Origin: an uncultured Bacteroidales bacterium | GTDB lineage: Bacteria; Bacteroidota; Bacteroidia; Bacteroidales; FEN-979 | Direction: 5' to 3' | NCBI GenBank assembly: GCA_903845055.1 | Contig: CAIMWF010000061.1 | Span: 1 to 51,914, forward strand | DNA length: 51,914 nucleotides | Shown: one piece after another, positions 1 through 51,914 of the stretch | Layout: every line of letters begins with the position of its first letter | Position numbering within the stretch: position 1 is the stretch's first letter | The notes under the pieces: model-generated | Databases searched by the model: none | What the model saw: the letters and a program-made list of their open reading frames with translations, nothing else | What the model was told of the DNA's origin: nothing | Position numbers and translations under genes: made by a program

Positions 1-106
1 CTGACACAGTGGGGAGTGTTGAAAAGAACAGGGAATGTGGCCTTCAGCGCTTTAAATGACCGGCCTGCATGAAAAACAATTAAGCACCAAAAATCAATTC
101 AGAACC

Positions 107-1471
107 ATGAAAAAGTTGATTGTAATGATCCTTGGATTCATCCCGCTGATCTGTTATGCGCAGGTCGGGCCTGCTTTTCCGGTTGATGGAGGCATTTGGA
201 ATCTGGTAGGGCAAAATCCCCTGCACGACGGACCATCCGCTTATTCATCCATTGCTTTCAGCAGGTCGGGGCAACCTTATATTGCCTTCAGCGATTCCCT
301 CAACGGCTGGAAAGCCTCCGTACTTAAATTCAATGGTACCAGCTGGGTACTTGTAGGTAACGCCGGGTTTACAGCAGGCGAAGCGGATAATCTGAACATC
401 AGGCTCGACGCTTCCGACCAGCCATGTGTCACCTTTATTGATTCCGGGCATGGAAACGGGATCAGCGCCATGAGGTTTAATGGCAGCGGCTGGGTTTATT
501 TAGGTGCCCCGGGATTCTCGGGGACGGATGCTGATTATCCCAGCATGGCCTTTAACCCGGCAGGAAAGCTCTTCGTGGCCTATACCGATTACGGGAATGA
601 CGGTGCCGTGACCATGATGGGTTTCGATGGTAACGCGTGGAACCCATTGGGTAGTCCTGGTTTTTCTCTCGGACTAGCTGAAAGCGTGAGCCTTGCCTTC
701 TCCCCATTGGGGCAGCCCTACGTCGCTTACCGGGATTCGGTCAGTTCCTGGAAGGCAACCGTCATGACCTGGGATGGGACCGACTGGGTGGAGGTGGGCA
801 ACCCGGGATTCTCGGAAGGAGAGGTGGATTTTACCAGCATGGCGGTAAGTTCAGCAGGCCAGCCTTACGTTGTTTTTGAGGATTATGCGAATCAAGGCAA
901 AGCATCCGTCATGAAATTCGACAACCCGGGATGGAGTTATGCGGGCGTCCCTGGTTTTTCGTCCGACACCGTGAATTACTGCAGTATCGTGTTCAGCAGG
1001 GAGGGGCAGCCTGCCGTGGCGTATGAGGATTATGGTCATGATGGTGCAGCAACGGTGAGGCTTTTCGACGGGACCTCCTGGGTTGTGGTCGGTACTGAAG
1101 GCTTCAGCACGCCCGGTGCAGAAGACCTGCAGATGGGGGTTGACCCGGCCGGAACAGTTTATGTTGTCTGGGACGATGCCGGGGCCCGTGTGATGCACTA
1201 TTCATGGAACCTGGGCACCGGCGACATTCCCGGAAGTGAGTTGATGGTCTTTCCAAATCCTTTTAATTTAACGCTGAAGGTAAAAAGGGGGAACCTGCCG
1301 GCAGGCATTTGCCATGTTTTGCTTTATGATGCAGGTGGCAGGCCACGGATATCAATGACCACACAGGAACAGGAATTCAGCATGGATTGTCCGGACCTGG
1401 CCCCCGGTGTTTACATCCTTGAACTTAAAGCCGGCAATTCAGTTGCAAGGAAACAGGTAATGAAGTTCTGA
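107..1471 (+). CDS. T9SS-sorted extracellular beta-repeat protein
   Basis: The start is placed at the internal ATG at 107 because it opens a classic signal peptide (MKKLIVMILGF... ending at CYAQ); the longer frame from 56 adds a hydrophilic extension with no export logic. The mature part is built from about seven repeats of roughly 47 residues, each carrying a FxGxxWxxxGxxGFS core followed by an S-x-AFSxxGQPYVAYxD strand pair, which looks like a beta-propeller or blade array. The last 75 or so residues (VFPNPFNLTLKV... ending KQVMKF) are a type IX secretion system type A sorting domain, so the protein should be exported and anchored or released at the cell surface. No catalytic motif is visible and the ligand is unknown. 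It is convergent with the channel gene that follows, 55 bp away. Confidence 0.8.
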   Translation: MKKLIVMILGFIPLICYAQVGPAFPVDGGIWNLVGQNPLHDGPSAYSSIAFSRSGQPYIAFSDSLNGWKASVLKFNGTSWVLVGNAGFTAGEADNLNIRLDASDQPCVTFIDSGHGNGISAMRFNGSGWVYLGAPGFSGTDADYPSMAFNPAGKLFVAYTDYGNDGAVTMMGFDGNAWNPLGSPGFSLGLAESVSLAFSPLGQPYVAYRDSVSSWKATVMTWDGTDWVEVGNPGFSEGEVDFTSMAVSSAGQPYVVFEDYANQGKASVMKFDNPGWSYAGVPGFSSDTVNYCSIVFSREGQPAVAYEDYGHDGAATVRLFDGTSWVVVGTEGFSTPGAEDLQMGVDPAGTVYVVWDDAGARVMHYSWNLGTGDIPGSELMVFPNPFNLTLKVKRGNLPAGICHVLLYDAGGRPRISMTTQEQEFSMDCPDLAPGVYILELKAGNSVARKQVMKF

Positions 1472-1526
1472 TCCTTTGCCTGTTCATCAAGGAGTAATTG
1501 TTTGCCGCTGTTCCGGGTTTTTCTTT

Positions 1527-2159
1527 TTACAACAGCTCATCCTCCGTGTCAAATGTCACGATGGCCCAGAAGATCCACATGGCAAAGGTCATCAGTATAG
1601 CGACTGCCGGCGACCAGAATGCAATGATGGTTGCCATTCCGTATACCAGTACGCCCAGGGCCTGGCCCCACATCATCTTCCTGAACCAGGGCAGGCTCCG
1701 TTCGGTGGAAACCAGCAATTTCGGATTGCTCACAATCCCGGCATTCAGCAGCAACATGCTTAATACGATCAGCCCGGTATATCCCGCATAAAAAGCAACA
1801 GCGGTATTAACCGCAGGGGTCCCGATAAAGGCGCCTACAGTTTTCGTGGGAAAGGGGAACAAAGCCACCAGGAGCAACACCATCCCGTTTAACAGGAGCA
1901 CCGGCTGGCTGGCTGCCCGAACCTGGTTTATGATTCTATGATGGCCGATCCAGATCAGCAGAACAGTGGCAAAGGAGTTGAAATAGGTAAAATATTCAGG
2001 CCATTTTTCAAGGATCTTTTGCCAGAGACCCTGGTTGGTCGCCCCGCCATAGGCCGAAATGCCGATCTCTATCGCCAGCAGCGTAATGGCGACACTGAAT
2101 ATCCCGTCGCTGAATGCTTCCAGGCGCGCTGTTTTCTTTTCATTCATTCCCGCCGTCAT
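1527..2159 (-). CDS. TMEM175/DUF1211-family membrane protein (putative potassium channel)
   Basis: This 210-residue protein opens with R-L-E-A-FSDGIFSVAITLL, the FSDG signature of the first helix of bacterial TMEM175-type (DUF1211) proteins. In characterised members this helix lines a potassium-permeable pore. About five to six further hydrophobic helices follow, with an IWIGHHRI segment after the second one, as in the family. The length matches single-repeat bacterial members, which assemble as tetramers. Either the first Met or the Met at residue 5 could start translation; a TATATTTG -7 element at 2185-2192 fits both. The channel function is family knowledge; the sequence directly shows only membership. 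Confidence 0.82.
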   Translation of the reverse strand: MTAGMNEKKTARLEAFSDGIFSVAITLLAIEIGISAYGGATNQGLWQKILEKWPEYFTYFNSFATVLLIWIGHHRIINQVRAASQPVLLLNGMVLLLVALFPFPTKTVGAFIGTPAVNTAVAFYAGYTGLIVLSMLLLNAGIVSNPKLLVSTERSLPWFRKMMWGQALGVLVYGMATIIAFWSPAVAILMTFAMWIFWAIVTFDTEDELL

Positions 2160-2184
2160 GATGAAACAAATAATTAATTTTCAG

Positions 2185-2192
2185 CAAATATA
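2185..2192 (-). promoter_or_regulatory. -7 element TATATTTG for the TMEM175-like gene
   Basis: Read on the minus strand this is TATATTTG, an exact match to the Bacteroidota TAnnTTTG box, about 25 nt upstream of the first ATG. No clear TTG is seen at the usual -33 distance. Confidence 0.45.
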
Positions 2193-2266
2193 TTCTATAA
2201 TGCGTTGATTCCCGCCAGTGCATCATTGGGCACCTGCACTTTTTCCGGTTATTGCCCTTGCCGGCA

Positions 2267-3145
2267 TCAGCTGAAAATGGAGGTGAAGCCCAGCTCTTTC
2301 GGCGCAACCGACATGACCGGGATATGCGACAGCCGCACGAACTCCTGGGCGCGCGATCCCACGAAAAACTGGATCACGCCTGCCTCCTGCTGGGTCATGA
2401 TCATGACCAGGTCAATGTCGCCCTGTTGTTCGGCATAGTTTAGCAGGGTTGGGATGAGGGCCTTTTCATTTTCAACCTCCTCCACGAACTCGGCTGTACA
2501 CCGGATTCCCTCCTCCTCGATGAATTCTTTTACCTGTCCGGCGAGGAAACGGAGCCTGTTGTGACCCGCAGGGTCACTTTTACTCCAGATCCCCGAAACC
2601 ACCCTGATCCCCGCACCGTATACTTTGGCAATCCTGATGGCCCAGGTAACCTTCTGCCTGCTTTCGACGGTAAGGTCGAGGGGTAGCAGGATGTTCCTGC
2701 AGCCATCGTAATGATGCCTCGCATTGATGGTGATGACGGGGCATCTGGTCGAACGCAGCACCCTGGAACTGTTGGCCCCCAGCACCCCGGCGGCATTGCC
2801 CGGAAGTTCGGGCTGGCTGTGCGTGCCCATGATGATGAACTGGGCCCCGATCTTATCGGCCGTTTCCAGGATCTTCGAATACACCGTGCCTGTTTCCAGG
2901 ATGGATGAAACCGTCAGCCCGGTTTCTGCCTGCACACTGGCGGAGAGTTCGGCAAGCCGCTCCTCCAGCTTATTCAGGATTTCTTCGTCATACGAGGCAC
3001 CGAACAGCGACCGCAGGCCGGCCGGCGGATCATACACATAGAGCAGCACGATCCCTGCAGGGAGCAGGCGCGCCAGGTTGTAAGACTGTTCCAGGGCGAT
3101 GAGCGACTGGGGCTCAAAATCGACAGGTACAAGGATCTGCATCAT
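2267..3145 (-). CDS. tandem universal stress protein (UspA family)
   Basis: There are two UspA domains in one chain, about 290 residues. Domain 1 begins MQILVPVDFEP and contains the ATP-binding pattern G-T-H-S-(x)-G-(x)-G-A-N-S followed by VLRSTRCPVITIN. Domain 2 begins around ILLPLDLTVESR and ends in SHIPVMSVAP, with a weaker nucleotide loop. Upstream Met codons exist, but the -7 box at 3176-3183 puts the transcript start near 3169, which excludes the first Met at 3178; the ATGs at 3145 and 3142 directly precede the conserved first strand. Such proteins bind ATP/AMP and act in stress adaptation; no partner is visible here. It is divergent from the nitroreductase gene. Confidence 0.85.
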   Translation of the reverse strand: MMQILVPVDFEPQSLIALEQSYNLARLLPAGIVLLYVYDPPAGLRSLFGASYDEEILNKLEERLAELSASVQAETGLTVSSILETGTVYSKILETADKIGAQFIIMGTHSQPELPGNAAGVLGANSSRVLRSTRCPVITINARHHYDGCRNILLPLDLTVESRQKVTWAIRIAKVYGAGIRVVSGIWSKSDPAGHNRLRFLAGQVKEFIEEEGIRCTAEFVEEVENEKALIPTLLNYAEQQGDIDLVMIMTQQEAGVIQFFVGSRAQEFVRLSHIPVMSVAPKELGFTSIFS

Positions 3146-3175
3146 GATCAATGGAATTAGGGTATTGTTACCGCG

Positions 3176-3183
3176 CAAAGATA
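3176..3183 (-). promoter_or_regulatory. -7 element TATCTTTG for the universal stress gene
   Basis: The minus strand reads TATCTTTG, matching TAnnTTTG, about 30 nt upstream of the ATG at 3145. No convincing TTG lies 19-21 nt further upstream. Confidence 0.45.
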
Positions 3184-3270
3184 ATTATTCAGGACATCAT
3201 AAACCAGTATGGTGCAATATGTGCTGATATTATCAACTTTCGCCAGGGACCGAACATTGCAGGGTTCTTG

Positions 3271-3336
3271 GAACAATCGAATATTGATCAACGATTTTTG
3301 AAGTCTGAAGTTTTGCCTGCGGCAATGGGGAAAAGG
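3271..3336 (+). repeat. dispersed intergenic repeat, copy A
   Basis: The segment starting GAACAATCGAATATTGATCA is repeated at 4001-4056 (copy B). The match continues through a TTTGAAGT...GAAGTTTTTGCC core to a GGCAA...AAAAGGCA/AAGAGGCA tail, with a few substitutions and small indels. A shorter, inverted relative (copy C) lies at 11590-11624. Copies A and B bracket the nitroreductase gene. It has no coding potential of its own and is probably a member of a genome-wide intergenic repeat family. Confidence 0.7.
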
Positions 3337-3393
3337 CAATAGGCAATAGTTGCATGAAGTAGACCAACAATCAAAGATACCGGGATATTGCAC

Positions 3394-3401
3394 TACCTTT
3401 G
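3394..3401 (+). promoter_or_regulatory. -7 element TACCTTTG for the nitroreductase gene
   Basis: TACCTTTG matches the TAnnTTTG box. The expected transcript start near 3408 leaves a leader of about 20 nt to the ATG at 3429 and excludes the alternative start at 3399, which lies inside the box. Confidence 0.5.
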
Positions 3402-3428
3402 ACCGGTAAATCCCAAAACAGGTTGCCC

Positions 3429-3980
3429 ATGAATTCCCCTGATCTCCTCAACCTCATTCACCATCGCCAGAGCCAGCGGTCGTACACGGACCAACCCGTT
3501 GAAAAGGACAAGCTCGAACGCTGCATTGAAGCAGCCCGGCTGGCACCCTCAGCATGCAATGCACAGCCCTGGAAGTTCATCATCATCGACGACCCTGAAT
3601 TGAAGAATGCCGTGGCTGACCTTGCGACCGAAAAGTTCACCGGGATGAACCATTTCACCCGCCAGGCTCCGGTCCATGTTGCCGTGGTGCGCGAATCCGC
3701 CAATTTTTCATCCGCCTTCGGGCAGGTTGTTAAGGACAAAGAATACCCGCTGATCGATATCGGGATCGCTGTGGCCCATTTCTGCCTCCAGGCAACCGCC
3801 GAAGGACTCTCCACCTGTATCCTGGGGTGGTTCAACGAAAAAAAGGTCAAGAGTCTGCTCCACGTTCCGGCGAACAAAAGGCTCGAACTCCTGGTCCTGG
3901 TCGGGTACGCGCCGGACGGGAAAATACGGGATAAGAAAAGGAAGGCAACGGCTGCAATGCTCAGCTATAACCGGTATTGA
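3429..3980 (+). CDS. nitroreductase-family flavoprotein
   Basis: A 183-residue FMN-dependent nitroreductase-fold protein. The N-terminal RQSQRSYTDQPV gives the FMN phosphate-binding Arg cluster; PSACNAQPWKF is the conserved second FMN loop; GLSTCILGWFNEKKV and LVLVGYAPDGK are the C-terminal FMN and dimer motifs. The length is typical of the short subfamily. The enzymes use NAD(P)H to reduce nitro compounds, quinones or enones; the physiological substrate cannot be told from sequence. The start at 3429 is chosen from the promoter box and because conservation begins just after it. The gene stands alone between two copies of a dispersed repeat. Confidence 0.85.
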   Translation: MNSPDLLNLIHHRQSQRSYTDQPVEKDKLERCIEAARLAPSACNAQPWKFIIIDDPELKNAVADLATEKFTGMNHFTRQAPVHVAVVRESANFSSAFGQVVKDKEYPLIDIGIAVAHFCLQATAEGLSTCILGWFNEKKVKSLLHVPANKRLELLVLVGYAPDGKIRDKKRKATAAMLSYNRY

Positions 3981-4000
3981 TCTGAATTTAGGATTATTTT

Positions 4001-4056
4001 GAACAATCGAATATTGATCAACGAAATTTGAAGTTCGAAGTTTTTGCCAGTGGCAA
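4001..4056 (+). repeat. dispersed intergenic repeat, copy B
   Basis: The first 24 bases are identical to copy A at 3271, and the rest is similar apart from a few substitutions and small indels. It lies between the end of the nitroreductase gene and the end of the convergent HD-protein gene. Confidence 0.7.
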
Positions 4057-4077
4057 GGAAAAGAGGCAGCCGGTATC

Positions 4078-4644
4078 CTACAGGCCGATCTCCCCGGCAA
4101 TGGGGAGCATCGACCGGATGGCGATTTCGGCAAACGGGTCGATGGCGATGCCGGTCTTTTCACATTCAAGGATGTTTTCCCGCTTCACCGTAGCGGCAAA
4201 AGCCTTTTCCTTCATCCGTTTGACCACCGACTTTGTCTTAACCGACGACAGTTTCCGGTCGGGATAAACATAGGTGGTGGCAAAAATCAGCCCGGTGATG
4301 GTCTCCCCGGCGGCAAGGGCATGCTGGAACAGGGTGGTCCGCTCTTTTCCCGATGAACACTCGTTGTGCATCCTGATGGCGTCGAGTACCTCTTCGTCCA
4401 CATCATAATCCTTCAGCAGCACCTCCGTTTGGGTGCCATGAATGGTGGGTTCTGCATTCGTGACTTCCACGTCAAGGTCATGGAGAAGTCCTGCAAGTCC
4501 CCATTTTTCTTCATCCTGCCCCAGTTCCAGTGCCAGTCCGCGCATCACCGCCTCCGATGCCAGGCAGTGAAAGATCATCTTTTCGTTTTTGACATGCCGG
4601 TGAAGCAGTTCCAGGGCATGTTCACGGGTTATCTTGGTTTTCAT
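4078..4644 (-). CDS. HD-domain (HDIG-type) phosphohydrolase-like protein
   Basis: This 188-residue protein carries the HD metal-site pattern in order: H in MIFHCLASE, HD in GLLHDLDVE, H in PTIHGTQ, and H in AIRMHNECS. These are followed by a helix-rich C-terminus with YVYPDRKLSSVK. This is the HDIG-type small cytosolic family, usually annotated as predicted hydrolases of unknown substrate. The gene lies 24 bp after the M28 peptidase gene on the same strand and is probably co-transcribed with it. The motif residues support an active metal site; the substrate is unknown. Confidence 0.8.
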   Translation of the reverse strand: MKTKITREHALELLHRHVKNEKMIFHCLASEAVMRGLALELGQDEEKWGLAGLLHDLDVEVTNAEPTIHGTQTEVLLKDYDVDEEVLDAIRMHNECSSGKERTTLFQHALAAGETITGLIFATTYVYPDRKLSSVKTKSVVKRMKEKAFAATVKRENILECEKTGIAIDPFAEIAIRSMLPIAGEIGL

Positions 4645-4668
4645 ACCAGTTGCATCAAATATGGGTTG

Positions 4669-6123
4669 TCATTTCACGGTTTGCGGGCCCTGCGGCAGCC
4701 CGTATTTGTCCAGCAGGTAAACCATCGCGGAAATGGCGAAGGTTCCCAGCTGGAGTTCCCTCACGTTCACATTGGCAAAGACATCGTTTGCCGAGTGGTG
4801 GAAGTCAAAATAGCGCTGTGAATCGGGGAGGAGGGCAAGCAGCGGCACTCCCAGCGGCTTCAGCTCGCGGATGTCGACGCCGCTGCCCCCTTTTTCAAAG
4901 AAAAACAACCCGTAAGGCTCCAGAAAGTACCTCCATGCTGCTATCTGTGCTACCTGTTCCGCCGTAGCATCGATCGAAAACCCGAACGGGGTGAACCCTC
5001 CGCGGTCGGCCTCGATCGCTGCCACATGGTGACTCCCGGCGGGCAACTGTTTTCCTTTACCAGTTGCCAGCCAGCTTTTGTATTTCTCCTCCTGCGCCTT
5101 TGCAAATTCGCCGTACTGCTTCGCCCCGCGCTGCGCCATCTCCTCATCCATGAAAAGCACAACCCGGATGGTGCAGGCCGGTTTCAGGCGCAGGGTCCTG
5201 AAGATCCGCAGCACATCCAGCGATTGTACCACGCCGGCGCCATCGTCGTGCGCCCCCTGCCCGGTTTCCCAGGAGTCGATATGGCCCCCGAAGGCGATGA
5301 CCTGTTCAGGGCGGACCGTGCCGCGAATTTCACCAATCACATTATAAGAAGTCGTTTCGGGATATTCGGTACAGGCAAGTTTCATGGACACCTCCAGCGC
5401 AGGTTGCCTCTTCAGCAGCCTGCTGAGTTTCTCCGCGTCATTCGTACTGACGGCCATGGCGGGGATCTTCTTCACCGTGTCGGCATAGTATATGACGCCG
5501 GTATGGGGAAAATCGTCATAGGCAATGGTGGCCGACCGTACGATCACGCCGACGGCGCCGTAAAATGCCGCGTAATCCACGCCCAGGACGCGGTAGCGGG
5601 CCAGTTCGCCGTAGGCGTCGAAGGTGTTGTAATGTGTCGGGTCGGGCGGGTGGTTGAAAAAGACGATCCTACCTTCAATATTCCCCCGGCCGATCCTCTT
5701 CAGCTCATCAAAATCCTTCACCTCCACCACCTTTGCCTTCAGCCCGGCCGTTTCCGTTGCGACCGATCCGCCCACGGCACAGGCATGGAGCCTGACCGCC
5801 ATGGATGCGCCCTGCCCGGCAACCAGTTCTTCGGTATTTCCCCGTTCCCAGTGCCTTACCCTGCATTCCTGCAGCCAGGCGGTGTCGGTACCCATGGCCT
5901 CCAGTGTTGTTTTCAGCCATTGTACAGCCTGCTCCGCCTGTGGTGAACCACAAAGCCGGCCTCCTATCCGGGTGCACAGGTGCCGGAGGTTGTGGTAGGC
6001 GGTGGTGTCGGTTACAGTCTCCGTAAAGATCTTTCTTATAACAAGCGAATCCTCCTGCTGAGCCAGGGTAGTTGTGCCGGGGAAATGGAGGAACAGGATG
6101 ATGAGGACAGCGAGTCGATGCAT
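4669..6123 (-). CDS. secreted M28-family zinc metallopeptidase (carboxypeptidase Q-like)
   Basis: 484 residues with an N-terminal signal peptide (hydrophobic to TTTLAQ). A PA-like inserted domain (about 100-250) precedes the catalytic domain. All co-catalytic zinc ligands and the general base of family M28 can be placed: H281 in GGHIDSWETG, D293/D294 in AHDDGAG, the E327-E328 pair in FMDEEMA, D372 in AIEADRGG and H442 or H443 in FHHSAND. The arrangement resembles plasma glutamate carboxypeptidase/carboxypeptidase Q, which releases N-terminal residues from dipeptides and short peptides. It is likely periplasmic or surface exposed and helps recover amino acids. First gene of a two-gene unit with the HD protein. 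Confidence 0.88.
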   Translation of the reverse strand: MHRLAVLIILFLHFPGTTTLAQQEDSLVIRKIFTETVTDTTAYHNLRHLCTRIGGRLCGSPQAEQAVQWLKTTLEAMGTDTAWLQECRVRHWERGNTEELVAGQGASMAVRLHACAVGGSVATETAGLKAKVVEVKDFDELKRIGRGNIEGRIVFFNHPPDPTHYNTFDAYGELARYRVLGVDYAAFYGAVGVIVRSATIAYDDFPHTGVIYYADTVKKIPAMAVSTNDAEKLSRLLKRQPALEVSMKLACTEYPETTSYNVIGEIRGTVRPEQVIAFGGHIDSWETGQGAHDDGAGVVQSLDVLRIFRTLRLKPACTIRVVLFMDEEMAQRGAKQYGEFAKAQEEKYKSWLATGKGKQLPAGSHHVAAIEADRGGFTPFGFSIDATAEQVAQIAAWRYFLEPYGLFFFEKGGSGVDIRELKPLGVPLLALLPDSQRYFDFHHSANDVFANVNVRELQLGTFAISAMVYLLDKYGLPQGPQTVK

Positions 6124-6173
6124 GGGTTTTTTCGGTAAAAATAACTTTTTTTTAGTCTGGTGCGTTTTTGATT

Positions 6174-6181
6174 TAATTTTG
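6174..6181 (+). promoter_or_regulatory. -7 element TAATTTTG upstream of the PKD protein gene
   Basis: TAATTTTG matches TAnnTTTG. The predicted leader to the ATG at 6239 is about 50 nt. No well-placed TTG is visible at -33. Confidence 0.4.
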
Positions 6182-6238
6182 TAAAGTGCTAATTAAGTGT
6201 GGCCATAGGTCGATTTTTTGATATCAAAAGAAAACAGG

Positions 6239-9220
6239 ATGAAAATATATATATTGACAGGATTTCTGATAATCCTTTTATTAAACGGCTTCACAGGAGC
6301 ATGCCAGGTGTCAGTGAATGCACCCGCCTGGGTCCGGAAGCCGGTTTATGCCGACGTATCCCCCCCGCTCCGTGACATGACAGTGATACCGGTTCCTGAC
6401 AATCCTTCGGGCCTGGTTGCAGAGGAAAAAGAGGTTTGGAATTTCACAAATTTTTATGATTTGATTCACCTGAATACGGACCGGAAACCGCTTGGTATCG
6501 ATCCTGTCCTGCAAAACCAGTACGGTGATGTATCCACCCTTGCGCTGACCCCCATTCAAAATTTCGAAGCCATCAATAACATTTCCGGCGTCTATCCCCC
6601 GGATACGCAGGGGGATGTTTCTTCCGACTTTTATGTCCAGAATGTCAACCTGAGTTTTGCGATCTATTACAAAAACGGGACGCTTGCTTACGGGCCGGCG
6701 CTTCTTGCCTCGATCTGGGAAGGGATCCCAAATCCCTGGTATGCCACCAGCAACGGGGACCCGGTGGTGTTTTACGACCAGGCTGCCGACCGTTGGGTCA
6801 TCACGCAATTCTCCCTGCCCAACAACACGCAGTATGCGATGCTGATCGCCGTGTCAAGGACCAACGACCCCACCGGCTCGTGGTACCGCTATGTTTACCA
6901 GTACGGAAACATGATGCCGGATTACCCGAAGTTCGGCGTCTGGCCCGACGGTTATTACATGTCGGCCAACCAGTTCCTCAGCGGAAGCACCTATAGCGGG
7001 ACTTGTGCGACTGCCTTTGAAAGGAACAAGATGCTGACGGGCGACCCGACCGCACAGATGATCTATTTTAACGTGTCTTCCTCCGGCTATTTCCGGGCCA
7101 TGCTGCCCTCCGACTGGGACGGAACCACCCCTCCGGTAGCCGGTGAACCCAATTATTTCGTATATTTTGATAACTGGACATCATCACCCAATTGCTACCT
7201 GAAGGTATGGCAGTTTCATGCAAACTGGGATGTGCCATCCAGCTCAACCTTCAGCGAAGTTTACAGCCTGCAGACGGCCCCGTTCACCGCTCCTGTGTGT
7301 AGTGCCTACCGGGGCCAGTGTATTCCCCAGCCCGGAACAACGGTAAAACTTGAATCGCTGTCCGACCGCCTGATGTACCGCCTGCAGTACCGGAATTTCG
7401 GGGACCACCGTTCGATGGTGACCAACCACACTGTCGATGTCGACGGAACGAATCATGCCGGCATCCGGTGGTATGAGCTGAGAAATACGGGAAGCGGCTG
7501 GACGATCTACCAGCAGGGGACCTATGCCCCGGATGCCAGCCACCGGTGGGTCGGGAGCATCGCCATGAACGGAAACGGGGATATGGCCCTCGGGTATTCG
7601 CTTTCGAACAGCACCACCATCTATCCCTCCATCCGGTATACGGGGAGATATGCCTCCGATCCGTTGGGGGTGATGACCATCGCGGAACAGGGCATCATCA
7701 ACGGATCCGGGTACCAGTCCGGTTCCGCCGCCCGCTGGGGCGACTACAGCATGATGTCGGTTGATCCCACCGACGACCTTACCTTCTGGTTCACAACAGA
7801 ATATATCCAAAATACAGGCGGGGCTCCCTGGCAGACCCGGGTGGCCTCCTTCCTTTTTTCCAATGTGGCGCCCGTTGCTAATTTTGTGTCAAACAACACC
7901 TTCCCGCTTCCCGGTACCACGGTTACATTGAGTGATATCTCCACCGGGGCTCCCACCACCTGGAACTGGACCTTTTCGCCAAACACCGTAACCTATATGG
8001 GCGGGACCAACAGTACGTCCAAAAACCCCCAGGTTCAGTTCAACGCCAACGGTGTTTATGCGGTAACCCTCCAGGCGACCAATGCATACGGATCAAATTC
8101 CAAAACAAGAACCGCATACGAACATGTGGGCACCCAGGGGCTCTGGACAGGTGCAAGTTCCACCGACTGGAGCAACAACCTGAACTGGAGCAATGCAACG
8201 GTTCCCGACAGCACGGTATCCGTAACCATCCCGGCTTCGGCAACAAACTGGCCGGTATATAACGGCAACCTTACCATCAGGACCCATTGCCTTAACCTTA
8301 ACATGGCCGGGAGTTCCCAGCTGACGGTAAACGGCAACCTGACCATCAAACAGGGGAGTGCCGTTACGGTGGCAGGCAGCGGGCTGATCCGGGTATCCGG
8401 CGATTGGACCGATTACGGGGGCTTTTCGGCGGGAACGGGAACGGTTGAGTTTTTTGGAGCGGCGCCTGCAAAGATTACCGGCGGCATCAATAAAAACACG
8501 CTCCTGTCCAACTATGTCAGGAGCACCTTTACCAAGGGAATGACGGCTCTGACAGGGGCTTCGGCAGGCCCCACGGTCGCCGATGGCTCATTAACCGTTC
8601 CGGTCGGTTTTACCTTTAACTACCTTGGGATCGATTATACCACGACCCGGTTGAATGCAGACGGATGGCTGGCCCCGAATCTCACCGGCACCACCACCAC
8701 CTATGACAACACCCAACTCTTCACCACCTCCGCTCCCAATACCACGCTGGCCCCATGGTGGGATCGCCTGAAGCCCGATGCCACAGGGATCATCTCCTAT
8801 AAAACGGAAGGATCGGCCCCAAACCGTATTTTTACCGCCGAATGGAACAATGTACTGGTTTATTACACGACCGCCACTGCAAGATTCAATTTCCAGGTTA
8901 AACTGTATGAGACGACCAATGTGATCGAGTTCCAGTACGGAAACCTGGTGGCGGGAACCTATTCGGGATCGGAGAGCGCTTCGATAGGGATCGAGGATGA
9001 AACAGGCAGCATATACCATTTCATTGAAGCAACCACGGGATCGATGATCACGGGAAAATACAACCTGAAGCCATCAACCGGCTGGCCGGCCGTTAACTAC
9101 CGGTTTACACCCCCGTATGCCAGGGAGACATTCAACAATTTGACAAACAGCAAAACCGGGGTGACGCTTACCATTCAACCCGATATTACCGTTTTGGGAA
9201 ACCTGGTGATGACCCCGTAA
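6239..9220 (+). CDS. large secreted PKD-domain protein, apparently truncated at the C-terminus
   Basis: About 993 residues from the ATG at 6239, which starts a signal peptide (MKIYILTGFLIILLLNG...). Residues about 90-550 form a conserved surface-protein region with paired aromatic motifs such as DHRSMVTNHTVD and RWGDYSMMSVDP. A PKD domain follows (APVANFVSNN... to ...VTLQATNAYGS), then a G8-like/right-handed repeat segment (LWTGASSTDWSNNLNW, NLTIKQGSAVTVAGSG) and a jelly-roll-like module. The frame stops at 9220 in the middle of a repeat strand (ITVLGNLVMTP) without the T9SS sorting tail that relatives usually have. The stop is doubled (TAA TAA). Loss of the tail may leave the protein unsorted. 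Function otherwise unknown; adhesion or polymer binding is a guess. Confidence 0.75.
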   Translation: MKIYILTGFLIILLLNGFTGACQVSVNAPAWVRKPVYADVSPPLRDMTVIPVPDNPSGLVAEEKEVWNFTNFYDLIHLNTDRKPLGIDPVLQNQYGDVSTLALTPIQNFEAINNISGVYPPDTQGDVSSDFYVQNVNLSFAIYYKNGTLAYGPALLASIWEGIPNPWYATSNGDPVVFYDQAADRWVITQFSLPNNTQYAMLIAVSRTNDPTGSWYRYVYQYGNMMPDYPKFGVWPDGYYMSANQFLSGSTYSGTCATAFERNKMLTGDPTAQMIYFNVSSSGYFRAMLPSDWDGTTPPVAGEPNYFVYFDNWTSSPNCYLKVWQFHANWDVPSSSTFSEVYSLQTAPFTAPVCSAYRGQCIPQPGTTVKLESLSDRLMYRLQYRNFGDHRSMVTNHTVDVDGTNHAGIRWYELRNTGSGWTIYQQGTYAPDASHRWVGSIAMNGNGDMALGYSLSNSTTIYPSIRYTGRYASDPLGVMTIAEQGIINGSGYQSGSAARWGDYSMMSVDPTDDLTFWFTTEYIQNTGGAPWQTRVASFLFSNVAPVANFVSNNTFPLPGTTVTLSDISTGAPTTWNWTFSPNTVTYMGGTNSTSKNPQVQFNANGVYAVTLQATNAYGSNSKTRTAYEHVGTQGLWTGASSTDWSNNLNWSNATVPDSTVSVTIPASATNWPVYNGNLTIRTHCLNLNMAGSSQLTVNGNLTIKQGSAVTVAGSGLIRVSGDWTDYGGFSAGTGTVEFFGAAPAKITGGINKNTLLSNYVRSTFTKGMTALTGASAGPTVADGSLTVPVGFTFNYLGIDYTTTRLNADGWLAPNLTGTTTTYDNTQLFTTSAPNTTLAPWWDRLKPDATGIISYKTEGSAPNRIFTAEWNNVLVYYTTATARFNFQVKLYETTNVIEFQYGNLVAGTYSGSESASIGIEDETGSIYHFIEATTGSMITGKYNLKPSTGWPAVNYRFTPPYARETFNNLTNSKTGVTLTIQPDITVLGNLVMTP

Positions 9221-9309
9221 TAATCCTGTTGGAACCTTTACCACGATCTGCCATGTCTGACATAAGGCTGCGTTTCAGCCTGTCCGGAACCAGCGAACCT
9301 CAGATTGCA

Positions 9310-10026
9310 TTATTTATCCTTTACACAACGCACGGAGAATCCCATCCATTGTGGGTGGGTATTGCGGAACACATCATCCAGGCTATAGATCATGTTCCGG
9401 TACCAGGCGAAAGACTCGCCGTATCCGCTGCTGCTCCACCAGAACCCGCTCCGGCCGGCTATAAAGAAACGGCCCCGGCTGCAACGCTCTCCGCCCGGGC
9501 GGGCGGAAAAGCCCAGCTGATCGGTGCTGCTGCCGCCGGCGCTCCAACCTGAAACCGCCTTCAGCCGTATCCCGGCATCCTGTCCCCGCCCCCCCTGCTT
9601 ATCCCAGGCAGGGTCGCCCGGGCCAAACCGTGAATCGGTGGTGCCCTCGAGATTTTTCCACTCCTGGTCTGTGGGTACCCGCCAGCCATCAGGACAAAGC
9701 CTGCCCGTGTTTACCGCGTGCCAGTTATAGAGCGCCCCGTAGGTTTTCGCGTTGCCTTCATCATTCCGGTACCAGCAGTAAGCTCCGCTGGTTAAGGCTG
9801 TCCATGCTGCGCTGTCGGTAACATTGGGAATTTTTGTACTGTTGCTGTAGGTGGTGGTTCTCAGGTTTTCTGTTGTCCACCAATAGTTACCGATGACCAC
9901 CGTTTGGTAAACATTTCCGTCAAGGTCGGCGACTGTTCCGCATTCCCGTGTTTGTGCATGGAGGGATGACCTCCCGGTGAAATCCATGGCAATGATTAAC
10001 AACGTTTTCAGCAGGTTCATTTTCAT
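9310..10026 (-). CDS. FISUMP-domain exported protein
   Basis: About 238 residues. The start at 10026 is fixed by an unusually good ribosome-binding site for this window (GGAGG six bases before the ATG). A signal peptide (MKMNLLKTLLIIAM... to LHAQ) is followed by one complete FISUMP (Fibrobacter succinogenes major paralogous) domain. Visible family marks are DLDGNVYQTVVIGNYWWTTE, then YGALYNWHAV, LCPDGWRVPTDQEW, LKAVSGW, GFSARPGGER, FWWSSSGYG and the terminal GFSVRCVKD. This fold is a C-type-lectin-like surface domain of unknown ligand, widespread in Bacteroidota. Unlike the broken paralogue at 44282-45613, it has no N-terminal T9SS-type module. Its 5' region borders the IS element. Confidence 0.85.
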   Translation of the reverse strand: MKMNLLKTLLIIAMDFTGRSSLHAQTRECGTVADLDGNVYQTVVIGNYWWTTENLRTTTYSNSTKIPNVTDSAAWTALTSGAYCWYRNDEGNAKTYGALYNWHAVNTGRLCPDGWRVPTDQEWKNLEGTTDSRFGPGDPAWDKQGGRGQDAGIRLKAVSGWSAGGSSTDQLGFSARPGGERCSRGRFFIAGRSGFWWSSSGYGESFAWYRNMIYSLDDVFRNTHPQWMGFSVRCVKDK

Positions 10027-10183
10027 GTTTCCTCCGGGAGATAAAATTAAACAAACCACGGTCCGGAACCAAACCGATCCGTTGAATTGCCAAAAATATC
10101 CGTCATCCGCCCGTCAAAACAGCCAAATGATACTGCCCGGGTTTAACCCTTTCCCCAGGGGGCACCCTGATATTCAATGATTA

Positions 10184-10199
10184 ATGTGAATCAAGGGTT
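10184..10199 (+). repeat. left terminal inverted repeat of the IS
   Basis: ATGTGAATCAAGGGTT, exact reverse complement of 11221-11236. Confidence 0.92.
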
Positions 10200-11099
10200 A
10201 AAAACCAAATAAATAAAAGCGGCAGCCAATTTGCCGAAAACATGAACAAGGAGGCCTTGGGCTGATCGCACTTTATTCGCTCTTTGAAAATCTGTTTTTT
10301 CAATCAACCAATTGAACCATCCTTCAATCGGTTGCCGAACTTTTGAAACTGCCTTTGAAAACAAATCATTAGCTGCTCTATCATGCTGTTTCTCCCATTC
10401 TGATTGACCTTTCACAGCTTTGACAGGAGTCATCATTACAGCATGCTGGGTAGCAAAAAGACGTTCAAAGAAATCATAGTCATGATAAATCTTATCGCCG
10501 AAAAATGTTCTGTTCTCAAGATGACTCCAGGCATTCCTGAATACATTCAAATCATTTTCAGAGGCTGCTGTAATTAACAATTGTTCGGGAAAGGGAAGTT
10601 GTTTTTCGCGACGGAATGCCAACGCATGAAGCTTCAATCCGTAATAGTATAAGGATTTCGTGGAACAATATCCTTTATCTGTGAGTTCTGTCGCAACTTT
10701 ACCCGTTCGTTTGCCAGAGCATGTTATAACTGGTAAAGAATCTAACAAACTCTCCTGTGTTGAGCAATCTAAGGGTTGGTGGGTTTGAAGCAGTGAAGCC
10801 ATCAAAAGGCGAAAAGCCTCCGAAAGCCTATTGATACGGTTGTTAAAAGCCGCATAGGATGGGAGTTTTGGAAACCAGGAACGCAAATATTGATCAGCAA
10901 AATTGTAGATCTGCTTGATCCTGGTACGTTGTTCCTGGCTAATGCAAAATAGATATACGGTCATTATTTCCTGATCTGAAAACGCTGGACAACTGTTGTT
11001 ACTAAATCGTTCACAAGAAAATTTAAGTTCTTTTTCATATGCATCTGATACATAGAAGAAAATTTCAACTAATTTGGTACTCTTAACCTTAGAGATCAT
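10191..11099 (-). CDS. IS982-family DDE transposase
   Basis: 302 residues, full length for the family, with an N-terminal helical region and a DDE catalytic core. D120 sits in the IS982 hallmark DSLPVITC, D202 in FFGDKIYHDYDF and E259 in RQPIEGWFNWLIEKT, followed by the conserved R-x-A-N-K-VRSAQGLLVHVFGKLAAA end. No frameshift or internal stop is present, so it is probably active. It lies entirely within the inverted repeats. The protein catalyses cut-and-paste or copy-type transposition of the element through two-metal chemistry, which is family knowledge. Confidence 0.9.
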   Translation of the reverse strand: MISKVKSTKLVEIFFYVSDAYEKELKFSCERFSNNSCPAFSDQEIMTVYLFCISQEQRTRIKQIYNFADQYLRSWFPKLPSYAAFNNRINRLSEAFRLLMASLLQTHQPLDCSTQESLLDSLPVITCSGKRTGKVATELTDKGYCSTKSLYYYGLKLHALAFRREKQLPFPEQLLITAASENDLNVFRNAWSHLENRTFFGDKIYHDYDFFERLFATQHAVMMTPVKAVKGQSEWEKQHDRAANDLFSKAVSKVRQPIEGWFNWLIEKTDFQRANKVRSAQGLLVHVFGKLAAAFIYLVFNP

Positions 11100-11220
11100 A
11101 TCTTATGATGATTGGTGGTACAAAAATCTAAGATACTGATTTCTAGGGTTTTATTATATAACTATTTTCATATTTTGCTAACAATCAATTGTTTATAACT
11201 GTCACATTTAAAAGGGTTTC

Positions 11221-11236
11221 AACCCTTGATTCACAT
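11221..11236 (-). repeat. right terminal inverted repeat of the IS
   Basis: Exact complement of the 16-bp left end; adjoins the GATTA duplication at 11237-11241. Confidence 0.92.
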
Positions 11237-11238
11237 GA

Positions 11239-11463
11239 TTAGTGTTTGGTGCAGGACCAGTCCTGCCCCGCAGTTGCTCCCGATTTTTTCAGCTGGCTGA
11301 TGTAGGCATCCACACTGACAGGATCGCCGCAGTAATCTGCCGGTTTATACCCGCTTTTCTGTTCGATGCAGGTAGCACAAACACTTCCGGTGGTTCCGTT
11401 ACTTGATTTTTTACATGCAAATAACGAGAGTGTCAAAAGCGATAAAATAAACAGTTGTTTCAT
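11239..11463 (-). CDS. small cysteine-containing lipoprotein
   Basis: 74 residues with a lipoprotein signal (MKQLFILSLLTLSLFAC, lipobox LSLFAC with the acylated Cys at 17), then a KKSSNG linker and a short mature part containing four further Cys residues (VCATC, DYCGD, WSCTK). The even number of mature Cys could form two disulfides. No known family recognised. The TAA stop coincides with the IS target duplication, so the last codons are exactly as before insertion. Probably anchored in the periplasm-facing or surface membrane leaflet. Confidence 0.7.
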   Translation of the reverse strand: MKQLFILSLLTLSLFACKKSSNGTTGSVCATCIEQKSGYKPADYCGDPVSVDAYISQLKKSGATAGQDWSCTKH

Positions 11464-11589
11464 GAGGTTGGAATTTTAGCGAATAAAAGTATAACAATAC
11501 CACCAATTCACAATAAAAATATTTATGGATATCACTGAACACTGAAGCTCTCCGGACCATCGATCATTGAATTCTGGCTTGCGGGCGTA

Positions 11590-11624
11590 CTTCAAAAATT
11601 GTTGATCGGGTGATCGATTGTTCA
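11590..11624 (-). repeat. dispersed intergenic repeat, copy C (short, inverted)
   Basis: On the minus strand this reads TTGAACAATCGA...GATCAAC-AATTTTTGAAGT, matching the core of copies A and B with a different 5-base centre. It sits between the small lipoprotein and the PatB-like aminotransferase genes. Confidence 0.5.
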
Positions 11625-11630
11625 ATATCT

Positions 11631-12800
11631 TTAACCCCCGGAAAGCATTCTTCCAAGTTGCCCAAGGGCGATCATGAGGGTTGACCGCGGGCATGCGATG
11701 TTCATGCGCATGAAGCCCTCTCCGCCCGGACCGAATTCTGTGCCCGGGTTGAAGCCCAGTCCTGCTTCATGGATCAGTTTACTGCGCAGTGCCTTGTCAT
11801 CGAGACCGTAGGCCCTGAAATCAAGCCAGATCATATAGGTCCCTTCCGGCCGGAACATATGAAGGGCAGTGATGTTTTCCCTGATGAATGTTTCGGTAAA
11901 TGAAATGTTCTCATACAGGTAATCGATAAGTTGCAGCCTCCAGGGTTCTCCCTGCTCGTAAGCGGCGGTGGATGCAACGCTGCCAAAGAGGTTCCCCATG
12001 CCCAGGTGCATTTTTTCGATCATTTGTGAAAAGGTCGCCCGCAGGGCGGGGTTCGTTATGATCACGGAGGAGCTGGAAAGCCCGGCCAGGTTGAATGTTT
12101 TGCTTGGCGCATGGGCCGTGAGGGTTATTCCGGACGCTTCCGGCGACAAATTGGCGAAAACCTGGTGCCTGAACCCCGGTATGACCAGGTCGGCGTGAAT
12201 CTCATCGGAAAAGACCATTACATGGTTTTCCAGGCAGATCTGTGCGATCCTTTCAAGTTCCCCCCTGCTCCAGCAGCGTCCGACGGGGTTGTGCGGATTA
12301 CACAGGATCAGCATTTTTGCATCTTTCGCCTGTTCTTCAAGCAGGGCGAAGTCGACCAGGTAGGTTATCTCCTCCCGGATCAGTTGGTTGTTCACCACGA
12401 TCCTGCCGTGATCGGACACTGCGCGGGTGATCGGGGGATAAACCGGGGGCTGGACGATGATCTTGTCGCCTGGCTTCGTGAAGGCCATCACAGCAAAACT
12501 GAGTGCGGGAACCACCCCCGGGCTGAAGACGATCTCTTCCCTGCGGATGGTCCAGTTGTGATGCGACTGCATCCAAGCCACGACAGGCTGGTAATAATCC
12601 TTTTCCCTGAAGGTGTAGCCATACACCGGATGTTTTGCACGCCGGATGACCGCATCACGAATGAATGCAGGCGTTTCGAAGTCCATGTCGGCAACCCACA
12701 TCGGGATTACATCGCTCTTGTCAAAAACGGCCTGCCGCAGGTCATATTTCACACTGGAGGTATGGGTTCGGTCGATTAAGCTGTCAAAATTATATTTCAT
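11631..12800 (-). CDS. PatB/MalY-type PLP-dependent aminotransferase / C-S lyase
   Basis: 389 residues, fold-type I PLP enzyme. The PatB/MalY subfamily is indicated by the N-terminal V-IPMWVADMDFETP. PLP ligands are readable: NPHNPVGR (N170), D199 in MVFSDEIHADL, and the Schiff-base Lys K234 in HAPSKTFNLAGL; a C-terminal Arg binds substrate carboxylate in FMRMNIACPR. Characterised relatives cleave cystathionine, cystine or related C-S bonds, releasing thiol, ammonia and pyruvate. The protein is cytosolic. It lies outside the biosynthetic operon by several genes and I do not assign it to that pathway. Confidence 0.87.
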   Translation of the reverse strand: MKYNFDSLIDRTHTSSVKYDLRQAVFDKSDVIPMWVADMDFETPAFIRDAVIRRAKHPVYGYTFREKDYYQPVVAWMQSHHNWTIRREEIVFSPGVVPALSFAVMAFTKPGDKIIVQPPVYPPITRAVSDHGRIVVNNQLIREEITYLVDFALLEEQAKDAKMLILCNPHNPVGRCWSRGELERIAQICLENHVMVFSDEIHADLVIPGFRHQVFANLSPEASGITLTAHAPSKTFNLAGLSSSSVIITNPALRATFSQMIEKMHLGMGNLFGSVASTAAYEQGEPWRLQLIDYLYENISFTETFIRENITALHMFRPEGTYMIWLDFRAYGLDDKALRSKLIHEAGLGFNPGTEFGPGGEGFMRMNIACPRSTLMIALGQLGRMLSGG

Positions 12801-12962
12801 CTCTTCTATTCAAAATAGGATTTCGTTGCACGGGAATGATGTCCGGCAACCGGCGGATCCATGGGTGAAAAATGGCGACCGCCGGCAGCACTGTCCGGGC
12901 AAAATAACGGATCATCCGGATACTTTCCGGACCCAGGCTGCAAGTTAATGATTTTGGAACTT

Positions 12963-13745
12963 CTAATTCCAACCGGGAACCTGGGGCATCGTCACCGGTA
13001 CCCAGGGAGTGTCGTACTGGAATCTCCAGGTTTCGGTTCCGCCCTCATCGTAAACGATAACGAGGCAATGCAGCATTCCGTTTGGAGTTGTCTCGGTGGC
13101 AACCAGGTGCAGGAAACGGTGGTAGGGGACGGTATTCCCACCGCTGTTTTCAAAGAGACCCCAGTACCAGTCATAGGTCCCTGCAAAGGTCGAGGGATTC
13201 CAGTCGGTGAAAACCATGCACCATTCCCAATGGGAGATCTGGTTATAGCCCGAATTTTTCACATCCCAGATGCTGGAACCATTGTACATGGTTTTCCCGT
13301 TTTTGGTCTCCTTAATGTAACTGGTGGTGGTTTTGCTGTCATAGCTTCCATCCGCGCCGCTGTATGAGGTCTCCATGATATACAAGATCGTATCGCCGAG
13401 GTGCAGACGCTCCGAGTAATTATACAGCCCGCCGGTGATGGAACGGGTGTACCATCCGCCGGCGTCGGGTCCGCTCCATTCGTAACCTGCGGTGGAAGAA
13501 ACTGATTTAAGATGCGAGGTGTCGCCCGTCGGGAAAAAGAAAACATGTCCCGAATCGGCGGCAACCATGATGGAGGAGGTCATAAAACGCTGCATCTGGG
13601 CGGAGACAATCGTGCCCCCTGCCGCCGCTGAATTCAGGGTCTGGCTACTCACAGCCGGTTGGGTCTGCGCATCCTTTTTTTTGCAGGAGAAAAGGATCAA
13701 AATAATAAGAGGAAAACAAATGATGCAAAAATGTCTGATTTTCAT
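12963..13745 (-). CDS. lipoprotein of unknown function
   Basis: 260 residues with a lipoprotein signal (MKIRHFCIICFPLIILILFSC, acylated Cys at 21, then KKKDAQ). The mature part is rich in Tyr, Trp, Ser and Thr with alternating-hydrophobic stretches, consistent with a beta-rich fold; motifs such as GYEWSGPDAGGWYTRSITGG and WEWCMVFTDWNPSTFAGTYD are distinctive, but I recognise no family. It has its own strong promoter (13773-13803), with a leader of about 20 nt. Probably monocistronic. Confidence 0.72.
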   Translation of the reverse strand: MKIRHFCIICFPLIILILFSCKKKDAQTQPAVSSQTLNSAAAGGTIVSAQMQRFMTSSIMVAADSGHVFFFPTGDTSHLKSVSSTAGYEWSGPDAGGWYTRSITGGLYNYSERLHLGDTILYIMETSYSGADGSYDSKTTTSYIKETKNGKTMYNGSSIWDVKNSGYNQISHWEWCMVFTDWNPSTFAGTYDWYWGLFENSGGNTVPYHRFLHLVATETTPNGMLHCLVIVYDEGGTETWRFQYDTPWVPVTMPQVPGWN

Positions 13746-13772
13746 AATACCGGGGTTTTAGATCTGCTGTTA

Positions 13773-13803
13773 CAAAAATAACAAAAGAATTTGTCCAAGT
13801 CAA
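13773..13803 (-). promoter_or_regulatory. promoter TTG-N20-TATTTTTG for the lipoprotein gene
   Basis: On the minus strand a TTG (13803-13801) is followed after exactly 20 nt by TATTTTTG (13780-13773), matching the Bacteroidota -33/-7 pattern. The predicted transcript start is near 13766, about 20 nt before the ATG at 13745. Confidence 0.65.
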
Positions 13804-13847
13804 GACCCTAACCCTGTTTTTTGATTTTCAGAAGAAGCGAAGCTGCC

Positions 13848-13971
13848 ACGGATTCCATAGGTAACCCCCCGGGGGGGATGTGTGAATGTTACAACTTATA
13901 CCCATAGTTGTGTAACAATTCCGTAAGCAGGGAGTTGCACCTTTGCAGCATCAGTTAACGGATTCCATAGG
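13848..13971 (+). repeat. regulatory-looking region with direct and inverted repeats upstream of the His/Pro-rich gene
   Basis: A 14-bp direct repeat ACGGATTCCATAGG occurs at 13848-13861 and 13958-13971. Between the copies are a C-run/G-run palindrome (CCCCCCGGGGGG, 13865-13876) and an imperfect inverted repeat GTTACAACTTA / TAGTTGTGTAAC (13888-13898, 13905-13916). No protein frame crosses it. It may hold a regulator site for the gene at 14000. Confidence 0.4.
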
Positions 13972-13999
13972 ACAGCTTTTTATAAGAAAGAAAAAGATC

Positions 14000-14278
14000 A
14001 TGAAAAAGACCCTCACCTTCACCCTGGCATTATTATTTGCCTGCGCTTCCTTGTCTGCACAAAAGCCGCATCATGAAAAGAATGAACACCGGGAGAGACA
14101 GAAAGAGAATAAAAGTCATCGCTATCATCACGATAACCGCAATACGAGGACCGTCTTCATAAGTCCCGCTGCACCAAGGCCGCCGGTGGTTGTCATCGGG
14201 TTCCCGGCGCCGCCACGACCGCCCTCATGGAATATGCAGTTACCATTTCCCCCGCCCCCGCCACGACCTCCAAGATAG
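14000..14278 (+). CDS. small secreted His/Arg- and Pro-rich protein
   Basis: 92 residues from the ATG at 14000, which opens a clear signal peptide (MKKTLTFTLALLFACASLSAQ); the upstream in-frame Met at 13943 would bury it. The mature part has a strongly basic, His-rich stretch (KPHHEKNEHRERQKENKSH, HRYHHDNRN) and then a Pro-rich tail with short repeats of the form F-P-A-P-P-R-P-P and PPPPPRPPR. There is no recognised domain; low complexity suggests an unstructured periplasmic or surface protein, with the His cluster a possible metal-binding segment. The Cys at 15 is within the signal, so a lipoprotein is possible but less likely. Confidence 0.6.
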   Translation: MKKTLTFTLALLFACASLSAQKPHHEKNEHRERQKENKSHRYHHDNRNTRTVFISPAAPRPPVVVIGFPAPPRPPSWNMQLPFPPPPPRPPR

Positions 14279-14348
14279 AGGCAGGCAGGAAATATCGCTG
14301 AATATTGAAGGCGATTTTCATTCATAAACGACACCTGCTGATACCATG

Positions 14349-15068
14349 TCAGGCAATCATGGGAACCTCCATCAGCAATACTTCTGCATCCTGTGAATTT
14401 GCCATAATGGAAACCTGGTCGGTGTTCCACACTCCGAAACCGTCTCTTTCATCCAGCACGGTGTCGTCGATGGTCACACGGCCATTTAGGATGAATGCAT
14501 AGACCCCGTTGCCGCCTTTTTTAAATTTGTAATCCGCACCAGCCCCTTTGTCAAACCGGCCAAGGTGGAACCAGGCATTCTGGTAGATCCAGACCCCTTC
14601 ATCCTCCTGGTTCGGCGAAAGCACCTGCTGAAATTTATTGTGCCGGTCGGCGATTTCCAGGGTTAACTGGTCATAACGGGGAGTAACACCCTCCCTGTTG
14701 GTAAAGACCCATATCTGGAGGAATTTAACCTGCCGGTCGCTGTTTTTGTTGTATTCGCTGTGGGTGATCCCCGTCCCGGCACTCATGATCTGTATGTCGC
14801 CATGTTTGATGACCGAAACATTGCCCATGCTGTCCTTGTGTTCGAGATCCCCCTCCAGTGGTATGGAAATGATCTCCATGTTGTCGTGCGGATGTGTCCC
14901 GAATCCTTTCCCGGCTTCGACGGTATCGTCGTTCAGCACCCGCAATGCACCGAAATGCATGCGCCGGGGATTGTAATAGTTTGCAAAACTGAAGGTGTGC
15001 CTGCTGTGCAGCCAGCCGTGGTTTGCATCGCCACGCGAATCTGCTTTATGGAGAATGGAATTTTTCAT
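14349..15068 (-). CDS. pirin-family protein
   Basis: 239 residues starting at the ATG at 15068 (MKNSILHKADSRG). The N-terminal cupin carries the pirin metal-site pattern: GFGTHPHDNMEIISIPLEG gives two His and later Glu, and HSEYN gives another His with the following Glu. HTFSFANYYNPRRMHFGALRVLND is the typical entry motif. The C-terminal bicupin half lacks metal ligands, as usual. Bacterial relatives include quercetinase-like YhaK proteins; function varies and is often unknown. It has its own -7 box and follows the biosynthetic operon by 188 bp in the same direction, so co-transcription by read-through is possible but not needed. Confidence 0.87.
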   Translation of the reverse strand: MKNSILHKADSRGDANHGWLHSRHTFSFANYYNPRRMHFGALRVLNDDTVEAGKGFGTHPHDNMEIISIPLEGDLEHKDSMGNVSVIKHGDIQIMSAGTGITHSEYNKNSDRQVKFLQIWVFTNREGVTPRYDQLTLEIADRHNKFQQVLSPNQEDEGVWIYQNAWFHLGRFDKGAGADYKFKKGGNGVYAFILNGRVTIDDTVLDERDGFGVWNTDQVSIMANSQDAEVLLMEVPMIA

Positions 15069-15149
15069 GGTTTTTGAAAGGTTACCCGGGTTGTGAACAG
15101 ATCCCGGTATATCTGCGATCATACTTTAATTGAACGTTTCCCGATGCTG

Positions 15150-15157
15150 CAAAGATA
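15150..15157 (-). promoter_or_regulatory. -7 element TATCTTTG for the pirin gene
   Basis: The minus strand reads TATCTTTG, matching TAnnTTTG. The predicted leader to 15068 is about 75 nt. The gap 15069-15256 otherwise shows no clear terminator for the preceding operon. Confidence 0.45.
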
Positions 15158-15256
15158 CGGCAGCCATAAGGATGGGAAAATGGTGAAACAGCGGTTTCGA
15201 TGGTAGAAATCAACGCTGCTGACGGGCTTCCTCCCTGCTTTGCCTTCCGCCAGGCA

Positions 15257-16489
15257 TCAATACAGGTACCCGGAACCGCAGGAGTTTTCAATTTCGCCCC
15301 GTTTCCTGATCAGACCGACCCTGCCGCCGGCATCCAAAGAAACTTCGGCAGGATGGGTGAACCCGCAAAAATTATAGGGGGAAAGGGAGGCAGTATAGGC
15401 GCCAACATTACGGATCATGACTAGGTCGCCGGTTTCAACATCCGCAAATTCCGTTTCGTTTTGGATGATATCCAGCGGGGTGCATGATGCCCCGGTGAGA
15501 ATGGCAGGAGAATATTGCCGGTACTCCTTTACGGTGTGGATGCACAGTTTTCGCGCAGGATCGAACAACTTTATCCCGAGATGGTTGATTCCCGTATCGA
15601 GCAGGATGTATTTTTTGCCTTTGGAATATTTAACGTCGAGCACAGAGCTAACCAGGGTAGCGGAGGTTGTGGTAAGGTACCTGCCGCTTTCAAAGAATTT
15701 GTACCGGACCGTCCCCAGGAATTCTCTCTTCATTTCGAACAGGCCGGCAAGCCCCGATTTCAGCTCTTCCATGTCAAGTTCACGGGGATCAGCCTGGTCG
15801 GACACCCCGAACCCGCCCCCGAAATCAAGGAAATCAAGATGGTCGAACTCATCTTTGTGTTTTTCCGCGAATTCAGCCAGGTACCTGGTATTCTGAATGA
15901 TATTCCGCGCATCAAAATACTGTGACCCGGTGAACATGAAAAGACCGTTTATGCTGGCAAATTTTCGGTATTTCCTTATCAGGGGAATGACTTCATTTTC
16001 GTCAACGCCAAACTGGGATGAAAGACCTCCCATTTTCAGCATGGAGTCACCATTTGTAAAACCGGGGTTGATCCTGACGGAGATGTTAACCCGGTGACCG
16101 GAAGACTGTATGATGTTTTGCAAATCCCGTTCCGATTCAACGTTGAACGACAGGATACGGTTCGATATGGCCAGCGCAATCGCCTCTTTGCTTTTGATGG
16201 GGCCTCCCAGCGCCATGTTCCCGGGATCGATCCCCGATTTGAGCACATGCTGCAGTTCACCGGCCGATGCAACTTCAAAACCAAGGCCCGCCCGGTTAAA
16301 ATGCTTCAGGACAAAGGGGTTGGGATTGGCCTTGACCGAATACAACAGGCGTGAGCCGGATGGCAGTGTATTTTGCAGCGTTGCCAGCCGTTTGTTCAGT
16401 TCATCACCAGAATATATGACCAGCGGTGTTGCATATTTTTTAACCAGTTCAGCAAGGTCGTTCACCGGTGCCGTGTATGGATGGTTCAT
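15257..16489 (-). CDS. PLP-dependent fold-type III decarboxylase of the biosynthetic operon
   Basis: 410 residues, alanine-racemase-like barrel plus beta domain. K53 in YSVKANPNP forms the PLP Schiff base; GGGFGV (224-229) and E267-S-G-R-Y bind phosphate; C336 in ASCTPLD and the GAYTASLSPYNF loop complete the dimeric active site. The usual His that stacks on PLP in lysine/ornithine/diaminopimelate decarboxylases (HxGS) is Phe here (FMFTGSQ), as in the diverged branch that includes exosortase-associated and natural-product enzymes such as BtrK. BtrK decarboxylates an aminoacyl group on a carrier protein, so a carrier-bound or released acidic residue is a reasonable candidate substrate. Last gene of the operon, 37 bp after the methyltransferase. 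Substrate is inference. Confidence 0.8.
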   Translation of the reverse strand: MNHPYTAPVNDLAELVKKYATPLVIYSGDELNKRLATLQNTLPSGSRLLYSVKANPNPFVLKHFNRAGLGFEVASAGELQHVLKSGIDPGNMALGGPIKSKEAIALAISNRILSFNVESERDLQNIIQSSGHRVNISVRINPGFTNGDSMLKMGGLSSQFGVDENEVIPLIRKYRKFASINGLFMFTGSQYFDARNIIQNTRYLAEFAEKHKDEFDHLDFLDFGGGFGVSDQADPRELDMEELKSGLAGLFEMKREFLGTVRYKFFESGRYLTTTSATLVSSVLDVKYSKGKKYILLDTGINHLGIKLFDPARKLCIHTVKEYRQYSPAILTGASCTPLDIIQNETEFADVETGDLVMIRNVGAYTASLSPYNFCGFTHPAEVSLDAGGRVGLIRKRGEIENSCGSGYLY

Positions 16490-16526
16490 ATCCGTTTATT
16501 TTGCAGGGGAAGCATGGAAATGTTCG

Positions 16527-17576
16527 TTAAGCCGCTGGCGTTATACCCAGTTCAATAATGCTCCTTCCGGTTTTTGTCAGCAGGGTTTTTGTAATTTCAA
16601 ACCCTGCGCCGAAAAACAGCTCCCTGTATTCATGGAATGTCCGTTCCTGTCCGCCGACGAGGATGAAAAAGTTCATGTCCATCCAGGGGGCGATGCTTTC
16701 GGCGTCCGCATCCTCACTCATCAGGTGTTCGATGACCAGCACCCGTTTTTCCCGGGCCCCCGGCGAACCGGTTATCGCCAGGTGCAAGGTATTCAGGATG
16801 AGCCTGACCTTTTCCACAGGCCAGTTGTGAAGGATGTTCTTCATGGTATACAGGTCGCCGGTCGCCGGAACCGACTCGAAAAAATTGCCGCCCGTCAGCG
16901 TGATCCTCTCCGACAGGGGGTCTTCCGGAAGGATGACGGATGCCAGGGTTTCTTCGAGATCAAACAGGGTGCCATGCATGCCCGGGTTTGATTCCATGAC
17001 GGCCCTGAGGAAGGTGCCGTGTCCGCCGCCCACATCCACGACATGGTCAAAACGGCTGAAATCATAGTTTTTTGCAAGTGTTTCATTTTCCGTAACCGAG
17101 AGATTGGTCATCGCTTTCTGAAATACTTCAAGGTGGGCGGGTTTATCCTTCAGGAAATCGAGGGAGCCGCTTTTGTGCGTTTCCGAGAAACCCTCCCCGC
17201 TTCCTGCCCTCAGCACGCCGGTGATTTTGCCCCAGGGCTCGTACCTGTAAAATGCGCCGTTTAACAGGGCTGCATCACGCTGACTGCCTGGGTGGTTGCG
17301 AAGAAGGTATTTTCCGAAATCCGTCAGGGTGATATCCTTCGTGCCGGCATCGATCATGATAAACTTCAGTTGCGCGCAGCAGCGTAGAAACCTGAAGAGG
17401 ATGGCAGGTTCTATGCCTGTCTTATTTGCCAGGTACCCGATGTTTTTCGTACCATCGACGAGGATCTCGGCAAGTTCCAACTCGGCAAAAGCACTGGTGA
17501 TGCATGTTTGCCAGTTTCCGTAGATGAATCCCCGCATCCGGGCAATGGCTGTTTCATGAGTTTGTTCCATGTCCAT
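16527..17576 (-). CDS. SAM-dependent O-methyltransferase (class I, COMT-like)
   Basis: 349 residues with an N-terminal winged-helix dimerisation domain (about 15-100) and a Rossmann SAM domain. The SAM motif is VVDVGGGHGTFLRAV (179-193); FDLEE holds the acidic ribose ligand; H250 in MKNILHNWPVEK is the expected catalytic base of plant-type COMT and bacterial small-molecule O-methyltransferases (Methyltransf_2). It would methylate a hydroxyl, possibly a phenol, on the assembly-line product or on the starter acid. Possible starts are Met1, Met3 or Met14; the first two directly follow the transferase gene by about 30 bp. The role as a tailoring enzyme is inferred from the operon. Confidence 0.85.
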   Translation of the reverse strand: MDMEQTHETAIARMRGFIYGNWQTCITSAFAELELAEILVDGTKNIGYLANKTGIEPAILFRFLRCCAQLKFIMIDAGTKDITLTDFGKYLLRNHPGSQRDAALLNGAFYRYEPWGKITGVLRAGSGEGFSETHKSGSLDFLKDKPAHLEVFQKAMTNLSVTENETLAKNYDFSRFDHVVDVGGGHGTFLRAVMESNPGMHGTLFDLEETLASVILPEDPLSERITLTGGNFFESVPATGDLYTMKNILHNWPVEKVRLILNTLHLAITGSPGAREKRVLVIEHLMSEDADAESIAPWMDMNFFILVGGQERTFHEYRELFFGAGFEITKTLLTKTGRSIIELGITPAA

Positions 17577-17607
17577 TTGTTCGTCAGTTCATACAGGTTG
17601 TCAGAGG

Positions 17608-18390
17608 TTAAGCGTTGCCCGCCGGCATATTGATCGTATTGAACAACGCGGTCATTGCCCCGTCAATGTTTTGTCCTGCCGGGTAAGCAACGGCTGCCAT
17701 TCCGCCCGGGATGGCAACCGCAAGGGCATTGAATGCCGTCAGGTGTTTAAACAGGCACCTTTGTACCGGGCGAAGTCCGATCCCAACGGTTTCGACACGG
17801 TCGGTTTCATACCAATCGGCCGGGACACGAAAACCCAGTCCCAGGGCTTTCCCCGCGGCCTCCTTTACGGTCCAGAGGAGATGGATCAGATCAAGGGGAT
17901 CTTTTTCCCTGTTGCACAGTTCTTTTTCATGGGGGGTCAGCATGAAGGCGATTATTTCGCGGTTTTTTTCCGAAATGGATTCGACGTCGATCCCCATGCG
18001 AAAGGAGAGGGGAAAACACAACCCCGCATTCCAGCCTGCGTCGTGCGCGATGGAGACGCCATAAGGCCGCGGTGCATTGGCAAGAAGGGGCTCCCCGAGG
18101 CAGCCCGTTTCAATGTTCAGGCGAACCGGGGGAATATCCGGGAACACCATGTTAGCCGCCATTTTCCCTGCAATCCGGCCATGAAGGAACGAACGCCTTC
18201 GGATATCCGAGGCAAACCCGACCCCTCTTTCCAGTTCTTCGGGGTGTAGCATTCTCCCGGCTTTTTCCAGCAGCGCTTCCCCGCTGAGGACGCGAAAAAG
18301 GACAATGCCGGCTGCCAGGGGCTCATTGTCCGGGAAAAGGGAAAATGCCGATTGAAAAGTGTCCGTCAGGTTATCCGTCATATTTTTCAT
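17608..18390 (-). CDS. Sfp-type 4'-phosphopantetheinyl transferase
   Basis: About 260 residues from the ATG at 18390 (MKNMTDN); a second ATG at 18381 is equally possible. Both overlap the end of the NRPS gene (stop 18371-18373), implying translational coupling. Family signatures: VSIAHD, GIDVESI (Mg-binding Asp and Glu) and LWTVKEAAGKALGLG, the W-x-x-KEAxxK motif. The enzyme transfers phosphopantetheine from CoA to the conserved Ser of carrier domains; this operon has four such domains (three PCPs and one ACP), and this is the evident activator for them. Length is that of Sfp-type rather than AcpS-type enzymes. Confidence 0.88.
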   Translation of the reverse strand: MKNMTDNLTDTFQSAFSLFPDNEPLAAGIVLFRVLSGEALLEKAGRMLHPEELERGVGFASDIRRRSFLHGRIAGKMAANMVFPDIPPVRLNIETGCLGEPLLANAPRPYGVSIAHDAGWNAGLCFPLSFRMGIDVESISEKNREIIAFMLTPHEKELCNREKDPLDLIHLLWTVKEAAGKALGLGFRVPADWYETDRVETVGIGLRPVQRCLFKHLTAFNALAVAIPGGMAAVAYPAGQNIDGAMTALFNTINMPAGNA

Positions 18391-21300
18391 TTTCCGTTTC
18401 CGGTGAACACGAATCCACCCATTTCTCCAAGGCCAGCGCCAGGTTCCTGACACAGGGCTGCGTTATGATGGTAACATGGTTTCCGGGGATATTTTCGATG
18501 GTCAGGTCTCCTTTGATCCATCGTCCCCAGTTTAGGTCGGAGGTTCTCTCCTGCGGTGGCCGATTCCCCGCCGGCGGCAGTTGTTCCCCGGCCCGGATGA
18601 GCAGCGTTTTCCCCTCAAAGGTCCCCGGCCGGCATGCAGCAGTGATCTCATTATGGCGGATCATCAGTTCAAGATACCCGTGGAAATCGCGGAGGGGCAT
18701 ATCGGGAGGTACGAGGCCAACCGACCTGAAGGCCTCCAGGAAGGATTCCGAATGCTCTTCCGGGCTCCTTCCTCTCAGCTCCTCCTCCCTGATACCCAGG
18801 GGGCGGCCGACAAGCTGCGCCACCTTCCCTGAAAAGACCATCAACCGGCCGACAGGGTCGGTTATCTTCTCCTCCGGGCATGCAGATTCTTCAACGGGTG
18901 CGAGCTGGTCGATGATCATCAGTCCCGGATGCACCCCCGATCGCTCCCCGACCTGGCGGGCCATCTCGAAGGCGATAAGCGCCCCCATCGACCACCCGGC
19001 GAAAATCACATCGTCGATGCCGGCCGGCAGGCTGATCTCTTCCAGGTAAAGCGCGGCCATGTCGCTTACAGTGTTCACCTCTTTGCCGTAAAGACCGGCC
19101 GACTGCAGTCCGTAAATTGTATATTCCTTTCCCAGTTCCCTCGCCAGTTCATAATAGCATAGCACATTCCCGCCTGCCGGGTGAACCAGATACAACTGTT
19201 TTTTCCCGTTCCCGGGCCTGACAGGAACCAGCGATTTTGTTTGAAGGGATCCGCTTGATTTGCGAATGACACCCGCGAGGGCCATCACACTGCCATGCTC
19301 AAAAAGGGTGGCCAGCGGCAGGTGGATCCCGAATGCCTTCTCGATAGCGGCAAACAGCTGGATGGCCAGCAGGGAATGCCCGCCAAGGTCAAAGAAACCC
19401 TGGTCGATGCTTACCTCTGATTGGGAAAGGATATCCCTGAAAATGTTGACCAGCATCAGTTCCGTAAGATCGCGTGGCAGCAGGACCTTGTTTTGCCTTT
19501 CTCCTGAAGGTTTCACCATCCTGGTCAGCTCTTTCATGGAGATTTTCCCGTTTGTGTTTACCGGGAAGCTGTCGAGCACCTGGATGAATGACGGGATCAT
19601 GTATGATGGAAGCCGGCATGAAAGCCACCTCCTCAGTTCCTGTTCATCATACGTCGCGCCGGGCCTGACCATAACCGCTACTCCTACTGCACTTACCGGT
19701 TCAGGATCATCAGGGATGAGCACGACCGATTGTTCAACGGAGGGAAACCTGTTCAGGACATTTTCAATTTCGCGGGTCTCAACCCGGTAACCCCTTATTT
19801 TCAACTGGTGGTCTATCCGCCCCAGAAACGTCACCGATCCGTCCCCGTTCATTTTGCCATGATCCCCCGTAAAATAGATCCGCTCTCCCGGGCGGAATCG
19901 ATCCACGGAAAATTTTTCCTGCGTCAGGTCCGGTTGGTTCAGGTATCCCGGTGAGATGTTTCTTCCGCTGAGAACGATTTCTCCGGCGACCCCCTTCGGA
20001 AGGAGCCGATGCTGCGGATCAAGGATATAAACGGAGGTGTTGTCAAGCGGGAACCCGATGGGGAAACCGGATGTTCCGGAATCCGGGTGCGATGGTATTT
20101 CATACGTGAGGGACCCGATCGTCGCCTCCGTCGGTCCATAGTGGTTGATGATCCTGAGTCCTTGGGAGAGGTCCCTGGCCAGTTCGACGATTCCCGGCAG
20201 ACATTTTTCACCCCCCAGCACCAGCAGTTTCCGAGGCAGCAACTTCCCGGCCCGGCCCGAATGGAGCAGGCTCTGCAGGTGCGAAGGAACGATCTTGAGA
20301 CAATCGACGGGCTCTCTTTCCAGCCATTCGGCAAGCAGGGAGGCATCAGTCGCGTGATCTTCGGGGATAACCACCACCTCGCCTCCGTGGATCAGCGGGG
20401 GGAAGATCATCGTATTGCCCAAGTCGGCCGAGATGGAGGAAATGGTGGCAAATGAATCGCCTTCCAACAGGTTCATCCTTTGCCATGCGGTTTTGGAGTA
20501 ATTCAGCAGTTGATCAAACTCCACGCAAACCCCTTTTGGCGTGCCGGTGGTGCCTGAGGTATAGATCACATAGGCCGGGTCGCCCGGGGCCCCTGTACCG
20601 GGGTTTTCTATAAATCCAGGGGTTTCCGGTTCATACATGATTTCGTGGAAGCATAGAACTGGCACCTGCGCAGGACCCGCTGATGCTGAAAGCCCGGAGT
20701 TGCTGATGATCAGCTTCAGGCCTGCATCGGCGGCGATGAATCTCATCCGTTCCTCCGGGAGGTTGACATCGAGCGGAACATAGGCTGCACCTGCCCTGAA
20801 CAAACCCAGGATTGAAACAATCAGAGAGGCGTCACGCGGAAGCAGCAACCCGACACGATCGCCCTTCACGACATGATGCTGTTCAAGGACATCCGCCAGG
20901 TGGCCTGAAGCGACGTCAAGCTCCCTGTAGGTGAGACGCTGGGCACGGTCGCGCACGGCCATGCGGCCGGGGGTGAGTTGCGCCTGTTTCCTGAATTCGT
21001 GCAGCCAGGTCATAGGGAAAGTGGTACCCTCCTCCGTGAATACAGCGGTTTTACCGTTACAGGATGAACCTTCGCGGAGGGGAAAATATTCAAGCAAGCA
21101 GACCGGTTCCATGGGATGTCTGATCAGCGACCGCAGGAGGATCTTGTAGTTAAGCAGCAGTTTCCTGACCGTTTCGGGAAGGAAAATGTCGCGGGGATAG
21201 GTCACCGAGAGGATCAGTTCGTGGTTCGCCTCTTCCACCCAGAAATTCAGGTCGAATTTGGAATAGGAATAATCGATGCTTTCGGGCTTGACAGTCAGCC

Positions 21301-22537
21301 CGCTGACACTGTATAAAGAGGGGATGTTCTGGTGAACGAAATGGACCTGGAAGAGGGGGTTGGTGCTCAGGTTCCGATCGGGATTGACCTCTTCGATCAG
21401 CTTTTCAAACGGGAGTTCCTGGCGGTTGAAAGCCTGCTGGCAGTAATTCCTGATCTCTTTCAGGTATTCTGACCCGGTGACCCCTTCGTTGATCTTCACA
21501 CGGAGCGGCAGGGTGTTGATAAACAAACCCATGGTCTGCTGAAAGGCAATCTGGTTGCGCCGCGCCACCGGGACCCCTACCATGATATCCTTCTGCCCGC
21601 TGTAGTTTGATAAAAGAAGGGCGAAGGAGCCAAAAAGTAGCTGGAAGAGCGTAAGGTTTTCCTGCTGGCAGAATTGCCTGATCGTCTCGGTTTCGGCAGC
21701 CCCGAGCGTATCCGCCTCTTTGCTTCCCCGGTGCGACATCTGCGCCGGCCTGGGGAAGTCAAACGGCAGGCGAAGGGGCTCGGGCAACCCGGCCAGTTGC
21801 TCTTTCCAGAAGGCCAGCTGTTCCTGGTACTGAGGGGCGTTCATCCACTCTTTTTCCCATTTTACAAAATCGGCATACTGGTACTCCGGGACAGGGAAAG
21901 GGGGGGGCTGGTTGTGTTCAAGGGCCGCATAGGTCATTGAAAGTTCTTTCGCGAACAGGGCGTTCGACCACCCGTCGGAAATGATGTGATGCGGGTTGAT
22001 CAGCAGCAGGTATTCCAGATCTCGCAAACGGAGCACCCTGAACCTCAGCAGGGGAAGCCTGTCGAGGGGAATGAGGATCTTTCCGTGCGCCACCGCCTCT
22101 TCCATGGCCCTTTTTTCCCGTTCGTCTTCAGCGAGGAGCCGGAGATCCTCAAATGATATTTCCGTGTTCCCTGAAGGATGAACCCGCTGCACCGGGTTCC
22201 CCTCCTTTACATGGAAGGTGGTGCGCAGGATCTCATGCCTCTCGGCCAGCATGCCAAGGCTTCGGCTCATGATATCCGTATCGAGGGGGAAAACCGCCGT
22301 AATCCGCAGGGACACAGGGTTGTTGTAGATGGCTTCTCCCTCGGTCAGGTTGTGCAGGAACCACATGCGCTCCTGTGCCTTCGACAAGGGGTATGTTTCT
22401 TCGGGGTTTCGCTCCATTTTCGCCGGTTTGCCGATGCGCGGCGCAGCCTCGTCCCTGCCCTTCCTGAGCAGGGCTTTGAGCTGGTCGGGGCTTAATCCCG
22501 ACAACCGTTCGCTGAGTGATCTCTCCTCTTTTGCCAT
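18371..22537 (-). CDS. terminating NRPS module C-A-PCP-TE, Asp-like specificity
   Basis: 1388 residues. The start at 22537 follows the enoylreductase stop by 13 bp and has an AAAGGA ribosome site; the longer frame lies inside the upstream gene. Order: short N-terminal helix SGLSPDQLKALLRKG; condensation domain (about 45-490) with active HHIISDG at 183-189; adenylation domain (510-1010) with YTSGTTGTPKG and the A10 Lys 998 in NTNGKIS; carrier domain with Ser1055 in LGGHSL; type I thioesterase with nucleophile Ser1183 in GWSMG and a C-terminal His in PGNHVTI. The ten specificity residues read by eye are D-L-T-K-V-G-H-I-G-K, the published code for aspartate (for example the surfactin synthetase Asp module). 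It would add Asp to the polyketide-extended chain and release it. Confidence 0.9.
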   Translation of the reverse strand: MAKEERSLSERLSGLSPDQLKALLRKGRDEAAPRIGKPAKMERNPEETYPLSKAQERMWFLHNLTEGEAIYNNPVSLRITAVFPLDTDIMSRSLGMLAERHEILRTTFHVKEGNPVQRVHPSGNTEISFEDLRLLAEDEREKRAMEEAVAHGKILIPLDRLPLLRFRVLRLRDLEYLLLINPHHIISDGWSNALFAKELSMTYAALEHNQPPPFPVPEYQYADFVKWEKEWMNAPQYQEQLAFWKEQLAGLPEPLRLPFDFPRPAQMSHRGSKEADTLGAAETETIRQFCQQENLTLFQLLFGSFALLLSNYSGQKDIMVGVPVARRNQIAFQQTMGLFINTLPLRVKINEGVTGSEYLKEIRNYCQQAFNRQELPFEKLIEEVNPDRNLSTNPLFQVHFVHQNIPSLYSVSGLTVKPESIDYSYSKFDLNFWVEEANHELILSVTYPRDIFLPETVRKLLLNYKILLRSLIRHPMEPVCLLEYFPLREGSSCNGKTAVFTEEGTTFPMTWLHEFRKQAQLTPGRMAVRDRAQRLTYRELDVASGHLADVLEQHHVVKGDRVGLLLPRDASLIVSILGLFRAGAAYVPLDVNLPEERMRFIAADAGLKLIISNSGLSASAGPAQVPVLCFHEIMYEPETPGFIENPGTGAPGDPAYVIYTSGTTGTPKGVCVEFDQLLNYSKTAWQRMNLLEGDSFATISSISADLGNTMIFPPLIHGGEVVVIPEDHATDASLLAEWLEREPVDCLKIVPSHLQSLLHSGRAGKLLPRKLLVLGGEKCLPGIVELARDLSQGLRIINHYGPTEATIGSLTYEIPSHPDSGTSGFPIGFPLDNTSVYILDPQHRLLPKGVAGEIVLSGRNISPGYLNQPDLTQEKFSVDRFRPGERIYFTGDHGKMNGDGSVTFLGRIDHQLKIRGYRVETREIENVLNRFPSVEQSVVLIPDDPEPVSAVGVAVMVRPGATYDEQELRRWLSCRLPSYMIPSFIQVLDSFPVNTNGKISMKELTRMVKPSGERQNKVLLPRDLTELMLVNIFRDILSQSEVSIDQGFFDLGGHSLLAIQLFAAIEKAFGIHLPLATLFEHGSVMALAGVIRKSSGSLQTKSLVPVRPGNGKKQLYLVHPAGGNVLCYYELARELGKEYTIYGLQSAGLYGKEVNTVSDMAALYLEEISLPAGIDDVIFAGWSMGALIAFEMARQVGERSGVHPGLMIIDQLAPVEESACPEEKITDPVGRLMVFSGKVAQLVGRPLGIREEELRGRSPEEHSESFLEAFRSVGLVPPDMPLRDFHGYLELMIRHNEITAACRPGTFEGKTLLIRAGEQLPPAGNRPPQERTSDLNWGRWIKGDLTIENIPGNHVTIITQPCVRNLALALEKWVDSCSPETENEKYDG

Positions 22538-22550
22538 TGTGTTATCCTTT

Positions 22551-23696
22551 TCAGGGGTAAGTAAGTACAAGTTTCCCGATATGTTTCGCGCGTGAAAGGG
22601 CATTCAGCGCCTCCCTGAGCTGCCCCAACGGGTAGGTTTGGCAGGGGATGGGATTGAAGATCCCGGAATCGAAAAGCCCGGTGATTTCAAGGAGCTGTTC
22701 CTTCAGTTTACGCGGCTGGACCAGGTAGAGTGAAATGTCCAGTACAGAAAAGGTGATCCCGTTTCGGAGCAGTCCCATCGGCAACAGGGTATTTTTCGCG
22801 ATGTCCTTTTTATCGATCTGGATGAACCTCCCGAAGGGCGACAGGATCTCAATCCCACGCATCATGGCATCGCCCGAAAGGGTATTCAGGACCACATCCA
22901 CCCCGCGGCCTCTGGTAAGCTCCATAATCCTGTCACCAAATGCCACCGATCTTGAATCCATCGGGTGACGGATTCCTTTTTTCTCCAGGAATGCTCTTTT
23001 TTCCGGGGATCCGGCCGTGGCAAAGATCTCTGCCTTCTTCCAGGCGGCTATTTCGAGCGCGGCAAGTCCCACCCCGCCGGTGGCGGTATGGATCAGTACG
23101 GATTCCCCGGCGGAGAGATTCGCCAGCCTGACCAGTCCTGAAATGGCGGTTAAAAAAACCGTTGGAATTGCGGCAGCCTCCACGAAGGTAAGGCCGGCGG
23201 GTTTTGCCACCACCTGGAGTTCCGAAACATTGAAAACATTGATGAAATGGCCGCCGGGCTGCACCTTCCCGTCGATGAAACTGCCGGCTGAAAGGGCAAT
23301 GACCGCATCTCCCTCCATGATTCCCTCTACCCCGGCTCCAACAGCGGTAATCACCCCCGAATAATCCGACCCCATGTTCGAGGGCACGCCCTGTGCTTCG
23401 GGATACTGACCCATGGCGATCATCAGGTCGCGGTAATTCAGCCCCGCTGCCTTCGCCCTCACTTGTACGTAGCCCGGAAGAGGATCAGCGGCGACAGCCT
23501 CTCTGAAACTGATGCTGAGCGATCCGGGGCTGCCCGGGTCGCACGAAAAACAATCGTATCCGGGCGAATCGTTCACGACCGGCTTGCCGGGAGGCCCGGT
23601 TCCCCTTACAGAGTCGTACCCCAGCCGTTTCAGCAGGAGCTCTTTTTTTTCAGGCGTCAGCCCTGCGATCTTTTTTAACAGTTCATCATTGTTCAT
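22551..23696 (-). CDS. stand-alone PKS-type enoylreductase with docking-like N-terminus
   Basis: 381 residues of the medium-chain reductase superfamily, zinc-free PKS-ER branch: GLNYRDLMIAMGQYP, GSDYSGVI and the NADPH motif HTATGGVGLAALE (203-215) match ER domains of modular synthases. Residues 1-26 (DELLKKIAGLTPEKKELLLKRL) are an amphipathic helix of the kind that precedes condensation domains and acts as a linker or docking element. A linker and a diverged strand join it to the ER core. The neighbouring PKS has KR and DH but no ER, so this is presumably a trans-acting ER completing reduction of the ACP-bound chain. The ATG overlaps the PKS stop by 11 bp (translational coupling), and the next NRPS starts 13 bp after. 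Confidence 0.86.
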   Translation of the reverse strand: MNNDELLKKIAGLTPEKKELLLKRLGYDSVRGTGPPGKPVVNDSPGYDCFSCDPGSPGSLSISFREAVAADPLPGYVQVRAKAAGLNYRDLMIAMGQYPEAQGVPSNMGSDYSGVITAVGAGVEGIMEGDAVIALSAGSFIDGKVQPGGHFINVFNVSELQVVAKPAGLTFVEAAAIPTVFLTAISGLVRLANLSAGESVLIHTATGGVGLAALEIAAWKKAEIFATAGSPEKRAFLEKKGIRHPMDSRSVAFGDRIMELTRGRGVDVVLNTLSGDAMMRGIEILSPFGRFIQIDKKDIAKNTLLPMGLLRNGITFSVLDISLYLVQPRKLKEQLLEITGLFDSGIFNPIPCQTYPLGQLREALNALSRAKHIGKLVLTYP

Positions 23697-26600
23697 CTTC
23701 CATCTCCTTCAGCATGGCTTCAATCTCATCGGATCCCTTCATCGTAATGATGATCTCGACAATCCTGTCGGATAATCCTTTGACCGTTGGGTTCTCAAAG
23801 AACACATTCGGTTGAAGTTCAATTTCAAATTCATCCGCAATATTCGAGATCGTCTGGATGGCGAGGAGTGAATTTCCCCCAAGTTCCATGAAGGTATCGT
23901 TCACCCCGATCTTGTCAATTCCGAGGATCCCCTTCCAGATGCCGGCAACGGCCATTTCAATTTCGTTCGAGGGGGCCTCAAAGGGTGTCGACAGTTGCGG
24001 TCGTTCATAGGAGGTGGAGCCTTCGCTCTTCTCTTCCTCCTTTTCCTGTTTTTCCCGCTTTTTATAGGATGGCCGTTCTTCGAGGATATCCTGGGGCAGG
24101 TCGGTGGTGGTGATGACCACCTGTGCAAACGGGTTGAAACTGAGCAGGCGGCGGAACACTTCAATACCCTCTTCCGGCAGGATGTCGTTTTTCCCAGCGT
24201 ACATGCTCATGTCTTCAGCAGGTTTCTGCGGTGTTTCCCGGTTTGGCTCCTGGGTGAGTTTGCCAACATTTTGAATCAGCCGACTGAAGGTGACCTCGCC
24301 GATGTTTACCAGGAGGCGGTTCTCTGAATCGATCAGCTGAACCGAAAATTTCAACATGTCATCTTCAATTTTCCAGGTATCGCTGAGCCGGGTGTAACAC
24401 CAGAAATGAGCGGGCAGGGGCTTGTGAACGGTGATGTCCCTGTAAGCTTGGGGAAGGTAGAGTCGCCGGTCGATTAGCGTGATGCAACTGGAGGTCGCCA
24501 CGTCAAGCATGGCGGGGTGCAGGGAATAGCTGGCAAGGTCATCCCTGAATTCATCCCCCAGCCGGAGTTCGGTCAGGAATTCCCTGTCCCTGTATTGTGT
24601 TGAACATTTGCAGTCCCAGCGATTGTCGTATTTCAAAACCGGCCTGCCCTCATCGTTGAGAATCTCGAGAAAATGAGGTGAATTGTCGGTTGTTCCCCCA
24701 ATCTTTCCAGATATTTCCTTTACGTCGATGGTCACTGGCGGAGTGGCTGCCGCTATCCTGAATTCGCCCTTCACGTGATCCATCCACACCTCCCTCGCCG
24801 ATTCGCTTTTTTCGTCTTTACTGCTAATCCGGAATAACAATACATCAGCTGATTTTTTCACCGTCATCCGTATCTTCCTGCTTTTACCGGTATCGTAAAT
24901 CAGCGGGGTCACAAAGGAAAAGTTCAGGACTTCGAGGCAGCCCTCCGGTTTTTTTATTTTGGCATAAAGGTTCAGCATCTCCAGAGTTGAGATTCCCAGA
25001 AATGCCGGCTTTCCCGAAAGAAGATGGGAACTCAGCACCCAGTCGCGTTCGGGGTCAATATCCACCTGGTAAATTTCCTGGTCATTTTCGGATGACTGGA
25101 AATATAGCCTGATGCCGTTCCTTTCCTCCGCTTTTACATGATTTTTGCCTGACTGAAGAAGCTGTTTTTTCTCGGCTTTGGCCTTTTCCCACGAGGCGGC
25201 CATCCCGACGACGCCCCATTGTCCCCAGTTGATGGAGGTTGTTCCATCGCCGATCACGCTTTTACGATACTGGGCAAAGGAGTCCATAAACGAGTTGGAT
25301 CCGCAATAATCAATCCTGGCGGCTTCGCCGAAAATGGAAGAAACCGAGGAGAAAAGGAAGAAGAAATCGAGTTTTCGTTCCCTGAAAATATCATGCAGGA
25401 TCAATGTCCCGTCAAGTTTTGCCTTTACAACCAGGTCGGCCAGCTCCTTTTCCTTCAGTGCGATGACCCCGGCACCGGGCATGCCGGCTGAATGCAGGAC
25501 CCCCCTGACAGGGCCGTATTCCTGTTCAACCTGTTCTACCAGCCTCCTGGTTCCTTCATAATCCGTTGCATCCAGCTGTGCAAGTATTACCACGGCCCCC
25601 AGTTGTTCCAGTTCCATAATGTCGCGCACGCGGGTGGCCTCACGGTCATCTGCGCCCTGCGATTCAGCAATAGCGGGCCAATCGCTGCGCGGCGGAAGCG
25701 GCGAACGGTGGGTCAGCACGAGCACGGCCTTTACCGAACGGGCAATGAACTTTGCATGTTCCATCCCAACGCCGCTCACTCCCCCGGTGACCAGGTAGAC
25801 TCCGTGATCCTTCAGGGGCTCCTTGCTGAGGCTGCCGTTTTCGGGGTATACCGGTGTGTAGTCTTCCACCCAGCGGTGACCGTTCCTGTAAGCAACGATG
25901 TTTTCATCCGCTGCCAGGCGACATTCTCCTATCAGCGATGAAGCGAGTGAATTCAGTTGTCCGGCTTCCGAAACGGAAGGAATGTCGGCCAGCCGCGCGA
26001 TGATCCCCGGGTGTTCCTGCCCGATGACCCGTGCTGCACCGATTGCAAGAGCTTTTTCAGGAGCCAGCACCGGTTCGCCGGTAACATCAAAAAGATGGTT
26101 GACCACAAACAACAGGAACTGATTTTTCACAAATCCTTCCCCAATCAGCGCCTGCTCAAGGTACATGGGGCCGTAAAAATGATCTTCGGCCAGCTGTCCT
26201 GCAAGAAGCGGGTGGAGATGTCCGGGTTTTGGCCCTGGGCCGTAGTTCCATGCATAAATGATATTCCCGGGGGTTCGACCCTCCGATTTCAGGGTATTGA
26301 TGAGCCTCTGGAAATGGTCCCTGCGGCCCGGGTCGATCGTGAATTCCTCCTTTTCGCGGGAGAATTCCTTCCCCTTGCGGATCCAGAAGGAGGTAACTTC
26401 TTCCGAATCCAATTTCTTCCCGATCTCACTGCACAATCCCTCATCATCGCCAAAAAGAAGCCAGCAATGGTTTTCCGTGAGGTCGTCTGTTCCGGCCATG
26501 CCGTTGGCCGGGATGCGCTGTGGTGGAGCCGTTCTTTTCCACCCGGGAACATAGAACCACTGGCTGACATCGGCTTTCTTTTTGTTTTCGGACTTTGCTT

Positions 26601-29268
26601 TGGCGCCGTCCTTTTTCGAAAAGTCGATGACATAAGGTTTGCGTTCGAAAGGATAACCCGGGTATGACACCAGTTTTCCCATTTTCTGATCAAACAGTTC
26701 CCAGTCGAAATAGTCCCCGCTGGCCCACACCTTGCCCAGGGAGGAATAGAAATACAACAGGGGATCGGCCTTGTATTCGGGCGATGGGATGGTGCTTACG
26801 ACCCCATGGGGCGTCTCTTTTACCAGCTGTCTCTTTACTGCAGATTCGAGCGACTGACCCGGGCCTGTTTCAATGAAAACCGACGGACCCGAATCCAGGC
26901 ACAGTTTGGCAGCGTCGGCAAAACGCACGGTTTTGCGTACATGCTTTACCCAGAAATCGGGGTTGGTTGCTTCTTTCGCGCTTAACCAGTTGCCGGTCAC
27001 CGTGGATGCAACGGGGATGGTGGGGGCTGAAAGCGGGATCTCCCTGAAAAATTCTGCGAATGCCGGCAGGGCGGGCTCCATCATCGCCGAATGGAAGGCG
27101 TGCGAGGTGGGGATCTTTTTGTTGAAGGTTTTCGTTTTGTCGAGAACAGCGGCAACCCGGTCAATCATCTCAACGGGCCCTGAAACGACGCACAGGCCTG
27201 GGCTGTTCACCACGGCGACCTCCAGGCCGTCGGGAAGCATCGGCGTCACCTGTTCTTCGGTAAGCAACACAGCGAGCATGGCGCCACCCGGAAGTTCCTG
27301 GACGAGCCGTCCCCTTCGGGCAACGGCTTTAAGGGCATTCTTCAGCGTGAAGACGCCTGAAATAGTGGCTGCAACATACTCACCGACACTGTGGCCTATC
27401 AGCATGTCGGGGCCAATGCCCATCGAGATGAGCAGTTGCGCCTGGGCATAACTTACCATGAACAGCGCCGGCTGGGTGATGTATGTTTCGTTGATCCTGC
27501 GCGAAGCCTCTTCCTCGTAACCGGCGGCAGGGAATAGCACCGTACGGATGTCGAATCCCAGTTCTTCTTTTAGGATTTCTGCGCATTCGTTGATGGTCCT
27601 CCTGAATACTTCCTGGGTTTGGTACAGGGGCAACCCCATGTTGACATACTGGTTTCCCTGCCCGGGGAACATAAAAACAACAGGCCTTTTTCCCGGTGTT
27701 TTGATGGTGGTGGCATTCTGGGTGCCAAGCATGGCGAGAAGTTCCTCCCTGCCGCGGAAAGGGATGGCCGCCCTGTTCAGGAAATGATGTCTGCCGTAAC
27801 GCGAGGTAAACGCAATGCCATGCGGATCGGTTCCGGGGGATGACTCGAGATAAGTTTTGATTTCTGCCTGCGCGGCAGCCACGGCTTCAGGGCTTCGGCC
27901 CGAAACGAGGAGGAGGTCGCATGCAAGTTTTGGCGAAGTGTCAGGCAGGGCAGGTGGTTCCTCGAGAATGACACAGGCATTGGTCCCGCCGACGCCGAAG
28001 GCGTTGACCAGGGCGCGGAGCGGGGTGCCGTTTTCGCGCTTCCAGTCCATCAGTGCGGTGTTTACAAAAAACGGGCTGTTCGGGAAGTCTATTTTCGGGT
28101 TTGGTTCATGAAAATGAAGGGAAGCAGGAATTTGCCGGTTCCTGAGGCATAAGGCGGTCTTTATAAAGCTGGCGGCACCCGATGCGATATCGCAATGCCC
28201 GATATTGGTTTTTACCGACCCGATGGCACAGTACTGCTTGCGGCCGGTATGCTGGCGGAATGCTTCGGAAAGCGAGGTGACCTCGATGGGGTCACCGATG
28301 GGCGTTGCGGTCCCGTGAGCCTCCACGTAAGTGATGGTATCGGCAGATATTTCGGACAAGGCAAGCGCCTCGGAGATCACCTCAACCTGCCCCTCCACCG
28401 AAGGGGCGGTGAAGCCGGCCTTCTTGTTCCCGTCGTTGTTGATGGCGCTGCCGATGACCACGGCATAGATGTTATTCTTGTCCCTGATGGCATCTTCGAG
28501 CCGTTTCAGTACCACCACGCCGCACCCGCGGCTGAAAACAGTGCCGTTGGCCTCCTTGTCAAAGGTATGGCAGTGGCCGTCGGCCGATTCCATCCCGCCG
28601 GCCTGGTAAAGATAACCATGCCTTTCGGGAATCTCGATGGTTGCTCCCCCTGCAAGGATCATGTCGCTCTGGTAACTCACCAGGCTGTTCACCCCCATCA
28701 CCACGGCCACCATCGAGGTGGAACAGGCGCACTGCACATTCACGCTGGGGCCGGTAAGGTTGAGTTTATACGAAACCCTTGTAGTCACATAGTCCTTGTC
28801 GTTGCTGGTAACGATCGACGCACCGCTGGCATTTTTCTTCACCCAGCTGTTTTCCATGGTCGATACGAGGTGGAGGGGAGTTCCGGTACCCCCGAAAACC
28901 CCGATGCGTTCCCTGGCTTTCAGGGGATCGCAGCCCGCATCCTCGAGCGCATGCCATGCACATTCCAGGAAGATCCTTTGCTGCGGATCCATCAGCTCGG
29001 CTTCGCGGGGGGTAAAACCGAAGAACTCGGCATCAAAGTACTCCGCACCGTTGATGATCCCCCGGTTCCTGACATAGTTCGGCTGCCTGAACACCGCCGG
29101 ATCAACCCCTGATGCAACCAGTTCCTCGTCGGTAAAGGTGTTGAGGGTTTCAACGCCGTTTAAAAGATTTTTCCAGTATTCGTTTATATTTTTAGCACCC
29201 GGCAGCCTGCAGGCCATTCCAATGACGGCAACTTTGCCTTCCGGGTTTTTTTCTTCATCTGACAGCAT
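23686..29268 (-). CDS. type I PKS module KS-AT-KR-DH-ACP (malonyl)
   Basis: 1860 residues. KS (about 11-435): Cys182 in ACSTS, His318 in EAHGTAT, His358 in KTNIGH. AT (530-860): Ser627 in GHSVGEY and HAFH at 723-726, the malonyl-CoA signature. KR (structural half 900-1140, catalytic half 1150-1370): TGGVSGVG, Ser in LFSSVSS, Tyr1321 in DYCGSNS. DH (1400-1665) follows the KR, the reverse of the usual order: His1415 in HLLSGKPAFL and Asp1589 in HPAMLDVATS are kept, but the usual Pro of HxxxGxxxxP is Leu and the Gln/His of DxxxQ/H is Ser. After a charged linker (KKREKQEKEEEK) comes a carrier with Ser1800 in LGGNSL, NRPS-like in sequence. One round of chain extension is expected, giving an alkene at the ACP stage if DH is active. 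It starts 12 bp after the preceding NRPS. Confidence 0.92.
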   Translation of the reverse strand: MLSDEEKNPEGKVAVIGMACRLPGAKNINEYWKNLLNGVETLNTFTDEELVASGVDPAVFRQPNYVRNRGIINGAEYFDAEFFGFTPREAELMDPQQRIFLECAWHALEDAGCDPLKARERIGVFGGTGTPLHLVSTMENSWVKKNASGASIVTSNDKDYVTTRVSYKLNLTGPSVNVQCACSTSMVAVVMGVNSLVSYQSDMILAGGATIEIPERHGYLYQAGGMESADGHCHTFDKEANGTVFSRGCGVVVLKRLEDAIRDKNNIYAVVIGSAINNDGNKKAGFTAPSVEGQVEVISEALALSEISADTITYVEAHGTATPIGDPIEVTSLSEAFRQHTGRKQYCAIGSVKTNIGHCDIASGAASFIKTALCLRNRQIPASLHFHEPNPKIDFPNSPFFVNTALMDWKRENGTPLRALVNAFGVGGTNACVILEEPPALPDTSPKLACDLLLVSGRSPEAVAAAQAEIKTYLESSPGTDPHGIAFTSRYGRHHFLNRAAIPFRGREELLAMLGTQNATTIKTPGKRPVVFMFPGQGNQYVNMGLPLYQTQEVFRRTINECAEILKEELGFDIRTVLFPAAGYEEEASRRINETYITQPALFMVSYAQAQLLISMGIGPDMLIGHSVGEYVAATISGVFTLKNALKAVARRGRLVQELPGGAMLAVLLTEEQVTPMLPDGLEVAVVNSPGLCVVSGPVEMIDRVAAVLDKTKTFNKKIPTSHAFHSAMMEPALPAFAEFFREIPLSAPTIPVASTVTGNWLSAKEATNPDFWVKHVRKTVRFADAAKLCLDSGPSVFIETGPGQSLESAVKRQLVKETPHGVVSTIPSPEYKADPLLYFYSSLGKVWASGDYFDWELFDQKMGKLVSYPGYPFERKPYVIDFSKKDGAKAKSENKKKADVSQWFYVPGWKRTAPPQRIPANGMAGTDDLTENHCWLLFGDDEGLCSEIGKKLDSEEVTSFWIRKGKEFSREKEEFTIDPGRRDHFQRLINTLKSEGRTPGNIIYAWNYGPGPKPGHLHPLLAGQLAEDHFYGPMYLEQALIGEGFVKNQFLLFVVNHLFDVTGEPVLAPEKALAIGAARVIGQEHPGIIARLADIPSVSEAGQLNSLASSLIGECRLAADENIVAYRNGHRWVEDYTPVYPENGSLSKEPLKDHGVYLVTGGVSGVGMEHAKFIARSVKAVLVLTHRSPLPPRSDWPAIAESQGADDREATRVRDIMELEQLGAVVILAQLDATDYEGTRRLVEQVEQEYGPVRGVLHSAGMPGAGVIALKEKELADLVVKAKLDGTLILHDIFRERKLDFFFLFSSVSSIFGEAARIDYCGSNSFMDSFAQYRKSVIGDGTTSINWGQWGVVGMAASWEKAKAEKKQLLQSGKNHVKAEERNGIRLYFQSSENDQEIYQVDIDPERDWVLSSHLLSGKPAFLGISTLEMLNLYAKIKKPEGCLEVLNFSFVTPLIYDTGKSRKIRMTVKKSADVLLFRISSKDEKSESAREVWMDHVKGEFRIAAATPPVTIDVKEISGKIGGTTDNSPHFLEILNDEGRPVLKYDNRWDCKCSTQYRDREFLTELRLGDEFRDDLASYSLHPAMLDVATSSCITLIDRRLYLPQAYRDITVHKPLPAHFWCYTRLSDTWKIEDDMLKFSVQLIDSENRLLVNIGEVTFSRLIQNVGKLTQEPNRETPQKPAEDMSMYAGKNDILPEEGIEVFRRLLSFNPFAQVVITTTDLPQDILEERPSYKKREKQEKEEEKSEGSTSYERPQLSTPFEAPSNEIEMAVAGIWKGILGIDKIGVNDTFMELGGNSLLAIQTISNIADEFEIELQPNVFFENPTVKGLSDRIVEIIITMKGSDEIEAMLKEMEDEQ

Positions 29269-29280
29269 AAAACGTTGGTT

Positions 29281-32200
29281 TTAATATTGATTTTTATCCG
29301 GTGATATTCGTTTACTGATCTGTTGCCTGATACTCCTGTTGCGCATTTCCACGCGCCTGGCAATATCGGTGCCGGGGTGGTCAGGTTTGTCGTTGCGAAG
29401 GAAAGCCGACAGGCTGCTAATGCTTGGATAACGGAAGAGATCAACAATGGTTACCTCCGCCTTCAGTTTATCAGCGATCAGTTCCTTCAGCCTGACAAGG
29501 AGCAGGGAATGCCCTCCCACTTCAAAAAAATTATCCCGGGGGTTGAAGGCTTCGTGTTCCAGCAGATCTTTCCAGAGCCCGGTCAGCGTCCTTTCAGTAT
29601 CGTTCATTTGCCGGTGAATGAATTCCGGCAATTTTGGTGTGTGCGGTAATAACTTCATCAGCGATTTAAAGTCGATTTTGCTGTTTGGCAGTGTCGGGAT
29701 GGCCGGTGCAATGATAAAATGGCCCGGGATCATGTAGGCAGGAAGGTGCAGCCGTAAAAAGTCCCTGAGATCGTGTTCCATTATGACTGTCCCGCTTTCG
29801 GGCACGAGGTATGCGGTGAGCATCACATCCTCTTCGCTGCGCTCCCTGGCAACAACAACAACATTCCTGATACCGGGAAAACGCAGGATATTCGCTTCGA
29901 TTTCGCCCAGTTCGATACGGAAACCCCTGATCTTGACCTGCTGGTCCACCCTACCCAGGAACTCAACCGAGCCGTCGTGCAGGAACCTTGCCAGGTCGCC
30001 GGTTTTATAGATTCTGTTTTCCGCTCCTTCCTGAAAAGGGTCGGGCAGAAACCTCGCCACGGTCTGTTCTTGATCTTCGAAATATCCCGCCGCCAGCACG
30101 GCACCCCCGATGTACAACTCCCCTGCCACCCCGATGGGGAGCGGTTCGAGGCTGTCGTTTAGAATATAGATGCGGGCGTTGGCAATGGGCCTGCCGATCG
30201 GAACCATCCTGAGCGGGCTGTGGCGAAGGCAATGCCAGAAAGCCATGTAAACGGTTGCTTCGGTAGGTCCGTACAGGTTCAGCAGCGCTCCCGCAGATTC
30301 TGCGAGAACCTGGTCCTGAAGGGTCTTCGACAGCTTCTCCCCGCCTGAGATGATTCTTGCCAGGGTAGAGGCCCGCCTGATGACCCCGGCATCAGATAAA
30401 GCCTTCAGCCCCGATGGTACGAACTGTACCGTGTTTACCTTCATCTCCACCAGGATCGCCTCAACTTTTTCGGGGGCCTGCAATTCGCTCCTTTTTTCCA
30501 GGACCAGCCGGGCCCCGCTGATGAGCGGCACGAACAGTTCGATGAGAGAGATGTCGAAATTGATGGAGGTTGCCGACAACATGGTATCCGTGGTGCAGAG
30601 GTTCAATTCCCTCTTTGTCCACAAAAGGAAATTGAAAAGGCAGTCGTGGCGGATCATCACCCCCTTGGGATTACCGGTTGAACCGGAGGTGAACATGATG
30701 TAGGCGACATCGGCGGGGTCGTACTTTTCCGGTTGCACGGCCGGGGTTTTCCCGGGAGTTTCAGCCAGGAGGTCATGGATCGCGATGCTGTGTTCCGGGA
30801 AGTGCTGTTTTGCCGCCATGGTCGTGTCATCGACGACAAGAAACTGTATGCGGGTCCTGTCCATAACATAACGGAGGCGTTCCCCCGGGTAATAGGGATC
30901 GAGCGGGATATAGACGGCCCCGACTTTAAAAACCGCCATGATGCAAAGGACCATCGCGGGTGAGTTCTCAAGATGAATTCCGACGGGAACCCCCTTTTTC
31001 ACCCCAAGCCGGCGCAGGTTATCGGCGATGATGCCGGTTCTGCGGCCCATTTCTCCGTATGAGATTACCTCATGCCGGGAAACAAGGGCGGGAAGGTCGG
31101 GGTTCTTTCTGACCTGTTCGTCGATCAGGTCGGCAATTGTTCCCTGTGTGCCGTGCGAAAAGGCGGTCCGGTTCCACTGGTGTACGGTGAGGTTGAACTC
31201 CGCTGCCGAAAGCAGGTTAACCTCGCTGATCCTGGTGCCCGGCGCCGAAACGATATGATCGAGGATCTCCATGAAATGGCCGGCAAGGTTCGAGATGGTT
31301 TGCGGATGGTACAACCTGGAAGCATAGGTTAAAACGATTTCGGCATCATCCCCACGGTCGAAGATCTCCGTGAAAAGATCGAATTTCGAACAGCCCGAAA
31401 ACTCCTCTGCAGCGACCCCCGTCATGCCGGCGCCGGTCGAAAACTCCCAGTTCGCTTCATGGTAGGCAAACATAACCTGGAAAAACGGGTTGATGCCGGG
31501 AACCCTTTCCGTTTTCATGACCTCGCCCAGGTGGCTGAATGGAAATCCTGAACGGGCAAGGCTTTCCAGCGTCTGTTCCTTTACCTGCTCCAGGAAATCC
31601 AGGAAGACGAGCTCGGGATCGATCTTTACCCTGAACAGCATGGTATTCACGAAATAACCGATCAGCGAGGTGAAAGATTTCATAAAGCGGTTCGCCACGG
31701 GGGTGCCGACCAGGAAATCATTCCGTCCCGAATGGCGGTATAGAAGTACCGAAAACGCCGAAAGGCAGGTCATAAACATGCTGGCACCGTACCGGTCGCC
31801 CAGGGTTTTCAGTTTCGATTTCAGTGTCCTGCCGATCATTCTCCGCACCTGGCCTCCTTCCCTCGAAGGGATCTCAGGGCGTTTATAATCGGTCGCAAGA
31901 TCAAAAAAAGAAGGTGCCTCTTCAAGTAGGTTCTTCCAGTATTGACGGTCGCTGGTATACCGTATTCCTTCCAGGTACAGCTGTTCCTCCCGGCAGAAAT
32001 GTGCATAGGAGGATGCGGGCAAAACGATTTCGGCAGGGCTGGATGTGGTCTCCCGGTCATACTGGGTTGCAAGTTCACTTAAAAAGAGATCGAATGAAGA
32101 TCCGTCAAAAACAAGGTGATGGACAACAATGGCCAGCAGGTGTCTGCCGCCGGGGAGGCGGTAAAGGATGAACCGGCATGGGGCTTCATGTTCCAGGTCG

Positions 32201-34386
32201 AAAGGCTTCATGGCCATTTCCCGGGCGTGCGCCACGGCATCCGCAGCCAAAAACGGGGCCGTACCGGCGACGTGGATATCCATACCCGGGTCGTGAATCC
32301 CGGTCGCCAGGTTATCTGAAACTTCCTGCATCGCCCCGGATCCGAACCTTGTTCGCAATACAGGATGACGGTCGGTGATATTCCTGAGCGCCCGCGCAAG
32401 CACAATCTCGTCCAGGGGCCCGCTGAAGGTAATGCTGTAAAAAATATTGTATGCGGCAAGTCCGGGTTCGGCCTTGTGCATGAACCACAACGCCTTCTGG
32501 TTTTCCGAAAGCGCCACCGGGGGCATTCCGGGCTGGTCTTCCCCGCCGGAAGGGTTGCCGGTGGTCGGCAAGATTGTACCGGGAGGTTTTTCCCCGTGAA
32601 ATCCGGCCTCCTTTATTGCCGGATGGCTGGCGAGCTTTCCGGCCGTAGGCAGGTCGAATACGCTTTTTATTGGGAGAGAAATGCCGGTGAGCGCGTGCAA
32701 TTCAAGAACGATGGCATTTGCCTTCAGGGAATTGCCTCCAAGATCAAAGAAATTATCCCCTGTGCCGATGCCCTCCAGGCCCAGGACCTCCTCCCACACG
32801 CGAACCATCGCACGCTCTGCTGCATTTGAAGGCGGAAGGGCTGGATAACCCAGTTCGGGACGCAGGATGCCCGGCTGAGGCAGTAATTTACGGTCTGTTT
32901 TACCATTTGGAAACTGAGGCAGGTGCTCCATCCTGACAAAAACCTCGGGAACCATGAAATCGGGCAGCGTGCGCAACAGGATATTCCGCAATTCATCCAC
33001 AGGAATGAAAAAAGCCTCCCGGTAAACAAGGTAGGCTGCAAGTCGTTTCTGATGTTGCCTGTCCTCCACAACCTTTACGACGGCATGCCTGATCCCGGGG
33101 ACGGAAAGCAGTGCGTGTTCTATTTCGGGAAGTTCGATGCGGAACCCGCGGATTTTAACCTGGTGGTCTTTCCGGCCAACATATACCAGTCTTCCCGAAC
33201 CATCTTCCCTGACCAGGTCGCCCGACCGGTATACCCTGACAGGTTCCCCGCCGTTGAGCTTTGTTTTGAAAAAGGCGGCTTCCGTGAGCTCGGGAAGATT
33301 CAGGTAACCCCTTGCAATGCCGTCGCCGGAGGCGAGCAGTTCGCCTGTCGCGCCCGGTTCAACAGGCTTCAGGTCGTCGCCCACGATGTAGATCCTGGTT
33401 CCGTGCAACGGTTTGCCGATATGGGCCGGTTCGCCCGGGTATAAACGGCAGGCCGAAATGTTGGCAGTTGCTTCAGTCGGACCGTAGAGGTTCCAAAGCT
33501 GCAGCTGCGGCAGGCATTGAAAACTGCGCTTCATGAGATCACCGGATACGGCTTCACCCGAGAGATACACGCACGATGGCGCCATCGGGCCGGATGCGGC
33601 CCCTTCGGCCGATTCAAGGTAATGCAGGATTTCCGACCAGAGCGTGGGCACGCAGTAAAGCCCCGATTGCGGATGATCCCCGAACCATTCGATCAGCCTG
33701 CCTGGCTGGCGGATCATCATGGGGTCGAGAACGTGGAGGGTTTTCCCCGCCAGCAGCGTGGTATAAAACTGCGACACGGCCGCCGCGAAAATGAACGAGG
33801 AGGTGAGAGGCAGGCCGACCCGGGATTCGGGGATGACCCGATCACAAAACCATTGCGCGTAATAATCAAGATTCCCATGTTCGATCATGACCCCTTTCGG
33901 CTTGCCCGTTGATCCCGAGGTGTACAGGATATAGGCAAGGTCGTCGGCCTGGACTTTTACGGGCCGGCAGGCTCGCTGTTCGCCGGGGTCTTTTATCTTC
34001 GGCCAGTCGGGGAAGAATCGCCGGGTGGTTCCCGATGCCGCGTTTTCCAGGAAGGATGGTTCGGCGATAACGACGTTTGCACCTGCATCTTTCAGGATGT
34101 ATCGCAGGCGTTCTTCAGGAAAATCCGGCGAGAGGGGAATGTAGGCGGCCCCTGCTTTCAGTACCGCGATAACCGACAGGGCAAGGCTGGCCGATGGGTG
34201 AAGGCAGATCCCGACCCGCGACCCGGGGCCGGCTCCCGCCTCCTGCAGCTGGCCCGCAAGGTTCGAGGTGTATCGGTCAAGTTCTTCGAAACTGATGCAT
34301 TCATCCTGGCACACGACAGCCGCCGAACCGGGCGAAACCGCCGATCTGAGAAAGATTTTCTCGTGCACGGGAATGAATTTGTTCAT
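29281..34386 (-). CDS. loading plus first-extension NRPS A-PCP-C-A-PCP
   Basis: 1701 residues. A1 (1-515): YTSGSTGKPKGV, A10 Lys496; the residue equivalent to the amino-group-binding Asp235 is Ala201 (SSFIFAAAVSQ), and the by-eye code is A-A-S-Y-Y-S-L-A-N-K. This is unlike alpha-amino-acid pockets, suggesting a carboxylic, hydroxy, keto or beta-amino starter. PCP1: Ser553 in LGGNSL. C (620-1065): intact HHLVFDG at 756-762. A2 (1085-1580): Asp1278 present; code D-I-I-Q-I-G-L-V-Y-K, close to glycine codes of the D-I-L-Q-L-G-L-I-W-K type; A10 Lys1570. PCP2: Ser1627 in VGGHSL. The protein starts directly with an A domain, so it loads and makes the first amide. No epimerase or MbtH gene is present. 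Confidence 0.9.
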   Translation of the reverse strand: MNKFIPVHEKIFLRSAVSPGSAAVVCQDECISFEELDRYTSNLAGQLQEAGAGPGSRVGICLHPSASLALSVIAVLKAGAAYIPLSPDFPEERLRYILKDAGANVVIAEPSFLENAASGTTRRFFPDWPKIKDPGEQRACRPVKVQADDLAYILYTSGSTGKPKGVMIEHGNLDYYAQWFCDRVIPESRVGLPLTSSFIFAAAVSQFYTTLLAGKTLHVLDPMMIRQPGRLIEWFGDHPQSGLYCVPTLWSEILHYLESAEGAASGPMAPSCVYLSGEAVSGDLMKRSFQCLPQLQLWNLYGPTEATANISACRLYPGEPAHIGKPLHGTRIYIVGDDLKPVEPGATGELLASGDGIARGYLNLPELTEAAFFKTKLNGGEPVRVYRSGDLVREDGSGRLVYVGRKDHQVKIRGFRIELPEIEHALLSVPGIRHAVVKVVEDRQHQKRLAAYLVYREAFFIPVDELRNILLRTLPDFMVPEVFVRMEHLPQFPNGKTDRKLLPQPGILRPELGYPALPPSNAAERAMVRVWEEVLGLEGIGTGDNFFDLGGNSLKANAIVLELHALTGISLPIKSVFDLPTAGKLASHPAIKEAGFHGEKPPGTILPTTGNPSGGEDQPGMPPVALSENQKALWFMHKAEPGLAAYNIFYSITFSGPLDEIVLARALRNITDRHPVLRTRFGSGAMQEVSDNLATGIHDPGMDIHVAGTAPFLAADAVAHAREMAMKPFDLEHEAPCRFILYRLPGGRHLLAIVVHHLVFDGSSFDLFLSELATQYDRETTSSPAEIVLPASSYAHFCREEQLYLEGIRYTSDRQYWKNLLEEAPSFFDLATDYKRPEIPSREGGQVRRMIGRTLKSKLKTLGDRYGASMFMTCLSAFSVLLYRHSGRNDFLVGTPVANRFMKSFTSLIGYFVNTMLFRVKIDPELVFLDFLEQVKEQTLESLARSGFPFSHLGEVMKTERVPGINPFFQVMFAYHEANWEFSTGAGMTGVAAEEFSGCSKFDLFTEIFDRGDDAEIVLTYASRLYHPQTISNLAGHFMEILDHIVSAPGTRISEVNLLSAAEFNLTVHQWNRTAFSHGTQGTIADLIDEQVRKNPDLPALVSRHEVISYGEMGRRTGIIADNLRRLGVKKGVPVGIHLENSPAMVLCIMAVFKVGAVYIPLDPYYPGERLRYVMDRTRIQFLVVDDTTMAAKQHFPEHSIAIHDLLAETPGKTPAVQPEKYDPADVAYIMFTSGSTGNPKGVMIRHDCLFNFLLWTKRELNLCTTDTMLSATSINFDISLIELFVPLISGARLVLEKRSELQAPEKVEAILVEMKVNTVQFVPSGLKALSDAGVIRRASTLARIISGGEKLSKTLQDQVLAESAGALLNLYGPTEATVYMAFWHCLRHSPLRMVPIGRPIANARIYILNDSLEPLPIGVAGELYIGGAVLAAGYFEDQEQTVARFLPDPFQEGAENRIYKTGDLARFLHDGSVEFLGRVDQQVKIRGFRIELGEIEANILRFPGIRNVVVVARERSEEDVMLTAYLVPESGTVIMEHDLRDFLRLHLPAYMIPGHFIIAPAIPTLPNSKIDFKSLMKLLPHTPKLPEFIHRQMNDTERTLTGLWKDLLEHEAFNPRDNFFEVGGHSLLLVRLKELIADKLKAEVTIVDLFRYPSISSLSAFLRNDKPDHPGTDIARRVEMRNRSIRQQISKRISPDKNQY

Positions 34387-34444
34387 GTTTGGATAACCGT
34401 TTTTTGAGCGTACTTGTTAAGCTGTTGACAAAGATTCGCATGAC

Positions 34445-35974
34445 CTATTTTGTAATAAAAGTCCAGGGGTTGTATTTTGCCAGCTGATCGGTTGACGAAG
34501 GAAAATCACCAATGAGGTATTTAAGTTCGAGGATCCTGCTGATAATTCCCAGGCGGCCGTTCTCCACGTTCACAAGAGCTGTCTTATAATCCATGTAGGT
34601 ATTGATCATGTCGATCTGTGTGGACACCCCCATTTTGAATTTACTGACTTCATTCAGGTATGTTTTTTTCTCCACATCCGCAATCTCAACCTGGCTTTTA
34701 TACATGGGGAGCATCTGCCCGAGGTCGCTTATGATTTTGACCACCTGTAACCTCGATTCAAATTTTATCTTTTCAAGTTGCGTTTTATTGAATTCATAGG
34801 ACGATAATTTCGTGAGATATTCGCCTTTGCGCTCCTCATTCTTAAAGGGGATTTTATAGGAGAGGGTAACATTTACCGATGAACCGGGGCTTCCGTTTGA
34901 GAAAGTCTGGCTGAATTCTGAAAACGGCTGGTAGGCGGTAGACCCGAAATAGAGGTAGCGGAGATCAAGATTCAGTTCGTTTAATTTATTGTATTTCGCC
35001 CCATCCATCTCGATCCTGCTGGAAGAGGTGACCAGCTCCTGGCTTTTGAAATAGGGGGTGCTCACCACCATGGAATCAACGTTTTTCATGATGTAGGCAG
35101 CATAATGGCTCCATGGAAATGCCAGCGGATCAGGCAGGGAATCAAGATAAACCGGGAGGGTGTTGGCGTTTTTGATGCCCTTCACGCTGAGGGCTGAGAT
35201 CAGGTCAAACAGTGAATTGTAGATATCGTTGCGTGCAGCTGACAACTGCTGCGAAATATTGAGCTGGTAGGCGGTTGCACGGTAATCCTCGGTTTTTGCC
35301 AGTTGTTCGTCGGCAATCATTGCCTGGATGTCGCTGCGGTACTGGCGCGCATCCTTGTCGGCGTCGCGGAGTATTTTATAAACGGTAACACGCTGGTACG
35401 AGGTATAGTAGCTGGTCAGGGCGTTCTTGATGAACTGGCAGACCTCATCGGTAAAGGCAACATTCTGGGCCTTGTTCATCATGAGCGTTGAAAGATAAGA
35501 GATGTTGCCCGAGTTGTTTCGCCCGAGATCACGCATCAGGGGCATTGAAACACCGGCCCACATGCCCGATTCATTGACCGGCATGTAGGTGCTCGGGAAA
35601 ACTTCCGGAACACCCGAAATGATCTGGGTTTCTGTGAAAAGCTTGAAACCCGTGTAGAATTTTAGTCCCAGCCGGGTCGGGACCAGGAGTTGGCCCGAAA
35701 ACGTGGACGAATTCCTGACAGTTACCGCCGGGTCGGTCCCGTACATGCCGTCGGCAGTGAGGGATAACGACGGATTGAAAAAGCCCCTGGCCCTGGCCAG
35801 TTGTCCCTGGCTTTCTCCCACGATTTGCTTTTTCATCTTGATGTTGAAGTTTGTCTCAAGTCCTGTCTGCAATACGTTAAATGCCGAAAGGGAATCATAG
35901 TTAAAGAGCTTCTGGCTCTTTGCCGGCACAATTCCCGCAACAAGAAGGAAGATGATCAGGAATTTCTTTTTCAT
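34445..35974 (-). CDS. TolC-like outer-membrane efflux protein
   Basis: About 509 residues from the ATG at 35974, which opens the signal peptide MKKKFLIIFLLVAGIVPAKSQ; an ATG six codons upstream (35992) is the alternative. The mature protein has long helical hairpins of alternating register (QLAKTEDYRATAYQLNIS, KTYLNEVSKFKMGVSTQIDMINTYMDYKTALVNVENG), as in the two-repeat outer-membrane efflux family; the last helix plus NVENGRLGIISRILELKYLIG is typical. It forms the trimeric channel for the tripartite exporter encoded immediately upstream (HlyD and two ABC proteins) and is separated by 58 bp from the NRPS gene that follows. Placement argues it exports the cluster's product. Confidence 0.83.
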   Translation of the reverse strand: MKKKFLIIFLLVAGIVPAKSQKLFNYDSLSAFNVLQTGLETNFNIKMKKQIVGESQGQLARARGFFNPSLSLTADGMYGTDPAVTVRNSSTFSGQLLVPTRLGLKFYTGFKLFTETQIISGVPEVFPSTYMPVNESGMWAGVSMPLMRDLGRNNSGNISYLSTLMMNKAQNVAFTDEVCQFIKNALTSYYTSYQRVTVYKILRDADKDARQYRSDIQAMIADEQLAKTEDYRATAYQLNISQQLSAARNDIYNSLFDLISALSVKGIKNANTLPVYLDSLPDPLAFPWSHYAAYIMKNVDSMVVSTPYFKSQELVTSSSRIEMDGAKYNKLNELNLDLRYLYFGSTAYQPFSEFSQTFSNGSPGSSVNVTLSYKIPFKNEERKGEYLTKLSSYEFNKTQLEKIKFESRLQVVKIISDLGQMLPMYKSQVEIADVEKKTYLNEVSKFKMGVSTQIDMINTYMDYKTALVNVENGRLGIISRILELKYLIGDFPSSTDQLAKYNPWTFITK

Positions 35975-36032
35975 TGTTTTTTGCCTTTTCAATATTCCGC
36001 AACCGGTGATGTGTTGATCCTGGGAATCTGCC

Positions 36033-38960
36033 TCAGGCCAGTTGCCGGCGGGTCAGTTCGGCAAAGAACCCGTTCTTTTCGATAAGTTCCCGGTAACTGC
36101 CCTCTTCGATAAGCTGACCTTTGTCAAGTACAAAAATCCGGTCGGCATTCATGATGGTGCTGAGCCGGTGGGCAATCACGATCCGGGTGGCATTCAGTCT
36201 TTCAATGCTGGCGCTCACGATTCCCTGTGTTTCGTTGTCAAGGGCGCTGGTGGCCTCGTCAAAGATGAAAATTTTCGGGTTCCGTATCAGCGCCCGTGCA
36301 ATGACGATACGCTGTTGCTGACCGCCCGACAAAATATCCCCGCCCGGGGGCAGGATGGTGTACATTTTATTGGGAAGGTTCTTGATATCATCGGCACATC
36401 CCGCCATGGACGCGGCTTTCCAGGCATCATCCTCGGTATAGAGCGATGAACCGGTAATGTTGTACAAAACCGTTCCCTGCATGATCCTGGAGTTTTGCAA
36501 CACGACGCCGAACTGGTCGCGGATGCCGCGGATATCCAGGTCTTTCAGTTCCTGGTTGTCAAACAGGATGCTGCCCACATCATACGTTTCAAATCCAAGC
36601 AGCAGCCTCACCAGGGTCGATTTTCCCGAACCAGAACTGCCCGTTATGGCTACGAACTGCCCTGGCTGGATCGTGAGGTTGAGTTCTTTCAGGCTCCAGT
36701 CGGGGGAGTCGGGGTATTTAAAACTCAGCTGGGTGATCTCGATGCCTCCGCTTAACTCACCGGGATCGAGTTTGTCGTTCATATCCTCGGTGTCGGCTTC
36801 CAGGATGGGCTGGAACAACTGGTAGGTAGGCTTTATGTTCAGCAGGGGCACCGTGACCATGAAGGTTTGGATCATGGCCCCCTGGAAGCTCAGATAGGCG
36901 CTGTTGAAAGCCACAAAATCACCAATGCCGAAACCAGGCTGTCCCGAAGTGAAGATGGAATATACCCGGATAAAGATCAGCAGGGAGGCGAGAACCGGGA
37001 AGGTTACCGTGAAAATACCGGCAACCATCAGCAGGTTGCGTTTCTGGCGATAGTGGTCCTTTTGCTGTGCGTACCGGTCGGCCCAGAGCGCGAACACCTT
37101 TTCCTTGCTGCCGGTAACCCTGATCTTGTTGATCCCGCGGATGGCCATCAGCAGGAACCCCGAGATCATGGCATCCATGCGGCGCATGAATGCAACATGT
37201 TTGTAGGCCAGGAGGCTTATGGTAAGCGTAAATCCTGCAACGGCAAGACCTAAAACCAGGGCCAGGAGCGCCAGCTTCAGATCGTAGAAAAACAGGAGTG
37301 CCAGGTAAAAAATGGAAAAAATACCCGAGATCATGGCACCGAGGACGGTCGTGGAGAGGGTGTCGCGTATCCGTTCGATCCCCATGCTGCGTTCGGCAAG
37401 GTTTCCCGGGCTGTAATTCCTGAAGAAGTCGACCCTGAGGGAGAGAATCCGGTCCCACAGGGCCGATTGAAGTTTATAGCCCGCTTTGCCGGCCATGCGG
37501 AGCACGGCGATAGATTTGGCGAAGTTCAGCAGGCCTATCGTGATCACGCAAATGACCATGATGGCCCCAATCTGCCAGAGTTCGTTGGTATCTCCGCCTG
37601 GAATGACGGTGTTGAACACGTAGCCGCCCACCACAGGGATCACCAGGGCAAGCAGTGCGCCGACAACACCGATCACCAGGAAGCTGAACACATCGCGGTA
37701 AGTGAACTTGAGAGCAAACCGCATGAGATCCTTTCCCTGGAGCTTTCCCTTGGGAAACGGGGTAAAAAAACTGTAGGCCCTCGGATCAAGAAGCTTGTGC
37801 ACCGACTGGTTAACCGCCATCTTTTCCTTATTTTTCAGGTCGATCATCCAGTAACCGGAATTTCCACGGGCAATCAGGGCGACCGGTGTCTGGTCCTCCT
37901 TCAGAAACCCGAGCATCGAGCCTGCATTGTTGGTCCACCAGTGGGGTTCCAGGTCAACCATCCTGGAACGGATGTTGGAAGCCCTGAGGATGTTCCACAA
38001 TGCGTCATGTTTTCCGCTGGTGCGGTTGCCCGGATCGGCAAATTCGATCTTTTCACTTTTACCGATCAGCCGGCAGGTCTGCAGCAGCAGCATGTTGGGG
38101 TTCACCGGTACGCCCGGGGCCCCACCGTGGGTTTTGCCCTCTTCGAAGAGGTCGTCGGTCACCTTGCCCGAAATGATGGTTTTAAACCGGCCGAACGCGG
38201 AAAAGATCGCGTTTGTCCTGAAAGCATGGGTGTCACGTACACGGGCAAGGGAGGCTTGCTGGTCATGGGTATAGAGGTTCTGCAGTACGATGACGATCAG
38301 TTCATTAAACCCGAAGAAACCCGCGACAAATGAATCACCGGCAAGAACCTGCGCCGTCGTATATATTGGTTTCTGAACAGTTGCACCCAAACGCATCCAG
38401 AGGTTCGAGGTAAGCGGAAGATGGACCATTCCGCAGCGTAACGGATCGGCATAGTTGTAATAGAGCGGCTTCAGTCCGGCCGATTCGATCCACAGCACCC
38501 TCTCCGGGTCGGAGGCGCTGTAACTTTTCTCCGGGTCGGCCGAAAACGAAGGGGTTGCCGAGATGCCGTTCAGCAGCGGCAGCATCCCGAAATGGTTCAT
38601 GCCCGATGAGATACTGAGGAACCACCTGTCGAAGAGAAGGGTGCTGTAACCCGGATTTGATGCCGTAAGTTCTTTCAATTGTCCCGGATCGATCATCCCG
38701 ACGGTGCAGGCCGTCAGGGCGCAAATTACCATGGAAACAGCAGGATTCTCCCTGAAGGAAGGGATCAGGAACGGGCCGCTGACCCTTATAAGGAAGAGTC
38801 TCCGGCCGGGCCCGGTGGAAAGTTTTTCCACGAAGAAAATATCCGCGTCTCCGGCCTCAAGATAAAAAGCACAAGGGGCATCACACTGCAGGGGAATTGT
38901 CTGATTGCTGACCAGCTGCAGGGTGCGGGAATAAAATGACGAAATAACCTGTTGCTCCAT
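36033..38960 (-). CDS. NHLM-type ABC exporter, second subunit (long N-terminal domain, TM and NBD)
   Basis: 975 residues, the size of the ATP-binding partner of the NHLM (nitrile-hydratase-leader microcin) exporter pair. Residues 1-420 are a soluble region; the family has cyclic-nucleotide-binding-like and peptidase-like segments here (MVDLEPHWWTNNAGSMLGF, PVALIARGNSGYWMID resemble an inactive C39-like fold). Then comes a six-helix type I exporter domain (from FLVIGVVGALLALVIPVVGG) and an ATPase: Walker A GSSGSGKST, signature LSGGQQQR, Walker B IFIFDEATSAL, switch His in IVIAHRLS. The ATPase looks fully active. It starts one base after the stop of the first exporter, so the two probably form a heterodimer. 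Confidence 0.85.
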   Translation of the reverse strand: MEQQVISSFYSRTLQLVSNQTIPLQCDAPCAFYLEAGDADIFFVEKLSTGPGRRLFLIRVSGPFLIPSFRENPAVSMVICALTACTVGMIDPGQLKELTASNPGYSTLLFDRWFLSISSGMNHFGMLPLLNGISATPSFSADPEKSYSASDPERVLWIESAGLKPLYYNYADPLRCGMVHLPLTSNLWMRLGATVQKPIYTTAQVLAGDSFVAGFFGFNELIVIVLQNLYTHDQQASLARVRDTHAFRTNAIFSAFGRFKTIISGKVTDDLFEEGKTHGGAPGVPVNPNMLLLQTCRLIGKSEKIEFADPGNRTSGKHDALWNILRASNIRSRMVDLEPHWWTNNAGSMLGFLKEDQTPVALIARGNSGYWMIDLKNKEKMAVNQSVHKLLDPRAYSFFTPFPKGKLQGKDLMRFALKFTYRDVFSFLVIGVVGALLALVIPVVGGYVFNTVIPGGDTNELWQIGAIMVICVITIGLLNFAKSIAVLRMAGKAGYKLQSALWDRILSLRVDFFRNYSPGNLAERSMGIERIRDTLSTTVLGAMISGIFSIFYLALLFFYDLKLALLALVLGLAVAGFTLTISLLAYKHVAFMRRMDAMISGFLLMAIRGINKIRVTGSKEKVFALWADRYAQQKDHYRQKRNLLMVAGIFTVTFPVLASLLIFIRVYSIFTSGQPGFGIGDFVAFNSAYLSFQGAMIQTFMVTVPLLNIKPTYQLFQPILEADTEDMNDKLDPGELSGGIEITQLSFKYPDSPDWSLKELNLTIQPGQFVAITGSSGSGKSTLVRLLLGFETYDVGSILFDNQELKDLDIRGIRDQFGVVLQNSRIMQGTVLYNITGSSLYTEDDAWKAASMAGCADDIKNLPNKMYTILPPGGDILSGGQQQRIVIARALIRNPKIFIFDEATSALDNETQGIVSASIERLNATRIVIAHRLSTIMNADRIFVLDKGQLIEEGSYRELIEKNGFFAELTRRQLA

Positions 38961-38961
38961 A

Positions 38962-41136
38962 TTAGTTGAGATTAACCAGTTTGAAATAAAGTCCCTCCTG
39001 GTCCCTGATCATCTCATCGTGCGTGCCACGCTGAACGACCTTCCCCTTGTCGAGGACAATGATTTCATCGCAATCGCGGATTGTGCTCAGCCGGTGTGCA
39101 ATGATAAGTGTTGTGCAGCCCCTGCGGCGTATGTTGTTGTCGATGGTCTTTTCGGTATTGGCATCCAGGGCGCTGGTGGCTTCATCCATCACGAGGATCG
39201 ACGGGTTGACGACCAGTGCGCGTGCAATCTCAATCCGCTGGCGCTGTCCGCCGCTGAGGTTGCTGCCGGCATTGATGAGCAGACCTGTGTAACCGCCCGG
39301 CCGCGAGGAGATGACATCGTGAATGCATGCATCCTTGGTCGACTGGATGATATCGGGCGTGCCGATGGTGTTGTTCCACATGGTAATGTTATCGTTGACG
39401 GTTCCCTTGAAAAGGAAGATCTCTTGGTCTACTAGGGAGACGGAGTTCCGGATTACGTCCTGTGGATAGAAACTGCGCTGGCGGCCATCAAACAGGATCT
39501 CTCCCGCCCATGGATGGTGGAGCCCCGCAACCAGTTTGGCCAGGGTCGATTTCCCCGATCCGGAACCTCCAACAAGGGCGATCCGTTTTCCCGGTTCCAC
39601 ATGAAGCGAAAAGTTCTCGATCAGCGGTTCGCGGAAACGGTCATATCCGAAGGTGACATTCTTAAAGTCGAGGAATCCGTGCAGTTTTGAATCAGCGGGG
39701 TCGTAATGCTTCAGTTTATCGTCGGCATCATTGTAAAAAAAGATATCCTCCCTCGTCGATAAGGCATCCTGCATGGTATCGATGTTGCTTTTGGCCACCT
39801 GCAGGTCGCTGCCCATGGAGACCACCGTTTTGACGGGGCCGGTGAAGTTCGACATCAGGCTCTGGAAGGCGATAAAAATACCGATCGTCATCTCACCGTA
39901 GATAACCAGCAACCCTCCGAGGGTCAGCAGGATGATGTTGTTCAGGTTCGAAAGGAAATCGGGCAGGGCGTCGAGCAGGTTGGAGGTAAAGTTCAGTTTC
40001 TGATCATAGACCACCGCGTTGGAAAGGTTGCCCGACCAAAGGCCGTAAAAATCGTTTTCCGACCCCGTGGCCTTGATGGTCTCAATTTGCTCCAGGCCGA
40101 CCCCGGCGGTGCTGAAGGTGCGCTGGTTGCGTTCAAAAAGCAGCTGGTTGAGGGTGGCGCGCTTTTCGGAAATGATGCGGAGCACAAAGAGGTTCACCAG
40201 GATCACGGTAACCCCGATCACCGTGAGAAGCACGTTGTACTGGATCATCACCACGGCGTAAAAGATCACCGTGGTCATGCTGGCCAGAGTTTCTATCAGC
40301 TGGGTCGAAAGGAGCGATGCCAGGTCGTCATTAAGCTGCACCCGTTTGAAAATTTCGCCCGGCTGACGCGCGGTAAAGAAGCGGATGGGCAATTTCAGGA
40401 TATGCATCAGCAACCTCGACGACTCGACAATGGCAAGACGCAGTTCGATCTTGACCAGGATCTTTTGCTGCAGGTAGGTGAGAATGCCGTTGAAAAAGAA
40501 AAGGCCGGCAATGAGTGCCAGCATGGGCCTGAAATACCGCGGCTGGTTTAAATTGATAATGTCGTCAAAGAAGAGTTTGTTAAGCCCCGCCATGATGATG
40601 GCCGGGATGATCAGGATGACGCCGCACAACAGCACGAATGCCAGGTCATACCTGCTTGGCTTTATCCGTTCCCATACCCTGGCGGGAAATCCATCCCGCT
40701 GCCTTTCGGTTTTGAAACCGGCACCGGGTGTGAGGATCACGGCCGTGCCGTCGTAAATTTGTTCAAATTCGTTTTCGCTGAGCTTCTTTTTTCCTTCGCG
40801 GGTGTCGTTGATGAGGTAACTGTCTTTTGTAAAACCTGTTATCACGGCGTAGTAACCGCCATGAAGGCCGGCGATCAGTGGCATCTGGTGCGATTTCAGC
40901 GCCGCCGCAGGGCAGGTGATGACCTCCGAATCAAACGCATGCTGACTTGCAACATCGGTCAGCCTGCCTGCCGGTATCTTTGAATTGTCGGAAACGCCGC
41001 ATTCAAGGTTCAGCGCATCCTTTGACGGGTAGCAATGGTAATATGAAAAAACCATCGTGAGCGCGACCGGCCCGGATTCATTATCACCGATCTGGAGTAT
41101 GACCGGAACCCTTTTTTTCACATGCTCATCTTTCAT
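38962..41136 (-). CDS. NHLM/PCAT-type ABC exporter with degenerate C39 peptidase domain
   Basis: 724 residues: N-terminal C39-like domain (1-140), six transmembrane helices (about 160-440), and an ATPase (GGSGSGKST, LSGGQRQR, ILVMDEATSAL, IIAHRLS). In bacteriocin exporters the peptidase starts with a Q-x-x-x-x-E-C-G-A motif; here it reads LQIGDNESGPVAL, so the nucleophile is Ser21 instead of Cys. The catalytic His position is GGYYAVI, with Tyr95/Tyr96 in place of His; the Asp remains (D111 in LINDTREG). The domain is therefore probably a non-cleaving substrate-recognition module, as in HlyB-type transporters. It sits directly after the HlyD gene and pairs with the next exporter. Confidence 0.87.
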   Translation of the reverse strand: MKDEHVKKRVPVILQIGDNESGPVALTMVFSYYHCYPSKDALNLECGVSDNSKIPAGRLTDVASQHAFDSEVITCPAAALKSHQMPLIAGLHGGYYAVITGFTKDSYLINDTREGKKKLSENEFEQIYDGTAVILTPGAGFKTERQRDGFPARVWERIKPSRYDLAFVLLCGVILIIPAIIMAGLNKLFFDDIINLNQPRYFRPMLALIAGLFFFNGILTYLQQKILVKIELRLAIVESSRLLMHILKLPIRFFTARQPGEIFKRVQLNDDLASLLSTQLIETLASMTTVIFYAVVMIQYNVLLTVIGVTVILVNLFVLRIISEKRATLNQLLFERNQRTFSTAGVGLEQIETIKATGSENDFYGLWSGNLSNAVVYDQKLNFTSNLLDALPDFLSNLNNIILLTLGGLLVIYGEMTIGIFIAFQSLMSNFTGPVKTVVSMGSDLQVAKSNIDTMQDALSTREDIFFYNDADDKLKHYDPADSKLHGFLDFKNVTFGYDRFREPLIENFSLHVEPGKRIALVGGSGSGKSTLAKLVAGLHHPWAGEILFDGRQRSFYPQDVIRNSVSLVDQEIFLFKGTVNDNITMWNNTIGTPDIIQSTKDACIHDVISSRPGGYTGLLINAGSNLSGGQRQRIEIARALVVNPSILVMDEATSALDANTEKTIDNNIRRRGCTTLIIAHRLSTIRDCDEIIVLDKGKVVQRGTHDEMIRDQEGLYFKLVNLN

Positions 41137-41166
41137 AACAAGTTCCCTGTTGATTGGTAATGAGGA

Positions 41167-42417
41167 TTATTCGAAAAATGATTTAAAAACGGGGATGATG
41201 TAATCAATGGGAGGCCTTTCCTTGACCAGGACGGAAGCTTTGCAGAGGGTACCTGTATTGATGGTGTAGGGAGGCCCTGTTTTATTTGACCACTGGAACC
41301 CGCTTTTCGTATTGGGATCGGTTTTAAGGGAAATTTTAACCCTGTAGGTCGGACCCTGTTGCTGGATCAGTGCCACAAGGTCGGTGTTGTTCAGTTCATC
41401 GACGATCGAGTTGGTATTGGAAACAAAATGGTTTACCTCGACGACCTGCCCGATCAGCCAACCGTAAAGATTGTGGTTGACCGTGAAAGGTTCGATCATC
41501 ACCTGCATTCCTGGTGTAACTACAGCGTTCGAGTTGAACGGGATGAACAGGTCAAGCAAGTGGTTGCTCTGGTTTTCAAGATCTTCAACCACCATCATCC
41601 GCGTGCCGGCATTGACGAAATCGCCGTTTGTTACCGATTTGTCCACGACGAAACCGTTGACCGGGCTGCGGATGATGGTCTGCCGGTCATACTCATCCTG
41701 GAGGTCGGTGATCTTTTTCTTCAGGACCAGGATCTGTCCATTGTAATCCTGTTGCTTGTATTGCCGGTCATAGTTCCACGATTGCTGTTCCAGCTGGTTG
41801 GTTTTCACCTCCTGTTCGGTCTGGATTCGCTGGTTATGCGCCTTGGAGAGCTGGTTCTTCGCATCCACGTAATTCTCTCTGGTAGCAAGTCCTTTCTCCC
41901 AGAGATCTTTCTGCTGGTTCATTTTGAGTTCGAAAAAGTCGACCTGGTCCGTTAACTGTGAAAGCTCCTTGTTCAGGCGCTCCTCTTCGAGACTGTAATA
42001 CCTTATTTTATTAGGATAATCCAGCACATTCCTGGTGGTTAGCAGGGAATCCTGCAATTTCAGCACATCGAACTGGGCGTTCAGCTCGACGAGCTGGTGT
42101 TTGAGCTGGGGCTGAAGCAGGTGGAGCAGGATGTCGCCCTCCTTTACCTTTTCCCCCAGCTCAAAATTAACCTCCTCCACACCCCCCGGGTAAAGAGAAA
42201 TGATCCCGTGAAGTCCCTTGCCGCTGACAATTTCACCCAACCCGTCGATGCGCTGGGGAATGCTGCCAAAGATCCCCCACAACAGGGTGATGAACGTGAG
42301 CAATGCCAGTGCTGAAAGGGATATCCAGTAACGCGGACGCGTTATTTTCAACATGCGGTTCATCTCTTCAGGATTGCCCGCTGCTCCCGATGGCTGCGAA
42401 TTTTCTGCCTTATCCAT
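41167..42417 (-). CDS. HlyD-family periplasmic adaptor (NHLM secretion-protein type)
   Basis: 416 residues with one N-terminal transmembrane helix (about 30-52, WISLSALALLTFITLLW). A split lipoyl/barrel module (EIVSGKGLHGIISLYPGGVEEVNFELGEKVKEGDILL) and long helical hairpins rich in Gln/Leu (about 95-235) follow. A return barrel segment (IRSPVNGFVVDKSVTNGDFVNAGTRMMVVEDL) and a beta domain close the protein. This is the membrane-fusion architecture that bridges inner-membrane exporters to TolC. Gene order HlyD, exporter 1, exporter 2, TolC supports a complete export machine. Confidence 0.86.
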   Translation of the reverse strand: MDKAENSQPSGAAGNPEEMNRMLKITRPRYWISLSALALLTFITLLWGIFGSIPQRIDGLGEIVSGKGLHGIISLYPGGVEEVNFELGEKVKEGDILLHLLQPQLKHQLVELNAQFDVLKLQDSLLTTRNVLDYPNKIRYYSLEEERLNKELSQLTDQVDFFELKMNQQKDLWEKGLATRENYVDAKNQLSKAHNQRIQTEQEVKTNQLEQQSWNYDRQYKQQDYNGQILVLKKKITDLQDEYDRQTIIRSPVNGFVVDKSVTNGDFVNAGTRMMVVEDLENQSNHLLDLFIPFNSNAVVTPGMQVMIEPFTVNHNLYGWLIGQVVEVNHFVSNTNSIVDELNNTDLVALIQQQGPTYRVKISLKTDPNTKSGFQWSNKTGPPYTINTGTLCKASVLVKERPPIDYIIPVFKSFFE

Positions 42418-42492
42418 AGTGAAATTTGTTGCTGAGTAACAAAAAACGGAGAATGACCGGTTGTGTGGAACAACCCATAGGAAAAGAAGAAA

Positions 42493-42861
42493 TTACTGAT
42501 CCGTGAATTTCTTCATGTATTTCATTCCCTCTTCTTTGAGTTTGGGGTCGCAATTGCCATCGGCGTCGAGGTGGTGTTTTTTATGATGTTCCATCTGCGC
42601 TTCCATAAACCCCGACATTTTAAAGTTATCAAGACTGATATTCGGCATGGTGGGCATCGGGGGCATCTTCGGGGCATTGAAGCCATCCATCACAGGGCCG
42701 CCCTCGGGAGGTTCGCCTGACGCACTGTCCGTGCCTGGCAGGGAGGCTTCTGGGGTTCCGGGTGTACCGGCAAGGTCGGGCGTGCTCGCGGTTTTGGGCG
42801 TTCCGGGAGTGTTCGGAGTCTGGGGAGGGGAGGGGATGGCATACTTCTTTTTTGTTTCCAT
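42493..42861 (-). CDS. small Pro/Thr-rich orphan protein of the export operon
   Basis: 122 residues, no signal peptide (METKKKYAIP start). Residues 8-45 are low complexity with repeated TP and GTP units (TPNTPGTPKTASTPDLAGTPGTPE); 54-55 are Gly-Gly (PPEGGPVMDG); 64-75 are Pro/Met-rich (PKMPPMPTMP); the C-terminal third is helical and charged with a HHKKHH cluster (92-97), a single Cys104 in DADGNCDPK and KYMKKFTDQ at the end. I recognise no family. It lies second in the 13-gene operon, between a membrane protein and the HlyD adaptor, where NHLM systems often keep their substrate or accessory genes. It could be an exported peptide, a scaffold for the exporter or an assembly-line docking factor; none is shown by sequence. 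Confidence 0.65.
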   Translation of the reverse strand: METKKKYAIPSPPQTPNTPGTPKTASTPDLAGTPGTPEASLPGTDSASGEPPEGGPVMDGFNAPKMPPMPTMPNISLDNFKMSGFMEAQMEHHKKHHLDADGNCDPKLKEEGMKYMKKFTDQ

Positions 42862-42896
42862 GACATTGAAATTTAATAGGTTAACATTATTTGTAG

Positions 42897-43538
42897 TTAC
42901 TGCAATTCTAGGACAGGGTTCGCTTTAAGAGACTGTATTTTCCGGATGATGAGAAAGATTCCGTAAATGAACATCACCGTTGTCAGGGTGCTCCATACCT
43001 GGGTGATGACACTGATTTTATTGTAGCCAGCCACATCATAATGACGGATAAGAAAAATTCTCAGCATGATGTTGATGAAATCGCGGGCCGCCAGGAAAAT
43101 GGTGAGAAACAGGAAATACCTGAAATAGGGCATTTCCCGGTAAAGGACACGGGTCCGTTCTTTCGGGACCCCGTGCAGGTAAGCGTAGTCGATGAAAAAA
43201 TAGAGGGCCATGGGCCTTCTCGCCAGGATGGTGATGCACCAGAAGGTCACCAGCCCGATGTTAAGATAAACGTAGTTCCAGAGCACCTGGTGGGCCGTCC
43301 TTGAATCTAAATTCAGCATACAGCTGATGAGCATGCTGGCAAGAATGAACATACCGGTTACGCTGTATTGCTTTTCCTTAAAAAAGGTGTAAAGCGTGTA
43401 AAGAATACCCGGAAAGGTCGACAGGAGCATGGCAAGGTAATCGCCTAAGGACGACTGGCAGGTATTCCAGATGAACAATGGAACACCAAGGTACACGACC
43501 AAGTCAAGCAGTGTTCGCTTGTTTAGGATTTTTGACAT
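42897..43538 (-). CDS. polytopic membrane protein, first gene of the operon
   Basis: 213 residues with about six hydrophobic helices, starting TLLDLVVYLGVPLFIWNTC and GDYLAMLLSTFPGILYTLYTFFKEKQYSVTGMFIL. The pattern resembles the VC0807-type family of small integral membrane proteins (a resemblance judged by eye, function unknown); the Cys/Trp-rich middle and the YLHGVPKERTRVLYREMPYFR loop are the only long soluble parts. It follows the operon promoter by a leader of about 75 nt containing a hairpin, and the next gene starts 35 bp after it. Possibly an immunity, self-resistance or transport accessory protein; unproven. Confidence 0.7.
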   Translation of the reverse strand: MSKILNKRTLLDLVVYLGVPLFIWNTCQSSLGDYLAMLLSTFPGILYTLYTFFKEKQYSVTGMFILASMLISCMLNLDSRTAHQVLWNYVYLNIGLVTFWCITILARRPMALYFFIDYAYLHGVPKERTRVLYREMPYFRYFLFLTIFLAARDFINIMLRIFLIRHYDVAGYNKISVITQVWSTLTTVMFIYGIFLIIRKIQSLKANPVLELQ

Positions 43539-43560
43539 CAGTAAAAAAAATAATCATGTT

Positions 43561-43590
43561 CAAAAAGAATACCACCCCGAAATGAGGTGG
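43561..43590 (-). promoter_or_regulatory. leader hairpin in the 5' UTR of the biosynthetic operon
   Basis: On the minus strand CCACCTC (43590-43584), loop ATTTC, GGGGTGG (43578-43572) form a 7-bp stem with one wobble pair, followed by the T-rich run TATTCTTTTTG. It lies between the predicted transcript start (about 43612) and the first ATG (43538). The shape is that of a weak intrinsic terminator, so it may attenuate the operon, or it may be an RNA stability element. Confidence 0.5.
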
Positions 43591-43618
43591 CAAAAAAATA
43601 AGCATCCAAATAATGAGG

Positions 43619-43649
43619 CAAATATAGAACAAATGTTATGGAAAACCAA
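43619..43649 (-). promoter_or_regulatory. operon promoter TTG-N20-TATATTTG
   Basis: On the minus strand TTG (43649-43647), 20 nt, then TATATTTG (43626-43619) matches the Bacteroidota -33/-7 consensus with ideal spacing. It drives the 13-gene operon ending at 15257; the only other gaps of note inside the operon (58 bp before TolC and 58 bp before the first NRPS) hold no full match. Confidence 0.7.
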
Positions 43650-43780
43650 TAGATAAAAAAAATATCCAGGTGGTTGTAAAATAATTTACATCACCAAAAT
43701 TGGGGTCAATTGCTTAACTGATGGAAGATGAGTGTGTTGCGAAAGGTCAAGCAATTTCCAAGTGACTGATAATTAAGGTA

Positions 43781-44278
43781 TTAAAGGTCGTAATTGCAGA
43801 TTTGTATGGGAATGCATGCTTCCGTTTCAGGCACCTGCTTCTTCATGCAGTTCAGGATAATGTTTGAGACCTGCAGCGGTTGTTCGGTCTGCACAAAATG
43901 CCTGGTTTTCTGCAGTGTGTAACAAAACCCGGTATTGAAGCGTCGTTTTGCCAGAGATGCGTTTGTCCTGAAAATGCGGTTGGTTTTGTTCCCTGCAATG
44001 CAGACCGCCATTTCATGCATGTCGGCGTCCTGCCCCTTCCGGTCGCTGTGCCGGTGCTTCCTGAACAATATTCACAGATAAAGGTTTGAAACCACCGGTT
44101 CTGCCAGGATCATCGTAAAAGCATCAAAATCCAGGTCGGCCGGGTTTCCCGAATCCCCGTATCCCGACAGGTCAGGGCATATCACCCCTGCCTCATTCAC
44201 CAGGTGCCGCAGGTTGATTTTCCTGAACGTCAGGGATGAGCCGTTCCATTCGTCTGCATAAAGGAGACATTCACCCGA
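43781..44278 (-). pseudogene. remnant of an alpha/beta-hydrolase gene
   Basis: Two blocks in the same frame on the minus strand are separated by a TGA at 44072-44074. The upstream block (44278-44075) contains LVNEAGVICPDLSGYGDSGN, the strand and oxyanion-side motif of alpha/beta hydrolases (typically VIAPDLPGYGDS); the downstream block (to 43781) contains NASLAKRRFNTGF and KTRHFVQTEQPLQV, the C-terminal catalytic-His region (GHFVQEEQP type). The middle of the protein, including the nucleophile elbow, is absent and there is no proper start, so this is a deletion derivative that is no longer functional. No start codon (only a TTG) opens the second block. It lies just outside the operon promoter. 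Confidence 0.7.
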
Positions 44279-44281
44279 TCG

Positions 44282-45613
44282 TTAGTTATTCCTGACACAA
44301 CGAATGCTGTACCCATACTCCCTGGCCATGTGGTCGAAGTTGCCATCGGCATGATCGAAAGTGAAATTCAGGTAATCTGCGTAATCTGTTCCATTCTTAT
44401 TGGAAGTCCACCAGTGCGTCGCGCTTGGGACCTCGAAGAAGTTGCCGCTCCAGAAACGGTAACCTCCCGGGAGCGCCGTAAACCCGAATAGGTCGGTGTT
44501 GCTCACTCCGGGTTGCCAGCCGTGAACGGACTTGAGGTTCTTTCCATCGTCAAAGCCAATCCAGAAGGGTTGATCCCAGATACCAGCGCCAATACCGTAA
44601 TTACTGTCAACAGCGCCTTCCAGAACTTTCCAGTCTTCGCCCGAAGGAATATGCCAGCCTGCCGGACATATCCCCCGGGCGCCGGTTATGGTTGAATATT
44701 GCATGGCCTCATCCCATTGATAGAGGCCCCCGTATTTTGTACAACTGTCCCCGGAATCTTTATAGCAATACTTCTCAATGACCCCGTTGTCGGCCATTGC
44801 CTGCGTCCCGGGAATCATGGTTCCCGTATTAAGGTTCTCCTTTAACCAGCACTGGCTGAATATCTGGATGGTGTGATATATTTGTCCCCCCTACGTAACA
44901 GTGGCTGCTCCGGGGCATGGGATGTTTGTTGCAAACTGGAATATGGCCGCTTTGTTGGTGGCAGGATTATCGAGAATTCCTGATTGTCGTGAATTAGAGT
45001 AGCCGATGTATAGCAACGCATCGCCGGGGCTAAAGGGGATGTTTTGAAACGGGGATGAAACATGCATCGGGGAACCGGGATCCTCTTTCCCCAGATAGTC
45101 GAGCGAAACTGCTTGTAAGGTCTGCAACGGCAGACCCAGAATTTTAATACTGCTGACCCTGTCATTCCATTTGGCCGTAAATAAATAAAAACTTTCCCCG
45201 GAGGAGGAAAACCTGAAAGAATGAAGCCCTTTTTCAAGCATATAATTTGCCTCTGCAACCTGCCGGCCCTGCACATCCCTTACATAAAACTTCACCTGAC
45301 CTTTCCCGGGGATATATGTTTTTATAAGGGCCTGGTCCTGCATTGGGTTTGGAATGTTCTGAAAGACACGCACATCCGCCATGTCATATCTTTCACCAGG
45401 TATCCCCATGTTGTAATTCAGCGTGAGCACGGTATCGGGCCAGTGCAACACCGCTATTCCTGACTGGGTGCGGTTCATGACCCTGATGCTGTCGAGCCGC
45501 GTGTAGGCCGCGCCGTTTATGGCGGAGAAGGTCAGGTTAAGCGAAGAGTTCTGGCCGAAGGCACCTGTCGCAAAGACAATCGACAGAAGCACAAAAATTA
45601 TTCTTGTATTCAT
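44282..45613 (-). pseudogene. FISUMP-domain surface protein interrupted by an in-frame TAG
   Basis: A single 444-codon frame from the ATG at 45613 is broken only by TAG at 44891-44893 (codon 241). The first part has a signal peptide (MNTRIIFVLLSIVFATGAFGQ) and a beta-sandwich module of the T9SS-tail type (VFQNIPNPMQDQALIKTYIPG). It ends ATNIPCPGAATVT, then TAG, then GGQIYHTIQIFSQCWLKENL and a full FISUMP domain to YGYSIRCVRNN. In intact relatives the linker runs ...TVTYGGQTYNT..., so the stop replaces a residue that is commonly Tyr; one base change would do it. The downstream half also has an internal ATG (44818), but that start would lose the first strands of the domain. Nonsense mutation is the simplest reading. 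Confidence 0.8.
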
Positions 45614-45726
45614 ACAATAGGAATTTTAGGTATTCAGAACTTTTATTTTTATCCAATTAACTGCTAGGTTAAAATGGCAACGCGCAGACCGTCTTAACTG
45701 TCAGGTATATGTCGTGAATATTGTAT

Positions 45727-45757
45727 CAAATATAGAGAAAGACAAAGATAAATGCAA
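45727..45757 (-). promoter_or_regulatory. promoter TTG-N20-TATATTTG upstream of the broken FISUMP gene
   Basis: The minus strand carries TTG (45757-45755), 20 nt, TATATTTG (45734-45727), the same arrangement as the operon promoter. The leader to the ATG at 45613 would be about 105 nt. The 360-bp intergenic region 45614-45973 holds this and the TfoX-side -7 box, and is otherwise featureless. Confidence 0.6.
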
Positions 45758-45922
45758 CATTATTGTGAAAAAGTTAACGATTTTTCGAAGCAATGATTGT
45801 ATTTCTATACGATACCTTCCGCCGACGTTAATATTTTTCCCGGATTTCATCAGGAAAACGGGGGCCTTTTTCTCGCACCGGCTATGGAACAAGCCGTCAC
45901 CTCCCCGCGAAGAATATTTTGA

Positions 45923-45930
45923 TACCTTTG
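45923..45930 (+). promoter_or_regulatory. -7 element TACCTTTG for the TfoX-N gene
   Basis: TACCTTTG matches TAnnTTTG; predicted leader to 45974 is about 35 nt. No good -33 TTG. Confidence 0.45.
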
Positions 45931-45973
45931 AAATAAAAACAAATGAATTTTAACCAACCCCGAATCACAACCC

Positions 45974-46300
45974 ATGTCATCCGATAAAAGTTTTGTTGAA
46001 TTCATCTGCGACCAGGTTCAAAGTGCCGGCCTGGTCAAATGCCGGCTGATGTTCGGCGATTACGCCCTTTACTGCGACGGCAAGGTGGTTGCACTGATCA
46101 GCGATAACAGGCTTTTAATCAAGCCGACCGCGGCAGGCAGGACCTATATCGGGGAGGTGACGGAGGCCCCACCCTACCCGGGTGCAAAAGACTGGTTTCT
46201 CATCGGCGAGGCGATCGAAGACCGCGAATGGATCAGCCGCCTGGTAAGGATCACCTGCGACGGCCTTCCCGAACCGAAACCGAAAAAGAGAAAATCCTGA
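45974..46300 (+). CDS. TfoX N-terminal-domain protein
   Basis: 108 residues consisting of a single TfoX_N domain: VEFICDQVQSAGLVKCRLMFGDYALYCDGKVVALISDNRLLIKP is diagnostic (family pattern MFGxxGxYxDGxxFAxxxDxxLYLK), followed by YPGAKDWFLIGEAIED and a basic tail (PKPKKRKS). In gamma-proteobacteria TfoX/Sxy regulates competence, but there the C-terminal domain is also needed; stand-alone N-terminal proteins in Bacteroidota have no established role. The gene is convergent with the porin gene, 7 bp apart. Confidence 0.82.
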   Translation: MSSDKSFVEFICDQVQSAGLVKCRLMFGDYALYCDGKVVALISDNRLLIKPTAAGRTYIGEVTEAPPYPGAKDWFLIGEAIEDREWISRLVRITCDGLPEPKPKKRKS

Positions 46301-46307
46301 GGAATTT

Positions 46308-47669
46308 TCAGATTGCGAAATGCGCCCTGATGCCAAAGACATAAGCCGGTCCCCGGTCCAGGTTATAGGCCGGATGAAGGATGAACTGGAAATCGGGAGT
46401 CAGCCAAAGTCCCTTCGCAAAGAACCTGAACGAGTAATAAACCTCGGTGATAAACTCGGGAGCATAATTCAGTGCGCCATCGCCGATGATGAAGCCACTG
46501 CCGCCGGCCTTCAGAAAATCCCGGTGGAAGGCTGACAGACCGTTCACCAGGAAGGCCAGGCCGAGATGATCATCCGGCATCCACCACAGTTTCCCCCCCA
46601 GGGAAAAGCCCATGCTGAAGGCCCTGTCTATTTCGGTAAAGGTGAAGGTTTCATTATGGCCGTCATTCCAGCTTCCCCGGAGGAAAATCCCCACATCCCG
46701 GCTGATGGCATGTTCCACGTTGACGCCAAAACCATATTTCGTATGCCCGTATCCCCTTGAGAATGCAAGGAGCGGAACTGTATCACGGGCTTGCCCCCAG
46801 GTCATTGCATCCCGGTAGCTTCCCATCTGTGCCTGCGAAAGATAGCCCATGACCCTGACAACACCCGGCTGGCTGCCGATGGTGTAATTTTTCTGAAACT
46901 CCAGCGCCACAGAGTTTGATCTCCACAGGTTAAAATCCATTTTCGACCCGTTCGGTATAACCGGCATCATCACGATGCCGAATTTCAGGGCCCAGCCCCT
47001 TTTTACCAGTTCCGAAACCAGCCCGTAGGTATAGCCTCTCGTATTGGCGGGATAATCCCATGCACCATTGCCCATGAGCGCCCAGTTATAGAATTGGGTT
47101 CTCGGGTCGTGACTGTAGGAGTTGTTATCAAAAAAATCCATGATGCTGAACTTCCCGATATTGATCGAAACATAGGAATCAGGCTCCAATCCTGCAACAT
47201 GGTTAACCTCATCCGCCTTGCGCGACCGGTCGCCCCGCAAGGGGATCAACTGGCGGAAATAGAAGCGGGCAATATAAACGTGCGGTGCCACATCCGAAAC
47301 ACGGTAAACCTCCCCGTTGGGAAACCCGGCCACCCCGGTTGTTTTTGAGAAGCCGGAACCGCCCGACAACTCGGGATTAAAATACACCTGTGCACCCTGC
47401 CATAGCCTTGCGCCGAAAAATAACGTCGAGGTTATGGAAACAGTTGATTCAGCGCTATTATCCAGGCTGTTTACGCCTGAATACCGGGCAGTGAAGGCCG
47501 GGTGATACTGCGCGGTTACCGTGCTCTGAAAATGGAAATTCCAGAACGGCTCCTTCCTGCTACTGTCGGGAGTTGATTGTGCCTCACACAGAACAGGGGG
47601 GACAACCAGGGACATTGTCAGTATAAGCAAAGAAAGAAAGAAGCCGGAGATTATTTTAAGAAAGTTCAT
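46308..47669 (-). CDS. OprB-family carbohydrate porin
   Basis: 453 residues with an N-terminal signal peptide (hydrophobic to CEAQ). The body is alternating amphipathic strands ending in a terminal aromatic-type strand (PAYVFGIRAHFAI), as for outer-membrane beta-barrels. OprB-like features include the GARLWQGAQVYFNPELSGGSG entry region, INIGKFSIMDFFDNNSYSHDPRTQF, NWALMGNGAWDYPANTRGYTYG and the C-terminal YYSFRF, WLTPDFQFILHPAYN. Relatives admit sugars or small solutes through the outer membrane. The leader from the -7 box at 47687-47694 is very short (about 10 nt). Confidence 0.83.
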   Translation of the reverse strand: MNFLKIISGFFLSLLILTMSLVVPPVLCEAQSTPDSSRKEPFWNFHFQSTVTAQYHPAFTARYSGVNSLDNSAESTVSITSTLFFGARLWQGAQVYFNPELSGGSGFSKTTGVAGFPNGEVYRVSDVAPHVYIARFYFRQLIPLRGDRSRKADEVNHVAGLEPDSYVSINIGKFSIMDFFDNNSYSHDPRTQFYNWALMGNGAWDYPANTRGYTYGLVSELVKRGWALKFGIVMMPVIPNGSKMDFNLWRSNSVALEFQKNYTIGSQPGVVRVMGYLSQAQMGSYRDAMTWGQARDTVPLLAFSRGYGHTKYGFGVNVEHAISRDVGIFLRGSWNDGHNETFTFTEIDRAFSMGFSLGGKLWWMPDDHLGLAFLVNGLSAFHRDFLKAGGSGFIIGDGALNYAPEFITEVYYSFRFFAKGLWLTPDFQFILHPAYNLDRGPAYVFGIRAHFAI

Positions 47670-47686
47670 TTATTTGATTGCTTGTG

Positions 47687-47694
47687 CAAAATTA
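47687..47694 (-). promoter_or_regulatory. -7 element TAATTTTG for the porin gene
   Basis: The minus strand reads TAATTTTG, matching TAnnTTTG, about 18 nt before the ATG. The large inverted repeat at 47697-47737 abuts it. Confidence 0.4.
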
Positions 47695-47696
47695 CG

Positions 47697-47737
47697 AAAA
47701 ACAGGGAACAGGCAGCGGGCCGGCTGACCCTGTTTTT
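47697..47737. repeat. 10-bp perfect inverted repeat between divergent genes
   Basis: AAAAACAGGG (47697-47706) and CCCTGTTTTT (47728-47737) are exact complements with a 21-base G/C-rich spacer. The shape resembles a bidirectional terminator, but no transcript is expected to end there; an operator between the porin and the PagL-like gene is the other option. Confidence 0.5.
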
Positions 47738-47817
47738 ACCATTTTTACTCCCTGCCATTTTACCATTTCCTGTTTCCTGTAAGGGTCGTAGAGTTCAATT
47801 ATGAAACCAATTATGGT

Positions 47818-47825
47818 TACCTTTG
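47818..47825 (+). promoter_or_regulatory. -7 element TACCTTTG for the PagL-like gene
   Basis: TACCTTTG matches TAnnTTTG; the predicted leader to 47914 is about 80 nt. No clear -33 TTG. Confidence 0.4.
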
Positions 47826-47913
47826 GTCCGCAGCCCAAAGACTCCGCCATGCTCATCGTCAGGATTTCTCCTCACGTCATCTGTGCCAGTTTCCTACGTG
47901 TTCATGCCTGACC

Positions 47914-49104
47914 ATGATGAAACACCTCTGTAAGCTGCTGCTCCTGGTCACTGCCCTTCCTGTTTTCGCAAAACCCGACACAACCAGGGTTGCGGCAGGT
48001 TCCGCGTCGCCGAAATTTGCACTGCAGGCGATGTACCAGAACGGGTATGTTTTTGCCTCCAACCCTTTCCTGAAGGGGGTGAATGCCGAATCGGTCAGGA
48101 TAAACTCCTTCCAGGCCTTTTCCCTGAAACTTTCGCTGCAGACGACAGGCAAAAAGAGCTGGGAGCAATCCTACAACTACCCGCAGTACGGGCTGGGGCT
48201 CTACATGGCTGATTTTTTCAAACACAGGGAAATAGGAGTGCCATTCGGGCTCTACGGGTTTTTCAATGCTCCCTTTAAACGCTGGAACAGGCTTGTTTTC
48301 AACTATGAACTCGGGTTTGGCGCTACCTTTAACTGGAAATCATTCAACCCGGTCACAAACCAGTATAATGTATCCATAGGCGCCGGGGAGGCCTTCCTGA
48401 TCGATGCCGGATTGAACCTTCAGTACCGGCTTTTTAAAAGGGTTGAAGTGCAGTTCGGGTTCAGCCTTACTCATTTTTCGAACGGTGCGCTGAAAGAACC
48501 GAATTTCGGGTTCAATACCATCGCCCCGAAGCTGAGTATCAAATATAACTTTTACGACCTGCCTGACTTTATCAGCCATCCGATTCCAAAATATTCACCT
48601 TCCGGTGAATGGCTGTTCGCCCTTTACGGGGGGGCTAAAAATGTGATTTTTGATTCACTTAATGCCGCATTACTGGAAAAATACGAGGGGGTGTACTACC
48701 CGGTCTTCGGGTTCTCCGTCACCTTCAACCGGCAATTGAACTATAAATCAAAAATTGGGGTCGGCATCACCCTCACCTACGATGGGGCGGTAAACGCGCA
48801 GGCAGCCGTGGATGCAGGCGAAGTGGAGACGGCCGGAGGGAAATTCGGCGACAAGATCCTGGTGAGCATCTATCCCTCCTATGAACTGGTCATCCATAAG
48901 GTTTCAGTGATCCTGCAGCCGGCATTTTACCTGTACCGGAAAAAACTGCTGAACCAGTCCCCGGTATTTCACCAGCGGGTTGGGCTGAAGTACCATGTTA
49001 CCGATCATATTTTTTTAGGGATCACACTGGTGGCCTATAAATTCCACATCTCCGATTTTATAGAATGGAACATCGGCTATCGTTTGAATTGGAGTTCGAA
49101 ATGA
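47914..49104 (+). CDS. PagL-like acyloxyacyl hydrolase (lipid A 3-O-deacylase family)
   Basis: 396 residues with a signal peptide (MMKHLCKLLLLVTALPVFA; either of the first two Met could start). The central LTHFSNGALKEPNFGFNT (around residues 190-207) matches the PagL/acyloxyacyl-hydrolase active-site pattern H-x-S-N-x-(x)n-P-N-x-G, with His and Ser as catalytic residues. The rest is alternating amphipathic strands with a final aromatic-type strand (WNIGYRLNWSSK), an outer-membrane barrel. Members remove the 3-O acyl chain from lipid A. At nearly 400 residues it is about twice the size of classic PagL, as is usual in Bacteroidota, so a strand-extended barrel is likely. Confidence 0.82.
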   Translation: MMKHLCKLLLLVTALPVFAKPDTTRVAAGSASPKFALQAMYQNGYVFASNPFLKGVNAESVRINSFQAFSLKLSLQTTGKKSWEQSYNYPQYGLGLYMADFFKHREIGVPFGLYGFFNAPFKRWNRLVFNYELGFGATFNWKSFNPVTNQYNVSIGAGEAFLIDAGLNLQYRLFKRVEVQFGFSLTHFSNGALKEPNFGFNTIAPKLSIKYNFYDLPDFISHPIPKYSPSGEWLFALYGGAKNVIFDSLNAALLEKYEGVYYPVFGFSVTFNRQLNYKSKIGVGITLTYDGAVNAQAAVDAGEVETAGGKFGDKILVSIYPSYELVIHKVSVILQPAFYLYRKKLLNQSPVFHQRVGLKYHVTDHIFLGITLVAYKFHISDFIEWNIGYRLNWSSK

Positions 49105-49284
49105 TGAATGAGCCACCTTCTCAACTGTCCCTGTAATGCGGTTACCTGATCTTACCGCCGATCCGTCATCAAGAATGTTAATTATATGTTAATCCTGAGT
49201 GGCTTGAAAAATATTCCGGCCGGGATTATGTTATCATATGACAGGTTACAGAATTTCTTAACAACATCTAAATAGGTATCGGTT

Positions 49285-49434
49285 ATGAAAAATATCCATT
49301 CAAAACCAAAAATTTCAGCAGGATCTACCACCGGCATGTATGCTGTGATCCTCGACGGGGGCAGGACGATCATTTACACTTCCGACAAAAGCAAGGAAAA
49401 CGAGATCAGGGAAAAATATGCCCTGAAAAAGTAA
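49285..49434 (+). CDS. 49-residue orphan protein
   Basis: A short frame with ATG at 49285 and TAA at 49432-49434: it begins MKNIHSKPKISAGSTTGMY, then AVILDGGRTIIYTSDKSK and ENEIREKYALKK. It has a beta-like middle and a charged helical end; no signal or membrane segment. It is followed after about 40 bp by a good intrinsic terminator, which supports its being a real transcript. Family unknown. Confidence 0.5.
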   Translation: MKNIHSKPKISAGSTTGMYAVILDGGRTIIYTSDKSKENEIREKYALKK

Positions 49435-49475
49435 TTTCGCTTGCAGCCATGCCTGCCCTTTCCGTCCATACCATT

Positions 49476-49505
49476 AAAAAGCCGCTCCTGAAGCGGTTTT
49501 TTTTA
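49476..49505 (+). terminator. intrinsic terminator after the 49-residue gene
   Basis: AAAAAGCCGCT, a short CCTGA loop, AGCGGTTTTTTTT: a G/C stem (CCGCT/AGCGG, with flanking A:T pairs) followed by eight T. Works on the plus strand. Confidence 0.8.
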
Positions 49506-49726
49506 TAAGGTGACAAATCCTTCCCGGGTCTGTGATCGGATAGATATTCAGGAAAATATGCATCCCTGAACTATGCCATCAAACCGATGTTATAAACATC
49601 CGATTTTTAAACGGATTCACGGTTTTATATATGGTCAAAAAACATTAATCAGTAAGCGATACAGAAGAAATGAATGTCAAAAATCATGTTTTAAATATTG
49701 CATATATTCGGTGGTGGCATTTGTCT

Positions 49727-49888
49727 GATAACGTACCGTTATCGTGATCGTTTTTTATGATCATGTATCCAGATTCTGTCACCGTACATGGTTTATCCGC
49801 TTGAAGGCTCCCGGCAGGAAGCAACCCCCTGCCATCCGTAAATGAATATGTGACCGGTCACTTGCATATGATGAATAATGACCGGCCA
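49727..49888. promoter_or_regulatory. cluster of palindromes in the long gap before the repeat-protein gene
   Basis: The 485-bp region 49506-49990 has no gene. It holds GATAACG-TAC-CGTTATC (49727-49743), the perfect palindrome TGACCGGTCA (49851-49860) and a near copy TGACCGGCCA 28 bp further on (49879-49888). They lie upstream of the promoter at 49934 and could be regulator sites. Confidence 0.4.
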
Positions 49889-49933
49889 CGGGTGGCGGCC
49901 AAGACGCGAACGTATATTTTATGCACGGGAAAA

Positions 49934-49964
49934 TTGTTTTAATTAAAATATTGTATTATATTTG
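49934..49964 (+). promoter_or_regulatory. promoter TTG-N20-TATATTTG for the repeat-protein gene
   Basis: TTG (49934-49936), 20 nt, TATATTTG (49957-49964). Transcript start expected near 49971. The ATG at 49967 lies just 3 bases after the box, so it cannot be the start; the ATG at 49991, which opens a signal peptide, is used instead. Confidence 0.7.
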
Positions 49965-49990
49965 TTATGCACAAACAAAAACAATTTACC

Positions 49991-51601
49991 ATGAAAAAAT
50001 CATATCCATTGATCTTCCTGCTGTTGTTTTATGTAACGGCTAACGCACAATATGTGCAAAAGATCACGAGCATCAATTACTACGGTTATAACGGTCTTAA
50101 TCCGAGCAACCTCACGGTGTTCAACGGGAAGCTCTTTTTCTTCGGAACCGACGACCTGCATTATGTTGACAAGCTGATGTACACCCCCGATGGTTCTGCG
50201 GCAGGTGTTACCGTTGTGAAGCAGATTGATACCATCAAGCAGTGGCCCTCGCTGAAGCATTTAACCATTCTGGGCAATTCTCTGATTTTTAACAATGCCA
50301 CACAACTTTGGAAAAGTGACGGGACTGCAACGGGAACTGTCCCCATTGCCACCCTGGCGGTCGGTTCCCCGAATTTCGTGGTATTGAACAACCGGATCTT
50401 TTTTGCCGGAGATGCAACGCAAGCCAACCCGATGCGGGACCAGTTGTGGGCCACCGACGGAACCGCGGCGGGCACCATGCTGGTAAAAACCATCAACCCG
50501 GGAGGGCCCTCCGGCATTTCCCATTTGTTTGTTTCCGGCGGCAGGATTTATTTCAGCGCTAACGACGGGGTGAACATGAACCAGTTCTGGGTCTCCGACG
50601 GTACGGCAGCGGGAACGGCCATGGTGAAAAAGCTGAACCCTTCGGGAGAAACATATCCAAATTATTTTACTGAACTAAATGGTAAGGTCTTTTTTGCAGC
50701 CGAGGACGGGGTGAACGGGACACAACTCTGGAAGAGCGACGGCACTGCCGCCGGGACGCAGGAAATTACCACCATCAACGGCGCGGGGGGCGCCGGGCTG
50801 CAACCGAGCACCTTTACGGTATTCAATTCGAAACTCTACTTTATGGGCATTGACCGGGGGGCCTTCTACCAGTTGTGGTCGACCGACGGCACCACCGCGG
50901 GTACTACCCTGGTGAAGGCGGATCACACGCCAAGGGTCTATTCAGGATTTTTGCCGACCTCCATGGCCGTTCACAAGGACAAACTCTATCTTTCAGGCTA
51001 CGACTCGCTGACGGGGACCAACCAGTTGTGGGCCACCGACGGCACCACGGCGGGCACCGTCAAAATTACCGGCTTCGCCCATGGCCTCAATCCGGCCAAC
51101 ATGTATTCCTTTAAAAACAAGCTGATCATGACCGGGAACGATACCATTTCCAACGAAACCCAGCTTTTTGCCACCGATGGCACAACTGCCGGTACCGTAT
51201 GCCCCACCCCGCCGGATACCTGGGGACAGTACCCTTTTTATCCCTGGGAAGCGTGGGTGCCGTTTAACGACGCACTCTATTTTAAGGCGGCCTATTCCTA
51301 TTTCGCCGACTACCAGCTTTGCCGGTATACCGAGAATCCTTCGGGTATTGAACAGCCTGCTGAAACAGGCATCACCGTTTATCCCAACCCTTCGGACGGG
51401 GTGTTCAATGTCGTTCTGCCATTGCCGGTTGCCGGTTCCGTGATAGAAGTTTACGACAGTAAGGGAATCAGGATATCCGGGCAACGGGCTGAAAAGGGCA
51501 ACAATGCCATCAATCTTGCCGGTTATCCGGGCGGGTTGTACCTGGTAAAAGTTGTCGGCGGCCTCAAGGTGGTTGCTACGCAAAAAATCATGAAGAAATA
51601 G
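49991..51601 (+). CDS. ELWxxDGTxAGT-repeat surface protein with T9SS tail
   Basis: 536 residues. A signal peptide (MKKSYPLIFLLLFYVTANAQ) is followed by eight repeats of about 50 residues, each centred on a motif such as QLWATDGTAAGTMLV, with FxxxNGKLFFxGxD strands between; one copy has QFWVSDGT and one QLFATDGT. The repeats form a beta-propeller-like fold of unknown ligand, often seen in hyalin-like and T9SS cargo proteins. Residues about 465-536 (ITVYPNPSDGVFNVVLP... to TQKIMKK) are a type A sorting domain. It is a single-gene transcript from the promoter at 49934, and is likely a surface or secreted adhesin-like protein. Confidence 0.86.
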   Translation: MKKSYPLIFLLLFYVTANAQYVQKITSINYYGYNGLNPSNLTVFNGKLFFFGTDDLHYVDKLMYTPDGSAAGVTVVKQIDTIKQWPSLKHLTILGNSLIFNNATQLWKSDGTATGTVPIATLAVGSPNFVVLNNRIFFAGDATQANPMRDQLWATDGTAAGTMLVKTINPGGPSGISHLFVSGGRIYFSANDGVNMNQFWVSDGTAAGTAMVKKLNPSGETYPNYFTELNGKVFFAAEDGVNGTQLWKSDGTAAGTQEITTINGAGGAGLQPSTFTVFNSKLYFMGIDRGAFYQLWSTDGTTAGTTLVKADHTPRVYSGFLPTSMAVHKDKLYLSGYDSLTGTNQLWATDGTTAGTVKITGFAHGLNPANMYSFKNKLIMTGNDTISNETQLFATDGTTAGTVCPTPPDTWGQYPFYPWEAWVPFNDALYFKAAYSYFADYQLCRYTENPSGIEQPAETGITVYPNPSDGVFNVVLPLPVAGSVIEVYDSKGIRISGQRAEKGNNAINLAGYPGGLYLVKVVGGLKVVATQKIMKK

Positions 51602-51620
51602 CCGGGAAGGGTAAGGCTGG

Positions 51621-51914
51621 TTATTGTTTTACCAATTCAACCCGGCGGTTGAGCGCCCGGCCCTCTTCCTTGTCGTTGCTGGCTACCGGTGCTGTTGGTC
51701 CGTCACCGCAGGCCTTCAGACGTGCGGGGGCGATGCCGTATGTGGTGACAAGAACATTCACAACAGAGAGGGCCCTCTCCTGCGAAAGTTTCAGGTTCGA
51801 TTCAAGGGTGCCCACGTTATCGGTATGCCCGACAACATAAAGCTTCAGGCCGGTGTTCCCCTTCAGCAGTCTTGAAATTTCCGCAAGGGCAGCCTGCGAT
51901 TCGGGTTTGATCTC
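51621..51914 (-). CDS. C-terminus of an OmpA-family protein (partial, runs off the window)
   Basis: The last 97 residues of a gene whose 5' part lies beyond the right edge. The visible part is the OmpA peptidoglycan-binding domain: SRLLKGNTGLKLYVVGHTDNVG, NLKLSQERALSVVNVLV, and the end EEGRALNRRVELVKQ. The first Asp of TDxxG and the Arg of NRRVE are those that contact diaminopimelate in relatives. Whether a barrel or another N-terminal domain precedes it is not visible. Convergent with the repeat-protein gene, 19 bp apart. Confidence 0.85.
   Translation of the reverse strand, partial: EIKPESQAALAEISRLLKGNTGLKLYVVGHTDNVGTLESNLKLSQERALSVVNVLVTTYGIAPARLKACGDGPTAPVASNDKEEGRALNRRVELVKQ

Follow-up and report, generated by a model that had tools for sequence, protein, structure and literature searches.

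An NHLM-related exporter with a degenerate C39 domain is encoded with a hybrid NRPS-PKS assembly line in uncultured Bacteroidales

We describe an 11-gene core in which a hybrid NRPS-PKS assembly line is encoded together with an exporter related to the NHLM peptide export machines. It lies in the window, that is, the whole stretch of 51,914 nucleotides that was analysed, and it was found again in nine other Bacteroidales genomes, all of one family. The gene order, the family relationship of the exporter, the loss of its catalytic protease residues and the co-occurrence of the genes are observed directly. We consider it rather probable that an NHLM peptide exporter with a disabled protease has here been re-used for the NRPS-PKS product of the core, with two proteins called g1 and g2 as its partners. 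If this is right, an exporter that normally cuts leaders from peptides would, its protease now inactive, serve a nonribosomal product, and it would provide a natural test of the transport role of a C39-like domain once cleavage is lost.

Operon layout and assembly line

Thirteen open reading frames are found between 43538 and 15257, all on the minus strand. In the order of transcription, the gaps are 35, 75, 30, 1, 40, 58 and 12 bp, followed by overlaps (PKS/ER, ER/NRPS2 and NRPS2/PPTase, the longest start being taken for each) and then by 31 and 37 bp. The first-pass annotation had described a tightly spaced 13-gene operon on one strand, and this is borne out for 15257-43538, with gaps of at most 75 bp and some overlaps. 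All the protein classes that it named (assembly line, ER, PPTase, O-methyltransferase, decarboxylase and exporter) are matched by the Pfam and NCBIfam profiles that were used for the assignments. Neither of the first two genes, g1 and g2, was named there, nor were the NHLM type of the exporter and its dead protease.

A candidate Bacteroidota promoter, TTGG-N19-TATATTTG (43619..43649, minus strand), is located 80 bp upstream of the first ATG of g1. This position is what makes it plausible as the single clear promoter proposed earlier, but the pattern match in itself is at chance level, as TTGG-N(16-22)-TANNTTTG has one match in the window with 0.81 expected. At the other end, the pirin gene (14349-15122) was considered as a further member and ruled out on account of a 134 bp gap and its own -7 box, TATCTTTG, at 15150-15157; the examined stretches of the nine relatives contain no pirin match.

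The assembly line starts with NRPS1 (29281..34386, minus strand), with the order A1-T1-C-A2-T2 for a starter and then a Gly-like residue, and continues with the PKS (23686..29268, minus strand), KS-AT-KR-DH-ACP with a malonyl-type AT motif, both assigned by domain and motif comparison. These are followed on the same strand by a free enoylreductase (ER, 22551..23696, family match), by NRPS2 (18371..22603), for which domains and motifs give C-A3-T-TE with an Asp code, and by a 4'-phosphopantetheinyl transferase (PPTase, 17608..18453, PF01648). Both the ER and NRPS2 have N-termini that appear docking-like by eye; for the latter, no solved docking relative was found at E 5, the single match (0.34) being meaningless. 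The hybrid modules are complete and a TE is present, with the exception of the DH motif, which lacks its usual last Pro. In the aligned proteins (PKS and NRPS1, nine each; NRPS2, eight), KS, AT, KR, T, C and TE all retain their catalytic motifs.

Regarding the substrates, A1 lacks the residue that we take to be Asp235, and its score with the exosortase-linked ligase model, 215.7 bits, is just above those of A2 (203.8) and A3 (190.5). A2 has a code no closer than Gly-like, and in two of the nine loci its position 301 is Thr. The A3 code equals the Asp code in the window alone; of eight loci, six deviate at one position, and G008 deviates at three. On the basis of these codes, A1, dispensing with the usual recognition of an alpha-amino group, would load a carboxylic starter, and A2 would add Gly or a comparably small residue. 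The PKS would then add one malonyl unit, reduced by KR, DH and the free ER, and NRPS2 would add Asp, after which the TE would free a starter-(GABA-like)-Asp. The earlier proposal of a hybrid line with a non-amino-acid starter, Gly, a reduced C2 unit and Asp agrees with the missing Asp235 of A1, the Gly-like and Asp codes and the reducing PKS module, and we infer a product of the starter-Gly-C2-Asp type.

The exporter and its C39 domain

Four proteins, all encoded on the minus strand, make up the exporter. The HlyD-type adaptor (41167..42417) belongs to the NHLM family, passing TIGR03794 with 257.9 bits against a cut-off of 156.2. ABC2 (36033..38960), the second NHLM ABC subunit, has an N-terminal extension and passes TIGR03797 (785.6 vs 709.4), and the TolC/OEP outer-membrane channel (34445..35992, PF02321) probably has its true start at an ATG a few codons inside the called ORF. 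ABC1 (38962..41136), an NHLM-related ABC exporter with a degenerate C39 domain, reaches 805.1 bits with TIGR03796 and stays below the cut-off of 853.3, which is passed by 29 of the 30 matching Bacteroidota genomes, the window's genome being the one that fails.

The N-terminus of ABC1 is assigned to C39 by sequence (PF03412, 2.3e-18; 6mpz, 3.8e-10). A structure model of the domain gives Foldseek probabilities of 1.00 to C39 domains and to the HlyB CLD at a TM of about 0.6, with a mean pLDDT of 61.8 that drops below 50 over residues 1-42, which include the Cys position. The catalytic Cys is replaced by Ser in all ten operon copies, and the catalytic His by Tyr in nine of them and by Asn in one. 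Both residues are kept in 33 of 33 distinct other NHLM ABC1 proteins, a set that was chosen by high NHLM scores or ABC1 likeness and that favours intact ones. The operon copies form a single clade (support 100) nested in the NHLM set (91/82), the nesting depending on two forks below 95 and on a long branch.

The HlyD-ABC1-ABC2-TolC machine would be derived from machines of the NHLM type, which cleave ribosomal peptides and export them, and the loss of the protease Cys and His is as would be expected for a cargo that carries no leader. Among the ORFs next to the exporter, very short ones apart, no leader-bearing Gly-Gly precursor was found; there is only g2, which has neither a family match nor an NHLP-type Gly-Gly site. 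C39-like domains are known to bind peptides or proteins, and a small molecule is for this reason not the default cargo of such an exporter. The residual C39-like fold would most likely recruit a partner, for which g2 is the best candidate, and g1 may be its membrane partner.

Partner proteins, conservation and tailoring genes

The first gene, g1 (42897..43538, minus strand), encodes a VC0807-family membrane protein (NF041646, 86.5 bits against a cut-off of 65) and is present in all ten operon genomes and in one of the 51 others (E 1e-8). The second, g2 (42493..42861, minus strand), encodes a Pro-rich orphan protein of 122 aa with a conserved C-terminal HH...HL...G pattern, without a family match in Pfam or NCBIfam at E 0.001. 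Among four copies of g2, dN/dS is 0.07-0.24 in five of the six pairs, synonymous sites being saturated in the sixth. The structure model, made for one sequence only, is mostly unstructured (mean pLDDT 59.7). As an orphan pair, g1 and g2 could be used as a marker for locating similar systems.

Another option considered is that g2 itself is the cargo, an uncleaved small protein secreted in a HlyB-like manner; the NRPS-PKS product would then take a different way out or act inside the cell. We regard this as unlikely, although several observations fit it. The g2 gene directly precedes hlyD and is found with this exporter only (ten of ten operon genomes, none of the 51 others); no NHLP-type Gly-Gly cleavage motif was found in g2, and the protease is lost. 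In the same family, NHLM loci that are intact, some of them in the operon genomes, also have ORFs resembling NHLP precursors near the exporter (judged by eye), and according to PMC6363468 and PMC8277102 HlyB requires its degenerate C39 domain for recruiting the unfolded substrate. However, the length of g2 ranges between 67 and about 160 aa and its Pro-rich part is poorly conserved, it shares one open frame with the membrane protein g1 in one locus (L044), which is odd for a cargo, and among the 61 genomes the exporter was found only together with the megasynthase. It is a long shot that g2 is instead an encoded carrier or acceptor peptide, with the NRPS-PKS product bound or acylated to it. 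The exporter would then move the two as a conjugate or tight complex, and the dead C39 domain would recognise g2, which would be secreted uncut. Ribosomal and nonribosomal export would in this way be combined in one hybrid, the peptide being the ticket of the small molecule.

The core comprises g1, g2, HlyD, ABC1, ABC2, TolC, NRPS1, PKS, ER, NRPS2 and PPTase. Its order is found on a single contig in six of the nine relatives (G008, G019, G025, G026, G032 and G035); in the other three (G009, G014 and G029) it is split over contigs, with the order across the breaks deduced, and no ER was located in G029. An apparent second operon in G035 was discarded: the contig concerned, C67 (16161 bp), matches the G026 operon with 100% identity and therefore represents contamination of the G035 MAG.

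In line with the earlier view that the assembly line has an export machine of its own, the exporter accompanies the line in the window and in the nine other genomes. Within one family the block is passed on as a whole, and linkage alone is thus no proof of function; it would also fit a general efflux or self-protection pump, linked by co-inheritance and not by a common task. We find such a pump quite improbable, since the same ten of the 61 genomes, belonging to three genera, have ABC1 orthologues, the PKS and g2, all of which are missing from the other 51, and since the C39 change is confined to this clade among the proteins compared.

While the export genes are conserved with the NRPS/PKS genes in the relatives, the tailoring genes are not, and the operon is accordingly not a fixed 13-gene unit: the core is kept, and the O-methyltransferase and the decarboxylase come and go as optional tailoring genes, which may stand at either end of it. 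The former (16527..17576, minus strand, PF00891) has a close linked homologue in one of the nine other operon genomes, G029. The gene of the latter, a BtrK-like PLP decarboxylase (15257..16489, minus strand, assigned by Pfam and comparison with solved relatives), adjoins the operon in three of the nine and is on another contig in G019. With the core itself unchanged, this variation in tailoring genes suggests that these little-known uncultured bacteria make a family of compounds that is diversifying.

The closest solved relative of the decarboxylase is BtrK (170.4 bits; the best diaminopimelate decarboxylase reaches 129.5), and the operon protein fails the TIGR01048 (LysA) cut-off (232.6 vs 297.9 bits). 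A role as lysine enzyme was ruled out, as a separate lysA (391.5 bits, over the cut-off) is present on another contig; two further LysA-like proteins of similar score are encoded elsewhere in the window's genome. PLP alpha-decarboxylases require a free alpha-amine, but that of the finished Asp residue is amide-bonded, which makes its decarboxylation unlikely. The suggestion that the assembled Asp product is decarboxylated is rejected on these chemical grounds.

Compatible with the re-use of the exporter for the NRPS-PKS product, and put forward only tentatively, is that the decarboxylase acts on a side-chain-loaded amino acid on T1, like BtrK on glutamyl-BtrI. The starter would then be of the gamma-Glu or beta-Asp type, with an omega-amine in the strains that have the gene. 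The kinship with BtrK, including a common CTPxD motif, the A1 domain without Asp235 and the lysA elsewhere in the genome speak for this chemistry, and against it stand the nearly identical A1 code in genomes without the decarboxylase gene, the position on another contig in G019 and the two additional LysA-like proteins.

Comparison with known systems

Among the matches listed in the open-licence literature (titles and abstract starts, weak evidence of absence), no NHLM/C39 exporter tied to NRPS-PKS genes is described; PMC4558948 deals with C39 transporters of bacteriocin clusters. HlyB-type transporters with a CLD likewise retain a degenerate N-terminal C39 domain and are accompanied by HlyD and TolC, as described in PMC6363468 and PMC8277102. 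The present operon differs from them in its two different ABC subunits, in its NHLM kinship, and in that no RTX family match was found among its proteins with Pfam/NCBIfam.

The NHLM/NHLP system (TIGR03794, TIGR03796, TIGR03797) likewise combines HlyD with two ABC subunits that differ from each other, the first of which carries a C39 domain at its N-terminus. TolC can be found alongside, as on a plasmid of Spirosoma oryzicola whose locus also includes LanM and an annotated NHLP precursor. Here, on the other hand, NRPS-PKS genes take the place of the leader-bearing precursor, ABC1 is below the family cut-off, and the protease Cys and His are lost in all ten operon copies examined.

BtrK of butirosin biosynthesis is an L-glutamyl-[BtrI carrier protein] decarboxylase that acts on carrier-bound glutamate. 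The decarboxylase of the operon resembles it in the CTPxD motif and in an aromatic residue that replaces the His of HIGSQ of the diaminopimelate enzyme, but it accompanies an NRPS-PKS line and its carrier-bound substrate is only putative.

MacAB-type siderophore efflux is similar in that a tripartite ABC pump is tied to a nonribosomal product. The pyoverdine pump PvdRT-OpmQ is a case of such MacAB-type efflux of a nonribosomal siderophore. For Salmonella, PMC8277102 mentions that linearised enterobactin has a protective effect which depends on MacAB. In contrast to these pumps, the exporter of the operon is a C39-domain ABC transporter of the HlyB/NHLM kind.

The operon and its conservation among relatives

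The 13 same-strand open reading frames that the first-pass annotation had described, running on the minus strand from 43538 down to 15257, are all found in their places when the ORFs of the window are read, and every protein class that it had named was confirmed by Pfam and NCBIfam. The contig, C61, belongs to a draft genome of 3.95 Mb in 175 contigs that is 95% complete. A candidate promoter, TTGG-N19-TATATTTG, lies at 43619-43649; as 0.81 matches to it are expected by chance in the window, its support comes from its position alone. Upstream are genes for an OprB porin (46308-47669), a PagL-like lipid A deacylase (47914-49104) and a Por-secretion-tail protein (49967-51601), apparently unrelated to the operon. 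Downstream is a lipoprotein-like gene with no Pfam match (12963-13745), a 56% homologue of which is located some 6 kb past the operon of the relative G035 (positions 34789-35565 of its joined stretch).

We compared 61 genomes, namely the window's own, 36 others of the same family and 24 of the order. Orthologues of ABC1, the exporter subunit with a C39 domain, were found at 80-83% identity in nine genomes besides the window's, all of family f1: three more of the window's genus (coded g1, like the other genus codes distinct from the genes g1 and g2 below), both of genus g2 and all four of genus g8. A search with the PKS (E 1e-150) returned exactly the same 10 genomes, so the assembly line and the exporter were not found apart. 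Six relatives at 80-83% from a separate scan are MAGs of uncultured Bacteroidales or Bacteroidetes with the labels LacPavin, Kiruna2, Kiruna, AM5, KR and Ja1; we take these to be mostly lake samples. Among 393 genomes of the order, with two candidates scored per genome, ABC2 orthologues of the operon kind occur only in the window's own genome and G025, and relatives at 34-40% in three others.

The core order g1-g2-HlyD-ABC1-ABC2-TolC-NRPS1-PKS-ER-NRPS2-PPTase is the same, on one contig, in six of the nine relatives. In G009, G014 and G029 the core is interrupted by contig ends and continues on further contigs, its order from one contig to the next being inferred; no ER was found among the contig pieces of G029. 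L044 (KR_bin-2728), one of the six MAGs of the separate scan, is treated as a locus additional to the nine and was read from g1 through the start of the PKS. A second operon in G035 (L131, on its contig C67) was rejected as contamination of that MAG, since it is 100% identical to the operon of G026 over 16161 bp. Conserved synteny of the gene set, named beforehand as the refuting test, gave a divided answer: the export genes are conserved with the NRPS-PKS genes, while the tailoring genes are not.

Assembly line, tailoring and accessory genes

Aligned sequences of the PKS (nine), NRPS1 (nine) and NRPS2 (eight) retain their catalytic motifs; the G009 PKS piece in this set is cut, with its DH and ACP missing. 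The DH motif has its H and D and lacks the usual last Pro. The adenylation specificity positions were mapped by hand with GrsA numbering. Read in this way, A1 has the code AA(S/T)Y(Y/C)SLANK without Asp235, and its substrate is therefore probably not an ordinary α-amino acid. The A2 code is of the DI(I/L/F)QI type and Gly-like, but two of nine loci have Thr at position 301. For A3 the window has DLTKVGHIGK, an Asp code, from which six of eight loci differ at one position and G008 at three. HAFH, a malonyl-specific motif, is present in the AT. A similar short motif starts both the ER and NRPS2, and an acidic tail ends the PKS (eight copies seen of each); these resemble docking pairs, as candidates of no established class. 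In the excerpt of a review, β-hairpin docking domains are listed on several enzymes, ERs not among them (PMC9113145).

The closest solved relative of the decarboxylase is BtrK. Decarboxylases of this kind require a free α-amine and are therefore unlikely to act on the Asp residue once it has been built in; a starter loaded through its side chain is a possible substrate. According to an extract of the literature, BtrK converts glutamyl-BtrI into GABA-BtrI, and conjugated amino acids are the substrates of related decarboxylases (PMC7857480). In G025, G026 and G032 the decarboxylase gene is located upstream of g1, and G019 carries it on a separate contig; no copy was found at E 1e-30 in the five remaining operon genomes or in five control genomes, where incomplete MAGs could hide some copies. 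The window's genome has two more LysA-like decarboxylases below the lysA cut-off (contig C98, 12461-13657; C58, 13788-15011). Some O-methyltransferase was found in all 15 genomes searched (E 1e-10), mostly at 26-34% identity; the only close one (67%) is that of G029, which adjoins its PPTase end.

A glycosyltransferase-2/FGE-sulfatase fusion of about 620-630 residues is found downstream of the PPTase or O-methyltransferase in G014 (L037, 4787-6679) and G029 (L071, 3267-5135). At the operon head of six loci there is a delta-60 repeat (DUF5122) β-propeller protein, assigned by profile in L044 and by eye in the other five. It precedes g1 in G009 and G035, by only about 10 bp, and the decarboxylase in G025, G026 and G032; none was found among the upstream ORFs tested in the window. 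In L044 it precedes an amidohydrolase-family gene (5079-6965), seen before g1 in this one locus.

The exporter and its degenerate C39 domain

HlyD and ABC2 score above the NHLM cut-offs of NCBIfam, and ABC1 under its own. The C39 domain of ABC1 is recognised by sequence (PF03412; 6mpz at 3.8e-10) and by fold search, with a structure model that is weak around the active site. The catalytic residues of LahT are given, in the extract cited, as Cys27, His101 and Asp117 (PMC6363468). Every one of the ten operon copies has Ser in place of the Cys; Tyr replaces the His in nine of them and Asn in G029, and the Asp is retained in eight, with G029 and G035 as the exceptions. The Cys and His positions of L044 hold Ser and Asn. 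All three residues are kept in 34 of 34 other NHLM ABC1 rows (33 distinct). Four of these proteins belong to genomes of family f1; the remaining 29, all of other Bacteroidota, were picked by NHLM score (E 1e-170 or better), a choice that favours intact ones. The Cys, the only position compared there, is also kept in three plasmid-borne NHLM exporters. Two operon genomes, G008 (contig C3, L038) and G029 (C55, L039), hold an intact NHLM exporter as well, beside ORFs that by eye look like precursors of NHLP-type RiPPs, with a Gly-Gly site close to the C-terminus. Of 395 Bacteroidota genomes, 30 have an NHLM ABC1 at E 1e-170, and only the window's own is under the cut-off. In a tree of 36 rows the operon copies form one clade (100) on a long branch; its nesting inside the NHLM set, with forks of 91 and 82, is suggested but not firm.

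The orphan pair and the operon as a whole

All 10 operon genomes have the VC0807-family membrane protein g1 (42897-43538) and the 122-residue Pro-rich protein g2 (42493-42861); in the 51 others g1 was found once and g2 not at all. Over nine aligned rows, the Pro-rich part of g2 varies, and an HH...HL...G pattern near the C-terminus is invariant. Purifying selection acts on g2: among four equal-length copies, dN/dS is 0.07-0.24 in five of six pairs, the synonymous sites of the sixth being saturated. In L044 (6988-7872) g1 and g2 lie in a single open frame of 294 residues, uninterrupted by a stop codon; the other loci read have them as separate ORFs. Either a misassembly or a separate start inside the frame could explain this single case.

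What the operon makes, what its exporter carries and what g1 and g2 do are matters we can only infer. The operon itself is an otherwise ordinary NRPS-PKS hybrid whose export half is unusual: a protease-dead exporter of the NHLM type is tied to an NRPS-PKS and joined by the orphan protein pair g1/g2.
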